From NCBI GenBank assembly GCA_032718865.1, contig JALUTQ010000026.1, positions 558,001 to 622,000 of the forward strand: a stretch of DNA of 64,000 bases, read 5' to 3'. Every line of letters starts with the position of its first letter. Within the stretch, counting starts at the first letter, position 1. Source of the stretch: Tilletia caries. Lineage: Eukaryota > Basidiomycota > Exobasidiomycetes > Tilletiales > Tilletiaceae. Made by a program: the position numbers and the translations under genes. The notes below the pieces were generated by a model. It was not told the origin of the DNA and ran no database searches. It saw only the letters and a list, made by a program, of their open reading frames with translations. This document shows positions 1-64,000 of the stretch, one piece after another.

Positions 1-25
1 GTGCACATTTGCTCCCTCTGCGGCC

Positions 26-1521
26 TTGGTACGTGCAGCGCGCAGCGATGCAAGCTGGCCACAGCCATCCCGCCCTCCCAGCCTTCAGCATCAGGCCCTG
101 CAGCTGCGAGCTGATGGCTGGAAAGCAGCACTCAAACAGCACCGGATCGACCTCAGGTACCCCTCCCTGGTCGGCGCACTCCAAGACGGACTCTCGATCG
201 GCATCGTCCCACCCGAAAGAACCAGCATCGCCACCCACTTCAATTCTGCCCTCGAGAGCCCCGACGTGGTCTCAGCCATTGTCCCAAAAGAGCTCACGTC
301 AAACCGGTACACCGGACCGTACAGCAGCGCAGCCGAGGTGGAAGCCATCCTCGGCCCCTTTCAAACCGCACCATTGGGACTACTGCCCAAACCCAACGGG
401 AAATTTCGTCTTACTCAAGACTTCAGCTTCCCCAGACAAACCACTAACGCCAACCAAACCCCTTCCTTCAACTCCGCACTCAACATTGAACAGTGCCCAA
501 CAACTTGGTACACCTTCGACAACATCTGCGACACCATCCTCCAGCTTCTCCGTACCGCACAAGCCTTCGTGCGGGACGTCACTTCCGCGTTCCACCAGAT
601 TCACCTTCACAGAAAACAGCGGACAGTCACCGTCGTGGAATGTCAAAGACAATTCTACATCGACCAGTTCCTGGCCTTCGGGCTTGGCCCTGCCTGCGGC
701 GCGATCGGCCTCGTTGGGGACGCCTTTGCAGACGTCTGCCGAGCGAGCGGACTCGGCCCTACAGAACATTGGGTCGATGACAACGGTTTCTTCCGCGTTC
801 TCATCACGCACCTCCCCGCTCTCAATGCTCATAGAGCCAGCATACGCACATCAGTCCTCTCAGAAGCAGTGCGGCAACTAGGCCGCCTCTACTGGACGGA
901 CAACTCGGAGAACACGCTTGCCGAAATTTTTTCCCACACCCTTCGAACGCTCCCACACACCGAAGACAGGTACAACTGTGGGCTCGGAGACATCGATGCA
1001 ATCTTCAAAGACCTCGGCTGGCCATGAGAGCTTGACAAAGACTCGCCATGGGCCGGAGTCTTTATCTACGGTGTCATCATGGTCAGTATTGGCACTCGCG
1101 AAGTGGCGCTACCAGACAAGGAGCGCCAAAAATATCTTGGCACCATCGAAGAGTGGCGCCGCAAAGGGAGTAGGCATCAGCTCAGCGACGCGCAGCGGCT
1201 CTTTTTCCAGTTGCAGCACGCAAACACGGTTCATGCCAAGGGGTCGCTTTCATCTCAAAGGACTGCTCGACCTCATACGCTCCGCCTCACGCTCCCCAGC
1301 CCTGCGATACCAACAACAACATGATGGCCCACGCGTCGCCACGGAGTCTTCACTGGTGGGAAGCCCGCTTGTCCCTGGACGGCTATTGGCGATCGTTCGA
1401 CGTCACCATCCCTATCGACGCAGGCTGCTACTGCGATGGATCTACGTCGAACGGCGTGGATATCCACATTGCAGGCCGCGAACGAGCTTTCCCACTCACA
1501 GCGAGCTCGCAGGGGAAGTGA
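26..1521 (+). pseudogene. DIRS-like reverse transcriptase / RNase H relic
   Basis: The first open stretch (333 codons, 26-1027) has reverse transcriptase landmarks: a GLLPKPNGKFRL block near residue 118, the palm motif FVRDVTSAFHQI with Asp about residue 184, and WVDD about residues 249-252 in place of YxDD. This arrangement is typical of the RT of DIRS-type (tyrosine-recombinase) retrotransposons of basidiomycetes. After an in-frame TGA at 1025-1027 the same frame continues with typical DIRS sequence (ALPDKERQKYL) to about 1300. The similarity then moves to other frames, ending in an RNase H-like DxGxxxDGSTSNG stretch near 1410-1460. That is one nonsense mutation and at least two frameshifts. 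The true start probably lies left of the window. No recombinase is adjacent; a recombinase end lies at 56.7 kb but cannot be linked to this copy. RT assignment is firm; the DIRS subtype is inferred from sequence style. Confidence 0.8.
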
Positions 1522-1547
1522 ACATCAAATTGCACGCACCGTAGGGC

Positions 1548-2107
1548 GCGTCTGATCGCATAGGTTGGGACTGACGTATACACAATCGAGATGACTGTGA
1601 TTTCCGGGTTCCAAATGCGTGAACGCAACGATCACACCCAGATCCGCGGCCGCTGAAAGCTTCGCGCACTGAAGGAAATAAGGGAAGGGGAATATGCGGC
1701 AGAAATCAATTCATGGATTTGTCCATCATGGATCATCACCGTAAACAAACCTGCTCCATTACCTTCATATGCTCCCCTTGATGATGCGCGTGCGTTATTC
1801 CGTCCTCGCTTTGTACTCGTAGCTGTCATTTTGCCCCTCGGCGTATTCGTGCACTCGCAGCATCTTGACTATGGTCGGCTGACTACTGCTTTTATCGTTA
1901 TATCACTGTGCTGGCTGTTGGGAATTTTGCTAGTCCCCAATTTTGTGTGCCGGGAGGGAGCTGAGGAGTCAGAAGGGGAAGAGGGAGAAGGAGGAGAGAG
2001 GGGAAGCTATAAAGGAAAGGGACCTCCACTATGTGACCAAATCATGTTTCTTATTCTCCCTTCAGGAACTTTGTCTCTGTATGCTGTGCGGTTTAGGCCA
2101 AGCTTAT
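1548..2107. other. no gene recognised
   Basis: Short open frames only, none resembling a known family. A purine-rich AG tract lies at about 1960-2010. This separates the RT relic from the repeat block that follows. Confidence 0.4.
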
Positions 2108-2646
2108 GACAGCTCGGGTGTTGAACAAAAACTATCCTACTGTAGCATACAAGTGTACTATAGTACTGAAACAATATACTGGATGTATGCTATTTTTATG
2201 CTATAATATACTTTCAGAGTAGTATTAAAAGAGTATCTTAGAAACATCCACAACAGGATGTATCTGGGATCATTGCAAAGAGCTTGTTGTACACTAAAGT
2301 ATGATATTTGTGTGCTGTAGTATACTTCGAGTGCATTATATATGACATACAGACATACTAGCTCTATGCTATAAGACACTTTCAGTGTCATACCAAGGCG
2401 CAATTCGGCCGTAAATTGTGTTGTATACTATAGTGTGGATATAGGACTTCAAATGTCTTAAATATGCCCAATACTATAGTATACTTTGCTTCAAAAGTGA
2501 CATACTATAGTATAATATGCACCACTGCAGTCCTATTACCTTAGGCAGTTCACCGTTACTGCAACAGTATGGAAAAAGTCGTAATGTTTCCTTCAAGTAT
2601 ACTGCCAACGTAATGTCAAAATTTTATGTGATTACAGTATACTGTA
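2108..2646. repeat. palindromic-word DNA (ACTATAGTAT type)
   Basis: The block is built from variants of ACTATAGTAT / AGTATACT, a self-complementary word, spaced irregularly and in both readings. Its left edge near 2111 (CAGCTCGG) resembles a decayed copy of the CAAGGCTCGGC terminus of the hAT-like elements below. No coding capacity is evident. It is the DNA into which the 2655-3239 element inserted. Confidence 0.6.
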
Positions 2647-3247
2647 GTACTACTCAAGGCTCGGACAGTTACTTACAGTTGTCCATTTTGGGTATACAGT
2701 ACAGTACAGTTACAGTTATAACTTACCGCCAGCGCCTACAGTACAGTTACAGCTACAATTAAGTGACTTTAAGTTACTACAGTTACTGTATTTTTTTCGT
2801 CGCGCACGGACCTCCAATCCCAGTTTAAGTCACTGTAACAGTTACTAACAGTTACTGTAGAAAAAGTCTCAAGGTAACTGCAACTTAAAAAGTATTTTAA
2901 GTCACAGTTTTGCCTTTCAACTGTAAGTACCTGACTTTCTACTGTAAGTAACTGTACGTGGCTGTCAGTGGCTGTAAGTGCTTTCTCAAACTGAAAGTGG
3001 CTGCCAGTAGTTTTTTTCAACTTAAACAGTGCTGTATAGTCATAGTAAGTTTGAACAGTTTGGGGCCCAAAAAAATTCCAACTTAATCAACTATTAAGTT
3101 GACTGTGCCCGGGCCCTAAAGTTACAGTCAACTTATTTTTTTTCCGGCTCCGCCGCCTACAGTACAGTTACAGTTATGACTTATTAAGTCAACTTACCTA
3201 CAGTTACAGTGGGCACAGTTATACAGTCGCCGGGCCTTGGTACTACT
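2647..3247. mobile_element. hAT-like non-autonomous element, CAGTTACAGT word
   Basis: The element proper is 2655-3239. It begins CAAGGCTCGG and ends CCGGGCCTTG, an imperfect terminal inverted repeat. It is flanked by a perfect 8-bp direct repeat GTACTACT (2647-2654 and 3240-3247), the target duplication length of hAT transposons. The interior is mainly variants of CAGTTACAGT / AACTTAAGTT and has no open frame of note. Nothing encodes a transposase, so it must have moved in trans. A relative with the same left end and different flanks lies at 36.7 kb. Confidence 0.85.
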
Positions 3248-3597
3248 GCAGTAGTACTTGTCAAAGAAAACATAATTCAAGTATATGCAGTGTATTACTG
3301 CAGTATGTTCACATCATACTTTCCAGATCGATGTGTCCGAAAACATACTGCAGGATAGTTCCAGTATACTGCAGTAGCTCGAGCCAGTATCCTTCAAGTG
3401 CTGCAGCATACAAAAAGGAGGTTTACGCATCGCGCTCCTTTTACATACTGCAGTATGCCGCCAGAGAATCCAAACAGGATACATTACCTTTTTTGGAACT
3501 GCTCAAATTTTCCGACAGGATACAGTATGTTTTGCAAAAAGTAGTACCGCAACAGTATACTGTGACAGGATACAGTATGTAGTATGTCGAAACACTG
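3248..3597. repeat. CTGCAGTA-word element, copy 1
   Basis: This is a block of TACTGCAGTA / GTATACTG words. Its right half is the reverse complement of the DNA flanking the hAT-like element at 27.9-28.8 kb, including the same lysine-like poly-A tract and the TCCTGTCGGAAAATTTGAGC stretch. Positions 3546-3553 (ACCGCAAC, reverse complement GTTGCGGT) are the empty-site equivalent of the target duplication GTTGCAGT found there. Confidence 0.7.
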
Positions 3598-3847
3598 CTA
3601 GGTAGTGAAGATAGTTGCAAGAGTTTTACAAAGTGATGTGAAATGAGGAGTGTCTAATAATATTATGAAGTGTTGATTGCAACTGGGTAGTAAACTATTA
3701 GTTACTTTACTGACTGAATAGTTACCCACTAGCGACCATCTTAACTTGGCAGCACTACTAGTGATAGCAAGTGACTTCAAGTTCAACATGAAGACGAACT
3801 CACTATCTCCAGACTTTCTTCACTTTCCCAGCCCCGCCAAAGTGAAA
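3598..3847 (+). repeat. 250-bp dispersed repeat, copy 1
   Basis: This stretch is nearly identical to 57451-57700; about six mismatches are visible by eye over 250 bases with no gaps. The second copy lies inside the element at 57242-57814, so this one is probably a truncated piece of that element family. It abuts sequence that leads into the 18S rRNA fragment. Confidence 0.85.
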
Positions 3848-4256
3848 CCTAAAGCGGTAATAAACACTAGAGAATCCGCACTGCTTCGCCGCCGCAAGGT
3901 AGCAGGTAGCTGTAGTTCTCACTGAGGATGGCGAGTTTGGTAGGAATTGGATAACGCTGCTAGCGACCCGACCCGACCAGGTGAGCTTAATTCAGATCAT
4001 GTTGAAAACCGGGGGATAAGGAACTTTGACATTACTTAGCCCACGCCAGTACTGATGCTAATCCCGTCGTGGACGTGAGGGTGGAGAAATGGAAGAGTAA
4101 TCAGAATACGAAAATAGCAGCTCGTGTACCTTAGTACATATGTGCTTGCCAGTTTAGTGAAAACACCGGGAGTCCGACCTTAACCTGCATGCAGACATAA
4201 GGGAAGGCTCTTCGGCCGTTGGAGCGATGCTTGCATCCATGGCCATATAGAATAGT
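3848..4256 (+). other. possible rDNA spacer / 5' external transcribed spacer
   Basis: This is non-coding DNA immediately upstream of the 18S rRNA start. Position alone suggests it is the end of the intergenic spacer plus the 5' ETS of the same rDNA fragment. I see no internal feature that proves it. Confidence 0.4.
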
Positions 4257-4496
4257 TATCTGGTTGATTCTGCCAGTAGTCATATTCTTGTCTCAAAGAT
4301 TAAGCCATGCATGTCTAAGTATAAGCAACTTTATACTGTGAAACTGCGAATGGCTCATTAAATCAGTTATAGTTTATTTGATGGTACTTTGCTACATGGA
4401 TAACTGTGGTAAATCTAGAGCTAATACATGCTTACAAGCCTCGACTTCTTGGAAGGGGTGGATTTATCAGATAAAAACCATCCCTTCGGGTCCCTT
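4257..4496 (+). rRNA. 18S rRNA, 5' fragment (about 240 nt), decayed
   Basis: The sequence follows the universal start of eukaryotic small-subunit rRNA: TGGTTGAT.CTGCCAGTAG, then AAGATTAAGCCATGCATG and GAGCTAATACATGC. It stops at about position 240 of the molecule, where the CAAGGCTCGGC element begins. Several normally invariant bases differ (CCTGCC is TCTGCC, CATATGC is CATATTC, GGTAATTC is GGTAAATC). The rest of the rRNA is not found on the other side of the element. It is therefore a dispersed rDNA fragment, not a working gene. Confidence 0.93.
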
Positions 4497-5109
4497 CAAG
4501 GCTCGGCAACTATCTTCACTATGTAACTATGATAACTATATAGTTATAACTAATAGTGATAACTTGACTATACTTTGGGCGGCGAAGCCGCCTAGAAAAA
4601 ATAGTAGCTATAACTTTTTCAGATCGGCGCGGAGTAACTATTAGTTGAAATAGTTATGGAAAATCGCACTTGGCTGATAGAGCCACTAGATAGTCACTAT
4701 GTAGTAGCTCCAGCTACTCCTAGTCACATATAGTCGCTATCTCAGCTACTCATAGCCACATATAATGACTATTTCACCCAAATGTAACTTTTTGTGTTGG
4801 ACAGGGACTGGCTGAGTCAGCTGCTGGATAGCTACTATATAGTAGTTCCAGTCCTTATAGCCACATATAGTGACTATGTCGATCTCACTTTGTGCTGAAA
4901 CAGTCACAGGTAGCTACTGGAAGGGACTATAGTGGCTATTTCAGCGAAAAGCCAACGAAAATTTTGCATGGCTGAAATAGTAACTATTAGTTTTTATAGT
5001 AGCTATATCTCACTTGACTATACTATTTCCCGCCGAGGTGACCACTCACTATAACTTGACTAAGCTATTTCGCAGAAAAGTGGCAACTCTAGTAGCTTGC
5101 CGAGCCTTG
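4497..5109 (+). mobile_element. hAT-like non-autonomous element, TAGTGACTAT word, full copy
   Basis: It starts CAAGGCTCGGCAA and ends TTGCCGAGCCTTG, a near-perfect terminal inverted repeat. The interior is tiled with TAGTAACTAT / TAGTGACTAT / ATAGTCACTAT variants around a short GGCGGCGAAGCCGCC hairpin. The closest relative is 27924-28633. The left flank is 18S rRNA (GGTCCCTT before the end). The right flank GTGGAAGG does not match, so the target duplication has been lost or the right side rearranged. Confidence 0.85.
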
Positions 5110-5617
5110 GTGGAAGGTTAGCAAGGATTCGGAGAAAAAGGTAAAGGCTCTGTCGTACTCACTAATGAAATTCCCATCACCTCCGACATCACCGACCCAA
5201 GGTTGATTGTCGGCACCTGGTATGCGCTTCCGATGAACGCAGCCCGACGATTTTGTGCCTTGATCAGGGATGTTGTCGCGGAGTTGCAGTCCTCGAGGAG
5301 GTAGAGAGCGAAGCTCGACCTCTCGAAGGACTTGGCTGCGTTCGAAAGAATTTGTCAGTACGGTAGTCGGTAATGGATCAGTTAGTATTCGAAACAGAAA
5401 CTCACCAGCTGAGCTCTGTATCGCGGCGTTCACGAGACAGAAGACGAAGTTGAGGAGCAACGCAAAAGTTGCGAGCGCGGCGATCAGTGAGAGGTTGGTC
5501 CGCGTCCAGGTGACTGCGCCAAAGCGGACCGCGTCGGCCACGTACACCCTCCCGTGAGCGAACGCGATCGTGGCAGAGGACGCCGGGGCGATGGTGTGGA
5601 CGGGTTCTATGTGGCAA
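5110..5617 (-). pseudogene. captured gene fragment: membrane protein exons
   Basis: On the minus strand an exon (5617 to 5406) encodes a hydrophobic segment, LSLIAALATFALLLNFVF, typical of one membrane span. A 70-nt intron with GTGAGT...CAG follows (5405-5336). The next exon reads SFERSSFALYLLEDCNSA and continues towards 5111. Splicing keeps one frame, so these are real host-type exons, but neither start nor natural end is present. The fragment lies between a full hAT-like element (4497-5109) and an inverted partial copy (5618-5976), as in gene-capturing (Pack-type) elements. The protein family is not recognised. Confidence 0.6.
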
Positions 5618-5976
5618 TAAGTGACTGGAACTACTATATAGTAGCTATCCAGCAGCTGTCTCTGCCAGCCCCTGTCCAACAAAAAAAGTTACATTTGGGT
5701 GAAATAGTCATTAATGTGGCTATGAGTATGAGATAGCGACTATATGTGACTAGGAGTAGCTGGAGCTACTACATAGTGACTATCTAGTGGCTCTATCAGC
5801 CAAGTGCGATTTTCCATAACTATTTCAACTAATAGTTACTCCGCGCCGATCTGAAAAAGTTATAGCTACTAATTTTTCTAGGCGGCTTCGCCGCCCAAAG
5901 TATAGTCAAGTTATCACTATTAGTTATAACTATATAGTTATTATAGTTACATAGTGAAGATAATTGCCGAGCCTTG
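5618..5976 (-). mobile_element. hAT-like element, inverted partial copy
   Basis: This is the reverse complement of 4497 to about 4855, roughly 360 bases with scattered differences. It ends in TTGCCGAGCCTTG at 5976. Together with the full copy it gives an inverted-repeat frame around the captured exons. The inner end stops abruptly at the exon fragment, as expected of capture or of a second, truncated insertion. Confidence 0.8.
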
Positions 5977-5989
5977 GCACCACTACACG

Positions 5990-6180
5990 TGGACCCTAAG
6001 GCATCAGACCGAAAATAGCAATAACTCAGGGGTTCCTGTGCCAGCACGGGAAATAAATGAAACGGGCCAGCGGGGGGGGGGGGGGGGTCCAGGATGGAAA
6101 GTGGCGTCTGGAGTGCCATCCCTCTATTACGTTGGCCGTGTAGCGTGGTTCGTTGCTCCGGACTTGTCTCTGTGATTTGG
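5990..6180 (+). repeat. dispersed repeat A, copy 1
   Basis: The sequence beginning CCCTAAGGCATCAGACC resembles 59374-59560 along its length; the distal part (CTATTAC..GTGTAGCGTGG) recurs at 61450-61545. It contains a G run of about 15 at 6072-6087. There is no coding potential, and the origin is unknown. Confidence 0.6.
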
Positions 6181-6422
6181 TCAGTATCATCCTGCATGCA
6201 AATTTACATGTTCCAGTACCGAGAGGTCAGAGTACATTGACCCCACATTTTACCCGAGACAGACGCCCAGCAAGATACACCTTCAACTAAACAGGTGATA
6301 CCTGAAGCTTAGACTAAATTTAAACAAATAACATACTGGTGAAAAGTCATAATCAGGAAGATGAGAGACTTGCGCTCGTTGAGGCTCCGATCCTGCCGTG
6401 AAGCACGTGCGCAAGCCCCTTT

Positions 6423-7536
6423 GTGCCGGGCGGCCAGGAGCAGTTCTTGAAATTGGGCTTCGGCCTATGCTTCATTCCTGAAGGCGGTGGGGTCGACGTA
6501 TTTGTTTGCCCAGACGACCTCAAGTTGAGCTGCGCCTGTTACCGGATGACGTCTGGCCGAGAAATAAAGGCCGAATGGTTGCCGTTGGATGTGGACGACT
6601 ACCCGATGGCATCGCGCGCACTTGATCTCCATGCCTTCTGGGACATTGAAGAAGCAGACGACGGAGCGGAATCGCAAAGTCTTCCTTTCTCTCGCGGCCT
6701 CGCCGAGTGGATCTTCAGTCAATCGAGCGACTTCTTTTCCAGCACTTCTCAACCCTCACCTACAAACCCCTCGTATGGTCCAACACATCCCCTGAACTGG
6801 CTCCGCAATTTTGTTGACGTCCGGCCCAGCGTCCAAACACACTCCACATCGATCGACTCTGCTCAATTCCAAATCTTTCGTCTCATTGCTCAGATCGATG
6901 CGCAAGCTACTGCCGGTGGTGGTTTTTCGTCTTTGCCCGGGCCTCAGCCCGACCCTTCCTTAACACAGCTCACGGAAACGCCCATTCCCGACACGATGGA
7001 GCAGTCGTCTGCTGGGCCGATACTGTAGCAAGATACGGATGCTAGTGCAGCAAGTTTCCGACTGGCCAAGTACCTGCACGCCGAGCTATCGCCCACCGTA
7101 AACGGTGCACGCTGCGTGGACTCTTCTGAGCGTCTCGTCCGCCAATTGTGCGAAGTGGACGAGCAAGATTGGGAACTGAACAGTCCACCAGAAATGGATT
7201 CCATGCGTGAGTCGTACATTTGCTGATTTGCTACGAATCTACGATATTGCCCAACTTCGTTGACCGTTGTTTGTGAGTCTAGGTGCTGATCTTTACACGA
7301 CGAAACGGTCTGGCGACCGTCCTGCTCGGGTCATCACTATACTTGGAGCACGTGGTCCAATTCCGGCTGTCTACAACTCCTTCATTGCTTCATCTTCTTA
7401 CTGGCAGGTGACAAACCCCAACCTGTCCAAATGGAAGGATGAGGAAGCTGCCAATAGACCTCGACGACCTCTCAGTATCGGGTGGGCGGGCGAGTGGATA
7501 CGTCATATTGGAGGTGGAGTCACGGAGTGGAGGTGA
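6423..7536 (+). pseudogene. unknown protein gene with one in-frame stop
   Basis: An open frame from about 6423 runs to TAG at 7026-7028. The same frame then continues with coding-like sequence (DASAASFRLAKYLHAELS...) to a donor GTGAGT near 7209. After a roughly 70-nt intron ending TAG near 7281, the frame resumes as RADLYTTKRSGD and runs to TGA at 7536. The best reading is a two-exon gene in which a CAG or similar codon became TAG. No ATG is in frame near the left edge, so the start may lie on an earlier exon or be lost. The protein is acidic and rich in Ser/Pro in the middle. No domain is recognised. Confidence 0.5.
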
Positions 7537-7949
7537 GAGTAAGAGGTGCAGGGGGAAGGGGCGACTATGGAGAAGCGAGCGTTATACTGTACACATTGGC
7601 CAGGCTTCTCCTCGCTCCAGTACCCTTAATCTTTAAATTCCCTTAGGTCCCTCTTCGCTGCCAGGCGGCTGTACCGTTTGCATTCCTGTCTCATTCACAT
7701 GCGGATGAAGTATGAATTATCTCTCAAAAACACTGAAAATTCACTCCGCACTCCCCAACCGTGAAGACACTACGACGAAGGCACGTGGAATCAGTAGATC
7801 GCTACTCTGTGCTCATTCTTATTCATATCTATCCATGAACACATAGGTCACTGTGTGTGTAAAGATCTGCAGACGTTTTGAGTTCAAAAGTCAAAACATC
7901 TCAATTCCAAAATAGGCGACCTTGTGTTCTCGCACCACTTTCCTTTAAT
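7537..7949. other. no gene recognised
   Basis: Non-coding stretch between the unknown gene and the inverted-repeat element. I see no family resemblance and no structured repeat. Confidence 0.4.
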
Positions 7950-7989
7950 GTTAAACCTCAGTGAAAATTAATTCGGATCCCCTGCGTAT

Positions 7990-8390
7990 TTTTTGGACAC
8001 AAATACGATACACACACGGGTTCCATAAATCATATGTTTTACACGTAGGATTCACAGGTTTGTGTGTCCTGTGTGTTTCTTATGTGGATGTGTTACACAA
8101 CTGTGGATCAGGATACACAGGCAGTGCACGGCCGTGGATCGTCGATACACAGGCTATCACGGTTGTGTACCACGATCCACGGGACATACACGCGCGTGTG
8201 TCGTGCCGCTGTGACTGTGCGCTCGCCGCACACGCACCATACACATCTGTGTAGCCTGTGTGTATTGGGCCTTATCCTGGTACACAGCGTATATACACGT
8301 GTGTGTGTCAGCTGTGTATTTCCTGTGAATGACGTCCACGCCCCAACCACGTTTGTGTATAGCATATGTGCCTATTTGTGCTCGTGAAGA
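7990..8390. repeat. TGTGTA / TACACA palindromic-word arm
   Basis: The block contains dozens of TGTGTA, TACACA, CACACG and CCTGTGTG variants in both orientations, for example ATACACAGGC and GCCTGTGTGT. It is irregular rather than a tandem array, and it is the left arm of the 7950-9654 element. Confidence 0.7.
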
Positions 8391-8443
8391 TAGAATAGGG
8401 GTGGATATTGGGGGCGGAGAGGGGAGGAAGGCTAGGGGGCGGT

Positions 8444-9290
8444 TCAGCTACCTATGCTCACTCCTTTTTTCCGCGCGCGCTTCTCGTTGTCCATTTGCTT
8501 CCGTTCGACTCGGTTAGCCTCCTTTGCCTCCGCAACCTCTTGCTGGGTAACCGCGCGGTCCAGCGTCAGCTGCCGCAGTGTCGCTTGCACCTGCTCCCTC
8601 CAGCAGCGGGTGCTCTTTGGACTGTTACGAGCCTTGAGGATGGCGAGACACACTACCTTTTCGAGGGTCTAGGGGGTCGGTGTTCGTCAGTCGGGCTTAA
8701 TACTTCGTGTGTTCTGTTCTTCTTTCCGCGCGTAGACGGTCCTATTGTCCCACCACAGATACGTCGACTGGGGTGGCAGAATCATGCTGCGAAAGGGCGT
8801 TACGGACATTAGTACTGCTGCTGGTTGTCAAAGACTGGTGAGGTTGGTACTTGGTTTATCGCTCACCGCTTCTTCCTTTGCTACCGTGCGTCTGGTCTGA
8901 ATGGAGCGGAGGAAGTGTCGTCTGATCAGCCGATGGTTCTCAGTCCTTGAGGTGCGGGTTAGACGTCAGAACTCACTCGTTTCCTGCCGCTTGGGTTGGG
9001 TTGGGTAGCGTTCGTGTCCGTCGGAGCTGCTGCGGTACTGGACATCGAGGTTAGAGTGTCGTTCGCCACTGGTGCTATCGTAAATCCGGACAAAGTCGAC
9101 GTGTAGACGGATATCGGTGTTGATGCGGCTGGGGTTGGGGTTACCGATGGTGGCAAGATAGGCGATGTTGCCGACGGTGTTCGTCTGTCGGGAGGTGGTT
9201 CTGCAGGTGACGAGGGTGGCGGCAGCTGTTCATGGGAGCCTGGCGTCGGGCTGGTGCTGTCGAAGTCGGCTCTGCGTTTGTTTCTAACAT
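8444..9290 (-). CDS. unknown multi-exon gene inside an element
   Basis: Minus-strand exons can be followed. A Pro/Ser/Thr-rich exon (about 9290-8968, KRRADFDSTSPTPGSHEQ onward) ends at a GTGAGT donor. A short exon follows near 8930-8870 (RHFLRSIQTRRTVAKEEA). A further exon near 8790-8700 contains PPQSTYLWWDNRTVYARKEE. The last exon (about 8670-8444) is helical and charged (AVTQQEVAEAKEANRVERKQ) and ends GVSIGS-stop. Phases are plausible but not proven. Start codon and function are unknown. The gene sits wholly between two palindromic-word arms, so it is likely transduced rather than resident. Confidence 0.45.
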
Positions 9291-9299
9291 GAAGTGTGG

Positions 9300-9600
9300 A
9301 TAAATAACAACACGACGATGTCTTGGTGTCACGAATTTCATGCGTTTCATTCATGCGTGTCATTTTCATGAGGCGGCTCAGACATGCGTGTCGCGCGTTG
9401 CAGCGTCGCATGCTCACATGTCGCGTGCGGTGCACGGATGTTGCGGCGTGCGGTGTGTGTCTGATGTGATTCGTGTCATTTTCATGCATGGGCGCCGTGT
9501 GACGGCGTGCGCGTGCATGAAATGACACGACGGCATGCGCAGACGCGGAATTGTCACGACATGCCGGTACCCGACCCCACATAAAATACACAGCAGATAC
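9300..9600. repeat. CATGCGTGTC palindromic-word arm
   Basis: The block iterates CATGCGTG, TGTCGTG, TTTCATG and GACACGA variants in both directions, including an inverted pair CGTGTCATTTTCATGCATG / CATGCATG-type. It is the right arm of the 7950-9654 element, with a different word from the left arm. Confidence 0.65.
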
Positions 9601-9654
9601 ACAAAAACAAGCTTGATGCGCAGGGGATCCATATAAATTTTCACTGAGGTTAAA

Positions 9655-10289
9655 CACTCAAATCCTTGATATGTCCTTAAAGACTCCAGTTCGACTATCG
9701 AATCAAAAAAGACAACTAGGATCCAAACTCTCCATGTTATCATTGCTACCTTGATATGATGAATGGCACGTGACCTCAAAGACTTGCAAACAACAGCCTT
9801 CTGCCTTATAGTTTCAAACACGGTGAAATACTGCACGGATGTACTTCCACCACAAGTCATAAACCACATACTCGGTGCTCCGCTTCACTATCGCTGTATC
9901 AAGATATCAAGACTGGAGCGGAGTTGCCTATTTAGGCCTTAAGTGGGCGGGCACTGAAAGCGGCCGGCGGGTTGGGTCGCGCTCGTTTGATGGTTGGAAC
10001 TCTTAGCCCAGGAGGGCGGGAGGGAGGGAGGGAGGGTAAGGGAAAAGAATGCACTGCAACTTCAGCCCTGTGCCTGGACTGCTGCTCCTGGCTGCTGGTG
10101 ACTGGGGTACCGGCGTGCGCAAGTCCCTTTGTCAAGCTGTTCTAAATGCCGTAATTAGAGCTTTCAATTGGCAATGATCTGCAGGAATCTAATTTAGCGT
10201 GATCTGCAGTTTCAAGGATCTCTGAGATCGGGCTACCCCACAGTCCTCCCTCTGACAACCTCTTCAAGGCTTCAGCATTCCCCTGCGTC
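9655..10289. other. no gene recognised; GGGA tract
   Basis: No supported gene. A guanine-rich tract of GGGA repeats at about 10011-10036 could form a G-quadruplex. Confidence 0.4.
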
Positions 10290-10502
10290 GTCAGCGAGGT
10301 CCAGGCGACCCCTGGCTGACCGCTCGCTATCTCTTAGACAAAGTAAATAAAATAGTGACAGCAGGGCAGTAAACAAATCTGAAGATTGCGCTGAGAGAAG
10401 TCGTTCTGATGTCAGGATATAAGGCGGGATGGAGCTCACTGAAGGGTCCAAATTCCCCCCGTTCCCTTCCATTTCTTCACCAACCACTCTCCTCCTGACA
10501 AG
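10290..10502 (+). repeat. dispersed repeat B, copy 1 (upstream of a gene)
   Basis: The sequence GCGAGGTCCAGGCGACCCCT followed by a roughly 200-bp leader is matched, with divergence, at 12040-12272, and its head again at 61008. In both longer copies it runs straight into an ATG of related coding sequence. The second copy contains GGGTTCAAATCC, close to an RNA polymerase III B box; here the same place reads GGTCCAAATTCC. Confidence 0.55.
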
Positions 10503-11128
10503 ATGAGGGTTCTCATCATCTGCGCAAGCTCTTCCCACTCTCTCTGCGCCCGTTCTGACGGGCTCGGCATTTCTTGTGAGTGGTGTTTTTGATTTCTTTC
10601 GCTCCTGCACTGGTTCTACCCCTCACACTCTCCATAGCTTATTGGCAGCGCCCCCACGGGGACTTCTCTCTGCGCTTTGACACTCACACAGAGCTCGCCC
10701 CTCACCTTCTTGCATGTCAGGCTGCATGCAATGGTCGACAAGGCGGAGACCACTGGGCCTCCGACGCGGAGGACGACAACGTTCCGGACCCTCCTGTGGC
10801 CTCTTCCTCGGCCCTTGCTCTCCCAGGGCCGGTAGTCGATGTCGCCCGCCGACTCCTTCCCGACCTGCCCGGAATCAGGGCCCGAATTCCAGTCGGCCTT
10901 CCGCGTACACAGCGGGTCCGGGCCCTTCTCCCCGTGGCATTTCTGCTCCTCGTCCTGGCCACAGGCATCGTAGCCATGCTGGCCCGTACGCTCGCCCAAG
11001 ACGTCCGACGCGAGGTCGAGTATGAAGCGAGCGGTAAGTCTGTCCTTGGATTGTGATCTAACGATACCTTGCTGATATATCTTCCTTCTCTCGGTTGCTC
11101 GGCAGACCAACGAGATGCGCGGCTTTAA
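10503..11128 (+). CDS. small predicted membrane protein, three exons
   Basis: Exons 10503-10575, 10638-11033 and 11106-11128 join in one frame through GTGAGT..TAG and GTAAGT..CAG introns (62 and 72 nt), giving about 163 residues. The middle is acidic and Ala/Pro-rich. A hydrophobic stretch, ALLPVAFLLLVLATGIVAML, is a likely single membrane span about 35 residues before the C terminus; the tail is basic then acidic. The N terminus (MRVLIICASSSHSL) is paralogous to a frame starting at 12272, and the upstream 200 bp are shared as well. Function is unknown. The clean splice phases argue for a real gene, although the other plus frame and the minus strand are also open here. Confidence 0.5.
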
Positions 11129-11445
11129 GATACATCAAGTCAACCCCTCTCTTCCCCCTTTCCTCCAGACCTTGTAACACCCTATACTGTTTGCTGTTCT
11201 CCGACGAACCAGACACCAGCTGACCCTCAGCTTTGTTGTCACCGTTATTGTAAGTCCTTTCGCCTTGCTAATGTCTCTTAGCTTACACTGACATATTTTT
11301 TTCTCTTCAGGCTTTGTTCACTACGATTTACATCGCGCTCCTGATGTTCATCTTACAGGCCCTCCTGGTCTAAGATCCCTTTCATCTGGCCTGTTCCTTC
11401 GCTCTCGTCCCTTCTTTCACGATGTGAACCTGATTCGATAAAAAT
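11129..11445 (+). other. possible exon pair encoding membrane spans
   Basis: Around 11180-11372, splicing GTAAGT..CAG joins SFVVTVI to ALFTTIYIALLMFILQALLV and a TAA. This is a plausible membrane hairpin, but an in-frame stop lies just upstream and I cannot link it to the gene before it. Confidence 0.25.
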
Positions 11446-11600
11446 AAGGATGAGCACAGAGTGCAGGAAAGATCGGAATAGTCTGTACTTCGCACTTCCT
11501 GCTCCGCACACACATGAACGAGCTCTGTATTATGATTAATTAAGCCACGCGTCCGATAGCGAACTCCTTACTCCGGCGCACGTTCACGGATTTGAGCCTC
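11446..11600 (+). repeat. decayed TAAGGATGAGC MITE end
   Basis: TAAGGATGAGCACAGAGTGC matches the left end of the family at 20186, 29050 and 39528 (TAAGGATGAGCACGGAGT). The rest, with scattered CTCCG/CGGAG motifs up to about 11720, is too diverged to bound. Confidence 0.4.
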
Positions 11601-11819
11601 CAACTCCGCACTCCGCGCAATTTTTATTTGGCAGTATGAGTCAGCTCCGCACTTCGTCAAAATGTTTTTCCATCTCTGAAATCTGACTCCGGAATCCGGA
11701 GTCCAGTTCAAGATCGACCCTCTCTCTGAAGTCTGACAGCTCCTCCAAGGCTCCAACATTGCCTTGCTGTGTTGGCAAGGCCAAGATAGTAACGTGTAGC
11801 AAGTTGCTACAGCAAGTTC

Positions 11820-12010
11820 AGAGTGTGAATAATGTGTGAATGACAAGGAGAGAGAGAACTACTACACAGATGAGCTCGAGAGAGGAAAGGATGAGGTCGG
11901 CAGAAGTGTGTCGGGGGAAATTGGAGGTTGCTATTGTTGCTATGCGGGTGCATGGGAAGTGGAAAGGGATCGATAAGGAGAGCGAAGGAAGGAGAAAAGA
12001 TAGTGGCCGC
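11820..12010 (+). repeat. dispersed repeat C, copy 1
   Basis: Purine-rich sequence (GTGAATGACAAGGAGAGAGA..GATGAGCTCGAGA..GCTATGCGGG.TGC) is recognisably the same as 58330-58530. Its function is unknown. Confidence 0.55.
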
Positions 12011-12039
12011 GTGACACCGCCACGTGCTACCAGCACACT

Positions 12040-12271
12040 TGCGCCGCCAGCGAGGTCCAGGCGATCCCTGACTGACCGCTCGCCATTTTTTGGAGCATAG
12101 CAAACAAGCCATTAATAGTAAGACAGTAAGAATGACTCAAGAATTTAGATTGCGTTGAGGGAATGGTCTAACACTAATTTCTAAGGCGGTATGAAGCCCA
12201 TTGAAGGGTTCAAATCCCCCCATCCCCGGCAATTTCTTCATTTCACTGTTTTCCTCCCGATTCTCATCAAC
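12040..12271 (+). repeat. dispersed repeat B, copy 2, with B-box-like motif
   Basis: Diverged copy of 10290-10502. GGGTTCAAATCCCC at about 12219 fits the polymerase III B box, and TGGTCTAAC at about 12163 could be an A box. No cloverleaf can be drawn, so a tRNA-derived (SINE-like) origin is only a suggestion. Confidence 0.45.
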
Positions 12272-12713
12272 ATGAGAATTCGGATTGTTCTTTCAAGCAC
12301 ATTTCACTTGTTTCAAGTCCATATTGACGGTGTTGGCAACGCAAGCAGGTGATTTTTCTTTTCCTTTGCTCCGCACGACTTCAAAGTTCAAACCCCAACA
12401 AGTTTTACATCTCGTTGGTAGTGTCTCCATGGAAACTGTCTTGAGCAAGTTGCGACTCACACAAGAATTGCGCCTCACCTGCTCACCTGCCATACCCTCT
12501 GCGCCGGTCGATAAACATCAAGCGCTAGGTCTCCGACTCGGACAACAAAGACGGACTCTAACACTATGGTTCTGTAGCTTTCATCTCCCCTCAAGCTCAA
12601 GACCTCGCAGGACGAAGACAAAGCTCAAACGCTCCAAAATAGAGCGATGGTACGAGGCTCAGGAACTGGTCACACAGCATCGATGCACTGGTGAACTTCT
12701 GCAAGGTCAGTAG
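12272..12713 (+). pseudogene. decayed paralogue of the 10503 gene
   Basis: ATG at 12272 opens MRIRIVLSSTFHLFQVHIDG, aligning with MRVLIICASSSHSLCARSDG of the gene at 10503 in the same context. The frame stops at 12352 unless spliced (GCAG|GTGATT). A different open frame continues to 12713 with a basic tail (KTKLKRSKIERWYEAQELVT). No membrane span is retained. Probably a pseudogene or a diverged family member. Confidence 0.35.
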
Positions 12714-12761
12714 GAAATGTCCACTGATAATTTACGATGCTAGCTTATATAACTACTAATA

Positions 12762-12828
12762 AGGGTGAACTCAAGGGGGGCGGCCTCGGAGCCTTTTCCC
12801 GCCAAGGGGCGGCCATTAAGTTCGCCCT
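12762..12828. repeat. 67-bp palindromic mini-element, copy 1
   Basis: AGGGTGAACTCAAGG at the left and the inverted GGCCATTAAGTTCGCCCT at the right bound a GC-rich core (CGGAGCCTTTTCCCGCC). An almost identical unit is at 57993-58063 in unrelated flanks, so it moves as a unit. Confidence 0.65.
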
Positions 12829-12866
12829 ATAGTATATCACATACTATAGTATCATACTGCAGTGGT

Positions 12867-13080
12867 AGGTCCGGTTTTTGAGGGACTTCTTGGCCGAATG
12901 AGGTCAAATACTGTGCATTTCGGCTGTTTTGGGGCAGAAAAGCCTTGGAAAGGAACCGTATAGACTTCTAAAGCTGTGATTGAAATGTTTCGATGAGATT
13001 TGACCTTCTCCTAGGCCCATGTTGAACTCATTTGATGACACCCCAGAGTACCCTGGAGTATCCCGGAGTCCGCGGAGCTA
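12867..13080 (+). mobile_element. TAAGGATCTTCC MITE, truncated copy
   Basis: The sequence follows the right half of the elements at 50216, 52695 and 53747: GGTTTTTGAGGGA.TTCT.GGCCGAAT, then TTCGATGAGATTTGACCTTC and CCCGGAGTCCGCGGAGC. Both termini are missing. Confidence 0.7.
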
Positions 13081-13089
13081 TTTTGCGGC

Positions 13090-13720
13090 TGACTGCAACA
13101 GGCTTAATTTCGTCTGGGTATGATATCCTCCCTGCTGCGTGCGACTCAATTCCATGCACGCATTTTGTTGTTTACGAGCCTTGAGCAACAACATGTTGGC
13201 AGCAATCGTGTATAGTTCTCATTTGTATTCCAGAATTGATTAATGATAAAACCCCCGATCATGTAAAGGCTATGATGTGTGACTGCAAAAGCCTCAGGTC
13301 TGGGGTTCGAGTCTCGCAAATGTCATCTCTCTCCGACGCTGGTCACTAACTCTCCCTATTCTTTCTTCAAGAAATCTGGCTGTCATGCCAATCGTATCAC
13401 CATCCAGCCCAAGGACCTGACCCTCGACCGTCGACTCCGTGGAGATCGATCGTAATCGATAAATCGATAGGCTTCCTTCGGTAGGCGCACTTGCGGCGCA
13501 TGATTTACCTTAACGACCCCCGATATTCTCCAGTCTCCAATGCTAACGAGCCTCCGTTTCTTTTGTTTCTTACTCAACTCGTCGTCCGTACATTGTCTGA
13601 TTCCAAGTCATCAGACATTCCGTGAAGTACAGAAAGAAGGACGTAGTAGCATGCATTTTATTCCGATCCGACACAAGGCACTGAGATCTCGGAAAGGGGT
13701 GTACCAGAACAAAGTAAAGA
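13090..13720. other. no gene; tRNA-like relic
   Basis: At about 13285-13330 the run TGACTGCAAAAGC..GGGGTTCGAGTCTCG looks like the anticodon-to-T-arm half of a Cys-type tRNA (GCA), but the stems do not pair and no acceptor is present. The rest is unassigned. Confidence 0.3.
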
Positions 13721-13721
13721 G

Positions 13722-15321
13722 TTACTCAGTCGCGTCAGATTTCAGGGACTTGACCCCATGCAATAGACGAACGTGCTTGGTGAGATTGCTGGTCCGGCCG
13801 ACGTGCTCGTATCGAACCTTGGGACACTGTTGACAGCCCCAGGCCTCCCTTAGATGGGATAGCCGTTTCATGTGCGAGTTGCTACCGTCGATGGAACCAT
13901 CCGGACTAGAAGAGGAAGAAGGCACGGCGCCTCGTTGTGTTTCGACGTTATCCTCGTCGCTGGTAAGAGGGACTCCGTTGGTAGCCCCATCGTGCCATCG
14001 AACTAGACCCAGGTAACGCCAGGGCATAGGCGTGCCAGTATGAATTGCGGCGTTAGCGTTGCGAGTAGGTCGACTAATAGCGGCGAAGAACGGGACTGGA
14101 ACCACCACGGCGACGTCACTGATGCGGGGCGATCCAAGTGCGACGATAAGGGAAGAAGAAGCCGAAGAGGTAGCGACCGAGCGCAAACGACCGTCGTCTC
14201 CCCTCAAGCCGAACGAAGGAAGGCGCGGCCTTATTGGATGGCGAAGATTCGGCGGCCGAGGCGGCGGCTGGGTAGGCAGTAATAAGCGCACTTGCACTCT
14301 TGCCTTTCTTCTTGGAGGGTTCTTGGCTTGCACTAGGCTCCAAAGGGCGCTTTTGAAGAGCCCCGCTTTCTGGATTGTGCTGTTTGGAGGGGTCTTGGCT
14401 TGGACTGCGTCTTGGATGATGCCTTGGGGGTGCCCTGGTCTCTCGATTGTGCTGCGACAAAGGAGTCAGGAGAACTGGAGCCCGAGGAGACCCAGCTCCC
14501 ACGGGTCTTGCAACGTATGTCGTGCTTGGAGGAGACGTATGCGGAGGCTGATGTGTAGAAAGCGACATCGACACCGAACCGAATGTTGACGGAGTCATGA
14601 AATCGGGGAAGAATAAAGCGGCAATACCGGACTGGTCGGCGCCTCCATTGTTGCTCGATGGGGATGCAGGCATGATCTGACTCATCGGTCAGGTAGAGGT
14701 TGAGGGCACGTAAGGGGAGAATTCGAATGCTGAGGTGGAGACGGAAGGCATCAAAGTAACTGATGGTTGATGACTGGTTGGCCGATTCGAAGAAGGCGGT
14801 GAAGGCCGCAATCACAACCTTGACCTCATCAGTATGGCCGCGTTGGATGTAGTTGTTCTACACAGGAGAAGGTTCACAAGAGAAGGAGAGGAAGCAAGTC
14901 AGCGACACCCACAGTCTGCAGCGTCACGGCACACACTCACTAAAAGATACTCCCAGGGGGGGCGTTTGCCTGAAACGGTGGTTTTGCACATAGCGCGGAA
15001 TGCTGACAGTGCCAGTTGTGCGACGTCAGGATGTAGGACTCGAGAACATACTTGCGGAGCAATTGGCTCGGGAATGAAATTCCATTCGTTGGTGTTGAAC
15101 CAATGGCCAAGAGCACCCAGGAAGGCGTCGTCTCCCACCAATGGCACCGTCTGTATCAGCCCTGTGAGCACGGAGGGATCGAAAGTAGTCGGCGCAGCAT
15201 TCATACCGTCCGACGCTTCGTTGCAAGTGTGGTGAGTGGCGGATGTTACGTTCGTCGTCAATGTTGGTGCTGATAGTGTTGGTCTTGGTGATGTACAGAC
15301 GAATGGGGCAAATTCCGCCAA
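13722..15321 (-). CDS. unknown protein with C-terminal BED-type zinc finger
   Basis: A minus-strand exon (15321 to about 14956) contains DDAFLGALGHWFNTNEW and FRAMCKTTVSGKRPPWEYLL. It is joined by a GTGAGT..TAG intron of about 80 nt to NNYIQRGHTDEVKVVIAAF. Downstream the frame changes near 14690 and again near 14200, by undetected short introns or indels. The middle is Ser/Pro-rich with a KKKGK basic patch. The C terminus has WGCQQCPKVRYEHVGRTSN followed by LTKHVRLLHG, a CxxC...HxxxxH BED-type DNA-binding finger. BED fingers occur in hAT transposases and in proteins domesticated from them. No catalytic domain follows: the protein stops nine residues after the finger. A CAC repeat lies upstream at 15419-15443. 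Confidence 0.5.
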
Positions 15322-15529
15322 GTCTTTTTTTAGGAGCAGAGGTCTGAGCGAGTGCGATCACGGCGATCATAATGATCATCATGGCGGACAGCGGGTGCTT
15401 TCCTGCCGTCTGTCTGCACCACACCACCACCACCACCACCACGCACCTATACACTTCTAAGCCGTTCTTATCTTCCCCCAAGCTGCAAACCAGAGCAGCG
15501 CGTGAGTACGTCGGCTGACCTCAAGAGCG

Positions 15530-15778
15530 ATGGTCATAAACCACATCAACATGGATCCGCCACCATCTACACCCTTCCACTTCGGCCCTTCTGCTATGGT
15601 ATTACCGAACAGAACTGGCGAACCGTCCTCACACCTATACCGCCGCCGCCAGTCGACCCACGGCAGCTTTCGATGGCCCCTCACTCCAACGGTATCGAGC
15701 GACCCCAAGGCGTTCCCGACAGACGTTCTTTTGGAGCACGGACTTCGTTGTCGTCGGGCACGGGATCAGCATCGGAGT
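15530..15778 (+). pseudogene. truncated unknown coding sequence
   Basis: From ATG at 15530 the frame reads MVINHINMDPPPSTPFHFG and stays open into the MITE end at 15779; a second plus frame is open too. No family is recognised. The MITE removes the natural end. Confidence 0.3.
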
Positions 15779-16548
15779 TAAGGTTGTCCCCGGGGTTGAC
15801 GCGGAGCTGAGGCTTGGCGGACTCCGCCGGAGGCGGAGCGCGGAGCTCACTTTGGAGAAATTTTCAATCTGAAAAAAGCACGGAGTCCGCCTGGAGGACT
15901 CCGCCGGAATTTACGCGGAGCACGGAGCCCAATCCTGGGCCCACTGGCCAAAAGTGCGGAGCACGGAGTCGTTAAAATGATGTGACAATTCCGGCGGAAT
16001 TTTCGCGGAATTCCGACGGAGCTGTGAGGTCACGTGATGATCGAAAATAGAGGTCACGTGACCTCATTTTGGGTGCGCTCCGCCGGAATTCCGCAAAAAA
16101 AAATCCGCGGAAATGTGCGAAATTCCGAGAAAATAGGCATCGTAGAGACACGCTCAGGGGATAAGACAGGCATCAGCATCCGTTGAGAGCTTCAAAATAG
16201 CACTGGAGTCAATAACGCAACAACGTCGGACGGTGAATTTATAGCTCTGATTGTAATTTGTATTAGAGTCATTCTGAGAGCAACTTATACCACCACTGCG
16301 CTCCGACGGAATTCCGAGTTCCGCTCACACGGAGCACGGAGGAGCATTATGAAAACGCACAGAAAAAACGCGGAGCGCGGAGCTGGGATTTCGACTCTTG
16401 TATAATTCCGTCGGAACGCGGACCTGTTTTTTTTTTTTTCGGTCTGTCTTAGTCTGCGGAGGCGGAGCTCGCCTCAAAAAGTCAAAATTCCGGCGGAATC
16501 TGGAAGTGCGGAGGCGGAGCCCTCCGCGTTACTCCGGGGACAACCTTA
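15779..16548. mobile_element. MITE, TAAGGTTGTCCCC family, full copy
   Basis: It starts TAAGGTTGTCCCCGG and ends CCGGGGACAACCTTA, an inverted terminal repeat. It is about 770 bp and filled with CGGAGC / GCGGAGCACGGAG / CCGGCGGAAT motifs. The centre holds two CACGTG sites 24 bp apart (16031 and 16055), the second inside the perfect 16-bp palindrome GAGGTCACGTGACCTC. Flanking octamers ATCGGAGT and CTTAGAAC do not match, so any target duplication is lost. Sister copies are at 40140 and 56197. Confidence 0.8.
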
Positions 16549-17058
16549 CTTAGAACCGTGGACCACATACCACAACCGCATGAAGACCCTCCTTCCTTGT
16601 CCTCCTTTTTGACCTCCTTCGTGACATCCAATTTCACCTCAGGGTTAATTGACAACATGTGCGCTTCAAAACGAAGTTTCGGTATAGTCGCTTTGTACGC
16701 CGCACTGCGCACAGGTGCTTGTGGTATCCGACGGCGCCTGGTAGACTTCGCGCTGGAAGGCTACGCGCAGCGGGAGAAGCTGTGAAGATGGGCCAGAGAT
16801 GGGCAGTGGGCTCGCTCGGTTGTGTGCTCATACTGTATGCCTGCTTCGTTTTCAGTGTTGTTTGCGCGCTCGAGATCCACATCGATCGGGTAGTGTGGTG
16901 TACCTGGGCCCCCTGGGGTGCTGTGGCACTCGGTCAAGAAGTGATTCTGCTTAGATGTGGCACATCAATTGTAAGAAAGAAAAAGGTCGTCAAAGTGCAT
17001 AGTCCACTTTGCAGCCAAATGTACAAACGTCCATCGGGTTAGTCCGCTTGCCCATAAA
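16549..17058 (+). other. weak open frames, no recognised gene
   Basis: A plus frame just right of the MITE (RTVDHIPQPHEDPPSLSSF onward) ends at TGA about 16785. A second from ATG 16787 starts with a hydrophobic, signal-like stretch (GCVLILYACFVFSVVCALE). Neither has a known relative. Confidence 0.25.
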
Positions 17059-17919
17059 TTGGTCCGTTCGTCCTCTGAATCGCTCCTCCCCTCAGCAAAT
17101 AGTTCCTTACGCTCGCCCAATATTCAGCTCCGTTCCCCCGTCATACACTCATAGACAGAGCTCCGCTCCCCCCTCTTTCTGCCCCGTCTACCCAACGTTA
17201 AGAGCCAATGTACGTCAAGTTCATAGAGTCCGCTCGTCCATTTTTACGTACGTTTACCCTCTTCAAGTCTCCGTTCCCCCGCTTATATAAGCCAAGAAAA
17301 TGAGCATGGGACATAAAGGCACACGATCAGCTCTGTCTAATTCTAAGTATGCCGTCTAGCCCGATGAGAATTTTAACACGATTCTGGAGAATGGAGTCGC
17401 TTCTACCATGGGAATGTGTGGTGAAGCCATACCCACGACTTCAATCCCATAATTTTTTGAGGGCAAAATTTCGGTGTGGGGTCGACAGAAAAAAATCTTG
17501 CAGCACGGTGTTGCGAACTCGCCGCACAGTGTCGCATCGCTAAATTCTCACTCAGACACCCACATCAGCTGTCACGTGACTAATGCGCCACGTGTTTCTG
17601 TCTGCTCACTCCAATTAAGGTGGTACTTTAGCTGGACTTTTTGTTTTTATTTTGGCTAGACTTTTTGTTTTCCATCACGGGGGAACGGACCCTTTGAGGG
17701 TTGTTTGGGGGCGAACGTATCTACAGGACGGACATGTGTGGTTGTGATATTGGACAGACGTAGCAAAATTTTGGATGGGTGGGCCCTTCACTTTGGGCAG
17801 GTGGGCCGAAAAAGCGGGGGAACGGGACAACAAACGGGATATATGAGGGTGTTGTAATGGATAAATGCTGTCATTTATTGGGTAAATCAGACTCGGTTTT
17901 CAGAGGGCGAACGGACCAA
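17059..17919. mobile_element. MITE-like element with CCGTTCCCCCG words
   Basis: Ends are TTGGTCCGTTCGTCCTCTGA and the inverted form at 17901-17919. The left half repeats CCGTTCCCCCG-type motifs (TCCGTTCCCCCGTC, TCCGCTCCCCCC). The right half repeats the complement (CGGGGGAACGG, GGGGGCGAACG), so the element is a long imperfect palindrome. CACGTG occurs twice near the centre (17573 and 17589). There is no protein and no target duplication (flanks CCCATAAA, AGCGTGGG). Confidence 0.6.
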
Positions 17920-18165
17920 AGCGTGGGATAACGTAGGAGATATTGGGCATTCGCCTAACCTGCTACTTTGCAGCTGCGTACAGCGTAATGCAAAAGAAAG
18001 CGGTCCGTTTTGGCCGGGTCCTGGCTGGTGGACTGAGTCCGGAGCTCTTACTCAAAATTTGTGACTGAGTACTGACATTTGATATAACATAAAAGATCGT
18101 GCGTACATCTCCATCTTTCATAATTCTTTCCCCGTCCGATTTGTCTGCAACCATCAGTAGGGTAA

Positions 18166-18540
18166 ATGCTGACTTCGACTGACTCAGAGCACAAAGAAGT
18201 CGGCCTAGATGACGGTGACGAAGTCGACGGCGACCACGTCGACGACAGCGGAGACCCTTCAGACGTAATCCGTCGGGAACCATCAGAGCCTCCAATCGAA
18301 GACTTTAGGACAGCAGCCCAAATGGTCTCCGGCAACCGACCCAAATCAGGCGAGAAGCCTGTGTATCGCCGCACAGGGAAAAGACGGGCCAAGATTGGCG
18401 GCGGCGGGGCACAGTGGGAATACGCACAATGGACCGAGGTGTACGTGCACATCTTGAATGTGGTGGCATCGGCCCCGACAGACCCGGTCAGGCTAGCGCA
18501 CATGGCGATCCAAATCATGCTTCGCTCACGTAACAGGTGA
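18166..18540 (+). CDS. unknown acidic protein, 124 aa
   Basis: An uninterrupted frame from ATG 18166 to TGA 18540. The first 40 residues are Asp/Glu-rich (DDGDEVDGDHVDDSGD), followed by a basic KRRAKIGGGG patch and a helical C-terminal part (WTEVYVHILNVVAS). No domain is known to me. It lies tail to tail with the pogo relic. Strong codon-like composition and absence of stops favour a real or recently lost gene. Confidence 0.45.
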   Translation: MLTSTDSEHKEVGLDDGDEVDGDHVDDSGDPSDVIRREPSEPPIEDFRTAAQMVSGNRPKSGEKPVYRRTGKRRAKIGGGGAQWEYAQWTEVYVHILNVVASAPTDPVRLAHMAIQIMLRSRNR

Positions 18541-18690
18541 CCTTGGCTTCGCCAGGAACAAGACAGGTACAGCAACAAGAGCCCGAATGACGCTTTTGTC
18601 GCTTTGAGACCGTGCGATACGCTTCAGAATTTTTAAACTGGCCCTGGCTTTGGAGGCTTGCTATGCCGTTAAGTCTTCTTGTTGATCGGT

Positions 18691-20185
18691 CTAGTCGGAG
18701 AGCAGACTCGCTGCCGTGAGCGCAGAATCATGAGGAATTATCTCTTTTGCCTTTGCGGCAGCACTGAGGGGAAGCTCAGGCTCGATGCTGGTTGACTTCA
18801 GCATTCCAATAATATCCTCCTCTGTAGCGGGAGCACCAGTCTCATCCTCCTCTGGAGCGTCGAGCAAAAACTCAATGCTCATCGAGTTGTAAATTCTCAG
18901 CCGAGAAATAGAGTCCCTGAGCTCCCTTTCCGCCTCTTGATCTATGACCTCGCCGGTAGGAGAAAGTTCCAGTCGCACGGGCGCATGCGGCTCGACCACC
19001 TCCTCCACCTCCTCCTCCTCGTTATCACTAAAAATAACATTTCCAGATGACTCATTAATCTCGAAGTAGTCGCCTTCATCGTTTGGAAGAACTCGGGCAG
19101 GTAGCACCGGAGACTTTGGCTCCTGACGAACTCCGAGAATATCGGTGTGCAACCAGCAGTTCTGAATTGTCATCTCTGAAACGCGCTCCCATGCGTCCCT
19201 AAGCAATGAGATTTCCCTGCGAATGCCAATTTTTCCTGGATTGGAAACACCATCCTCCAATTCCTCAAGCAAAAAGTCATTATAAAATGCCCTGTAATGT
19301 GCTTTGAGAGCGCGGATGGTGCCTGCATTCATAGGCTGTAGCTTAGAGGTCGTGTTTGACGGTAGAAAATTAATTTCTGTTGCCTTAAGGTCCCCTCCAG
19401 CTCTGCTTTGTGCCCGGAAAAAATTTCCATGAGCAGCAGCACCTTTCGCCTCTCGGCTTCCATCTGGTCAGCGAACCCGACCAGCCACTCCAGGAAAATA
19501 TGACCAGTCATCCAGGTCTTTGAATTTGACCTGTAAATGACGCCCAGGGTGTCCCTATCGACATTGCGCATGTCTCTAGGGTTCTCCCATTTCCATATGA
19601 ACCACAATGGCAGTTTGGAATTTTGGATGTTCCTGTGACATTGGAACAGGCAGGTGAGGCAGCGCCGGTAGCGCGAGCCTTCTTCTTTTTGGTGCCTGAA
19701 AATTGCTGTGTTGCCAGGCCTTTTTCCGCTGCCACATCGATGATCAATCCAAACTCGTCCATGTTGAAAATATCATCCCTGCTGTACTCTGTAGTCTTTT
19801 CCTTCAATGCAGGCAGTTCCGCCTCAATGAGTTCCAGATCAAGAGAGCCAGCTTCGCCATGGCGGCGGTGAGATTTGATTCTATAAGCAACCTTGAAAAT
19901 TGAGAGCCATCCATCGCTCCAGCCATCTGCAGTGTGCTTCGCAGCGTCCTCCTTAGGATGAAGAAGTTGATGAAATTCAGCCGTTTTGGCTTTCAAGTGA
20001 CTGCCCGAAGCTCGACACGCTCCTAGACAGACAAACCCATTCATAAAGGTGTTTTTCTACCAGTGCATGCTTCCGTTCCCTGACCCAGTATCGGGATGAG
20101 AGCGTCTCTAGCTGAGTTGCTAAAGGAAGGAGCTTTGCCCGGTTGTTTGTACTGAGGATTTTAGACACCACAGACTGTCTGTAAC
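18691..20185 (-). pseudogene. pogo/Tigger-like DDE transposase relic 1
   Basis: Three overlapping minus-strand frames together follow a fungal pogo-type transposase: N-terminal HTH remains (SYRQSVVSKIL, near 20180), then IFNMDEFGL with the first catalytic Asp near 19759, and LATQQFSGTKKKK. The frame shifts, giving YRSNSKTWMTGHIFLEWL and RKVLLLMEIFSGH, where the usual second Asp (DNFSGH) has become Glu-Ile. A further shift leads to MNAGTIRALKAHYRAFY and IQNCWLHTDILG, then an acidic tail to 18691. At least two frameshifts and a changed catalytic residue mean it is dead. Its N terminus is cut by the MITE at 20186. Confidence 0.85.
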
Positions 20186-20893
20186 TAAGTATGAGCACGG
20201 AGTAAGCCCCGGAGCGGCTTTGCCGGAGCGCCCCGGTTATCCGGGGTCGCAGTCCGGGGAAGCCGGGAGTACGGAGTGAGAATCGAGAGGTTACCTCACC
20301 GTTGCCGGAGTACGGAGCTGACGTTTAAGCAAATGTAGGAAGTTACCGGAGTACGGAGCTGACCTCTGGGCGTTGCAGAAAATTCCCCGGAGTACGGAGT
20401 AAATACCTGTGAAATGTGACGGAGTACGGAGTTACCCCCGGAGTCCGGGGCGCTCCGGGGCCTCCACATTTTTCTTATAAGGAAGGTATTTTGCTATAAA
20501 CTTGGGTATTTTGGGGTCGATTTTCAAAATTTATTTTCACAAATCTCAGCTCGCAGTCTAAATGTGATTAAAACAGCTCTTCAAGCGCTCTCAGACTGTT
20601 CTCTTAAGCACAGCTGCTACAAGCTTGATCACGAGCATACACATTTCTGAAATCATACCATATTTTGGGATTTGTGAGATCATCTCCCGGAGTACGGAGT
20701 AAACTTTCTGAAACACTTCACACGGAGTAAGTTTTCTCTGGTGCTCCTTATCGTGACGGAGTACGGAGTAAGATGCTGGTGTAACTCTGAAAAGAGACGG
20801 AGCACGGAGCACCACCACAAAAAGTCAGCGAAGCGCCCCGGAGTATGGGCCCCGGCGTACGGATCACTCCGGGGCGCTCCGGGCTCATCCTTA
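20186..20893. mobile_element. MITE, TAAGGATGAGC family, full copy
   Basis: It runs from TAAGTATGAGCACGGAGTAAG to GGGCTCATCCTTA and is about 708 bp. It carries many GGAGTACGGAGT motifs, mostly in one orientation per half, and a CCCCGGAGCGG/CCGGGGCGCTCCGG GC box at each end. It separates the pogo relic from the coiled-coil gene and truncates both. Flanks TCTGTAAC and CGTGTTTG show no target duplication. Confidence 0.8.
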
Positions 20894-21589
20894 CGTGTTT
20901 GTGATTGTAATTCGCAGAGCCTCCCTCTGCTCAGCGACCCCCCGCTCCCGCTCAGTGGCCCCCGCCTCTCGCTCAGCGAGCCCCCGCCTCTCGCTCATCA
21001 AGCTGGCGCTCTCGCTCCCGAATGCCCTCCTCTCGCTCCGCCAGACCTTGGAAGTCTCGGATGCATCTGTAGATGGAATGAAAGTAGTCAGCGTGTAATT
21101 GCTAACGCGAGGTTTCCCGTGATCCAAACTCACCGATCCGACGAAGCAAGCCTCTTCTTCAGGCTGTCGATCTCCGCGTGGTCCGCCGCGATCTTCTTCT
21201 TGGCCTCTTCGAGGTGCTTGTTGGCCTTCGAAGCCTGCTTCCTGAAAAAAAGGGGGGAGGAAAAGAGGGTCTCAGTGGAAAGCTCCCGAGAGCAAAAGGT
21301 GTATAAACTCACTTGTAGCGCCTTCCGTCTCGCTCTGCATCTTGCAAGAAGCCCTCCAGCTCTTCGTTCCGATCTTCGAGCTCCTTTAATCCTCCTCTAG
21401 AGACTCGACCACCTTCTCGAGCTCCACCGCATCCTCCCCGCTCCTAGCCAGGGCTTCCTTCCCAGCTTCCAAGACCTGTGAGAGCTTTGTACCTTTGGGC
21501 CACTCCATGCGGACAGTCGAGCCCTTCGCTAGAGCAACGTTAGGGTCGGTGGAGATTCCAGCGTTGTTTTGACTTCTTGTTCCGGGCAT
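20894..21589 (-). pseudogene. coiled-coil protein gene, frameshifted and cut by a MITE
   Basis: On the minus strand, ATG at 21589 opens MPGTRSQNNAGISTDPNV. The helical first exon ends SLEED-TAA near 21386, but a one-base shift continues as LKELEDRNEELEGFLQDAE to a donor. Two further exons (KQASKANKHLEEAKKKIAAD and ETSKVWRSERRAFGSESAS) follow introns of about 65 nt and give heptad-rich, Glu/Arg-rich coiled coil. The reading frame runs into the MITE end at 20893, so the C terminus is missing. Not recognised; the start resembles Gag-like N termini of fungal elements, which is only an impression. Confidence 0.5.
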
Positions 21590-21682
21590 ATTGGCTTCGG
21601 TGATGGTAGAAGGAATGAAGGCAGACAGAAGAAAGCACTCACGTCCATTGCTGATGGGGGAGGACGAACCTCCCCTTCTCTA

Positions 21683-22232
21683 ATGGCAGGATGTAGAGCA
21701 CCAGATGGTGCCGGACGAGTACGCACACGAAAGCGATCTCTGAGCCCGGCCGCTCAGACAGATTCCGTTGCTCAGACGAATCATTTCGACTACACCATGC
21801 AGCACCTGCGAGACTCGCATCACACAATTCACCAGTCCATCGAGGCATTGCAACAAAAATCGCAACATCAGCTGGGAGTGACCCTGCCGCTCATCCTCTC
21901 AATTCCACTCCGCAATTTTTTCCTGGAAGATCCTGATCCTGACGACGACTCAGAAACGTTCTCGCACATTGTAACCTTCATTTGCGACGGCACGGCAAGC
22001 TACGACGCCTTGACCCAAACCTTCTGCGATCTACGAAAAATTTGTCTCATGACCATGGATTTGGATAACAGTGATTGGTAAATGGATCGTGCTGTTGGCA
22101 TCGAAGTGCTTGATGACAGCTATTTTTTGGTTGTTTTCAAGGGTTCTTCGCACCTTTCTTCTCCTTTCGCATACCCTTTCCCTTCTTAGGACTACTGGCC
22201 CTCACTCTCGCCATGATGATTCAGGCTGGTGA
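21683..22232 (+). CDS. unknown protein, two exons
   Basis: The frame from ATG about 21683 (MAGCRAPDGAGRVRTRKRS) runs through a helical middle (HLRDSHHTIHQSIEALQQKS) and an acidic segment (FLEDPDPDDDSETF) to 22079. A GTAAAT..TTAG intron would add TTGPHSRHDDSGW and a stop at about 22232; without it the stop is at 22081. It is divergent from the coiled-coil gene with about 90 bp between starts. No family recognised. Confidence 0.4.
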
Positions 22233-22734
22233 CTCGTGTGCAAGCAATGTGAGTTGAATTGAGTCAGAACGAACAGGCAGAGAGGGGAAAGCACAGTCGG
22301 GAGAGAGGTTAGGAGGGATTGGCGTTGATTTGTCTTGGTCTTGACTATTGTTGACTGCTTGTACGGTGTACGACCTGACGCCTGATGGGCGGACTTGCAG
22401 TGTGCAGGGGAGAGAATCGAAGGCTTAACGGCAGACTGGGCAGACGCCTTATTATATATGTGCTTATTGTGGTACGTGCGAGGTCTGGGTAGTTGGTCAA
22501 AGGCTCTGAAGCTCTAATTTGGCTTGTGCAGAGCGCTGTTGGGGCGACAGACCCGCTGAAAGGTCCCCAGAGGCCCATTTTTAGTGGAATATTTTCCAAA
22601 TTCGCTAGGAATATAGTCCACTACCGAGAATATTCCATCATTACTAGTGTTCCGCCGCAGATCCGGCCAAAATGCATTTCAATAACAAAATAATTCAATA
22701 GGATGTCATTCCATCAACGAGCTTCCACTGTAAC
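22233..22734. other. no gene recognised
   Basis: Non-coding, with no repeat shared with the rest of the window that I can see. Confidence 0.35.
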
Positions 22735-22812
22735 ACGGAGCGCGGAGCTAGGATTTCAAATTTTGTAGCATTCTGTCGGAGCGCGCTGGAAGTGCGGAGG
22801 CAGAGCTCTTCT
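22735..22812 (+). repeat. TAAGGTTGTCCCC MITE, internal fragment
   Basis: ACGGAGCGCGGAGCTAGGAT and GTGCGGAGGCAGAGCTC match the right-hand part of the 15779 and 40140 elements; both termini and most of the interior are gone. Confidence 0.6.
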
Positions 22813-22982
22813 ATCTGCCCGTCCGTCGGTCCGCCATTGTTCGTCCGGTCGAGCGTTTCGCCAACGTCCCCGGCCGCGCGCCCGCGACAACCGTCCGCTC
22901 TGAGACTGAAGACCCGGTAGTCTCTCCCATTGACAAGGTCTCAGACGAGAGAGGCCCACTTTTCATGTCACGCAATTTCTAA
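22813..22982 (+). pseudogene. C-terminal exon fragment, unknown
   Basis: An open frame emerging from the MITE fragment reads RRSAIVRPVERFANVPGRAP and ends DERGPLFMSRNF-TAA. About 50 coding-like residues remain; the upstream part is lost. It lies 45 bp before the protease start and might be the end of a partner gene. Confidence 0.3.
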
Positions 22983-23026
22983 CTAAAAAGCCTCGAAAGA
23001 ATTAGCAAACCTCAAGCAATCCGCGG

Positions 23027-24103
23027 ATGCCGGACAATCAAATTTTGGCTCGAATCGACGATGTCGAGCTCATTGTTTCTGCCGCCCGAACATGCCAAAA
23101 GAACGAGTGGCTGGATCAAGATGTCCTGGATTTTCTGCTACACGTCGTCGAGTGCTACGTCAAGGGACGTTGGAACTTTGACGTAACTGTCATGCGCGCA
23201 CAGTGGTTTCCCATCCTTCACGCACTTGTTCAAGAATGGAGCCAAGTGCCTCAAGATCACACCATGTCCCTGAAGAAGGAGAAGCTGCGGAACCAAATAA
23301 TCGAGACATTCCACATAAAAGACGATGCTATTACAGTGATCCCACTGTCGGATGCTGTCACACAAAGCTCCGGAAGAGACACAGGCCGACAAGCGACAGG
23401 AACTCACTGGGCCGTTATTATCGTCGTCGGTCCAAAGGTCAATGTTGGGAATCCAGAACTTGGAGAGCACCTCTCTTCACTGGTCTGCCCGGGTTCTTGG
23501 GGTATCGGCTGGTGCGACAGCGCCAATTCGCCCGCGTTCTACGATAGCCTTTCACCAGCTGTCGTCAGCATGATCCGCTGTCAGTGGATTCCGGATCAAT
23601 CTTTCTCGCAAGAGATTGAACGCATCTCGTGCCCCGAACAAGTAAAGAGCTACGACTGTGGGCCTTTGATCATCCAGAACATTTTGACGGTATTTCAGGG
23701 CACGATCGACCGTATCTCTCGCAGTCGATCCAGGGAGTACGGCGGACCATTGGCAAGAAACATGGCATCGACCCTCATGGCAATTTCGTTCAACCGAGTC
23801 GCTCAAGAACACGGTTTCAGAACGTGGAAAGAAGAAGACGTTCCATCACTTCAAACTTCGGTACCAGAGACAGCTTCAACAAGCACTTGTCCCGAACACA
23901 AACATTCCGTACTTGAGGATGTCACGTACTCGAGTAGCTCGACTGTCACATCGCCGCCCTCACCAACTTCAGCCAGAAACCGCACAGGGCGATCGGAGGC
24001 TACGTATGTTGCTCAAGGTACCAAGGCTCCTGCAAGAGATCGCGGACCCGCAAGCGGGGTACAGCTCATGTCACAAGGCGTCAAGTCACAAAGATCTTTT
24101 TGA
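23027..24103 (+). CDS. Ulp1-like (C48 family) cysteine protease
   Basis: 358 codons from ATG 23027. The catalytic layout of SUMO-type C48 proteases is present: an N-terminal WLDQDVLDFLL entry motif (28-38), His127 in GTHWAVIIVV, Asp164 in IGWCDSAN (or Asp173 in FYDSL), Gln205, and Cys211 in SYDCGPLIIQNI. The triad looks intact. After about residue 270 the chain is Ser/Thr/Pro-rich. In fungi and plants such proteases are often carried by DNA transposons (MULE, CACTA, KDZ, Helitron) as well as by the host; transposon-dense surroundings favour the former. The coding sequence may continue into the next entry through a frameshift. Confidence 0.8.
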   Translation: MPDNQILARIDDVELIVSAARTCQKNEWLDQDVLDFLLHVVECYVKGRWNFDVTVMRAQWFPILHALVQEWSQVPQDHTMSLKKEKLRNQIIETFHIKDDAITVIPLSDAVTQSSGRDTGRQATGTHWAVIIVVGPKVNVGNPELGEHLSSLVCPGSWGIGWCDSANSPAFYDSLSPAVVSMIRCQWIPDQSFSQEIERISCPEQVKSYDCGPLIIQNILTVFQGTIDRISRSRSREYGGPLARNMASTLMAISFNRVAQEHGFRTWKEEDVPSLQTSVPETASTSTCPEHKHSVLEDVTYSSSSTVTSPPSPTSARNRTGRSEATYVAQGTKAPARDRGPASGVQLMSQGVKSQRSF

Positions 24104-24721
24104 CCTCGCAAGTCTACTTCAGCGGGGCAAAAGAGCTCTCTGAACAAGAGTTGGTAGCTCACTTTCGATCGCTAGATGGTTACACTCATTTGAGACTCCA
24201 TACCTGGCCTCCAGAGGGCGGACGACAAGGGCAGACGGCAAAAGAGCCGTGCCTCCGACACACGTCGAGCATCGAAGCGTTTCGGAGCGTCGAAAGGTTC
24301 GGGTATCATTTCGTTTCGCAACGAGAATTCGGCAAGGGCTTTGGTGGAGGACGTCAGAATGCACAAGCTCGAGACAACGTATCTGTCTATCAGCATGGCT
24401 CGGAAGCGTGAGATGGTTCACGTCGATCCGCATCCTGATCGGGTCGCCGAGCTAGTCAAGGAGATCGAGCATGCAAAGGATGACGTTTACGTATATGCTC
24501 GAATCCTTAACACTCCTATAGGCATGGATGTCATCGACTTTGCCAACAAAGAGGTCCATCGATATGGCAGGATCATCGCCTTTGCCGAGGAACGTTTTTC
24601 AACAGGAAACCTGTCTGTCATAGTCCTCTTCAAGGGTACGGGCGATGCCGCAGAATGTGTGGCAGGCTTGGAGGGACCAAAGAGGGATCAAGCACATCTC
24701 CACATTGTTCCCAAGAAGTAG
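24104..24721 (+). pseudogene. downstream domain of the protease gene, frameshifted
   Basis: Immediately after the protease stop another frame is open (SQVYFSGAKELSEQELVAHF...), and at about 24330 it shifts to VEDVRMHKLETTYLSISMAR, running through DDVYVYARILNTPIGMDVID to a stop at 24721. The two pieces read as one protein with a one-base shift. No domain is recognised. Close spacing suggests it was once part of, or translated with, the protease ORF. Confidence 0.4.
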
Positions 24722-25433
24722 TTTCTTCGTTCCAGTTCACTGCTTCCTACAAACCAAATAGATCTCGTCTTGAAGATGACCCCAATGCCAATCCGCCAGC
24801 CTGACCCTGACGTTTGTTGTGGCGCCCTTTCTTTTCCTCCAACTACGTGGTACTTTTACGCCGGCGCCGGCTTTTCGACTTCCCTTTCCTTTACGCCAGT
24901 CGCCAACTCATGATTTGCCACCTTCTGGAAAGGGTTTTGGACCGATCACCACTCATCCAACACTCTCAAGTCTCACAGCTCACTAAGTGACTCCAGGATT
25001 CAAAGCCTTAGGCTTTGGACAGCCCACACGATGCATGAACGCATTGAGACAAGCTGACCATTTCCTCCTAACAAGGCAGTTCTCCTCATCAAGCGCGAGT
25101 TTGTGGGTATGAAGGCTGACGCTTCTATGGTTTCTTCGAGGGTTATCGCAGGATGGTACGGTGTTTAATTTTTATCCCAGGATGGTACACAATCGAAAAT
25201 TGTCTCAGGATGGTACACTGGCGAAATCAAACTCTCCTTCACCTCGATAACGCGCGAGGCTGAGAGTAATTGAAGACTGTGTTTCAACTTTCAGCCGCAG
25301 GTAACACTCCATCACTGTCCAGTCCATGCTCCATACTCCATAGCGCCAGATCGACACTCCCGCCTGCAGCTGCCCTGTCTCCGAAATGCCCAATGCTCTT
25401 CGGCCGCCGACGACATTTACGCGTCGCTGGAGG
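24722..25433. other. non-coding with CAGGATGGTAC triplicate
   Basis: CAGGATGGTAC occurs three times at 25149, 25178 and 25206, spaced about 28 bp. No gene is supported, though a weak minus frame covers 25205-25747. Confidence 0.4.
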
Positions 25434-25541
25434 ACTTGTATGCTGTTCGCCTGTGCGCAATCCAAAACAACTTGTATGCTGTTCGCCTGTGCGCAATCCA
25501 AAACAACTTGTATGCTGTTCGCCTGTGCGCAATCCAAAACA
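25434..25541. repeat. 36-bp perfect tandem repeat, three units
   Basis: Units 25434-25469, 25470-25505 and 25506-25541 are identical (ACTTGTATGCTGTTCGCCTG, then 16 more bases). The length is a multiple of three, so all frames stay open across it; on the minus strand it would add 12-residue repeats. Identity suggests recent expansion. Confidence 0.95.
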
Positions 25542-25914
25542 ACTTCAATCCACATGGGAACAGTCGAAGTTGACATGGATTGTTGCAGTTTGCGAGCACA
25601 AGAAGGCCAGTGGCTGTAGTCTTCTGATTCGGGCACATGTTGACCAAGATGACACAGGACACTAACGTGGTGCGCGTCTCGACCTTTAACGAAGGAAATG
25701 CATGTGCCGGCAAGGCGTCTTCGAAGCGCAAAGCCTTTGCAGATCACGGCTTTCTTGTTTTGCTGGTGAGCAATTTATCTATTCCTCTTCTCTCCACGCC
25801 TGATCCTTGATTGATCTTCACTCTGCAGCAGAACGGGTGCCGTCTGCTGCATGATCTGCAGTCTGGAGTACTGATCGGCACTAAATTTCAATTTTATATT
25901 ATCACTGGCGCAGC

Positions 25915-26690
25915 TAAAGCAGTTACACAGGATCACCCTTCACCAGAACACGGTCAATAAAGCACGAAATGCCATCATCGTTTCTGCGAAGGCGGCTCAG
26001 CAGGAAGAGTTCCGGCATATTGAGCCGTGGCTCTCCAGACTCGTCACTCAGTGATAAGGACCCAGCGCCGTGATGAAGCATGTCACAGTTAACGGGACGT
26101 CTACGCGCGCGTTCCTCAGCCCAGGTTCTGCTCGACGGGCGTAGACGGCGTGCAAGCCGTTCATGGCAGTCGACGGCATCTTCACCAAACATAAATTTAA
26201 TATGGTTTTACTCCTTGCTGCCAGTATGGACGCTGACAGTAACCTCGTCATTCTCGCGTGGGCTCTCGTCCGACTGAGAACGGAAACGTGGGAATGGTTC
26301 CTCGGCAAGCTGCTCATTGCCTTTCCCTCTCTCGCCCAGTCTTCAAGCACGATCATCTCGGACCGACAGAACGGCAGTCCGAGCGATACTCCCCAATACA
26401 TTATACAACCGAAGGATATTGCTGCTGGCATCTGGCTGAGAACGTGCAGAATGGGAACGGCGCCGAGGCACGAAAGCTGTTCTAGGCACTTCTGGCCGCT
26501 AGTCTACGCGCCTACGAAGGCTTAATTCGACCTTCGACACCTGCATGGCGGCACTTCGCCACTACAGCCGAGCAGGAGCAGCTGCAATCGTTGCAAGTTG
26601 CAGCTAAGAAGCAACAAGCTTTTTCGGGTCTTGTTGAAGCCGCACGGCAATTTGCTGAAGATCAGCACCCACCAAGCTAAGGATGCACTC
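25915..26690 (+). pseudogene. Mutator-like (MULE) transposase relic
   Basis: In one plus frame: LHQNTVNKARNAIIVSAKAA, EEFRHIEPWLSRL, two stops, FLSPGSARRA, a stop, then FMAVDGIFTKHKFNMVLLLA. The DG of AVDG (Asp at 26172) and IISDRQNG (Asp at 26361) are the first two acidic sites of the MULE transposase domain, and LAWALV..ETWEWFL lies between as usual. A frameshift follows: CCWHLAENVQNGNGAEARKLF is in the next frame, then FWPLVYAPTKA returns. Three stops and two frameshifts make it dead. Termini were not found. MULE-type N-terminal exons lie separately at 60.6 kb. Confidence 0.85.
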
Positions 26691-27330
26691 AATCTCCGAC
26701 GTCAGTGGCAAAGATTTCGTCAATTTCGTCTCCCCCCCAGCCCCCCTTCCGGAGATAAAATCTCCGCCGCATGAGGGGGAGATATGAGACGACATGGCGG
26801 AATTTTGCTGGATCCCCCCCCCCCCACACAGTCGCGGAGATTTTGCGGAGCTCCGAATTTCCCTATGTCATTATGTGGTATTGAGAGGTCAAGTGTGTCA
26901 TGATTTGTTATTTCTCTGTATAAAACCGTGGAAGCCAGATAGAATTCTTTCGGCTTCTTGGTCGCTGGAGTGGTCTTGCGTGGTTTGAACTTTGTATTGT
27001 TTGGCCTGCAGCGAGTGCATGACCGCAGGGCCCAGAGCGTGGTTAACGATCCTGCAATCATTCAGCCCGTTTGAAGGCTCTGAAGTCGGACGCGAAGAGG
27101 AATGCTGGGTAATTGTCTCCGACCTGCATTGTGACAAAACAGGCTGAGATTCTCCTGGTATGCGGGAATTGCTGCATAAATTTCGTCGTGCTTTGTTCCG
27201 GGTGGTATGGCACTGTAAGGTTTCCCAACTACAAGAGAGCAATCGACCTGGTAGATTCGGTGTTGGAAAGTCTACGTGCAGTACCGCTCGTTGTATGGAG
27301 ACAGAAGTGACACGCTGCTAGAACTTTGGC
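26691..27330. other. no gene recognised
   Basis: Contains a CCGGAGATAAAATCTCCG hairpin near 26750 and a C run at 26814-26824. Weak open frames only. Confidence 0.35.
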
Positions 27331-27880
27331 CTATGTCTACTGGGTTGATCACTGATCTAGATCATAGATGTTAGTAGTCCTACAGGAGGTGTGGTGTACA
27401 AAAGTAATAAAGTGTATGAGACCAATTGTTGAAACTTGATGAGACTCAGACTTCACACGTTTGACTTAACTCTGCAATGTTATGTGATTGCCAAGTTAGG
27501 TGTCAAGGTGTGTGAAAGTATAGAGCTGGGGGGACAGAAACGGAGGAAAGGTTGAGATGGGCGCTTCTTTTATACCTTTCAGGTGTCCCTGGTGCGCAGC
27601 ACACTGTGCGGTGCGAGCTGCAGAGATGTTGTGTGGCGAGAGCGCGTTTGAGTGCTGGTGACTCGAGTAAGTCACAGCCACGTCAAGTCGCACAGTTATC
27701 ATTCAGCATCTATGAGTCAAAACCCAGTCACTCCTCTTGGCTCAACTTAATTACAAACAGAGTCATCGGGACATATTGATGACTTTAGCCAGAGAGACTG
27801 GGAGAGCTTGAGTCAAGAAGCAGAAAAAGGGAATGGGAGAGTCGAGAGAGTCAGAGTGGGCAGACAGAAAGCAGTGTCTC
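27331..27880. other. no gene recognised
   Basis: AT-richer at the left. An open plus frame of 75 codons (27552-27779) has no support. Confidence 0.35.
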
Positions 27881-28757
27881 GACATACTACATACTGTATC
27901 TTGTCACAGTATACTGTTGCAGTCAAGGCTCGGCAACTATCTTCACTATGTAACTATGATAACTATATAGTTATAACTAATAGTGATGATTAATAACGTT
28001 GTACAAAAATTATGGCAGGCGGTGCTTATTTATCTGAGGATCTCCTCAGATCTCGTGGATCCTACGAGGGTTGTAGGATGATCGCACGATATCTTCGAGG
28101 ATGATTCTCACGTGTCGTGCTGAGGACTATCCCCAGTTCTTCATGGACGATTGGCAGGGTAGAAAAAAAAGTAGCTATAACTTTTTCAGATCGGCGCGGA
28201 GTAACTGATAGTTGAAATAGTTATGAGAAATCGCACTTGGCTGATATAGCCACTAGATATTCACTATGTAGTAGCTCCAGCTACTCCTAGTCACATATAG
28301 TCGCTATCTCGGTTACTCATAGCCACATATAGTGACTATTTCACCCAAATGCAACTTTTTGTGTTGGACAGGGGCTGGCTGAGACAGCTGCTGGATAGTT
28401 ACTCTATAGTAGTTCCAGAGCCCCAGGTAGCTACTGGAAGTGCCTACAGTGGCTATTTGAGCGCATTGCGAAAAGTCAACGAAAAATTTGCATGGCTAAA
28501 ATAGTAACTATTAGTTTTTATAGTAGCTATATCTCACTTGACTATGCTATTTCCCGCCGAGGTGACCACTCACTATAACTTGACTATACCATTTCGCAGA
28601 AAAGTGCTAACTCTAGTAGCTTGCCGAGCCTTGGTTGCAGTACTACTTTTTGCTAAAACATACTGTATCCTGTCGGAAAATTTGAGCGGTTGCAAAAAAG
28701 GTAATTATCCTGTTTGGATTTTCTGGCGGCATACTGCAGTATACTGCAGGATCCTGT
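27881..28757. repeat. CTGCAGTA-word element, copy 2, split by an insertion
   Basis: The outer parts (27881-27923 and 28642-28757) are together the reverse complement of 3390-3590. The uninterrupted copy shows where the hAT-like element entered. Words are again TACTGCAGTA and GTATACTG. Confidence 0.75.
27916..28641 (+). mobile_element. hAT-like element, TAGTGACTAT word, perfect 8-bp TSD
   Basis: The element 27924-28633 begins CAAGGCTCGGCAACTATC and ends TTGCCGAGCCTTG. It is flanked by GTTGCAGT at 27916-27923 and 28634-28641. The interior matches 4497-5109 except that about 27990-28160 is replaced by unrelated DNA rich in GGATCCT / AGGATGAT. The related empty site at 3546-3553 confirms the duplicated octamer. 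Confidence 0.92.
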
Positions 28758-29049
28758 CATCATATGAGACATTGAGGAGGAGGACATGTTTTGAGATTGG
28801 CACAGTTAGAACGCGGATGGGAAAGGAAAGAGTTGTGAGTTAGTGTGTAGGGACTAGGGAGGAGGAAGACGGTCGACGAAAGCAGCGAAGAAGCATAGAT
28901 GCAGAATGGAAAAGGTTGCGGCGTACCGTGTCCACACCGTGAAGAGTATGTACACCTTGGCTTGAGCGTGTAGCCAATAGGCCATTTACTCGTCATATTA
29001 TCGAGAAGTCCACGTGTTAGACGCCCGCGCTGTGCGTGGGCGCTAGATT
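28758..29049. other. no gene recognised
   Basis: Purine-rich non-coding stretch between the element and a MITE fragment. Confidence 0.35.
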
Positions 29050-29178
29050 TAAGGATGAGCACGGAGTAAGCCCCGGAGCGGCTTTGCCGGAGCGCCCCGG
29101 TTATCCGGGGTCGCACTCCGGGGGAGCCGGGAGTACGGAGTGAGAATCGAGAGGTTACCTCACCGTTGCCGGAGTACT
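29050..29178 (+). mobile_element. MITE, TAAGGATGAGC family, left-end fragment
   Basis: TAAGGATGAGCACGGAGTAAG and the following 100 bases match 20186 onward almost exactly, then stop at the end of the neighbouring gene. The high identity suggests a recent truncated copy or partial gene conversion. Confidence 0.8.
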
Positions 29179-29183
29179 GGCGG

Positions 29184-30141
29184 CTAGATACTCCTTGTCT
29201 TGAGGATACTAAGGAAGCTGTCCGCCAACTCGCGGTTGTCGGTCGACTCTTGCAGTAGAGTCTTGACGTATTCTTGATTTCTCTTGCACCATGCCTTGGC
29301 GCGCCGCCGGCAGTTTTGCTTGCCCGCTCTACTGCGTACCTTGTGCTTGAAGTCGTGCGCGGGTCGCACTCGCCTCCTCTTGGGCTTCCTCTCGACTCCG
29401 CCATTGTCGGGCTCGAAGGAAGGGTCGGCCTCGTCGGGCGCCTGATAGGAGTCACTGGCGACTCGCTTCGGGATGGGGGGAAGGGAACGTACCTTGTTCA
29501 ACTCCAGTTCCCGGCTTGCTGCTGCCGCCGCTGCACGTGCCTTCGCCTCCGCCGCCTGCTTTTCCGCAGCTGCCTCGTGTTGGCTCATTTTCTCCGTCTG
29601 TTTGATGTCGTCGTCGATCTTGTCGTACTCGCGGCGGGTTCGGGGATCGAGGGAAGAAGCACATGTTGTCATAAAAAAGGCTGCTTTTAGATATTGGGCT
29701 TCGCACCAAGGTCAGGTAGCGGGCGTGGGCGGTCCGCAAGGCGGTCCTCTTCGTCCGCACGAGCAACTGCCATACACTCGGTCCAGCGTTGATGGTCCAG
29801 GTTGCGAAGGGAGTTGAGAACCAAAGGCCTGTGCTGGTTCGGAGCTGCTCGCGCATACGCTCGTAGTATTCTTGCCGCTGTTCGTCGTCCATCGTGTGAC
29901 CTGTGCCTGGAAAGGATGAAGGAGAGACAATGAAGGGAGAGGAGCAAAGGGAAAGAGGATGAGCACAGAGGGAAGAGGGGTTAAAGCAAGTTAGAAATGT
30001 GAAACCGCTGAACTTCATCTGCGCGTCGCGCGTGCCTGCACCTGGACCCTGGACCAGTGCGCACAGGTAGCAGCGCACCTGCGCACACGTCAGCTCATCG
30101 ACGTGTACGTCGTCGGCGTCGTGGACTGCAAGGGCCAGCAC
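29184..30141 (-). CDS. unknown basic coiled-coil protein gene
   Basis: The clearest part (29672-29184) reads TRREYDKIDDDIKQTEKMSQ, an Ala/Glu helix, then GVERKPKRRRVRPAHDFKHK and a C terminus RELADSFLSILKTRSI. Two in-frame stretches flanked by GTACGT..CAG could be introns or coding. Upstream exons (30141 to about 29690) give NSLRNLDHQRWTECMAVARA in a different frame, ending with a stop at about 29687 unless spliced. The order of exons is uncertain. Highly basic middle suggests nucleic-acid binding. No family recognised. The gene ends next to a MITE fragment. Confidence 0.4.
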
Positions 30142-30926
30142 CGACTACGCTCTGACGTTCGGTCTCATCTATCGACCCTTGTTTCCCACCAGCGCACAAG
30201 GCGGTGATGCCGGCGCTGTAGCGGCAGGCACAAGCGCTCCAGGTCCACTCACCGACTCCGTCATTCACTCGCCGTTCTCCTTGCTGCCATCGCCCTTCCC
30301 GCGCGCGCCCTTCGAGCGTGCCCACGGCCTCATCGGCGACGATGGACGACAAATGCCGACAGAGAAGACGCGTCCGGTCTCGGCTCCCTGAGCATGATGA
30401 GCTCAGCGCGATCACGCCGTCAATCCTGGGTGGAACGATGGGCACCGGGATGTCGACACTGTCGTCCGGCACTCGTGACGCGACGTTAGACGAGGCTGTC
30501 AGCTGTCGCGTCTCTGACAGCATCGTCGCCAGCAATCGTCGTGGTGTGTTCTCCTCTTGCAAACTCGGTGAGCATTTCAACTCCTCCTGCCTCCACCAAC
30601 CGCCAACGGGAATGAAATATAACTGACAATCAGAGACCTCTCGTTCGTTTGATCAGGCCAATACCAACTGTTCTACCAATCTCCAACAATGTCCAACACG
30701 ACGACATGGAGTGTCGCGGGTCGCCAACGCGAGCGTTGTGCGACTGTCCCTGAATTCCACAGCAGTAACCCGCGTAGCGGAGGCTTCTGCATATAAAAAT
30801 ATGTCAGGGGAGCACTGCCTGGATGATGGGACGACGCGACGTGTTGGATCGGAGTGTGGTGCTAGCTGCAGCTCCTTCGGCATCGTACCTTTCCCTCCCC
30901 CAAACCTCCCCCCAAGTCCCGACATC
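30142..30926. other. ambiguous coding region
   Basis: Both strands are open: plus 30318-30626 (MDDKCRQRRRVRSRLPEHDE...) and minus 30580-30095 (IDGVIALSSSCSGSRDRTRL...). Neither resembles a known protein and I cannot choose. Confidence 0.25.
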
Positions 30927-31315
30927 ATGTCGGCTACAGCAGCAGCTCTTCCGACGGGAGGCGACTCTAACCAGGCCAATGCTGCTGGTTCGTCAGCGGA
31001 GCAAGCTGCTCACCGGGTTCTATGCAAGTGTACAGTTTGCCACCGTTACGCAGGAGCACCAGGCCAGCTCCGAACCGTCAAGACAAGGAACAATTTCATC
31101 TCCTCCGATCAGAAGCTCTTCGAGCAAGAGATGTACGGGTCGGGTAAGGTGTACGACTTCCTTTGCGACGCTCTGCGCGACAATCTGGCGGCGGTGGAAT
31201 CGGAGCGCGTGGCTTCTGATGGTTCTCTCCCAGGGGGTCGGCATGATGCCGAAGACGTGTACCTTCTTGTCACGAGCGTGTTTGAGCATCTCCAGCGTAA
31301 AGTGAGAGGTGTGGT
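30927..31315 (+). CDS. CxCxxC-motif protein, N-terminal exon
   Basis: ATG at 30927 opens MSATAAALPTGGDSNQANAA. A cysteine cluster, CKCTVCHRYAGAPGQLRTVK, follows about 40 residues in, then a helical part ending VFEHLQRK at a GTGAGA donor near 31300. CxCxxC clusters followed by an RTxxxH-like stretch are seen at the start of fungal tnp2/CACTA-like and KDZ transposases; here the following residues fit only loosely. The rest of the gene is not found, so it is a truncated exon or the first exon of a lost gene. Confidence 0.4.
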
Positions 31316-31508
31316 TGTCTTGGGGAGGGTGATCATGAACCAGATCAGTCTGTATTGAGCACCCGCACCTGGCATCCCTGTCCCTCCATTAGACCTATTA
31401 GAATTTTATGTCTCACATAATCAATAGCCGCCAGCTTCCGTTAGCTTTGGCCTCGCTGTAAGGCACAAACACTTTCTCGAACCATCGCTGGGTGATCAAA
31501 GAGTTTGT

Positions 31509-31740
31509 TCAGCCGGTTTCACTGGCCGTGTAGACTCCGATCTCATTAGCGTTTAGGCACAGGGTCGCGTCGTAATGCTTGCCCTTGAAAACGAAGGTGT
31601 GTGGCACGGAAGAGTTGTCGGCACAGATCGCCTCAATGATCTTTGTGAGCTCTTGAGAGAGGTAAAGCACAGAAGGACCATGCCCACATTCCTCAGCATC
31701 CACCTTAACGATCTGGCCACAGGCAACTAGGGGAGCCTAA
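31509..31740 (-). pseudogene. C-terminal exon fragment, unknown
   Basis: The minus frame reads LVACGQIVKVDAEECGHGPS and continues to LNANEIGVYTASETG-stop at 31509. It is coding-like, with no start or upstream exon. It lies 320 bp downstream of pogo relic 2 on the same strand; I cannot show that it belongs to it. Confidence 0.35.
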
Positions 31741-32063
31741 GCAGTGTATCCGGAGGCTCTTCAATACTTGCTGAAAGATATGTTTATGTATGACATTGGG
31801 GTCGTTCGTGGGTGTGTTCTATGCCACCTGTCCCATTATGTGATAATCTGAAAAGCTATCCCAGTCTGTGGTTTGCGGCCAAAATTTATCCCCTTCTGTA
31901 CTCTACCTCCTCTTCAGACCCATCTGCAGAAATTGACAGTTAGCAGATTAGTCCGCTACCACGCACTAAAGGTCTAGGCAGCCAGGCGGCAGACTGGAAA
32001 ACGCAAGGCGCAAGTTGTAGCCTGTAGGGCGCTTAAGAGACAGACTGATGAATTTCAACATAC

Positions 32064-32779
32064 CCTTCTTAGCGGTTACAAGCTGCTCCCTCGACTTAGA
32101 GGAGCCCGCAAACTTGAATTTCTTCGCAGAAACTCCGATCTGGACTCCAGCCTCGTTCGTGGAGTATATGTCCGTGTGCTTGATTCCAAACTCGGTCAGG
32201 ACAGACTGCAGCTGGATTCAAAAAAATCAATGCATGAGCGGGAAGTGGGAACAAAGAAGGGTAAATGGCCTCGTAAATAAACAAGCACATCGCTTTTGGT
32301 ACAATGACACATACCAGACTAAAAAAGTGATGAGCATTGGCCTTCGACAGCCATTTAGTGCGCTGACGGTTAAGGGTCTCTTTGGTTTGGAAACTAAGCT
32401 GATCTGAGTAACGCTCGATGAACCTGTGGAACCATTCGTCTCCGAGCGATGAGGGCAGGGAGTCGACCTTCAAACGAGCCGCAATAAGACCCATGGCGGA
32501 GTGCTCAACGTCACCACGGCACAAGGAAAACCCGTTCTCCTCCATATGAATTATGAAGTCGACAATAGCCGCTTCATCGGTATCTGAGAGTCGTTGGCGG
32601 CCGTGCTGCGTCGCACTGCAAAATGGAATGCCACTCCTGCGCCGCCTAATAGTCTCAGCGGCATCACAGAGGCGAGCTGCATCCTCGAGCGTGAACCCAT
32701 TGTTAGCAAACACAACCCCGGCTAAAGCGCGCGCTTCTTTAGTATATACGACTGGAGACTGGGCTGGAGCGGAGGGCAT
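32064..32779 (-). pseudogene. pogo-like transposase, HTH exons (relic 2)
   Basis: Exon 1 (32779-32315) starts MPSAPAQSPVVYTKEARALA and contains RLSDTDEAAIVDFIIHMEEN and LGDEWFHRFIERYSDQLSF, the CENP-B/Tc5-type helix-turn-helix that precedes pogo transposases. A 109-nt intron (32314-32206, GTATGT..CAG) joins in phase to SVLTEFGIKHTDIYSTNEAG, where the normal catalytic DE-G reads NEAG, so the first Asp is changed. Exon 2 ends at a GTATGT donor near 32063 and the rest of the DDE domain is missing. The intact splicing shows young decay; catalysis is lost. Confidence 0.75.
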
Positions 32780-32799
32780 CTTGATGCGTTGATGCTTGA

Positions 32800-34799
32800 T
32801 GTACCGTAACCTGTAATTAATGGTGGGTTAGCGTGGTCTTGGATGAGGGTGCGCATCTGGGCGCCTCAGCAGTGTTTATTTCTGGCGCACAAGCCACAGC
32901 AATTGTAGTGTGCGAATTGGATTCGAGCATCCAAAGGCGATCAATCGCCTGATCCAACTGACCCACTCAATGACTAAAAACTTGAGCATCGCACATCCCT
33001 TTCAAACCACCGTTCTCGACGACTACACAATCAAGCAGCCTCAAGAAAGCGGGAGGCTGTAGCTCACAATTATACCTAGAATATCTTCCTTGGTATTGTC
33101 ATCTGTGTGTATTAGTTTGCGAGATTGGTGGTGGTGAAGGTTAAAATTTTCAGATTTCCGACCCACTCAATGTCCGGTGCCCGTATAACAATTCGGAACC
33201 GCAAAATGAACGAAATTTTATATCTCGGGATTCGTCCGCAGGGCAAAGGTTATCCACCTCGCCGAGTTGCGTGGTCGGCGCACGTGTTTGCGCCCCTGTA
33301 CGCGCCCGTATTTGCGCCTCTATACGCGCCCGTATTTAAACATGTTCTCTTCTCAATTCCGTGACCAACACTGTAGATAGATACATGCTACGTAAAATAT
33401 ATGGTGTCATGTATAAAATTCCAATCTGGGTCATACGCAGAGCAACCCCAAGACAAGCCGAATTACCGCAAAATAAATATCAAGAATGATCCAAGAAGTA
33501 AACTTGATTTTACATACATCATTGAAGCGTCTCGAGTCTGCCGAGCACCTCTAATCGGCATTTTTGCCACGCAAGAAATGTTACAATTGGGTCTATGCCG
33601 CGTGTGCTATTTTTTGAGAGGATACGCAGTAAGACTGAGCTTTTAGTTTAATCTACCGGTACATCGAGCAATACTAGATAATTTTGCTCCTTGGAGTTTG
33701 GAAGGGGAGGATGTAGCAGCTAGCACCTGGCAAACGATTTATAGCTAGTTCACTGCCGCTGACTAAAGTTTGACTGATGCCAACCTCTTACGCTCCCGTG
33801 ACTTTATGGTGACTCCGCCATGGGAGAACATCATTCTACAGTCAGGGTTTTACAACGCGGCGGTAAAAGCTGTGAGACTCTCTGTAAAATTTAACCAGGC
33901 CTCGGCAACTTCGTTCACTTAGCCCTATACTTTTAACTTGAAGGGTAAAAACCAGAAGTGCAAGCTTTACCATACAGTTGCTGGTCAGTAAGTGACAAAT
34001 GGTTCAGTGAGTAATAAATTCTCGACAGCACACCACAAAACAAAGCTACAAATCCGTTTTTTACTAGCGTTCGAGTAGCCGTAGAATTTGCCCGCAGTGT
34101 AGGACAGATGACTCTACACGTGATCTGTCCTGTACTTGTACTCTGTACTTGCTAGTATTATCACTCATTCTCACCTCCTATCATTCTGGCTCCCACTCAA
34201 AAGTTTGTACTTGGTTAATGTGGAAGATACAACCTTTGCAAAAATGTATGGGGAAAGGGGAAGGTACGTGCCAACCAGTTTTAGGCACATGTCCCAGAAA
34301 AGAATACGAAATGTCCCAAGACATCGGTTCCGGCCCGATCCGTCTTATGGAACTCGTAGGAGAAATAACAGTGTGGGAGATGATTCCTTTGCCTTTAATA
34401 AAGAAAAGAAAATATCAGAAACTTGTAAAATAATTTCTAACTCCCAGGACAAGCGATAAAGCTAGGCCTTTAAGTCGATGCAGTAGTTTGACAATACTCT
34501 TGAATTTCCCGAGATATGTTTTACGAATGGTTCAAAACCCTACAAAAGATGTGATTTGTCCCTTCGTATTGATGAACTAATACATCATAAAATTAGGCTT
34601 CTGCGAGGGTTTCAGATGGTTTGCCATGATATTGTTTTTTTTCAGTCTGGAGTATGCTCTTCTGAGTCACTGTCTCAAGGATTCTACCTTGGGAGGTTAG
34701 AAGGTTATCTAAGCTACAAGGCCAGCCGCACCCCAATATTACGGGACGTAAACTGCGTGCAAAATTCAACATAATCCCCCGAAAAATAAAAATAAAATA
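32800..34799. other. AT-richer gene-poor stretch
   Basis: About 2 kb without a supported gene. Two details: at 33893-33925 CAGGCCTCGGCAACTTCGTT resembles a decayed CAAGGCTCGGCAA element end, and at 33284-33345 a roughly 24-bp unit TTTGCGCC.CT.TACGCGCCC is repeated about twice. Base composition is visibly lower in GC than in the flanking blocks. Confidence 0.45.
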
Positions 34800-34801
34800 T
34801 C

Positions 34802-35447
34802 ATTTGGTTAACTCAAAAACCCACTCCATTGAAAGTCGTATTTTTGAGGGTACTGGTCCCGAAAACGGCCGCAAATAATCGCCGAAAGACTCCGCGTGTC
34901 GTCCATCCCTGAGCCGATAGAGATGTCGACCTTCGAAATGTTGACATGCTCGTATAGCTCGTACGGGTCTATTAGGGAGCTTCGACCACAAATAGGAGGG
35001 CCCAGAGTTAGGTTCGATCGACTTGGGAAACGATCTCCTGCTGGACACCGTACCGGCTGCCGGACTAGCCGGTGAGGCATTGTCCAAATAGTAAAAAAAA
35101 GGAAGGTAACAAGATAAGTACAGAAAAACTCACGGGGAATGAAACAAGGAACACTTACTCATAAAGCTTTCCCCGAACAAAGTGAATTCGTTATGAATCG
35201 GTGCTCTTCTCCCACCAGCTGTCCATTTCAGCAAGCAGAGTCGTAGTGCTGGCAGGTGAAAGATTCATGTTTTAGTAACCAGTGAAACGACGCTGAGAGC
35301 TGGCGGACCACTCCTCGGTTGAATCAGAATCCTCTCGGTCTCTGTCTCTCGGACCTCTGACGGAGTCCGGGCTTTACATTCATTAGCCCCCTCCGCGATC
35401 CTCTCAATCGGGGTAATATTCTCTGCTTTAGAATTGTCACCTGTCAC
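34802..35447 (-). pseudogene. decayed unknown gene
   Basis: Minus-strand pieces in order: SKAENITPIERIAEGANECK (35447-35265), then LSPASTTTLLAEMDSWWEKS with a stop soon after, HFVRGKLYE to a GTAAGT donor, an intron of about 75 nt, then DNASPASPAAGTVSSRRSF, and after a shift IDPYELYEHVNISKVDISIG to a stop at about 34808. One stop and one frameshift disable it. No family recognised. Confidence 0.4.
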
Positions 35448-35657
35448 TTCCTCTCTGAGCAGCCTCCTTTTTCGACTCAGTATTACAGTACACTCTTCGG
35501 ATCATGCTGCACGTTTGGTTCTTTATCCGCCATTCGGGCGCTGGAATGGAAATGGCCGTCAGCTAGAGGTGCACGAAGGAGCGCAAGACAGAAGCAGCGG
35601 TTGTGGGAAGGCATAAAATCAGCCGTCTTGAGCGGTGATCGAATTATGTAGGACAGA

Positions 35658-36288
35658 CACACACACACAGATATCATGTCTTACGCCTACACACACCACT
35701 GCGATCCCTCAATTCCCACTCGCAACGAGTTCAACAAGATCACAAGATCCCTTCGCCCCACACCTCACACACTTCCTCGCCCAGCGATACTCTTCTAGAC
35801 CTCGGCGAGGTCAAGACCGAAAAAGTCGACCCCAACCTTCATTCTGCTCCTCAGATTCCAGAGGCGGTCCAGAGCCTATAGATACTTCTTTCTAGTACGT
35901 ATTTACCACCTTTTTCGAGATGGATCCTCAGGCTCGGGCCGCTTAATTTGCCTTCATGCGCCCCTTCCTGGCGCCCGAGCTCTCGGCGCTTAATGCTGAG
36001 GGCACTGCAAACTGCGGGCGGAGAACGACAAGCTCGTTGAGGCTAATAAGCGCCTCGACCGCCAGTTCCGCGCCCGCCTTCGGCTGTCCGGTCTTAACTT
36101 TAAATTTTTGCCGGAGTCTCAGTGGTCTCGTCCCTGGTCGCGCATTTCTTCCGCGCCTTAGCCGCGAAGAAGGCCAAAGCATGGCGTCTCAGCTCATAGT
36201 CACCGCCGACGGAAACCTCGACCACCCCTTCCTCCGACAGAACCCGGCCTACCGGTACTGCCTCCGCAAGTTTGGCGGTCAACGCTAG
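35658..36288 (+). pseudogene. decayed unknown gene with coiled-coil part
   Basis: Plus-strand coding-like pieces alternate frames: DTLLDLGEVKTEKVDPNLHS (to 35880), RAENDKLVEANKRLDRQFRA (about 36020-36110, a coiled coil), LVAHFFRALAAKKAKAWRL (about 36135-36190), and LIVTADGNLDHPFLRQNPAY to a TAG at 36288. Multiple shifts or unseen introns. Not recognised. Confidence 0.35.
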
Positions 36289-36533
36289 TTCCCTTCTCAT
36301 ATCACTTCTCTTTTCCCAAATAAAATCTCTCTTTCCCTTTGTCTCACCTCACACTTGGAAATTGAGATCTGAAAAATAAAAATCAGAAATACGACCATCA
36401 CCTCTCACCACTGCTCAGTACCTCGGGGTCACTGCCCTCGTCGGTGGTGCTGGATGGTACTTCATGTTGCTCTTTCATTGTCTCCAACACCACGCGCACT
36501 CGTGGCAAGGAAACCTGCTGCTACCGTCTTGTG

Positions 36534-37451
36534 CAGGGCTCGGCTCCGACTATAGTCACACTTTTTTTTTGGCATAGTCATAGTCGTAGTCAGTTGTGCA
36601 ACATACTATCGATAGTATCCTATGATAGTATACTATATAGTATATACTATTTACGCAATATACTATATATGCCGCGAATTGTCAGCATTTTTTCGATGGT
36701 AATACTATATACCAAGGCTCGGCCAGTTATTATAAGTTGTCCATTTTTGGTCCGCAGTTAAGTTTAGTTTAAGTTGGAACCCGGCGCCGGCGCCGTATTT
36801 TAGTTTAGTCACAGTTTGGCCACTTACTATCATTACAGCTAACTTAATTTTGCGCCTGTCACTATACGTTACTTACAGTTATTTATGGTAACTTGATCTC
36901 GTCTCAGTCACCCAGTTCACGCGGTATCTACCTCAAGATGTCTTGTACTATTCCAGTTTGCCTTTGGGCACGTATTTCGCCGCCTCCGAGCTCGCTCGTA
37001 CATGTTTCCTCTCTTGACTATCTCGAAAGACTCATGCTTTTTAGTTATTGATAGTTACTTGTTACAGTTATTATTAGTTACTGTGGACACAGTTGTTGAT
37101 AGTTACTTGTTACAGTTATTGTTAGTTACTGGATACAGTTATTAATATTGACTACTATAGTTGTGATTAGTTACTGCGCGCACTGTGAGTAGCTTTAAGG
37201 AACTGTAAGTAACTATAAGTAGCTATAAGTTTGCACTGTAAGTAGCTGTGAGTAACTGTAGTTGGGTCAAATCTTCGTCTTGCGAACGGCAACTTCTAGT
37301 GACTATAGGCTACCGTGTCCGGGCCCATGCAGTTTAAGTTGACTTGATTTTTCCGGAGGCTCCGCCGCCCGCAGTTTAGTCACAGTTTAATTAGATTAAG
37401 TTAACTTACCCGCAGTTGTAGTTAGGTAAGTTGGTGAGTTGCCGAGCCTTG
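36534..37451. mobile_element. nested hAT-like element fragments
   Basis: A left end CAGGGCTCGGCTCCGACTAT at 36534, as in the 41580 element, runs only about 60 bp. A TATACTATA-word block follows to 36712. At 36713 CAAGGCTCGGCCAGTTATTA starts an element of the CAGTTAC-word type, ending TTGCCGAGCCTTG at 37451. Flanking octamers of the inner (CTATATAC, CCTCCAGG) and outer ends do not match, so this is a nest of truncated or recombined copies rather than one insertion. Confidence 0.7.
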
Positions 37452-37545
37452 CCTCCAGGTGAGCATGCCTACACGGGTTAGCAAATAGCAGGCATCAATA
37501 CCGGACGCATCTCTGACGCTAGCTCTTCCTCCCACAGCAACGAAC

Positions 37546-38336
37546 ATGCCCGCTGGCGCCGGTGACTCAGCCCCGATTCCGCGGCCCGAAGGCACCAACA
37601 ACGACGAGAACAACAGCGACGGCGAGGCCGCACCAGTCGCCGCGCGCACCCCAGAGCAGCGCCTCGCCCAACTCCACGATCTCCACCTCATCCGCACCAA
37701 GTAACTCCAAGACTTGGACGGGAGCGACCTGAGCCGCCCTGAACGTCGGAGATGGCCTTCAACATCTGGGACGCCGACCCGAAATCCCAGCCCTTCGAAG
37801 CGCTTCGTCTGACGGTGCAGATCGTACGGAAGCGATGGCACCTGGAGGAGGAGTTGGGCGTCACCCTGAACGACTCGAACTCCGAACCCCATTCCTCGCC
37901 GAAGCAGAGCGTCCCGGAACCCGCCGGCTCGCAAGAACAGCAGAACGCAACCGAAGACCCCTCCAACCCCGACGCTGCTCAGGAGCGCGACCGGAAGAAG
38001 AAGAAGCGACGCCGCTCATCGACACCCAGGAAGTGCTCGGCCAAGAAGCGCGGCAAACGCCGCAAGCATTCTTCCTCCTCGGACGAAGGTTCGGGCGACA
38101 ACAGCTTCTCGGACCTCGGTCTCGTCCTCCTGCTCCTCCTCGGGATCGGAATCGGACTCGTTCACGGACAGCGGCTCGGACACCACGTCGGAGAGCGATT
38201 GGGAGGAAAGGAAGGTCAACACCGCGCCGTGGAACCCTCTGCAGGTCTCGGAACGCATCTCGAAGCAGGTCCTTAATGGGGAGTACGTGGACCTCTGGTG
38301 GTACACCCCTACGGCTGGCAGACTGAAACACGTATA
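37546..38336 (+). pseudogene. unknown gene, possibly Gag-like, frameshifted
   Basis: ATG 37546 opens MPAGAGDSAPIPRPEGTNND to a TAA at about 37704. The next frame starts MAFNIWDADPKSQPFEALRL, passes a very basic KKKKRRRSSTPRKCSAKKRG patch, and near 38105 a one-base shift leads to SGSESDSFTDSGSDTTSESD and NPLQVSERISKQVLNGEYVD LWWYTP...KHV-TAA at 38336. The Ser/Asp-rich and basic design followed by a short W-rich end recalls Gag-like proteins of basidiomycete retroelements. That is a weak inference. Confidence 0.4.
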
Positions 38337-38447
38337 AAAAGCCCTCTCCACAGGAGAGGAGACTCCAAGCTCAAAGAACTCAGATAGCTCAAAGAACTCG
38401 AAATCCACAACGCGTCCATTGCTACCTTTCCTCCTGCTCCTGTACAT

Positions 38448-39490
38448 ACATCCATCTCATCGGACAACCAATTACAGCATCCAATCTTCAAAACCCCATG
38501 TCCGACCGGTACCAAAATGAGGAAGAGGCCGTCGACTGCGCGGTGGAGAAGCAAAGGCGCAGGTTCTGAGCGGGAAGCAGCCGAATTTCGCGGCACTTGC
38601 CAAAAAAATACGAGGTGGCCCGGCTCCGCATCTGGCGCCGCTTTCATGGAGGCAAGAGTAAATCAACGCGGACGCCGACTAATCGGCTCCTCACCAGCTC
38701 GCAGGAGAACGCGCTCGTGGCCTGGATTGGTGTCCTCGACACACTAGAAATATCTGCGCGTATCGGGCCGATCGATGCCTCGGCAAACAAATACTCCGTG
38801 AAGCATGGACAGGAAACGCCTCGAAAGTCCCCATTGTCAGCAAGAAGTGGGTGAAAAGTTTCATCGACCGACATGAGGAGCTGCACTACGTTCGTCAAAA
38901 GTCGCGAGAGCTGTCGCGGATGACGCTGGAGTGCTGGACTGGACCACGGTCCACTGGGTTTTCTTCAAGCTCTCGAACACAATCAAAAAACACGGCATCC
39001 TTCCCAGTGAGATTTGGAATGTTGATGAGATTGGATTTCGTGTCGGGGTGGGAGGACGGCAGTGGATCGTCACCCTTCGCCCGTCGCGGGACGCACACAT
39101 CGCGAGCGAAACCTGCCGAGATTCAGTGACATACATTGAGGCGGTCAGTGCGACGGGTCAACACATCGAGCCTCTCGTCATTCTCGCCGCGGCTCAACAT
39201 TCAGAAGCCTGGGTCGACAATGACTTGGAAGACGATGCCCTCCTCGCCGTCTCTCCGAATGCGTTGGGCGGAACACAATTTGCGGCTTTCCTTTGCATTC
39301 TGTTCGCTTAGGCGAGTTCTGCGGTAAATGTGACGCCAATTGTTCAGACAGGACCGCTCCCTTCTTCACGCCTTCGAATGCTCGGGACCCCGACGTTCAT
39401 CGAGCAACTCTTTACGACTTGAACAACCTTTCCGCACAGCTGCCTTGCTTACCAAATACGAGCGGGGCTGCGGTGCTCGTCCCGTGCCTC
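38448..39490 (+). pseudogene. pogo-like DDE transposase relic 3
   Basis: Pieces in order: KQPNFAALAKKYEVARLRIW (HTH), TPTNRLLTSSQENALVAWIG, then HWVFFKLSNTIKKHGILPSE and IWNVDEIGFRVGVGGRQWIV (Asp at 39024), SVTYIEAVSATGQHIEPLVI, and SEAWVDNDLEDDALLAVSPN to a stop at about 39309. Beyond a deletion, APFFTPSNARDPDV keeps the end of the DDE region. At least two frameshifts and a missing second Asp region. It belongs to a different clade from relics 1 and 2 judging by the motif wording. A MITE begins 38 bp downstream. Confidence 0.8.
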
Positions 39491-39527
39491 TGAAATCTGA
39501 ATGAGCTGCCTTACTGGCGCTCTGTCG

Positions 39528-40139
39528 TAAGTATGGGCGCGGAGTAAGGCCCGGAGTGGGTTTCCCGGAGTTCTCCGACTAGTCGGGGCCTCACTCTGGG
39601 GGAGTACGGAGTGCATTTTTGAGGATTCACTCCCGCTGATTGGATTGGATTCTGCAGGAGTACGGAGCGCAAGCCTGTCATATCCCCGGAGTACGGAGTA
39701 CGGCAAGGCCTGGAGCTGAATTTTCGCCGGAGTACGGAGTGACTAGCTCGAATGCCAGACAGAGTGCGGAGCTTCCCCGCAACTTCGGGGCGCTCCGGGG
39801 CCTTGCCTTTTTCAAAATCAAGTTGCAATTTTGGAAATTTTGGTCAGAAGTGGGCATATTTTGCTCTGTTTTTCAAACACTTGGCCAAATTCATTTTCAG
39901 ATTTCTCATTTGGGGTTCATATTTTGTGTTGGTGAGCTCTACGACCGCCAACGATAATTCTGTCGAACAAAAATATGGATGGAAAAGCGGCAATCAATGT
40001 AAGGGTCCACGATTCTCAAGTTTTGTAGGACCTCTGCGAACTTTCCCCGGAGTACGGAGTTTCGGGGGAGTAGTCGCGCTTCGTCACCCCGGAGTACGGA
40101 GTGGACTTTGAAATTTTATCAAACTTAGCCGGAGTACGG
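39528..40139 (+). mobile_element. MITE, TAAGGATGAGC family, cut by another MITE
   Basis: It starts TAAGTATGGGCGCGGAGTAAG and carries GGAGTACGGAGT repeats up to GCCGGAGTACGG at 40139, where the TAAGATTGTC end of the next MITE begins. The right terminus is missing. Confidence 0.75.
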
Positions 40140-40927
40140 TAAGATTGTCTCGGAGTTGACGCGGAGCTGGGGCTTGGCGGACTCCGCACTCCTCCGACGG
40201 AGGGCTCCGCCGGAGGCGGAGCGCGGAGCTCACTTTCGAGAAATTTTCGATCTTAAAAAAGCACGGGGTCCGCCTGGAGGACTCCGCCGGAATTTACGCG
40301 GAGCGCGGAGCCCAATCCTGGGCCCACTGGCCAAAAGTGCGGAGCGCGGAGTCGTCGAAATGATGTGACAATTCCGGCGGAATTTCCGCGGGATTCCGAC
40401 GGAGCTGTGAGGTCACGTGATAGTCGAAAATGAGGGTCACGTGACCTCATTTTGGGTGCGCTCCGCCGGAATTTCGCCAACGTTCCGCGGAAATGTGCGG
40501 GATTCCGAGAAAATAAGCATCGTCGAGACACGCGCAGGGGATAAAACAGGCATCATCATCCGTTGAGAACTTCAAATTAGCACTGGAGTCAATACCGCAA
40601 CAATGCTGGACGGTGAAAGCGAAGCTCTGATTGTATTAGAGTCATTCTGAGAGCAACTTATACCACCACTGCGCTTCGACGGAATTCCGCGGAATTCCGA
40701 GCTCTGCATAAACGGAGCACGGAGGAGCATAATGAAAACGCAGAGAAAAAACGCGGAGCGCGGAGCTGGGATTTCAAATTTTGTAAATTTCCGTCGGAAC
40801 GCGGAGCTGGTTTTTTTCAGCTCTGTCTCAGTCTGCGGAGGCGGAGCTTGCCTCAAAAAGTCAAACTTCCGGCGGAATTTGGAAGGGCGGAGGCGGAGCC
40901 CTTCACGTTACTCCGGGGACAACCTTA
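40140..40927 (+). mobile_element. MITE, TAAGGTTGTCCCC family, full copy
   Basis: It runs from TAAGATTGTCTCGGAG to CCGGGGACAACCTTA, about 788 bp and colinear with 15779-16548. The paired CACGTG sites are kept at 40414 and 40438, again 24 bp apart. No matching flanking octamers; it appears to have replaced the right part of the preceding MITE. Confidence 0.8.
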
Positions 40928-41286
40928 GTTTGTCTTGCTCAACAGCGGCGGACATGTTCTTGCGCGAGTTGCTGTAGACGATCGTGGACACGGTGGGATG
41001 CGTGTGTTGAGAAAGGTGCTGGTGTGTTGCTTGTGGGTTGGTGAATGCCTTTCTGGCGGAGTTCGCGATATGAGCTGCTTGTTGAGTCGAGGTTCTCGAG
41101 GCGCTGTGCGCCTACTTAACCAAATATAACCTGCGCAGCTGTACACCTTGAAAGCACGCCCTGGGTGGCTCCAACACGGTTACCTCGCGCACTGAATAAT
41201 TCTTCACCTCCCAGGTATGTGTTATTGCAACTTGCCAGCATGCGGTTGAGATGATTATACGAGCTCGAGGGACATGAACCGCATGG
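40928..41286. other. no gene recognised
   Basis: Non-coding stretch between the MITE nest and the split gene; no repeat match seen. Confidence 0.35.
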
Positions 41287-42720
41287 TTGTGTACTGTATT
41301 TGAATGCTATAATACGGATGTTGCTGATGTCAATGAACGCCGCCATGAGTGCTCATTGCATGGAAAATGGGTAATGATATCGTCCAACGCAACTCCTTCC
41401 CGTCTCCGGCAGGCATTGGGGTCATTTCGCCCAAATGCCACTGCTGTTCTCCAAGGGGAAGGAGTCGACCCCATCAATGACCTTACTGCTTCAGGCAAGA
41501 AAGTGCTCGCATGTATTGCCTCTGGTCAGCTACCAACTGTAGACGATCTGGACACATTATCAGTCTTCACGAACTACGGCAGGGCTCGGCTCCGACTATA
41601 GTCGCACGTTTTTTGGCATAGTCATAGTCGTAGTCGTAGGCGTTTTTTGAAAATCCGAAATAGTCATAGTCGTAAGTCTGACTATAGTGGCATAGTCGAC
41701 TATAGTCGCAGGCTTTTGGCGCAGCCAAATTTTTGCACTATAGTGTGACTATAGCCAAAATTGTAACACCTGTGCGCCACTATAGTCGGACTTTGGGACA
41801 ATAATTTTCGCACTATAGTTGCACGTCAAATTTCAGACTATAAATAATTATAGTGTAGGTCGCTTTTAATTGTCTAAGATCGGATATAGTCAGGCTATGG
41901 TTTGACTATCCAACAATAATGGTCGCACTATGACTGGCTATAGTGTTTCATGGGCAATAGATGTCATAGTCTGACTATAGCGGTGGCGGTCGGGCCTGCG
42001 GCTATAGTCGCAACTCCAGCTATAGTCAGACCATGACATGCTATAGTCGGACTATAGCCGAATTGTTTGCTGCGACTATAGCCTTGACGTCCAGCTATTG
42101 TCCGACTATAGTCGCAAAATCAATTTTAGACCAGATTTTTAACGACTATGGCGACTATTGTCTTACATTTTCTGGAGCATAGTCATAGTCATAGTCGTAT
42201 GAGGCTATAGTCGTAATAGTCGTAAAATCCCACAGTCTTGCCGAGCACTGGACTACGGTGAGGGCGTATACGTATTTTTCTGCGTCGACAAAGATGAGAT
42301 CGTCAAGGCCATCTACGTCGAAGAAAGCTCGGACGTTCCGGGGGAACAGGAACTCACCTTCTTTGCATATGGCTCGCCATGTCGGCCACGACTCAAGAGC
42401 TCCAATATCTCGTGAAATATCAACCCCAGCTGCTACGCTTTGACATCGTGAATATGGGCCTCAAGGTCGTGACTCGTGCCGACTCGCGTAGCAAATGGTA
42501 GAATTCGTATGGTGACGGCTGGGACCGAGATGATCATGATCAAAGTAAAGACGCCCTATACGCCGGTCACCACAGCTTGGTCAAGAAAGCAGCACATCAC
42601 CGTGATCGGATAGCAAAGGAAGTGGTTACCAAGCTGGGACCAGCTGACAAGCTGATGGTTCCTTTCCTATCCGCCGCCGCAGAAGTTAAGGAGGATAGTT
42701 GGGCAGGCTTTCTGCTGTAG
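41287..42720 (+). pseudogene. unknown gene split by a hAT-like element
   Basis: An open frame (41287-41579) ends ...DDLDTLSVFTNYG at the element. After the element (ending 42250) the sequence GACTACGGTGAG resumes. Removing the element and one copy of the octamer restores an open frame: TNYG then EGVYVFFCVDKDEIVKAIYV and ESSDVPGEQELTFFAYG. A later frame carries ATTQELQYLVKYQPQLLRFD to TRADSRSKW, an in-frame TAG, then NSYGDGWDRDDHDQSKDALY to a stop at 42720. So beside the insertion there is a frameshift and a nonsense codon. The protein family is not recognised. Confidence 0.6.
41572..42258 (+). mobile_element. hAT-like element, GACTATAGTC word, inserted in coding DNA
   Basis: The element 41580-42250 begins CAGGGCTCGGCTCC and ends TTGCCGAGCACTG. 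Flanking octamers AACTACGG (41572-41579) and GACTACGG (42251-42258) agree at seven of eight places, an aged 8-bp target duplication. The interior is almost entirely GACTATAGTC / CATAGTCATAGTCG variants, without coding capacity. Confidence 0.88.
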
Positions 42721-44037
42721 CTGACGGCCAATAGGACACCGTTATAAGTGAGTACCCTCCCTCACTCCCTCCAGCTGTGCTTCCTCTCCACGACTACTGA
42801 TCAAACACCTTTCTTTTTAACAGCTTCGCAATCCACACCTCTTTTCTGCCCTTTCTGTGCTGTGCGCGTGTCGCGAATCAGCGTCTGACGGCCTACGGTG
42901 CGTGTGTTTGGACCACGACCATGCATGGTGAGTAAGCATTTTTACCATGGCTCGGCAATCCTTCAATGTCACTGAGTCTGCTTTCCCCATTTCTTCGCGT
43001 CAAACAGGCCTGCAATCTGCATGCTCGGTAGTCGGTTCTCAGGCGTTCAATGCCCTCGGAGTCGTTCTCGTCTATACGTGAGCAGATGTTGTGGCTTTTT
43101 GCAGCATGTAGTTTGTATGTTGGCGCTGATCAATTCCACTATCCACACCGCTTTCTCCCGCCTACACAGTACACACAGAACAATACCAAAGCTTTAACGT
43201 TGAGGAAACTATGGATGCCATGGGTCATGACTGACTGATGTGTCTTACTTTCTTGAGGCCATCGAGCAGATCTCAAACCATACGTCGTAGGCGATAGGGA
43301 CGCATCACGCATGGCACTAATGACAGTTCATCTTTCCTCCAAATCACAGCATCAAAGTACTGTCAAGTACATGATTCTTCTGCGTCCCATCGGCATCTGT
43401 TGTGCTGGCTTTGACTGACTTTCTTTCTGAGCTGATGGATGTCTGATGTCTCTGAATTCCACTGTTGACCTCTTATCCCTCAGGCGCTGCCGAACTCAAC
43501 CAGGACGCTTACGACGTAAATAGCCTACGGCGCGCGTGTCTCTACGTAAACATGGGAGGCAGCCGATCGGCAATCCATGATCCATCGTCGAGATGTGAAG
43601 GTTTGATCTGAGGTTTGATCTGTTCTTTTATTTCGTCCACAGTCACTAGCTGCCCATCCTCCGCCTGCCGCCATTCCACATCCCCCTTTCCTTAATCCTT
43701 TTTCTTCCAGCATTAATGAAGTCTGTGGAGCCTCGCTCAATCTCTAGTCTTTACTCTCTGCAGGTTCCGACCGACGCGACGATTGCTCAAGAGAGAGGTC
43801 AGAAAGGGCTGATTTTACATTACATTGCAAGAACGAGGGAGGGACACATCACGTCACGATTCTGATGATGCTGCAATGCGGGACACTGGACCTGGTACAC
43901 TACGAGACGATGCTGCTGCTGAGGTGATAGCGGTGCGGGGAGAGCGGATGAGAGCGGTGGGTGCGGTGCAGGTTGAGAAAAGGCGTGTCGCTGTAGAGAA
44001 CTAGAGGTAGGAGGAGTCGGGATGTCTCCAATTGGCC
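42721..44037 (+). other. exon-like fragments, no gene model
   Basis: Several short stretches are flanked by good splice signals, for example ..ACAG|GCCTGCAATC (SVVGSQAFNALGVVLVY) to GTGAGC near 43080, and ..TCAG|GCGCTGCCGAAC (AAELNQDAYD) to GTAAAT near 43516. They may be remains of one multi-exon membrane protein. I cannot assemble them. Confidence 0.25.
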
Positions 44038-47000
44038 TCAAGGCGACCATGTCGAGAGGCGCTTGAAGATAACTTCTCGGGCAGAAACAAAGGCAGGGAC
44101 CGTGCTGGACGAGGGAGAAGGAGTGATGGCTGAGGATGTAGATGATGGAGTCGCAGCGTTGGCTCTACCCTTAGAGCCAGCCGTTTTGGCCAAGCAGTCA
44201 GAGAGTCCCCGTGTCGTATAGCCCCCAAAGCAGGCCTCCATGAATCTTATCGCGTGCTCTTGCGTCCAGCTCGGTCGTGATCGGGTGATGTCCTCCAGGA
44301 GATCGATCACCTTCTTTCGTCGGCTCCACTCCTGCTTCATTCCCGGTCCGGACCGCCAACCCGTTCCCCACGTCTCTTCCATCATCCTGGTTCCGAATCG
44401 CCCATTTGCCCCCACACTGTATTCCGCCCACGTGTCACGTACAGACGGGCCTGGCCGGAACTGGTATCTTGGCAAAATGATGTTCTTCTCTGCGACATAT
44501 GCCCAGGGCTCGTTGGCGGCTACCTTCTCCTTTCTCCATCGGGCTTCTTCCTTCACCATCAGCTCCGAAATCTGCTGCTGTGTCTGGGCGCTTCCTGCAG
44601 TAGCAGAGGTCAAAGCTGTGGTTTCAGGGAGATGCGCGATGAAGGCAGGGGCAAGGGCGGTCTGTTGTGATGCTGGTGCCATGATCCTGTTGAGGTAGGC
44701 GAGGGCACGATCGGAGGAGCCGGAGATGTCGAAGGATGGTGGCGCGGCCGAGGGCGCCCTTGGCGACGGCACGGTAGCGAGGGGAAGAGAAAGGAGAGAA
44801 GGCGTGTTGGCGGGAAGGGACGTGCTGTTGGGTGGAGAGAGGAGAGAAAGGGACGGGGATGATGGTGTGGCAGCTTGAATTTGGAGGGGAAGCAGCGCCG
44901 GTGTCCCTACGAGAGCAGATGCTCGAAGGGGAGTGGGGTTTTGAGGATCGGCTGTAATGGAGAAGGAAGAAGCGGAGGCAATAGAAGGAAGAGTATCGAT
45001 GAAGTGTGCGGCTGGAGTGGTAGAGGTGTTGAGTGTCGGTATGGTGTTTGCCTGACGCAATATGAGCTCGATACAGAGGTCAAGCTTCTTGTGCATTTCT
45101 TCGTCGCGCCGCTCAGCATCGGACTTGAAATCCACAAGCGCATTCTTCACGCCCGCTCCTAGCTGCTTGGGCAGCTGGGCGAGCTGCCGCTCCGACTCCG
45201 AATCGGCCGTCTTCATGCTCTTCGCGAGCTCGGCGGCAAACTGGTGGAACTCGGCGCTCGCAAACGTCGCGCATGTCGGAAAGAACTGGAACTCGGACCA
45301 GTATGCACGCAGACTGAGCACAGCAGCATCTGGGAGGATGACCTCGCGGAACCACTCGAGGCACGAAAGGAAAGCAGAGAGAGCAAAGTCGCTCGCGTGT
45401 TGGTTTGCCGCCTGCCGCTCCTTGAGCTTCTCTCGCTCTTCCTCTACCCAAGGAAAGAGCTGGCGAAGCAGGCTCTGAGGGGGCTCTAGGGACGCACAAC
45501 AGAATGAAAGGACCATGAGTGTGGTCAGTTCGTGAGAGATGAAGCAAGGGGACAGAGTAGCGGAAGAGAGGACGTAGAGAAGGCTTCGAATGTGACAGAC
45601 AGCAGACTCACTGGTATGGGATCGTGGGACGTGGTAAGAATCCAAGTCTTGACCGTTGAAGCCGGCAACCGCCCAAATGGCGTCGAGAGGGAAAGAACGA
45701 TCGTAACAAGAGCGGAAAGCACCACCGTCCGACCAGCCCCCTAACGCCTTTGCTCCAGCTACGCTTGCACCATTCTCTCGTGCAGTCATGGCGCTTGCAG
45801 CTCGTCCAGCGTGTGTTGTCTTTCCCACTGAGACATCGTTGGCTTTGAACATCTTGTTGACTGCGCTGTCGTGTGCTAGTGGGAGATGGAATAGGTACAA
45901 TTTCAACATCAGTATTGACCCAAATACACAGTGCAAGGCTCAAATGCATCCCAGCTAGCGTTGTTCGCCATGCGCATAGCTCTGACCGCAACTCCAATCT
46001 CCATCTCTCCACTTCTCCTCCACCGCGCCGCTCCACATCGCCGAGCCGAGCGCCGCATTGGCGCACTGCCCGCACTGATGGTAGAACCCATCTCCACCTC
46101 GCTCGCTGCGCGTCGTACTCATGGAGGAGAGGAAAGCTTGGCAACGCATTGCAACTCCGCAGACCATAGACGTGGGCCAGACCAGAGGGCAGGACAGGGG
46201 AAGGGGGAAGGGGGAAGGGGGAAGAGCACCAGAGACAACTCACTTTTGTATACCATCTCTTGTATCGGAGCTGAGTGCCGGCCACGAAAGATCACCCATT
46301 CCCACCACTCTCTGTGACCGTACTTGCCGTGCTTATTGCTCTTGAAGTTGGGCTCGAATGATGGTCGGGAAACGTTCCCAAGCTGCATGGACCATAGCGC
46401 CTGCATGGCGATGGCGGCGACTGCGCAACGGAGAGGGTCGCTGTGCCGAGCGACGGCAAACTCGTCCAAGCGACCGTTTTGGTTCGTTTTGTTGTTGTCT
46501 GCACGAAACGCGAGCAGCTGGAAGTTTGGTTCAATGAGAAAATGGACATATGGTGGTGTCAGTAAAGCTGCGTTCCGTTGTCTGCATCTACAAGTACCCA
46601 GATGTCCAGATCCAGAATGTGCACCAGCATGCAGCATACAATCGAGGAGCCATGTACATTGTGCACGCACCTTGACAGTGTCGTCCCCACCACGACCAGG
46701 GACCGTAGCGTTGTGCAAGAACAAATCCGACCACTCCAATTGACGCAATGAGTCTCCTCGAAAGGCACTCGCGACAGATGCGAGCAGCATAGCTCTGTCC
46801 CTGATCAAGGTTCCAATCTTCGCTGGCGTCCTCCCCATCTTCAGCGCCCATATGCTCATCTTGACGAGCTCTTCTTTCTTCAAGGTAGCTGCAAAGTGGC
46901 GGACCATCAGAGAAACAAAATCCATGTGTAGACGCTGTCAGATGTTGGCCCGCTTCTGAGACTTGAGAGCATCATGCGGGTCTTGTTGAGAGAATGAGCT

Positions 47001-47952
47001 TGTGGGAAAGGGAATGTGCATACCTGAGGAAGAATCCATAGCTTTCTGCTCTTGCCCAGAGCTCGCCCTGTTGCGCTTGTCCCTCCGAGAAGTTCCCTCC
47101 TGCTGACTGATCGTAGCGTGGTCTCTCAGCTTCACCCGCGTTGCCTGATAGTCCTCGTGGTCGCGCCAATCATCCTCATTGGCTTTGAGGAACCACTCCA
47201 GAGCATTGATCCGCTGCTTGATCGCAGAATGACCCAACTGCGTTCCGGCAATCGTGCGCTTCTTGCCATCGGCCGATCTTGGTCCACTCGCGTACTATAG
47301 CCCGGGGAGGAGACGCAAGAAGGAAGGTGCACTGTCATTCTTCAGCGCACAACAATATATTGCCAACACAACAAACATCAGCCATCTGAACGTAAAAGAA
47401 CCAGAGAAGGGGAACCATCGAAACAGGAATGATTGAGCTGGCATACTGCAGACTAACTGCTGGCTGCATGGTCACTCTTGGGAATGGAGCGACGATGGTC
47501 CACAGCTCGCCGAGGCCGGCAGGGGGCAGGATGATGATGGAGACTCGAGACCATGGGAACTGGTTGGGGATTGGGGATTGGGGATTGGGGTGTATCATGG
47601 AATGTGGATGGCCAGGAAAAGCGGATGGCAGGAAGAGACAAGAGCGACTCACATGCTCCCGCGACATTTCGAAGTCAATGAAAAGCGAAGCTTTGGCCGC
47701 CGTGATCGGGTAAGGGACCACCGGAGGCTCTCGTTCCTGGCATTACTCTTCGTACTCTTTGAGGTAGCTATCATAGTCGCTTTTGGTTTGATCGAGATGG
47801 AGAGAACAAAGTCGTTTTCGCAGCGCAATGGCTTCTTCCTGCGCTTCTGCATTCGTGATGGGAGCCGAACCAGACCAGGGAGGCTCTCCGCGCATACCGG
47901 GATGCTGCGAAGACGACGGCGAAGAAGGCGTAGAAAACGTGGAAGAGATCAT
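44038..47952 (-). pseudogene. Crypton tyrosine-recombinase transposase with GCR1-like domain
   Basis: Multi-exon gene on the minus strand, nearly complete. N-terminal exon from ATG 47952 (MISSTFSTPSSPSSSQHPGM); an in-frame TAA at 47743-47745, then the same frame continues PYPITAAKASLFIDFEMSRE to a GTGAGT donor. Next exon: GTQLGHSAIKQRINALEWFL. Recombinase exons: RDRAMLLASVASAFRGDSLR (catalytic Arg at 46760), ADNNKTNQNGRLDEFAVARH, then THAGR (His 45813, Arg 45804), LGGW (45735) and SCYDR (Tyr 45705). A Ser/Pro linker leads to the C-terminal GCR1-type DNA-binding domain around 44450-44260 (YQFRPGPSVRDTWAEYSVG, SRRKKVIDLLEDI). All catalytic residues are present; the single stop is the only clear lesion. 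Cryptons excise and insert by tyrosine recombination and lack terminal inverted repeats. Confidence 0.88.
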
Positions 47953-48449
47953 TTTGCTTGCCCGTCGTGACCTGCGCGGCGGTCGTGGGACGCGGAGAGC
48001 GTAACAGACGCGACTGAGCAGCTAACTTGACTGTTTTGTATTGCATTGTAATGCCCCACTTCACTTTGTAATGCTGGCCGACGCGTTCTAAGTCCAGCAC
48101 TCGAATCGGGTACTGCTGGGGGACAGTGGAAGTGGGAACCATCCAGTTCGTCCCACCCCGCAGAATCCGGCGTCCCGCCGGCGTCACCATATACGGCGCA
48201 CTTTAACATTATCCATTAGGCAGACGGGCGTTTTTTGAGCCATTCTTCATGTTCTAAATTCTTCTTGGGCTCTCATCGGCTACCGTCGTGGAGAACCGTC
48301 CGGTCAGCGTTTGTGCCCCACACCAATCTTCCAGAAGGCCTCAGCAAGAGGGCGTGTTTGGAAAATCGACATTGGTATCCGTCCGCGTATAACGCATACA
48401 CTGCAGACGTTTCGGTCGGTAACGCGCCGCTCTCAGGGAAATTGAAAAC

Positions 48450-48682
48450 TTAGAAGGTCTGCGCAATCAAATCAAACAGGCGCGGCTTCGTAAGGACGGG
48501 TTTGTCTGGATTCGCTTCGCCCTCGAGAGCATTGGTCCACAAAGGCAGCTGTGGGCATTTCGTCCATATTCTAGCAAGAGGATGTTCCTGTTCTTGCAAC
48601 AAGAAGAGTTCCTTTCTTGAAGACGTCCCTCCCCGGACCGGATTCGACGTTGTTGCATCTACGCACCAAGGCACAAGGAATA
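48450..48682 (-). pseudogene. C-terminal exon fragment, unknown
   Basis: The minus frame RKELFLLQEQEHPLARIWTK continues through LPLWTNALEGEANPDKPVLT and ends LFDLIAQTF-TAA at 48450. It looks strongly coding, but upstream the other strand is coding-like, so this is a truncated 3' end. Confidence 0.4.
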
Positions 48683-49468
48683 GCGTCAAAGCATTACGAA
48701 CTCGGCTTCAAGAGGAGGGTCTGCTTTCCTTCACGTTTGATGGCAAGGCGGTCATCCTCACCGAAGGTGCTACGACGTTCGACTCACTTATGAGTCAGCA
48801 GCCCGAACTACAATGCAGTGGTGTCGGCGTGGAGTGGAGCTGGGGAGGACGAAGGGCACGCGTTCAGCTGCTGAGACAGGAGGGAAACGATAAGCAATCC
48901 CTGACGGCTTTGGCGCGATGGGTCTGGAGCTCGTTTACGCCACTACAGCAACAGCAACGAAAACAGCGGCTGGCCGTTGCGAGCACCCAAGCTGATGCAG
49001 CACAAAGGTCGAAGCCACCAGAAACGGTTTCGACGCGAGCTGCTCGCCTTGTCCAAGGAAAATTTGCAAATGCCTCTGGAGCATATTGGCGCTTCCACGT
49101 GTCTGAACGTGCCTACTCTTTCCTCTCAAGCCGGGACCAGCACTTACTTCAACGTCGATCCGTTGCGAATACTGTCATTCCTGCGTGCTATGCAGGATGC
49201 CATGGAATGCGCCTCAATATGCGGCTCGCCACACCACAAGACCGACAACAGCCCAGCCAGCAGCATGTCTTCAAGTCTTCCGCCGAACAGGAAAAGTATG
49301 GGACCATCGGAGCAGAGGTTAGCTCGGGCCTCGGGGGCTGGGCAGTGGGTGAAAGTGTTCAGTGGGGTCCGGAAATTCATTTCCCTATCTCCAGCCTCCA
49401 TCATCGCACTATGGGATCCACTTCGCGAGGTGCGAATCGCCTTCGAGCAGATGAAAACGCCATCCTAA
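48683..49468 (+). pseudogene. unknown protein gene, frameshifted
   Basis: The plus frame from about 48683 reads SVKALRTRLQEEGLLSFTFD and GVGVEWSWGGRRARVQLLRQ. Near 49040 coding-like sequence moves to another frame (LEHIGASTCLNVPTLSSQAG ... SPASIIALWDPLREVRIAFE) with a stop at 49468. No start codon fits the left edge. Not recognised. Confidence 0.4.
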
Positions 49469-49559
49469 TCCTCTTCATCGTCAACGACGCAGTTTGCTGT
49501 GACGGACTCCTCCTCCTCCTTGTCCTCCTTATCTGCGACGACGTGGTCTAATGTGGCGG

Positions 49560-50215
49560 GTCCCTCATTGATGCCAAAGACTAATCCGTCTTATACATCG
49601 GCAACTGGCAGGCTACTGGAATGTGTACCGTGTGGTTTGAATGGAGGATGGCGGTGTGTCGTGTGAGAATGAGTGAGAAGATAAAAAAAAGACGTGTGGA
49701 GTAAACTTGGAAAGGAATGGGTATTTGGTAAGCGTGGAAAAGTGTTGGGTATGCGTAAGAGAATCTAAGTAAACTCGTGCCTAAGTTTACTGAATTTACG
49801 TAAGCAGGCTCGGTGGGAGCTCGGAGCCTATAGTTGCTTCAGGATCCTGAAACATAGTATAGGCCCTCAGAAACCCACAAGAACTGATCTGGGGCGCCAT
49901 TGCACAATGCCAACGACCGCAGTACCATCCCAGGGCCCAGAGCGTCATGGGCAATTGAAAATGCTTCAATGCTTTCAGACACAGAAGAATGCTTCAACGT
50001 TTTCAGACAGTACCCTCGCGTTTACCCGGGTATATGTGGGTATAGCTAGGTATAAACAGGCGTGCCTGAGAATTCTGAGTTCTTACGGCAGTCATTTGAA
50101 AATAGGTATAAATCACACAGAAGAACATGCGAATGATGTTGGGTCATTCAGAAACCGTAACTGGCAAAAAAATCAGCCTAGGTATCGGTCAGGTATGGTG
50201 GGTAATGAGGATCTT
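49560..50215. other. no gene recognised
   Basis: Non-coding. GGGTATA.. motifs recur at 50028-50060 (GGTATATGTGGGTATAGCTA). A MITE follows. Confidence 0.35.
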
Positions 50216-50720
50216 CCCGGAGTAGACCCCGGAGTAGCATTCCCCGGAGCTTCGCGGACTCCGGGGATGGCAAAGTGGGTCACGTGATGGCCAAAACTGA
50301 GTCACGTGACCGGCTTTTGAGGGATTTCTCGGCCGAATCAGGTCGAAATACTGTATATTTCAGCTGTTTTGGTGCAGTAAACCCTTAGAAAGAAATGATA
50401 TAAACTTCTAAAGCTGCGATTGAACTGCTTCGATGAGATTTGACCTTCTCCTGAGCCCATGTTGGACCCATTTCATGACACCCCGGAGTACCCCGGAGTC
50501 CGCGGAGCTATTTTGCGGAGCACGGAGTCCGCCTGTGAAAAATATACGGAGCACGAAGTAGATTCCTGTGCACAACCGCGACTTCGACGGAGCACGGAGT
50601 GCTCGCCAGCTGAACACCCGAAATTTTGCGGAGCGCGGAGCTGGCCAAATCTCAGTCGGAGCTGGGCGGAGCGCCGTCCCGGAGTCCGGGCTCCGGGAAT
50701 CTACTCCGGGAGGATCCTTA
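50216..50720. mobile_element. MITE, TAAGGATCTTCC family, short copy
   Basis: The left end TGAGGATCTTCCCGGAGTAG is one base off the family end; the right end is CTACTCCGGGAGGATCCTTA. It is about 505 bp, lacking part of the left interior of the 697-bp copies at 52695 and 53747. Paired CACGTG at 50281 and 50303. No target duplication (GTGGGTAA, GACTCGTT). It ends 44 bp before the hAT transposase ATG. Confidence 0.8.
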
Positions 50721-50764
50721 GACTCGTTGGCCACCCACTGTTGGTTGCCCCATCAACAATCAAC

Positions 50765-52694
50765 ATGACCGAGGCCGTCAGTCCGCTCAAGCCGGGTCTC
50801 CTGACCAAGCTGGATAAGGACCGTCGCCTGCTCGAGCTGGCCGGATACTCCTTCTTTTACGACCTTCCCGACGGCCCCTACCTCAATCACCTCGACGAAC
50901 TGGGGCTTACCCCTTACCGCAAGGACCGAGAACATAACTTCAAGCTTGCCCTGGAGTCTGTGAAGAAGACCGCACTCTCCACTCAAGACAGCGCACTTAA
51001 GACGATCACATATGGGAAGAACGAGTAAGTTATCATGCTCCGACCTCTTATTCCACTCCGCGCCGATACTGACCCTCGCTGTTCTGTACTCTAGCCGCAA
51101 GCTTTCACGCAGGAGGGCGAGCAGCTCTGGTCTGTCTTCCAACAGGATGCGCAGCTGACGACATGGCGACAGCTTATCGACGGTAGTCATCCGTCGCTCA
51201 CGGAGTCCCAGCCTTCCCAGCAGGCCCGCGTCTCTGTCGCTTCCACCTCCAAGGCAGAAGATACCTCCGTCGTTTTGGGCAAGCGCACGCGTCGACCCAA
51301 CTCTCGATATTCCGACTCCGAAGGCGACCAGCCCGGGCCTCAGAAACGGCAGACGCGCACCGCGAGCAACAAAGACTCTGGAAAGGGTCTAATCCTCCCG
51401 ATGAAGCATGCCGACTTTTCGCTACCCTTCGCCGGAACGGAATACGACCACAACGAAGACGACTCCGAATTCGACGACTTCAAGCCCGACGACACGCAAG
51501 ACCCCGAGTTCAGCGATGAGGAGGGACTCACGGCCAGTCCGGCGAAGCGCACCCGGCGAAGCGCACCCGGCGAAGCGCATCCGGCGGCGTCCGACAGTTG
51601 GCGGGGAGGGTACCGCGAAGAAGGCGTCGCGAAAGATTTCCGCCCAGGAACAGAAGGAGTTCGCTAATGCGCGTCGCGGTCGCGCAGGCTCTTCTTCACT
51701 CGACGAGGAAGAACCCTCTCAACGCTCACGTCACAAGCCTGCCGCCCCCAAGGACACACCGTACGATCTGGAGCAGGAGTCGCAGCAGACGTCTGCGTCG
51801 ATGCGGCTCGTCAAAGAGGAGACGGAGCACCCTAACATAAAGAACGGCACTCGCTACTACCGGCTCCTCAAGAGCTTCTCGCAGATCCGCCACCAACAGA
51901 AGACCGGAGCGGAATACACCGTCATCACGGAGAAGTGGAAGTGTTGCTTCTGTGACGGGGAGTACACCGGCCATCCCGACGACCGGTCGAGCCTCTCTCT
52001 TCACCTCAATCCCAAGCACAGCAAGTCCGCGTGCAAGTACCTTTACTTCCCTAAGGACAAGGCATTGGAGGGCACCAGCCGGATCCTGCGGTTCAGGCAC
52101 CTGAGCCCTCTCGAAGGGGCGCGGCGTCCATTGGCGGCGGGCAGGGCAGTCTCAATTCATGGGTGGTCGACCAGAGGCAACGCAATCACGAGGTTCAGCT
52201 CTCCGTCATCCGTCACAAGGCCTTGCTCTGGGTGGTCATGGACGCCCTCCCCTTTACGGCCCCGTCCCGTCCATGGTTCCGAGACCTGATGCTGGCAGCA
52301 TCATCAGTCGCCGGCCAAGGGTTGATGTCGGCCCGCTCCGTTGTCGCCGATCTTGAGCAGCTCTCCGACCGACTCCTTCTGCAGGCTGTCGACCGTATCA
52401 AGACATACGCAGCTCCCTTCGCCATCCGTCAAGATGCGTGGAGCTCTCCGTCACAGCGACACACCTTTGTCGCCTTCGTGGTCGCTTGTCTTGATCCTTC
52501 TTGGAAGCACCGACAATTCGTTCTCAACTTCCTGGTCCTTAAGGGTCGTCACGGAGGCGCAACGTTCGCTGGCCATCTCGTCACGGCGCTCAAGACTCAC
52601 GGCATCCTTCAGCACTGGACAGGCATCATCGTCGTCGATGCGGCGTCCTCCAATGGCCGAATGTCTTCAATCCTGGAGCAAGAGATGGCGGAGG
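50765..52694 (+). pseudogene. hAT transposase, 5' part
   Basis: ATG 50765 opens MTEAVSPLKPGLLTKLDKDR; a GTAAGT donor at 51025 and TAG acceptor at 51094 suggest an intron, though the phases do not join cleanly. A BED zinc finger is at about 51940-52020 (KWKCCFCDGEYTG then LSLHLNPKHSK). The catalytic core begins WVVMDALPFTAPSRPWFRDL, with FAIRQDAWSSPSQRHTFVAF (first Asp region) and GIIVVDAASSNGRMSSILEQ (second Asp region, VDxASSNG). Lesions: a 14-bp unit GCGAAGCGCACCCG present three times at 51542-51583 shifts the frame, a further shift near 52120, and the MITE at 52695 within codon EMAE. hAT transposases cut DNA at elements with 8-bp duplications; this copy may come from the lineage that mobilised the surrounding MITEs. 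Confidence 0.88.
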
Positions 52695-53391
52695 TAAGGA
52701 TCTTCCCGGAGTAGGCCCCGGAGTAACATTCCCCGGAGCTCCGCGGACTCCGGGGGACGCTCTGCACGGGTACGGAGCACGGAGCGAGATTTGAGCGTTT
52801 TTTAATAGCTTTAGATTTGCGGAGCTACTCCGCGAAGATATGGCTGCCACGCCCCGGAGCGCGGAGTGAGTTTGCTTGCATTGTCAAAAAAGCCCCGGAG
52901 TACGGAGCAGACCCCGGAGTCCGACGGAGCTCCGGGGATGGCAAAGTGGGTGACGTGATGGCCAGAACTGAGTCACGTGACCGGTTTTTGAGGGATTTCT
53001 CGGCCGAATCAGGTCGAAATAATGTGTATTTCAGCTTTTTTGGGGCAGTAAACCCTTGGAAAAGAATGATATAGGCTTCTAAAGCTGCGATTGAACTGCT
53101 TCGATGAGATTTGACCTTCTCCTGAGCCCATGTTGGACCCATTTCATGACACCCCGGAGTACCCCGGAGTCCGCGGAGCTATTTTGCGGAGCACGGAGTC
53201 CGCCTGTAAGAAATATACGGAGCACGGAGTAGATTCTTGCGCGCAACCGCAACTTCGACGGAGCACGGAGTGCTCGCCAGCTGATCACCAAAATGTTTGC
53301 GGAGCGCGGAGCTGGCCGGATCTCAGACGGAGCTGAGCGGAGCACCGCCCCGGAGTCCGGGCTCCGGGGATCTACTCCGGGAAGATCCTTA
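52695..53391 (+). mobile_element. MITE, TAAGGATCTTCC family, copy in hAT gene (forward)
   Basis: TAAGGATCTTCCCGGAGTAG to GGGAAGATCCTTA, 697 bp. Left flank GGCGGAGG (52687-52694). Right flank CAGCCTAC (53392-53399) is the reverse complement of the octamer that flanks the other copy at its far side (GTAGGCTG, 54445-54452). The interior has CGGAGCACGGAGT motifs and a central CACGTG (52974-52979). Its own two target-duplication partners are therefore on different elements, which shows an inversion. Confidence 0.93.
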
Positions 53392-53746
53392 CAGCCTACC
53401 TCTCTCGCCATTCTCTCCTACATGGACGCCTTTGGCCTCCTCGGGGTCGTGCACAGCCTGCACCATCTCCTGGACCTCCTTGATCTGCGCGCTGACCCCT
53501 TGCCCGCCGACATCGGCAGCTGCTTTCGCTGCTTCCAACTCGGCCTCGTCGTCGCCAGCACCGTCCGCCCCGAGCACACCACCGGAGTCCGCGCACGCCA
53601 CACCCAACGCGCGATACAAGTCCTGCATCGCGCGGTTGAAGCAATAGATGACATGGTCGGATTGTCGATGGATGGGTTCGGCGGCGTCGGTATCGAACGC
53701 GCCGTCCGTGTCCGGCTTCTGACCTTTAAGCACATTCTCCTCCGCC
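53392..53746 (-). pseudogene. hAT transposase, middle segment, inverted
   Basis: 355 bp between two oppositely oriented MITE copies encode, on the minus strand, ENVLKGQKPDTDGAFDTDAA, then QSDHVIYCFNRAMQDLYRAL (the C-F-x-H-like region after the second catalytic Asp) and IKEVQEMVQAVHDPEEAKG to GRL. Turned round and rejoined at the octamers, the frame continues from EMAE at 52694 into EN, and from GRL into VVVIPEMHGF at 54445, without a shift. This segment was thus collinear with the gene before inversion. Confidence 0.92.
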
Positions 53747-54444
53747 TAAGGATCTTCCCGGAGTAGATCCCCGGAGCCCGGACTCCGGGGCGGCGCTCCG
53801 CTCCGCTCCGTCTGAGCTCTGGCCAGCTCCGCACTTCGCAAAATTTTCTGGTGATCAGCTGGCGAGCACTCCGTGCTCCGTCGAAGTCGCGGTTGCGCAC
53901 GAAAATCTACTCCGTGCTCCGTATATTTTTCACAGGCGGACTCCGTGCTCCGCAAAATAGCTCCGCGGACTTCGGGGTCCTCCGGGGTGTCATGAAATGA
54001 GTCCAACATGGGCTCAGGAGAAGGTCAAATCTCATCGAAGCAGTTCAATCGCAGCTTTAGAAGCCTATATCATTCTTTTCCAAGGGTTTACTGCCCCAAA
54101 AAAGCTGAAATACACATTATTTCGACCTGATTCGGCCGAGAAATCCCTCAAAAACCGGTCACGTGACTCAGTTCTGGCCATCACGTCACCCACTTTGCCA
54201 TCCCCGGAGCTCCGTCGGACTCCGGGGTCTGCTCCGTACTCCGGGGCTTTTTTGACAATGCAAGCAAACTCACTCCGTGCTCCGGGGCATTGCAGCCATA
54301 CCTTCGCGGAGTAGCTCCGCAAATCTAAAGCTAGGAAAATACGCTCAAATCTCGCTCCGTGCTCCGTACCCGTGCAGAGCGTTCCCCGGAGTCCGTGGAG
54401 CTCCGGGGAATGCTACTCCGGGGCCTACTCCGGGAAGATCCTTA
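53747..54444 (-). mobile_element. MITE, TAAGGATCTTCC family, copy in hAT gene (reverse)
   Basis: 698 bp, the reverse complement of the 52695 copy with few differences. Left flank CCTCCGCC (53739-53746) is the reverse complement of GGCGGAGG; right flank is GTAGGCTG. CACGTG is kept at 54160. Confidence 0.93.
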
Positions 54445-54620
54445 GTAGGCTGGTTGTCGTGATCCCGGAAATGCATGGGTTCGAAGGTAAGTGGGACTCT
54501 GGAGTGGAGCTGCATGCAAGAGCAAGAGAAGTTAGCAAGTACTCACCCTTGTGCTTGAAAGCTGGTCTGCTGGTTACCTGCGCCATAAGTAGGTGGGGAG
54601 AGAAAGAGACCGTGGTGTAA
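54445..54620 (+). pseudogene. hAT transposase, continuation after the second MITE
   Basis: The frame continues as VVVIPEMHGFEG, followed by GTAAGT, a possible donor, or by open frame to a stop at 54620. The C-terminal dimerisation region of hAT transposases is not seen, so the gene is truncated or its last exon is lost. Confidence 0.6.
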
Positions 54621-55194
54621 TGATCGAAGACGATCCCGCACAGAGGGCGAGAGAGAGAGCTCAAGATGGTGTAGGTCGAAGAAGCGCTGAAGAAAGGCGG
54701 TGGTCAGGTACGCAAGCAACGAATCACCTTGCTCAGATGGTCAGAAGTATAGGAGTGGGTCATGGTCAGTGATTCAGTGTTGGCAGTGACATTGCCGCGT
54801 TGGCTGATGACCATGGAGATTGGAGATTCTCACAGACAACAGAGAATCAACAGGCGACGTTGTTGACAGCTGAATGGAAAGATTAGGGGGGTGGGGGAGT
54901 GGGTTATGAACTGCTGCGGGCACTTACGGACCGGCCTCAACCGACATGAAGGAAGGTGATGAAATGAAATGAGGCGGCGGCGACGATATGAGGCACTACA
55001 GCTTTAAGCTATGGGGGATTGGAAATTGAACAGCCCACAACAGCGAGTTTCCCGACGCGATTATGAGTTGTTGAGGAAAATTATCGGAGTCTGAAAACTA
55101 AGAACATCACGCTGCGCAGTCAGCTGCATGAACCATTGATATTTGACGCACCAATACCAGCTCCGCTGCGCTTCACCTACAGTAAACGTGTGAT
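54621..55194. other. no gene recognised
   Basis: Non-coding purine-rich stretch. I found neither a hAT C-terminal exon nor a terminal repeat here. Confidence 0.35.
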
Positions 55195-55891
55195 ATGATG
55201 ACTGTCATTATGAACAACGAGCTGCTATTCTCATCTGCGTCTTCCCTGACCGATGATAGCTATCAACTCCGCAGTGTTAACCGTTTTAGCGCGTCTGAGT
55301 CTCACTCAGGCGTACACAGCAAGAACGGTGACCCCAGCCTCTTCTTCCTTTTTTCTGCATCCACTCACCACGCAGCGCAGCGACTCCGCGGTCTCGGCGT
55401 CCAAGCCGGACCAGTGCGCGCCGCTGCTGCTTTCGCCGCCGAGCCCTCGCATGACTCTTCTCTCACCGCCATTGCGGCCCGACCTCAAACTCCGGAAGCC
55501 ACAAATATCAAGTTCCACAAGGTAAGCGTGAGTATCGATTAGGTTCGATTGCGCCTTCTCCGACTTCTGAGGTTCCGATGCGGTTCTGCTGTCTCTTTTC
55601 AGATCTATCACCTTCCGTAGAGCAAGGTGGGAGCGCGAGTCGCTGGGCCCAGCTTTCACGAAGTGTTGGCCCAGTGAAGGTGTGAGATTGTGGCTCCAGA
55701 TATCACAAGGCTGTCGACCAGCGAAGACGTATGGGAATGCCTATACGCCTCGCTTCGCCCGTATCAGGATTATTTTACTCAATTTGAATTCCGGTGAGAT
55801 GAGAATGATTCCTTTTTCGTCCCCATATCCTTGTGCTCGCTGGCTACTGCGGTTCTGCGGATCATTGATGAGCTAATGATTGAACTAGTGA
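55195..55891. other. weak open frames
   Basis: Two plus frames and one minus frame (55195-55659) are open across the same Ser/Ala-rich region. None is recognised, and splice-like GTAAGC at 55520 is the only gene-like sign. Confidence 0.2.
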
Positions 55892-56196
55892 TTGCTCAAA
55901 ATATATTGTGCAGTGAATGGGAGCGGAACGGAGCACCGCCCGTCTTACTTCTCTTTGAATGAGCAAGGCATTGATGTGACACGCGCTGGAGCCTCTTCTG
56001 ACGCACTTTACCCTGATGGAAAAGCTTTGCAGTCTGTTTACACAGGGAAGCATGCACATATAGTCTCCATTCGGCAAGACCCTCCCCATTCCATCTTCCC
56101 GCCGCTGCCGGCAGGAGCGCCCACACTGCAGGCGGCATTCAACACTGTCAAAGTTTTTCAGGTCGGCCACGGCCAAACCTCAGGACGTGCCATTGC
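55892..56196 (+). pseudogene. unknown coding sequence cut by a MITE
   Basis: The frame LKIYCAVNGSGTEHRPSYFS ... GKALQSVYTGKHAHIVSIRQ ... HGQTSGRAIAK is open up to the MITE end at 56197. Coding-like composition, no ATG required at the left (could be an internal exon). Not recognised. Confidence 0.4.
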
Positions 56197-56658
56197 TAAG
56201 GTTGTCCCCGGAGCAACGTAAAGGGCTCCGCCTCCGCCCTTCCAAATTCCGCCGGAATTTTGACTTTTTGAGGCGAGCTCCGCCTCCGCAGACTGAGACA
56301 GAGCTGAACAAAACCAGCTCCGCGTTCCGACGGAATTTTACAAAATTTGAAATCCCAGCTCCGCGCTCCGCGTTATTTCTGCGCATTGTCATAATGCTCC
56401 TCCGTGCTCCGTGTATGCGGAGCTCGGAATTCCGTCGGAGCGCAGTGGTGGTATAAGTTGCTCTGAATGACTCTAATACAATCAGAGCTATAAATTTACC
56501 GTCCGACATTGTTGCGGTATTGACTCCAGTGCTATTTTGAAGCTCTCAACGGATGATGATGCCTGCTTTACCCCCTGAGCGTGTCTCGACGATGCCTATT
56601 TTTTCCGGAATTCCGCACATTTCCGCGGAACTTTGGCGGAATTCCGGCGGAGCGCACT
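56197..56658 (-). mobile_element. MITE, TAAGGTTGTCCCC family, truncated, reverse
   Basis: Begins TAAGGTTGTCCCCGGAGCAAC and follows the reverse complement of the right two-thirds of the 40140 copy; it breaks off after GGAATTCCGGCGGAGCGCAC, before the CACGTG centre. Coding sequence lies on both sides. Confidence 0.8.
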
Positions 56659-56670
56659 CAATGACATGTT

Positions 56671-56935
56671 GCCTTCTTGGGACACTCGTTCCGAATCGGT
56701 GAGCTACCGTCCATTGGCATACCGACGCCGCGATCGCGGATATCAAGCTTCTTGGTGGTTGGACGAGCAACTCGGTCAGTCGATACCTTCGTGATTACGG
56801 TCGCGGCCTCCTCGCCGTGCATCAACGAACTGCTGCATCCATTGCAAACGCCTCCACGGCTCAACTCGTTCCCTTCGCTCCCGCTCCGCTTCCCGCTCCA
56901 GTTCTTCCCGCGATTCAACCCGCTCCCCGTCCCTG
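56671..56935 (+). pseudogene. tyrosine recombinase, C-terminal catalytic fragment
   Basis: GHSFRIG (His-x-x-Arg of tyrosine recombinases) is followed, after a one-base shift, by ATVHWHTDAAIADIKLLGGW and TSNSVSRYLRDYGRG, where the Trp-x-S...Tyr matches the GRW.S..YxRYI end with the nucleophilic Tyr in SRYLR. The stop is at about 56935. This is the recombinase of a DIRS-like element or related integrase. It may be the partner class of the RT at 26-1521, though wording alone cannot join them. The N-terminal part is replaced by the MITE. Confidence 0.75.
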
Positions 56936-57241
56936 ATATCTCGTCCCGGCTCGCACTCGCTCACGCTCTCGTTCTGTCATAATGATTCTCACGCTGTCCA
57001 AGTGATTCACGACTCGTTCTCGATTGCCTCGTTGCATGTGTACTAAGCTCCGGAGGCATCCCCCCGCGTCTTCGCCACTGGGTGCTTCGGCTGATCACCT
57101 CAGGCCCTCCTGTCCTGCGCTGCCCCCCGCGTCGCTGCGCTCCTTCCTTCGGGATGTTTATGGGCGGCGGGCCAGCTCTGACTATTGGGTCTCGCTCGTT
57201 ACTGTGGCTGGTCAGACCCCCGAATTTGCGTCTTACACATG

Positions 57242-57814
57242 CAGAGCTCGGCAAGTGAAGATAGTGAGCAAATTTTCGGACAAAGTATAGTGAAAGTGAA
57301 AGTGAAGGTCTCAGCCGGCCGACAAAGTATAGTTTAGTTATGAAAAGTTGAGATAGTGACTACTAGTTTGAGCACTTTTTGCGACCGTTGCGGCCACATA
57401 GAAGACCGCGGTAGTCCCTGGTTTTGTCTCATCAGAGCTCTACCAAGTCACTAGGTAGTGAAGATAGTTGCAAGAGTTTTACAAAGTGATGTGAAATGAG
57501 GAGTGTCTAATAATATCATAAAGTGTTGATATCAACTGGGTAGTAAACTATTAGTTCCTTTACTGACTGAATAGTTACCCACTAGCGACCATCTTAACTT
57601 GGCAGCACTACTAGTGATAGCAAGTGACTTCAAGTTCAACATGAAGACAAACTCACTATCTCCAGACTTTCTTCACTTTCCCAGCCCCGCCAAAGTGAAA
57701 GTTCACTATCTTTTTCTTCGACGGCTCGGAGGCCAAAATATAGTGAAAGTTTCATTACTAGTTCTCACTTCCAAGTTACAAAGTATACGAAGTGAAGGAA
57801 GTTGCCGAGGCTTG
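57242..57814. mobile_element. hAT-like element, AGTGAAGATAGT word
   Basis: Ends are CAGAGCTCGGCAAG and TTGCCGAGGCTTG, a variant of the CAAGGCTCGGC terminus. The interior uses AGTGAAAGTGAAGG, AAGATAGTG and CTATTAGTT words and contains the 250-bp repeat. Flanks TACACATG and ATGTGTGC are not a direct repeat. Confidence 0.75.
57451..57700 (+). repeat. 250-bp dispersed repeat, copy 2
   Basis: Almost identical to 3598-3847. Here it is embedded in the element 57242-57814, which identifies the source family of the other copy. Confidence 0.85.
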
Positions 57815-57992
57815 ATGTGTGCAGGATAACCTTAGTAAATCTACGACTTTGAATTCTTTTCGGCCCATGATTTTCTCTCCAAGGCAATGCCCTTTACATC
57901 AAATTCGAATGTTCTCAAATTTGGCAAGGATTCTCAATAAGGTGTCCTCGACATGCGTGTCAAATTTGGGCACTCATTTATATGTGCGCTGT

Positions 57993-58063
57993 GGAGAACT
58001 CAAAAGGGGGGGGGGCGGGCTCGGAGCCTTTTCCCGCCTTAGGGCGGCCATTAAGTTCGCCCT
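57993..58063. repeat. palindromic mini-element, copy 2
   Basis: GAGAACTCAAAAGG, a G run, CGGAGCCTTTTCCCGCC, GGCCATTAAGTTCGCCCT: the same unit as 12762-12828, differing mainly in the G run length. Confidence 0.65.
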
Positions 58064-58329
58064 TCAGGTATAGCATGGTGATTGGTTAAGGAGGGAAAAT
58101 GTTTCATCCACTCATCTTGTTATACTCATAGGACTTGACCATGTCTAGACGCGAGGCTGAGGTATGTCATTTTTCGAGCGCTCCAATATTCAGTTTGCGA
58201 CCTACCGCCTGACCTATCCACACGAGCATTGTCTCATAGGTAACGTGGGTCAATTCAAGCTACCCCCCTCCATGAGTTCGCCAACCAGGAACAGCTGGAA
58301 GTATACTAGATAGACTAGCAGTGCGAAGC
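58064..58329. other. no gene recognised
   Basis: Non-coding between two repeats; GTAACG/TATGTC splice-like signals occur without supporting frames. Confidence 0.3.
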
Positions 58330-58530
58330 AATATGCAACAAGTGAAGAGTGAGTGATTGACAAAGGAGAGAGAACGGTACAAGGATGAGCTCGAGAAGGG
58401 TAAGGATGAGGGCGAGAGAAAAGTGTGACGTGGGAAAAGTGGAAGGAAGTGGAGGCAGGGCGTTGCTATGCGGGATGCGTGTGCGAAAAAGAGGGAAGTA
58501 GAGAGAAAGAGAAGGTGATAAGATGAGATA
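58330..58530 (+). repeat. dispersed repeat C, copy 2
   Basis: Purine-rich stretch matching 11820-12010 in order of motifs (GACAAAGGAGAGAGA, GATGAGCTCGAGAAGGG, GCTATGCGGGATGCG). Confidence 0.55.
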
Positions 58531-59373
58531 AAGAAGCCACAAGGATCCTGTCCAGAACATGAAGATGATATCAAGCGGTTCCAGTCGAAGAAAAGACGAG
58601 AGCGTCGTCTTTCTCAGCTCGCTCGCTATCATAGCAAGGCCTAGCAGCAAGAATTTCTTCGTCAAAACTCGCCCGCAAAAAGTAGTAAGTCCTTTCTCTT
58701 CTTCCTTTCTACTTTTTTCTGCTGCCTAAAATATTAATCATGCAGTGACGTGTTAACATTGTGTTGAGATGCTGCCTGAAATTGGCTTGTCAGGCAGCAG
58801 AGGATCTAGAGTGATTGAAACGGGCGATTGGCTGGCTTAAGCGGCAGTGCGGTGCGAAGAGCTGATAAAAAGACCCTGTGTCCTGTGATGTATTTACTAT
58901 CAGCTGGAATATCTTACAGTGGTGCTTGTGCTAACGCCTCCGGCGCATTGTACATAACCAAATCGAAAAGGGCGGTAAAATAGACTGCTGTATAGAGAAT
59001 TTATACATTGAAAAGTACTACATAAACTATGCAAGCTAATTTTGTTGAAACACGATTAGGAAGTTTACCATTGCCAATAAAAATGATCTATTAAATTGAT
59101 TTTGTGTCCCCTTTTTACTTTATAAAATTAAAAATATTTAACAAAAGATATTTGATTTCAACTAGCATAAGAATGGCCTGACATGAACCCGCCTCCGCTC
59201 CCCACTCTTACTTAGCTCTCCAGTTTCCCTGTCATGTACTCATTCTTCACATTACTTGCACCATTGTCCATTACTACATCCTGCCTCCTATTACCTTTAG
59301 ACATTCCATATTGCTGATCAGTGCACCTCGTCCGGTAAGTTTTGAATGGGTTGCGATCTGATACCCTTTTTTG
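58531..59373. other. gene-free, with a strongly AT-rich core
   Basis: From about 58960 to 59165 the sequence is very AT-rich (TTTATAAAATTAAAAATATT) against GC-rich surroundings. A mitochondrial or plasmid-derived insert is possible; no mitochondrial gene can be identified. Confidence 0.4.
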
Positions 59374-59560
59374 TCCCTAAGACATCAGACCAAAGATAGC
59401 CATAGCTCAGGCTACTGTCACCTGTGCCAGCACCGGAAATAAATGGAACGGGCCATCGGGGGATCTAGGATGAAAAATGGTTTCTGCAGCGCCAGCCCTC
59501 TATTACGTGAGCTGTGCAGCGTGGTTCCCGGTCTCAGCATACTTGCCTTCTTGGTTGGGA
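59374..59560 (+). repeat. dispersed repeat A, copy 2
   Basis: CCCTAAGACATCAGACCAAA..CTGTGCCAGCACCGG..CCCTCTATTACGTGAGC follows 5990-6180. A third partial copy is at 61450-61545. Confidence 0.6.
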
Positions 59561-59719
59561 GGATGCACCGCGTCTATATGATTGATTTTCACTAAGACTG
59601 CGACACGAAAGCAATCATCAACAATCTACCAGGGCACAACCATCTCTTTACGGTCTGTGGCGCGACAGGACTCTCCGCTTCAGCATTCGAGCGCGCAACC
59701 ACGATACACAAGCGCTTCG

Positions 59720-59875
59720 CCATATCGTAGTCGTAGTTGTACTCGTAGTCGTACCGGAAAATTGAAATAGTCATAATCGCAGTCGCCCATAGTCCGACTG
59801 TACGGCTATATTCGCTCATAGTTCCGCGGCCGTCGACAAGAGACTATAGTTAGACCATAGTCAGACTGGTTGTGA
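59720..59875. repeat. GACTATAGTC-word fragment
   Basis: GTAGTCGTAGTTGTACTCGT, GAAATAGTCATAATCGCAGT and GACTATAGTTAGACCATAGT match the interior style of the 41580 element; no termini. Confidence 0.6.
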
Positions 59876-59990
59876 GAGATGCGGAGAAGGTGTGCGGGTA
59901 TGGAGCTTATCGTGGTGGGTGCCTGCGGCGGAGTGCTGTTGTCCGACATGAAGAGGGAACACCGCACATCGGTGTGAACGCGAATCTTGA

Positions 59991-60446
59991 ATGATACGAC
60001 CTAGGGCAGGCACAGGTGTGTGGGCGTGGAGGAAGCGGGTAGCTGGAAATCCAGGACAGGTTTCTGGCTCCGGTGCACGGGGTGATCACTCAGATTTGCG
60101 CCCTGTGGGGAAGATGAACTTACCTTCGAGGTGTTCCGGCGATTCGGTGTGGGGTGTTTGGAGCCGCCCACAGAGTAGGTTCGGCCTAACTCCGCACGAT
60201 GTTGGAGTATTCCCCAAATCTCGCCCTGTTCAGTTGCGTCTGACGCCCTCAAGGCGCACATGCTGGTCATGCGCTGTTGGAGAGAGGGGAGTGGTTGCTC
60301 AACGAATCCGTCACAAGGACTGCGAGGGTCTGAAGGCGTGGTGCAGAAGTTGCCGGGCACAAGACGTTGAGGACGAAGAGGTCGGGGAAATGGTCGTCCA
60401 CACATACGGGCCAAGTTGTCACAGGACAAGCCACTACATCATATAA
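59991..60446 (+). other. ambiguous open reading frames
   Basis: Plus (Cys-containing end TCWSCAVGERGVVAQRIRHK) and minus (60429-60001) frames are both open over about 430 bp. Neither is recognised. Confidence 0.25.
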
Positions 60447-60599
60447 GGTGAGGGAAAGATCTGGGACCATGCTCCCCAGAAATGTGCGCTGATGAATTCA
60501 TAACTCTTCATATCTTAGGTTGATTGCAAAGCTCGAATCAAGATTCAATTCAAAGCGCCGCTACTGTCTGCACGCGACACACTCCTTTTTTTCTCCCCC

Positions 60600-61037
60600 A
60601 GTCTTCCGCGCAAAGACAGCCTCGTGACCGTCCAATACTACTGGAGGTACAGCGGCCACGAACCTGGGACGTGGGCCGACCTCGCTCAGCAACAAAACTG
60701 TAGCGAGGTGCGGAAATGGATTGAAAATCAGGTCGCCGCCCGGCGAAGCGTCAAAGAGATAATGGGCACCGTTCGCTTGAGCCTTGAAGATCTGCGGTCG
60801 GTGAGTGTGACTTGGCAGAATAATTCCCAGACTCAAGGTCACATTATCATTTTATCAGACTCTCTGATTGACTGGTTCTCCATTCTCATATCTCAGACTG
60901 TGCGCTCGACCATCATAGTCGACGCAAGCATACGCACCTGGTACAACGACATATACAACGTTGTCCGCCGTCTCTCTCTGACAGCTCTTCCAGAAGTCCC
61001 TTGCGTCACCAGCGAGTTCCAGGCGATTCCTGGCTAG
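60600..61037 (+). pseudogene. MULE-type transposase, N-terminal exons
   Basis: After a CCCCCAG acceptor, RKDSLVTVQYYWRYSGHEPG and SEVRKWIENQVAARRSVKEI run to a GTGAGT donor near 60799. A 98-nt intron joins TVRSTIIVDASIRTWYNDIY and VVRRLSLTALPE. The YYWxxxGH..W...V pattern is what I know from the region before the catalytic domain of basidiomycete MULE transposases. No catalytic domain follows: repeat B begins at 61008. It could be from the same lineage as the catalytic relic at 25.9 kb, but they are not collinear. Confidence 0.45.
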
Positions 61038-61596
61038 CGGCTCAGCATTTCTCACGTGCGATACAGTAACCGAGCTTACCTTGACCTTGGCCACGGGAAC
61101 GGCATCAGACAGATGAAGCTGAGAAAAAGCGGCTGCTGAGCCGCTGATGCTTCACGGTCTGATCGTGGTGGCGGGGTGGAAAAAGTGATGGCTTTGTTTT
61201 ATATTTTCATGGATCGAAAGCATACATGATCTTCCAAAGCTCAACGCGATGCAGTTTTCCCCTTCCTTCCCTTTCCACCACCATCCACATTGATCAAACC
61301 GATCAAGCGATCCACAAAACGGCTCGGATCCTAAAAGCTTGTACTTGTGTCCTCAGCAGCAGGCCCATCTCACCACCAAGACGGCTCAGAGCCGAAAGCC
61401 TGCACTTGCGTCCTCAGCAGGAGGAGTATATCCGTCCCTAGCTCCCCGGCACAGCAACGATCTGGGATGAAAGGTCTTTTCCTGCAGCGCCTTCTCCCTA
61501 TTACAGGAGCTCTGTAGCGTAGTTCGCTACCCCAGCCTTGTCTTTCTATCCGGACACTTCGGCGCCAAATCTATGTCCTCCCGATTGGGACAACTT
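61038..61596. other. non-coding; repeat A partial copy
   Basis: 61450-61545 carries the distal part of repeat A. At 61330-61425 two similar units, each ending CACTTGCGTCCTCAGCAG or close to it, lie in tandem. No gene. Confidence 0.4.
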
Positions 61597-61895
61597 TTAC
61601 CGACACGACTCACCGCAGTTTTCCATGGTGCGCTCCCGAACGGTGCGGAGGATATCGGTGTTGAGCTTGGTGGCGACGTCGCCCGTCTTGCGGTTAATGG
61701 TGAGCACCGCGCTGGCCTTCTCGGCGCTCTGTCTTGAAGGCTCAAACACGTAGATATCGGGGGAGATGTAGCTGCGAGGGGGCCCAAACAAGACAGAGAT
61801 GGAGGTCAGCGCATAATGACCACAGAGCTCGAGAATACGCAGAGCGAGACTTACTGCTTGATGCCGTCGTGCCCGAGACGAAGTCGAGCTGTGAA
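61597..61895 (-). CDS. unknown conserved-looking exon pair
   Basis: A minus-strand exon ending RLRLGHDGIKQ (near 61855) is joined by a GTAAGT..CAG intron of about 85 nt to YISPDIYVFEPSRQSAEKAS and LTINRKTGDVATKLNTDILR, ending ENCGESCR-stop at 61597 or at a GTGAGT donor just before. Phases agree. The composition is that of a normal cellular protein rather than a transposon. I do not recognise the family. It may be a captured or dying host gene. Confidence 0.4.
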
Positions 61896-62413
61896 TGAAG
61901 TGGCAACGGGAATCAGAGTGAGGGAAGGAAAGCAGAAGAGCGGTGAGCATCAGCAACGCAGGGAGCGGGGAGCGGTCAAAACCTAAGGAGAATGAAATTC
62001 GTGGTAGATAGAAGTCGAGGTGGTGGATGAATGGTTGATTCGTATGATCCTTGTCGGGTGTCGAGCGCGTCGAGACTCGAGTGGGTGCGCAGCTACATAA
62101 AGTTTGTTCCATGCGCTCCATGATGTTCCACGGAAATGCTCCGAGGTGCGCACCATGGTACCTCCAGGAGAAACCACAACAATCTCCGTATCCTCACCAA
62201 CCTCGACTCGAACGAGGTACCCATCGCCATGATCGGATAAGGGCCATTCCTTGATAGTATAACAGAGAATTCGGATACCCCACTCGTGAGAAACTTTCAG
62301 GCGGTCTGGGGACGAAAATAAAAGGTTTGTTCGAACGATGTAGCGAATAGATTTACGGCCGTAACGAAAACCACCCCAATAACCCTATAACTCTAAAGAG
62401 TCTAGGGAACATT

Positions 62414-62654
62414 TTGAACGAGTTGCTTCACAGAAGTCCGGCCCTAGAACAGGCACACCTTTGCGCGTTCATCACATCGGTGGAGGGCCCCGAGCTTGAA
62501 GATATTGTGGAAGAGGCGAGGAAAACGATGCCTGCTGGGTGCAAGAAGCGGCAATCGGCGAGCAGGAGGCGCGCAAGGCGCGGAAAACCAGATGTCGATT
62601 GTCGACGAGCTTGCGTCAGTCGAGAAGGACACAACCGAGGAGGAGTCGGAGTAG
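62414..62654 (+). pseudogene. small unknown coding remnant
   Basis: NELLHRSPALEQAHLCAFIT and GPELEDIVEEARKTMPAGCK in one frame are followed, after a shift, by QMSIVDELASVEKDTTEEES-TAG at about 62654. An acidic C terminus is common in nuclear proteins. Not recognised. Confidence 0.3.
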
Positions 62655-63617
62655 ACATTACACCTGCAATATAGCCCTGTCATCTGTTATTTCACTGCAC
62701 GCTGCCCACTTGTACCTGTTTGGATGGCTTGGAGCCCGAGTCTGTGCTAGGGATTTCATTGCTGGAAGATGTGCTGTATCTCCCTTGGCCCAGCCGTGTA
62801 GCCAGGATTGCTCAACCATATACCTACTTAGTTTTGCCCAAGTCTTGATCAGGAGAATGTGGAAAGTCTCTCATGGTTAAAGACGTGCACTATACCACGT
62901 TGACAAGGGTCGTACCAGTCTTGATTTTTGAAGTGTTGCTGGACTGCATTCGAAGGCTGTCATAATACTAGAAGCGCACAACTCTAGGACAAGGGTAGGG
63001 ATTAGCCGGAGGTGTGTCCAACCTGGACCGTCAATTGCAATCTGATTTCATTTTCCTGTAAAATCACGGGAGCAGTAAGTAGTCCGACGTCACACTCCTT
63101 CTCGGACGGCCGGCAGTCGGCGCGCCTTCATCGCGAAGGAGGAAGGACTTAACATGTAAAGGAGTTCTGGAAGTATGTGAGATTTGGAGGGTGTTTCAAA
63201 TATATCCGAAAATGAAGAAGTCTGAGGTGGAGCAAATCAATTATGAGTACATACCCCTATAGCAACCGACTACCATTGGGGCCTGAGTAAGGCGGCCGAC
63301 TGGAGATCCTCCTGGAGGGGGAGGGAGGATAGAGGAGGATCCTCAGTGGGCTCTGTCCTCAGCGATACCATCTCAGGACTATCAGTGATGATATACTTCA
63401 CAGAAGGTCCTCAGCAATGCCATCTCAAGCCTATATTAGTAGTGAGAACAATCTAGAAAGGGTCTTCCATGGAAAGCGTTCCAAGGGTCTTCCATGGAAA
63501 GCGTTCCAGGACCACTATGGATTGGATGTTGTGAGGAGGGTATGGGATGGGTAGGCCGCATGGAGGATACAGGATAGGTGGTTGCTATACATGGATCATT
63601 AACAGGAAGGGGATCGA
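62655..63617. other. no gene; short tandem repeats
   Basis: A 26-bp unit AGGGTCTTCCATGGAAAGCG plus six bases is duplicated at 63457-63508. GTCCTCAGC(A/G)AT(G/A)CCATCTCA occurs twice at about 63356 and 63409, and a GGAGGATCCTC palindrome near 63335. No coding support. Confidence 0.5.
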
Positions 63618-64000
63618 TTAGTTGCCTGCGTTGTCGCCGAGGATCGTTCGCGAGCCAGATGCTGCGCCTTTGGTCTCCTTCGGGTAGGCTTGACCGACGT
63701 ATTGATCAATGACTTTCTCTGCCTTCGCGTCCTCGGTCTTCTCCTTGAAGGTGTAGTCTCCGTACTTGTCCGTGTCCTTCTTGAGCAGAGTATCAATGAA
63801 GCTCTTGGAACGAGAGGGATAAGATCAGCTGTCAGCCAGGAGAGGAAACATCAGAGGTCAGTACCACAATCACTCACAGATCGGTCTTCTGCTTACCTGC
63901 AGCAGATGCCTCGGATTGCTTGATGAGCTTAGCGACCACGGCGCTAGCTTTCTGTTAGAAGGTCGGATTGATGGGCCAGTGCTTGCGAGTGGACATAAAG
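63618..64000 (-). CDS. unknown small Lys-rich protein, partial
   Basis: The last exon (about 63805-63618) reads FIDTLLKKDTDKYGDYTFKE and KTEDAKAEKVIDQYVGQAYP, ending RTILGDNAGN-TAA at 63618. An upstream exon (63897 to about 63950) gives KASAVVAKLIKQSEASAA between AG and GTAAGC signals; the exact junction is not certain. The gene continues past the right edge of the window. Hydrophilic, no stop and clean composition: a likely intact host gene. Confidence 0.55.

What the first reader, a model, noticed from the sequence alone, without database searches (positions are those of the whole stretch)
2647..57814. A hAT-like element group with a constant 11-bp terminus and a different palindromic word in each interior
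Copies at 2655, 4497, 27924, 36713, 41580 and 57242 share only the ends CA(A/G)GGCTCGGC...GCCGAGCC(T)TG. Three of them have 8-bp target duplications (two perfect, one 7/8). Yet their interiors are unrelated strings of one short self-complementary word each: CAGTTACAGT, TAGTGACTAT, GACTATAGTC, AGTGAAGATAGT. Normal MITE families diverge from a common interior; here the terminus is conserved and the interior seems rewritten into iterated palindromes. The words may be subterminal binding sites that co-evolve with transposase variants, or products of a templated, slippage-like fill-in process. I know of no described family with this design.
Basis: partly seen in the sequence, partly recalled or inferred. 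Interest (0 to 1): 0.93.

Follow-up and report, generated by a model that had tools for sequence, protein, structure and literature searches.

The report
Bunt-fungus hAT transposons with rewritable words
Short jumping DNA pieces in a bunt fungus keep one fixed end sequence and one fixed layout of repeated short sites, but each family has changed the letters of its sites together, and larger elements with the same ends carry a cell-cycle-type protein kinase gene beside the transposase gene.

Summary
The six window copies fall into five families of short non-coding hAT-type transposons in a Tilletia (bunt fungus) genome of 38.1 Mb. CARGGCTCGGC occurs 596 times, its reversed control 54 times. Of 97 fetched end pairs, 66 have perfect 8-bp duplications; chance gives 0.04%. 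Three families with aligned copies are about 94-96% identical inside, so copies are not rewritten one by one.

Two larger elements with matching ends and perfect duplications (L039, 8.4 kb; C27, 11.1 kb) enclose a hAT transposase and a CDK-like kinase gene placed tail to tail. This arrangement recurs at 24 of 44 kinase-like loci.

The words share an ACT/AGT core, 2.2-3.1 times enriched. Homologous ends of four families keep core positions and orientation, while the two flanking letters are family-specific. Best reading: binding sites of the transposase's BED-type zinc finger, changed in concert in each lineage. Binding is inferred, not shown. Ac/Ds and Hermes are the nearest known designs; a kinase gene in hAT elements was not found in print by my searches.

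The parts
2655..3239 (+). family 4 copy (word ACAGTTA), sister of family 2
   Evidence: ends one mismatch each; perfect duplication GTACTACT at 2647-2654 and 3240-3247; 96-98% partial copies in L055, L075, L053
4497..5109 (+). family 1 copy (words ATAGTTA, ATAGTGA, ATAGTCA)
   Evidence: exact ends; 97.4% to L080 over its full length; no duplication; abuts an 18S rRNA fragment
5966..5976 (-). terminus of an inverted partial family 1 copy
   Evidence: exact GCCGAGCCTTG preceded by inverted family 1 sequence, read by eye
27924..28633 (+). family 1 copy with an internal stretch of other DNA
   Evidence: exact ends; perfect duplication GTTGCAGT at 27916-27923 and 28634-28641; 76-77% of its length aligns to family 1
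36534..36712 (+). left-end remnant of family 0 followed by other sequence
   Evidence: first 58 bp 93% identical to the family 0 left end
36713..37451 (+). family 2 copy (words AGTAACT, CAGTTA, TAAGTT)
   Evidence: exact ends; full-length match to family 2 members such as L044 and L057; no duplication
41580..42250 (+). family 0 copy (word GACTATAGTC)
   Evidence: 7 of 8 duplication AACTACGG/GACTACGG; full-length match to family 0
57242..57814 (+). family 3 copy (word AGTGA)
   Evidence: right end matches 40 scored places in the genome; copies with perfect duplications in L112 and across L094/L095; no duplication at this copy
3598..3847 (+). fragment of family 3 interior
   Evidence: 97.6% over 250 bp to 57242-57814
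51846..52726 (+). decayed hAT transposase remnant with a BED-like finger, same group as L039
   Evidence: genome places C21:609846-610076 and C21:610127-610726, 42-47% identity, two stops inside the second; finger read

Best explanation
The copies are non-autonomous members (MITEs) of a radiating group of hAT DNA transposons. Each MITE family is essentially the two subterminal arrays of a larger two-gene element: a BED-finger hAT transposase and, tail to tail with it, a CDK-like protein kinase. Shown: ends, 8-bp duplications, family structure, matching larger elements for families 0 and 1 at both ends and for family 2 at one end, the recurring gene pair, and word arrays confined to about 400 bp at each end of L039. 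Inferred: the repeated word is a half-site with an ACT/AGT core, bound by the BED finger, often as inverted pairs; the layout of half-sites is old, and the letters flanking the core changed at many sites together when a lineage's transposase changed its preference, which keeps one lineage's transposase from using another lineage's ends although all share the 11-bp terminus. Speculative: the kinase phosphorylates the transposase or a host factor and ties transposition to a cell-cycle state.
For: Duplications 66 of 97 perfect, 72 of 89 with at most two mismatches for same-family end types and 0 of 4 for pairs mixing two families. L039: 8395 bp, duplication GCCACGAC, ends 94% over 162 and 85% over 222 bp to family 1, kinase ORFs and transposase ORFs inside. 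C27:527761-538849: 11,089 bp, duplication AGCAGAGG, ends 81-98% and 94% to family 0, transposase 534703-535656 and kinase 528478-530439 inside. C33:746230 left end 98.7% over 154 bp to family 2, transposase and kinase following. Kinase-like loci: 26 of 44 within 10 kb of a transposase hit, 24 tail to tail, against 4% of random positions. ACT/AGT 2.2-3.1 times enriched in all five families and in the fetched partner ends, 0.87 in window background, 0.8 inside L039; 8-10 cores per 100 bp in the first 400 bp of L039, then 0-2. Four homologous ends share 7-12 of 12-13 core positions with orientation, shifted control at most 3; without alignment, 7 of 45 end pairs share at least 3 cores in the first 56 bp and all 7 join ends of families 1-4 in one consistent pairing. 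Flanks at shared sites are alike within an element beyond permutation, p=5e-5 for four families. The finger spacing C-x2-C-x16-H and the serine five places before the histidine match the Hermes BED residues that contact AAGT sites.
Against: No binding or transposition is shown. zf-BED scores are below Pfam's cut-off in 3 of 3 relatives (12.8-16.6 against 20.6 bits). ACT/AGT is not the most enriched trimer everywhere: GAC and CTA are as high or higher in family 0 and at the C24 end. Two-family permutation tests are weaker (p=0.006 and 0.033). The asparagine that contacts DNA in Hermes is alanine in the C27 finger and serine in the window remnant. Positions 163-393 of the family 1 consensus were not matched in L039, so family 1 is not a plain deletion of that copy. 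Partners of families 3 and 4 were not found. 18 of 44 kinase-like loci have no transposase hit within 10 kb. Other repeats in the window with other ends also hold dense words.
Confidence: 0.78

Rival explanations
1. Ordinary hAT MITE families of different ages: words are relics of ordinary tandem or inverted duplication inside each family and have no binding role.
For: Families are clean and internally conserved; similar dense words occur in repeats with other termini in the window.
Against: Cores lie at the same positions and orientation in different families, are confined to about 400 bp at each end of L039, and are similarly dense in C27 ends.
Confidence: 0.13
2. Templated or slippage-like fill-in writes a new iterated palindrome into each element, as the first reader also proposed.
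For: Inverted pairs of the core are common: for example ACT-N2-AGT 9 times in family 0 and AGT-N1-ACT 10 times in family 2.
Against: Copies of a family agree to about 94-96%; layout shared between families; tandem-repeat scores inside elements are low.
Confidence: 0.04
3. The kinase is passive cargo: a host CDK-like gene captured once and carried along without a role in transposition.
For: Capture of host or other genes by fungal hAT and other DNA transposons is known (TET/JBP genes, PMC12730594, passages).
Against: The pair recurs, in the same tail-to-tail order, with transposases only 29-51% identical to L039's, and divergent kinase copies keep long open frames (for example 607, 694 and 819 aa); lysine, HxDxKxxN and DFG motifs are kept in P0010.
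Confidence: 0.35

Closest known systems
Maize Ac/Ds family (hAT)
   Same: 8-bp duplications, 11-bp terminus shared by elements of differing interior, repeated hexamer AAACGG near the ends bound by the transposase, short members with common filler (PMC3260210, passages).
   Different: In Ac/Ds one hexamer is shared and one autonomous element drives the family; here each family has its own word and, for families 0, 1 and 2, its own transposase lineage. No kinase gene is mentioned in the passages seen.
Hermes (hAT) transpososome
   Same: BED finger binds short subterminal repeats with AAGT as minimal site, cooperatively on a palindromic pair; same C-x2-C-x16-H spacing and serine position (PMC10368747, passages; our finger).
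   Different: Far denser arrays here (55-73 cores in a 573-742 bp element) and lineage-specific flanks; last zinc ligand spacing differs; binding not tested.
hAT7 with TET/JBP dioxygenase, and IS3EU with alpha-kinase (rust fungi)
   Same: Fungal DNA transposons with an accessory enzyme gene; IS3EU transposase and alpha-kinase genes lie in opposite orientation (PMC12730594, passages).
   Different: Here the superfamily is hAT with 8-bp duplications and the kinase is CDK-like (Pkinase), best PDB match CDK2.

Membership tests
hAT superfamily | 8-bp target duplication | tested here: met
   66 of 97 perfect, null 0.04%; L039 and C27 perfect
hAT superfamily | transposase with hAT C-terminal dimerisation domain inside the ends | tested here: met
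   L039 ORF 21.0 bits, just under the 21.4 cut-off; 98-99% relatives of L039 at C25, C30 and C32 score 51-52 bits, over the cut-off; C27:533419 56.4 bits inside the C27 pair
hAT superfamily | N-terminal BED finger | tested here: inconclusive
   finger pattern conserved but zf-BED below cut-off in 3 of 3 relatives
hAT superfamily | catalytic DDE residues | not tested
   motif strings resembling hAT blocks are present in L039; assignment as catalytic is recalled, no structure was made
MITE | short, non-coding, many near-identical copies with inverted ends and duplications, ends shared with an autonomous-type element | tested here: met
   mobility itself not tested
Ac/Ds-type family driven by one transposase | one subterminal motif shared by all members | tested here: not met
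   words differ between families; only the ACT/AGT core is shared
IS3EU | 6-bp target duplication and alpha-kinase | tested here: not met
   8-bp duplications; kinase is Pkinase, CDK-like

The most novel reading that the evidence does not exclude
A hAT lineage with a built-in specificity switch and a built-in cell-cycle sensor: one old scaffold of BED half-sites is re-lettered in concert each time the finger changes, splitting one transposon stock into mutually deaf families inside one genome, while a co-carried CDK-like kinase gates transposition by phosphorylation.
Probability: 0.3. Interest if true: 0.88.

Novelty: new variant of a known kind. Interest (0 to 1): 0.7.

Why it matters
How a DNA-binding protein with dozens of sites in its own element can change specificity is an open problem: every site has to follow. 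Here one genome holds several stages side by side, with homologous sites that can be compared position by position and with partner transposases present for three families. The CDK-like kinase, paired with transposases of widely differing sequence, suggests a second essential-looking gene in a hAT group and a direct, testable route by which a transposon could read the host cell cycle.

Tried and rejected
Introner reading: some duplications look like splice sites (GGTGAGTG at L029) but this was not tested further; one paper search for introner with hAT terms found nothing.

L106, L109 and L116 as autonomous elements for family 0: L106 holds a DDE_Tnp_4 match and broken family 0 pieces, so I read it as a nested insertion; the 634-aa ORF of L109 had no Pfam match; ORFs of L116 were listed but not searched in families.

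Other hAT families of the genome (L010-L024) were read at their boundaries: they end in other termini rich in CCCG words, not the CARGGCTCGGC terminus.

PDB search with transposase relative P0004 found no match up to E=1. The protein database gave 9 Tilletia transposases, one close kinase (P0010) with five generic kinases of plants and a bat, and no further relative of the kinase N-terminus; the first two searches scored only the candidates sharing most words.

Paper searches for a kinase in hAT elements. PMC6416283 was seen in passages only and gives Pkinase with Helitron remains, not hAT. Structure prediction was not used.
Full report
Setting. A transposase found in it has its closest database relatives in Tilletia: 9 of 9 hits are from Tilletia species, the best from T. 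laevis at 100% over 73% of the query. The species is not settled. A 38.18 Mb assembly of T. caries is named in an abstract that I saw in a listing only (PMC10684912).

The observation. CARGGCTCGGC has 596 exact hits, the reversed control 54. Four narrower searches listed 393 of the 596 places. They gave 101 convergent neighbours under 12 kb. I fetched the 97 of them up to 9 kb. Of these 97, 66 have perfect 8-bp duplications and 75 at most two mismatches; flanks paired between different elements give 0.04% and about 0.9%. Pairs whose two ends belong to the same family type have at most two mismatches in 72 of 89; four pairs that mix families have none. So the ends are true termini and families do not move as mixed composites in this sample.

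Families. Clustering the interiors gives three main families among elements under 1.1 kb: 38, 28 and 14 members including window copies. Aligned members (34, 25, 13) are 93.6, 94.0 and 96.0% identical on average, with consensus lengths of 714, 615 and 742 bp. Window copy 41580 is family 0, 4497 and 27924 are family 1, 36713 is family 2. Copy 57242 is family 3: its right end matches 40 scored places, and two other copies have perfect duplications (L112; L094 with L095). Its terminus is CAGAGCTCGGC or CAGGCCTCGGC, so the constant 11-bp word is not fully constant. Copy 2655 is family 4, related to family 2 over half its length, with partial copies at 96-98% in three loci.

Larger partners. L039 (C3:618558-626952) is 8,395 bp between family 1 ends with perfect duplication GCCACGAC; 162 bp at one end are 94% and 222 bp at the other 85% identical to the family 1 consensus. 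It encodes a hAT transposase and, on the other strand, a protein kinase. C27:527761-538849 is 11,089 bp between family 0 ends with perfect duplication AGCAGAGG; it encloses a transposase 30% identical to that of L039 and a kinase. C33:746230 is a family 2 left end, 98.7% over 154 bp, interrupted by a family 0 insertion, followed by a transposase at 748322, 29% identical to that of L039, and a kinase at 752793; its right end was not found. A fourth type of end, with the same terminus but word GACTAAG/CTTAGTC, lies outside the kinase at C24, C40, C4, C9 and C39 and occurs at 28 places in all; its other end was not found. I did not test whether any copy is intact.

The kinase. Searching the genome with the kinase ORF of L039 gives 60 hits, which merge to 44 loci. 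Of these, 26 lie within 10 kb of a transposase place taken, and 24 of the 26 are tail to tail; 4% of random positions on 27 of the 40 contigs lie that close. The remaining 18 have no listed transposase near and some may be host kinases. The T. controversa protein P0010 (872 aa, 98% to the ORF) matches CDK2 best in the PDB, E=1.2e-39, with the lysine, H-L-D-I-K-P-E-N and DFG motifs kept; the threonine of the CDK2 activation loop is not aligned to a threonine. Its C-terminal part, the 315-aa ORF in the middle of L039, holds a cysteine and histidine pattern that looks like a zinc finger (my reading; no Pfam match).

The words. The top 7-mer exceeds the maximum of 200 shuffles in each of the five families, by far in family 0 and by one count in family 1 and 57242. 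ACT/AGT is 2.2-3.1 times above base composition in five families, the L039 ends, the C27 ends and the C24 end, and 0.87 in window background. CTA and GAC are as enriched or more in family 0 and the C24 end, as expected from GACTA words. In L039 the cores are dense in the outer 400 bp and sparse beyond. Flanks are family-specific: ATAGTC in family 0, ATAGTnA in family 1, AAGTTA/CAGTTA in families 2 and 4, AGTGA in family 3, TTAGTC at the C24 end.

Old layout, new letters. Local alignment of the 140 bp inside the terminus, against shuffles of 10-bp blocks, links one end each of families 1, 2, 3 and 4 (z 8.6-14) except that families 3 and 4 reach only z 2.9 directly; family 0 and C24 are linked only by shared words (z 0.8-1.4). 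In the alignment of these four ends, ACT/AGT cores share column and orientation at 7-12 of 12-13 sites, against at most 3 when shifted. Because an alignment may be drawn to the cores, I repeated it in raw distance from the tip over 56 bp without gaps: of 45 pairs of ends, 7 share three or more cores; all 7 join ends of families 1-4 and both sides of the element give the same pairing; for each, 0 or 1 of 44 slides does as well; the left end of family 3 and both family 0 ends give none. At shared sites the two letters beside the core agree in 9 of 49 comparisons between families but in 93 of 288 within an element. Permuting letters between families at each shared column gives p=5e-5 for four families or for three, 0.006 and 0.033 for two pairs of families. 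Sites share ancestry, so these p-values are guides.

Mechanism. In Hermes the BED finger binds subterminal AAGT sites, cooperatively on a palindromic pair, with S66, N67 and R70 at the bases and zinc ligands C51, C54, H71, C73 (PMC10368747, passages). Fingers of four Tilletia transposases have C-x2-C-x16-H and S and N five and four places before H; the C27 finger has S and A, the remnant in the window S and S. I infer that the ACT/AGT core is read by the kept serine side of the helix and the flanks by residues that differ between lineages. zf-BED scores below its cut-off in three of three proteins tested, and the C33 finger was not hit.

Comparison. Ac/Ds has an 11-bp terminus, 8-bp duplications, bound subterminal hexamers and unlike fillers (PMC3260210, passages); the new points are several words with several transposase lineages, the inherited layout, and the kinase. 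Accessory genes in fungal transposons are known, including TET/JBP in hAT7 and alpha-kinase in IS3EU in opposite orientation to the transposase (PMC12730594, passages). My searches showed no hAT element with a CDK-like kinase; these cover an open-licence library only. A genome paper on bunt fungi reports mostly gypsy and copia elements and had few matches for my hAT terms (PMC9172201, passages).

Scores. The hAT nature and the family structure are near certain, the gene pair well supported, the binding role likely, the concerted change well supported but from four ends, the role of the kinase open.

Noticed in passing
window 15780-16552 and 40150-40930: A repeat with another terminus (TAAGGTTGTCC...GGACAACCTTA) whose interior is also dense in short words (CGGAGC, GGAATTCC); no duplication seen by eye. 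Word-filled interiors are thus not unique to the CARGGCTCGGC group.
   Followed up: partly
window 2200-2654 and 3240-3600: The DNA around the family 4 copy is itself dense in AGTATAC and CAGTATACTG/ACTGCAGT words, apparently another repeat into which it inserted.
   Followed up: partly
window 4313-4496: A fragment of 18S rRNA (Rfam RF01960, 97.5 bits, match drawn to 4634) directly abuts the family 1 copy at 4497, without a duplication.
   Followed up: no
C3:1866233-1872596 (L048-L050): Three nearly equal 1.77-kb family 0 derivatives with about 1 kb of extra interior lie in a row, in both orientations.
   Followed up: no
window 44038-45939 and 18691-19467: ORFs with GCR1_C and NDC10_II matches, and with a DDE_1 match: further mobile-element-type genes.
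   Followed up: no
L039:3756-4703 and protein P0008: A module with a zinc-finger-like pattern is joined to the kinase in the T. controversa protein P0010 but to the transposase in the T. indica protein P0008; gene model error or real fusion.
   Followed up: no
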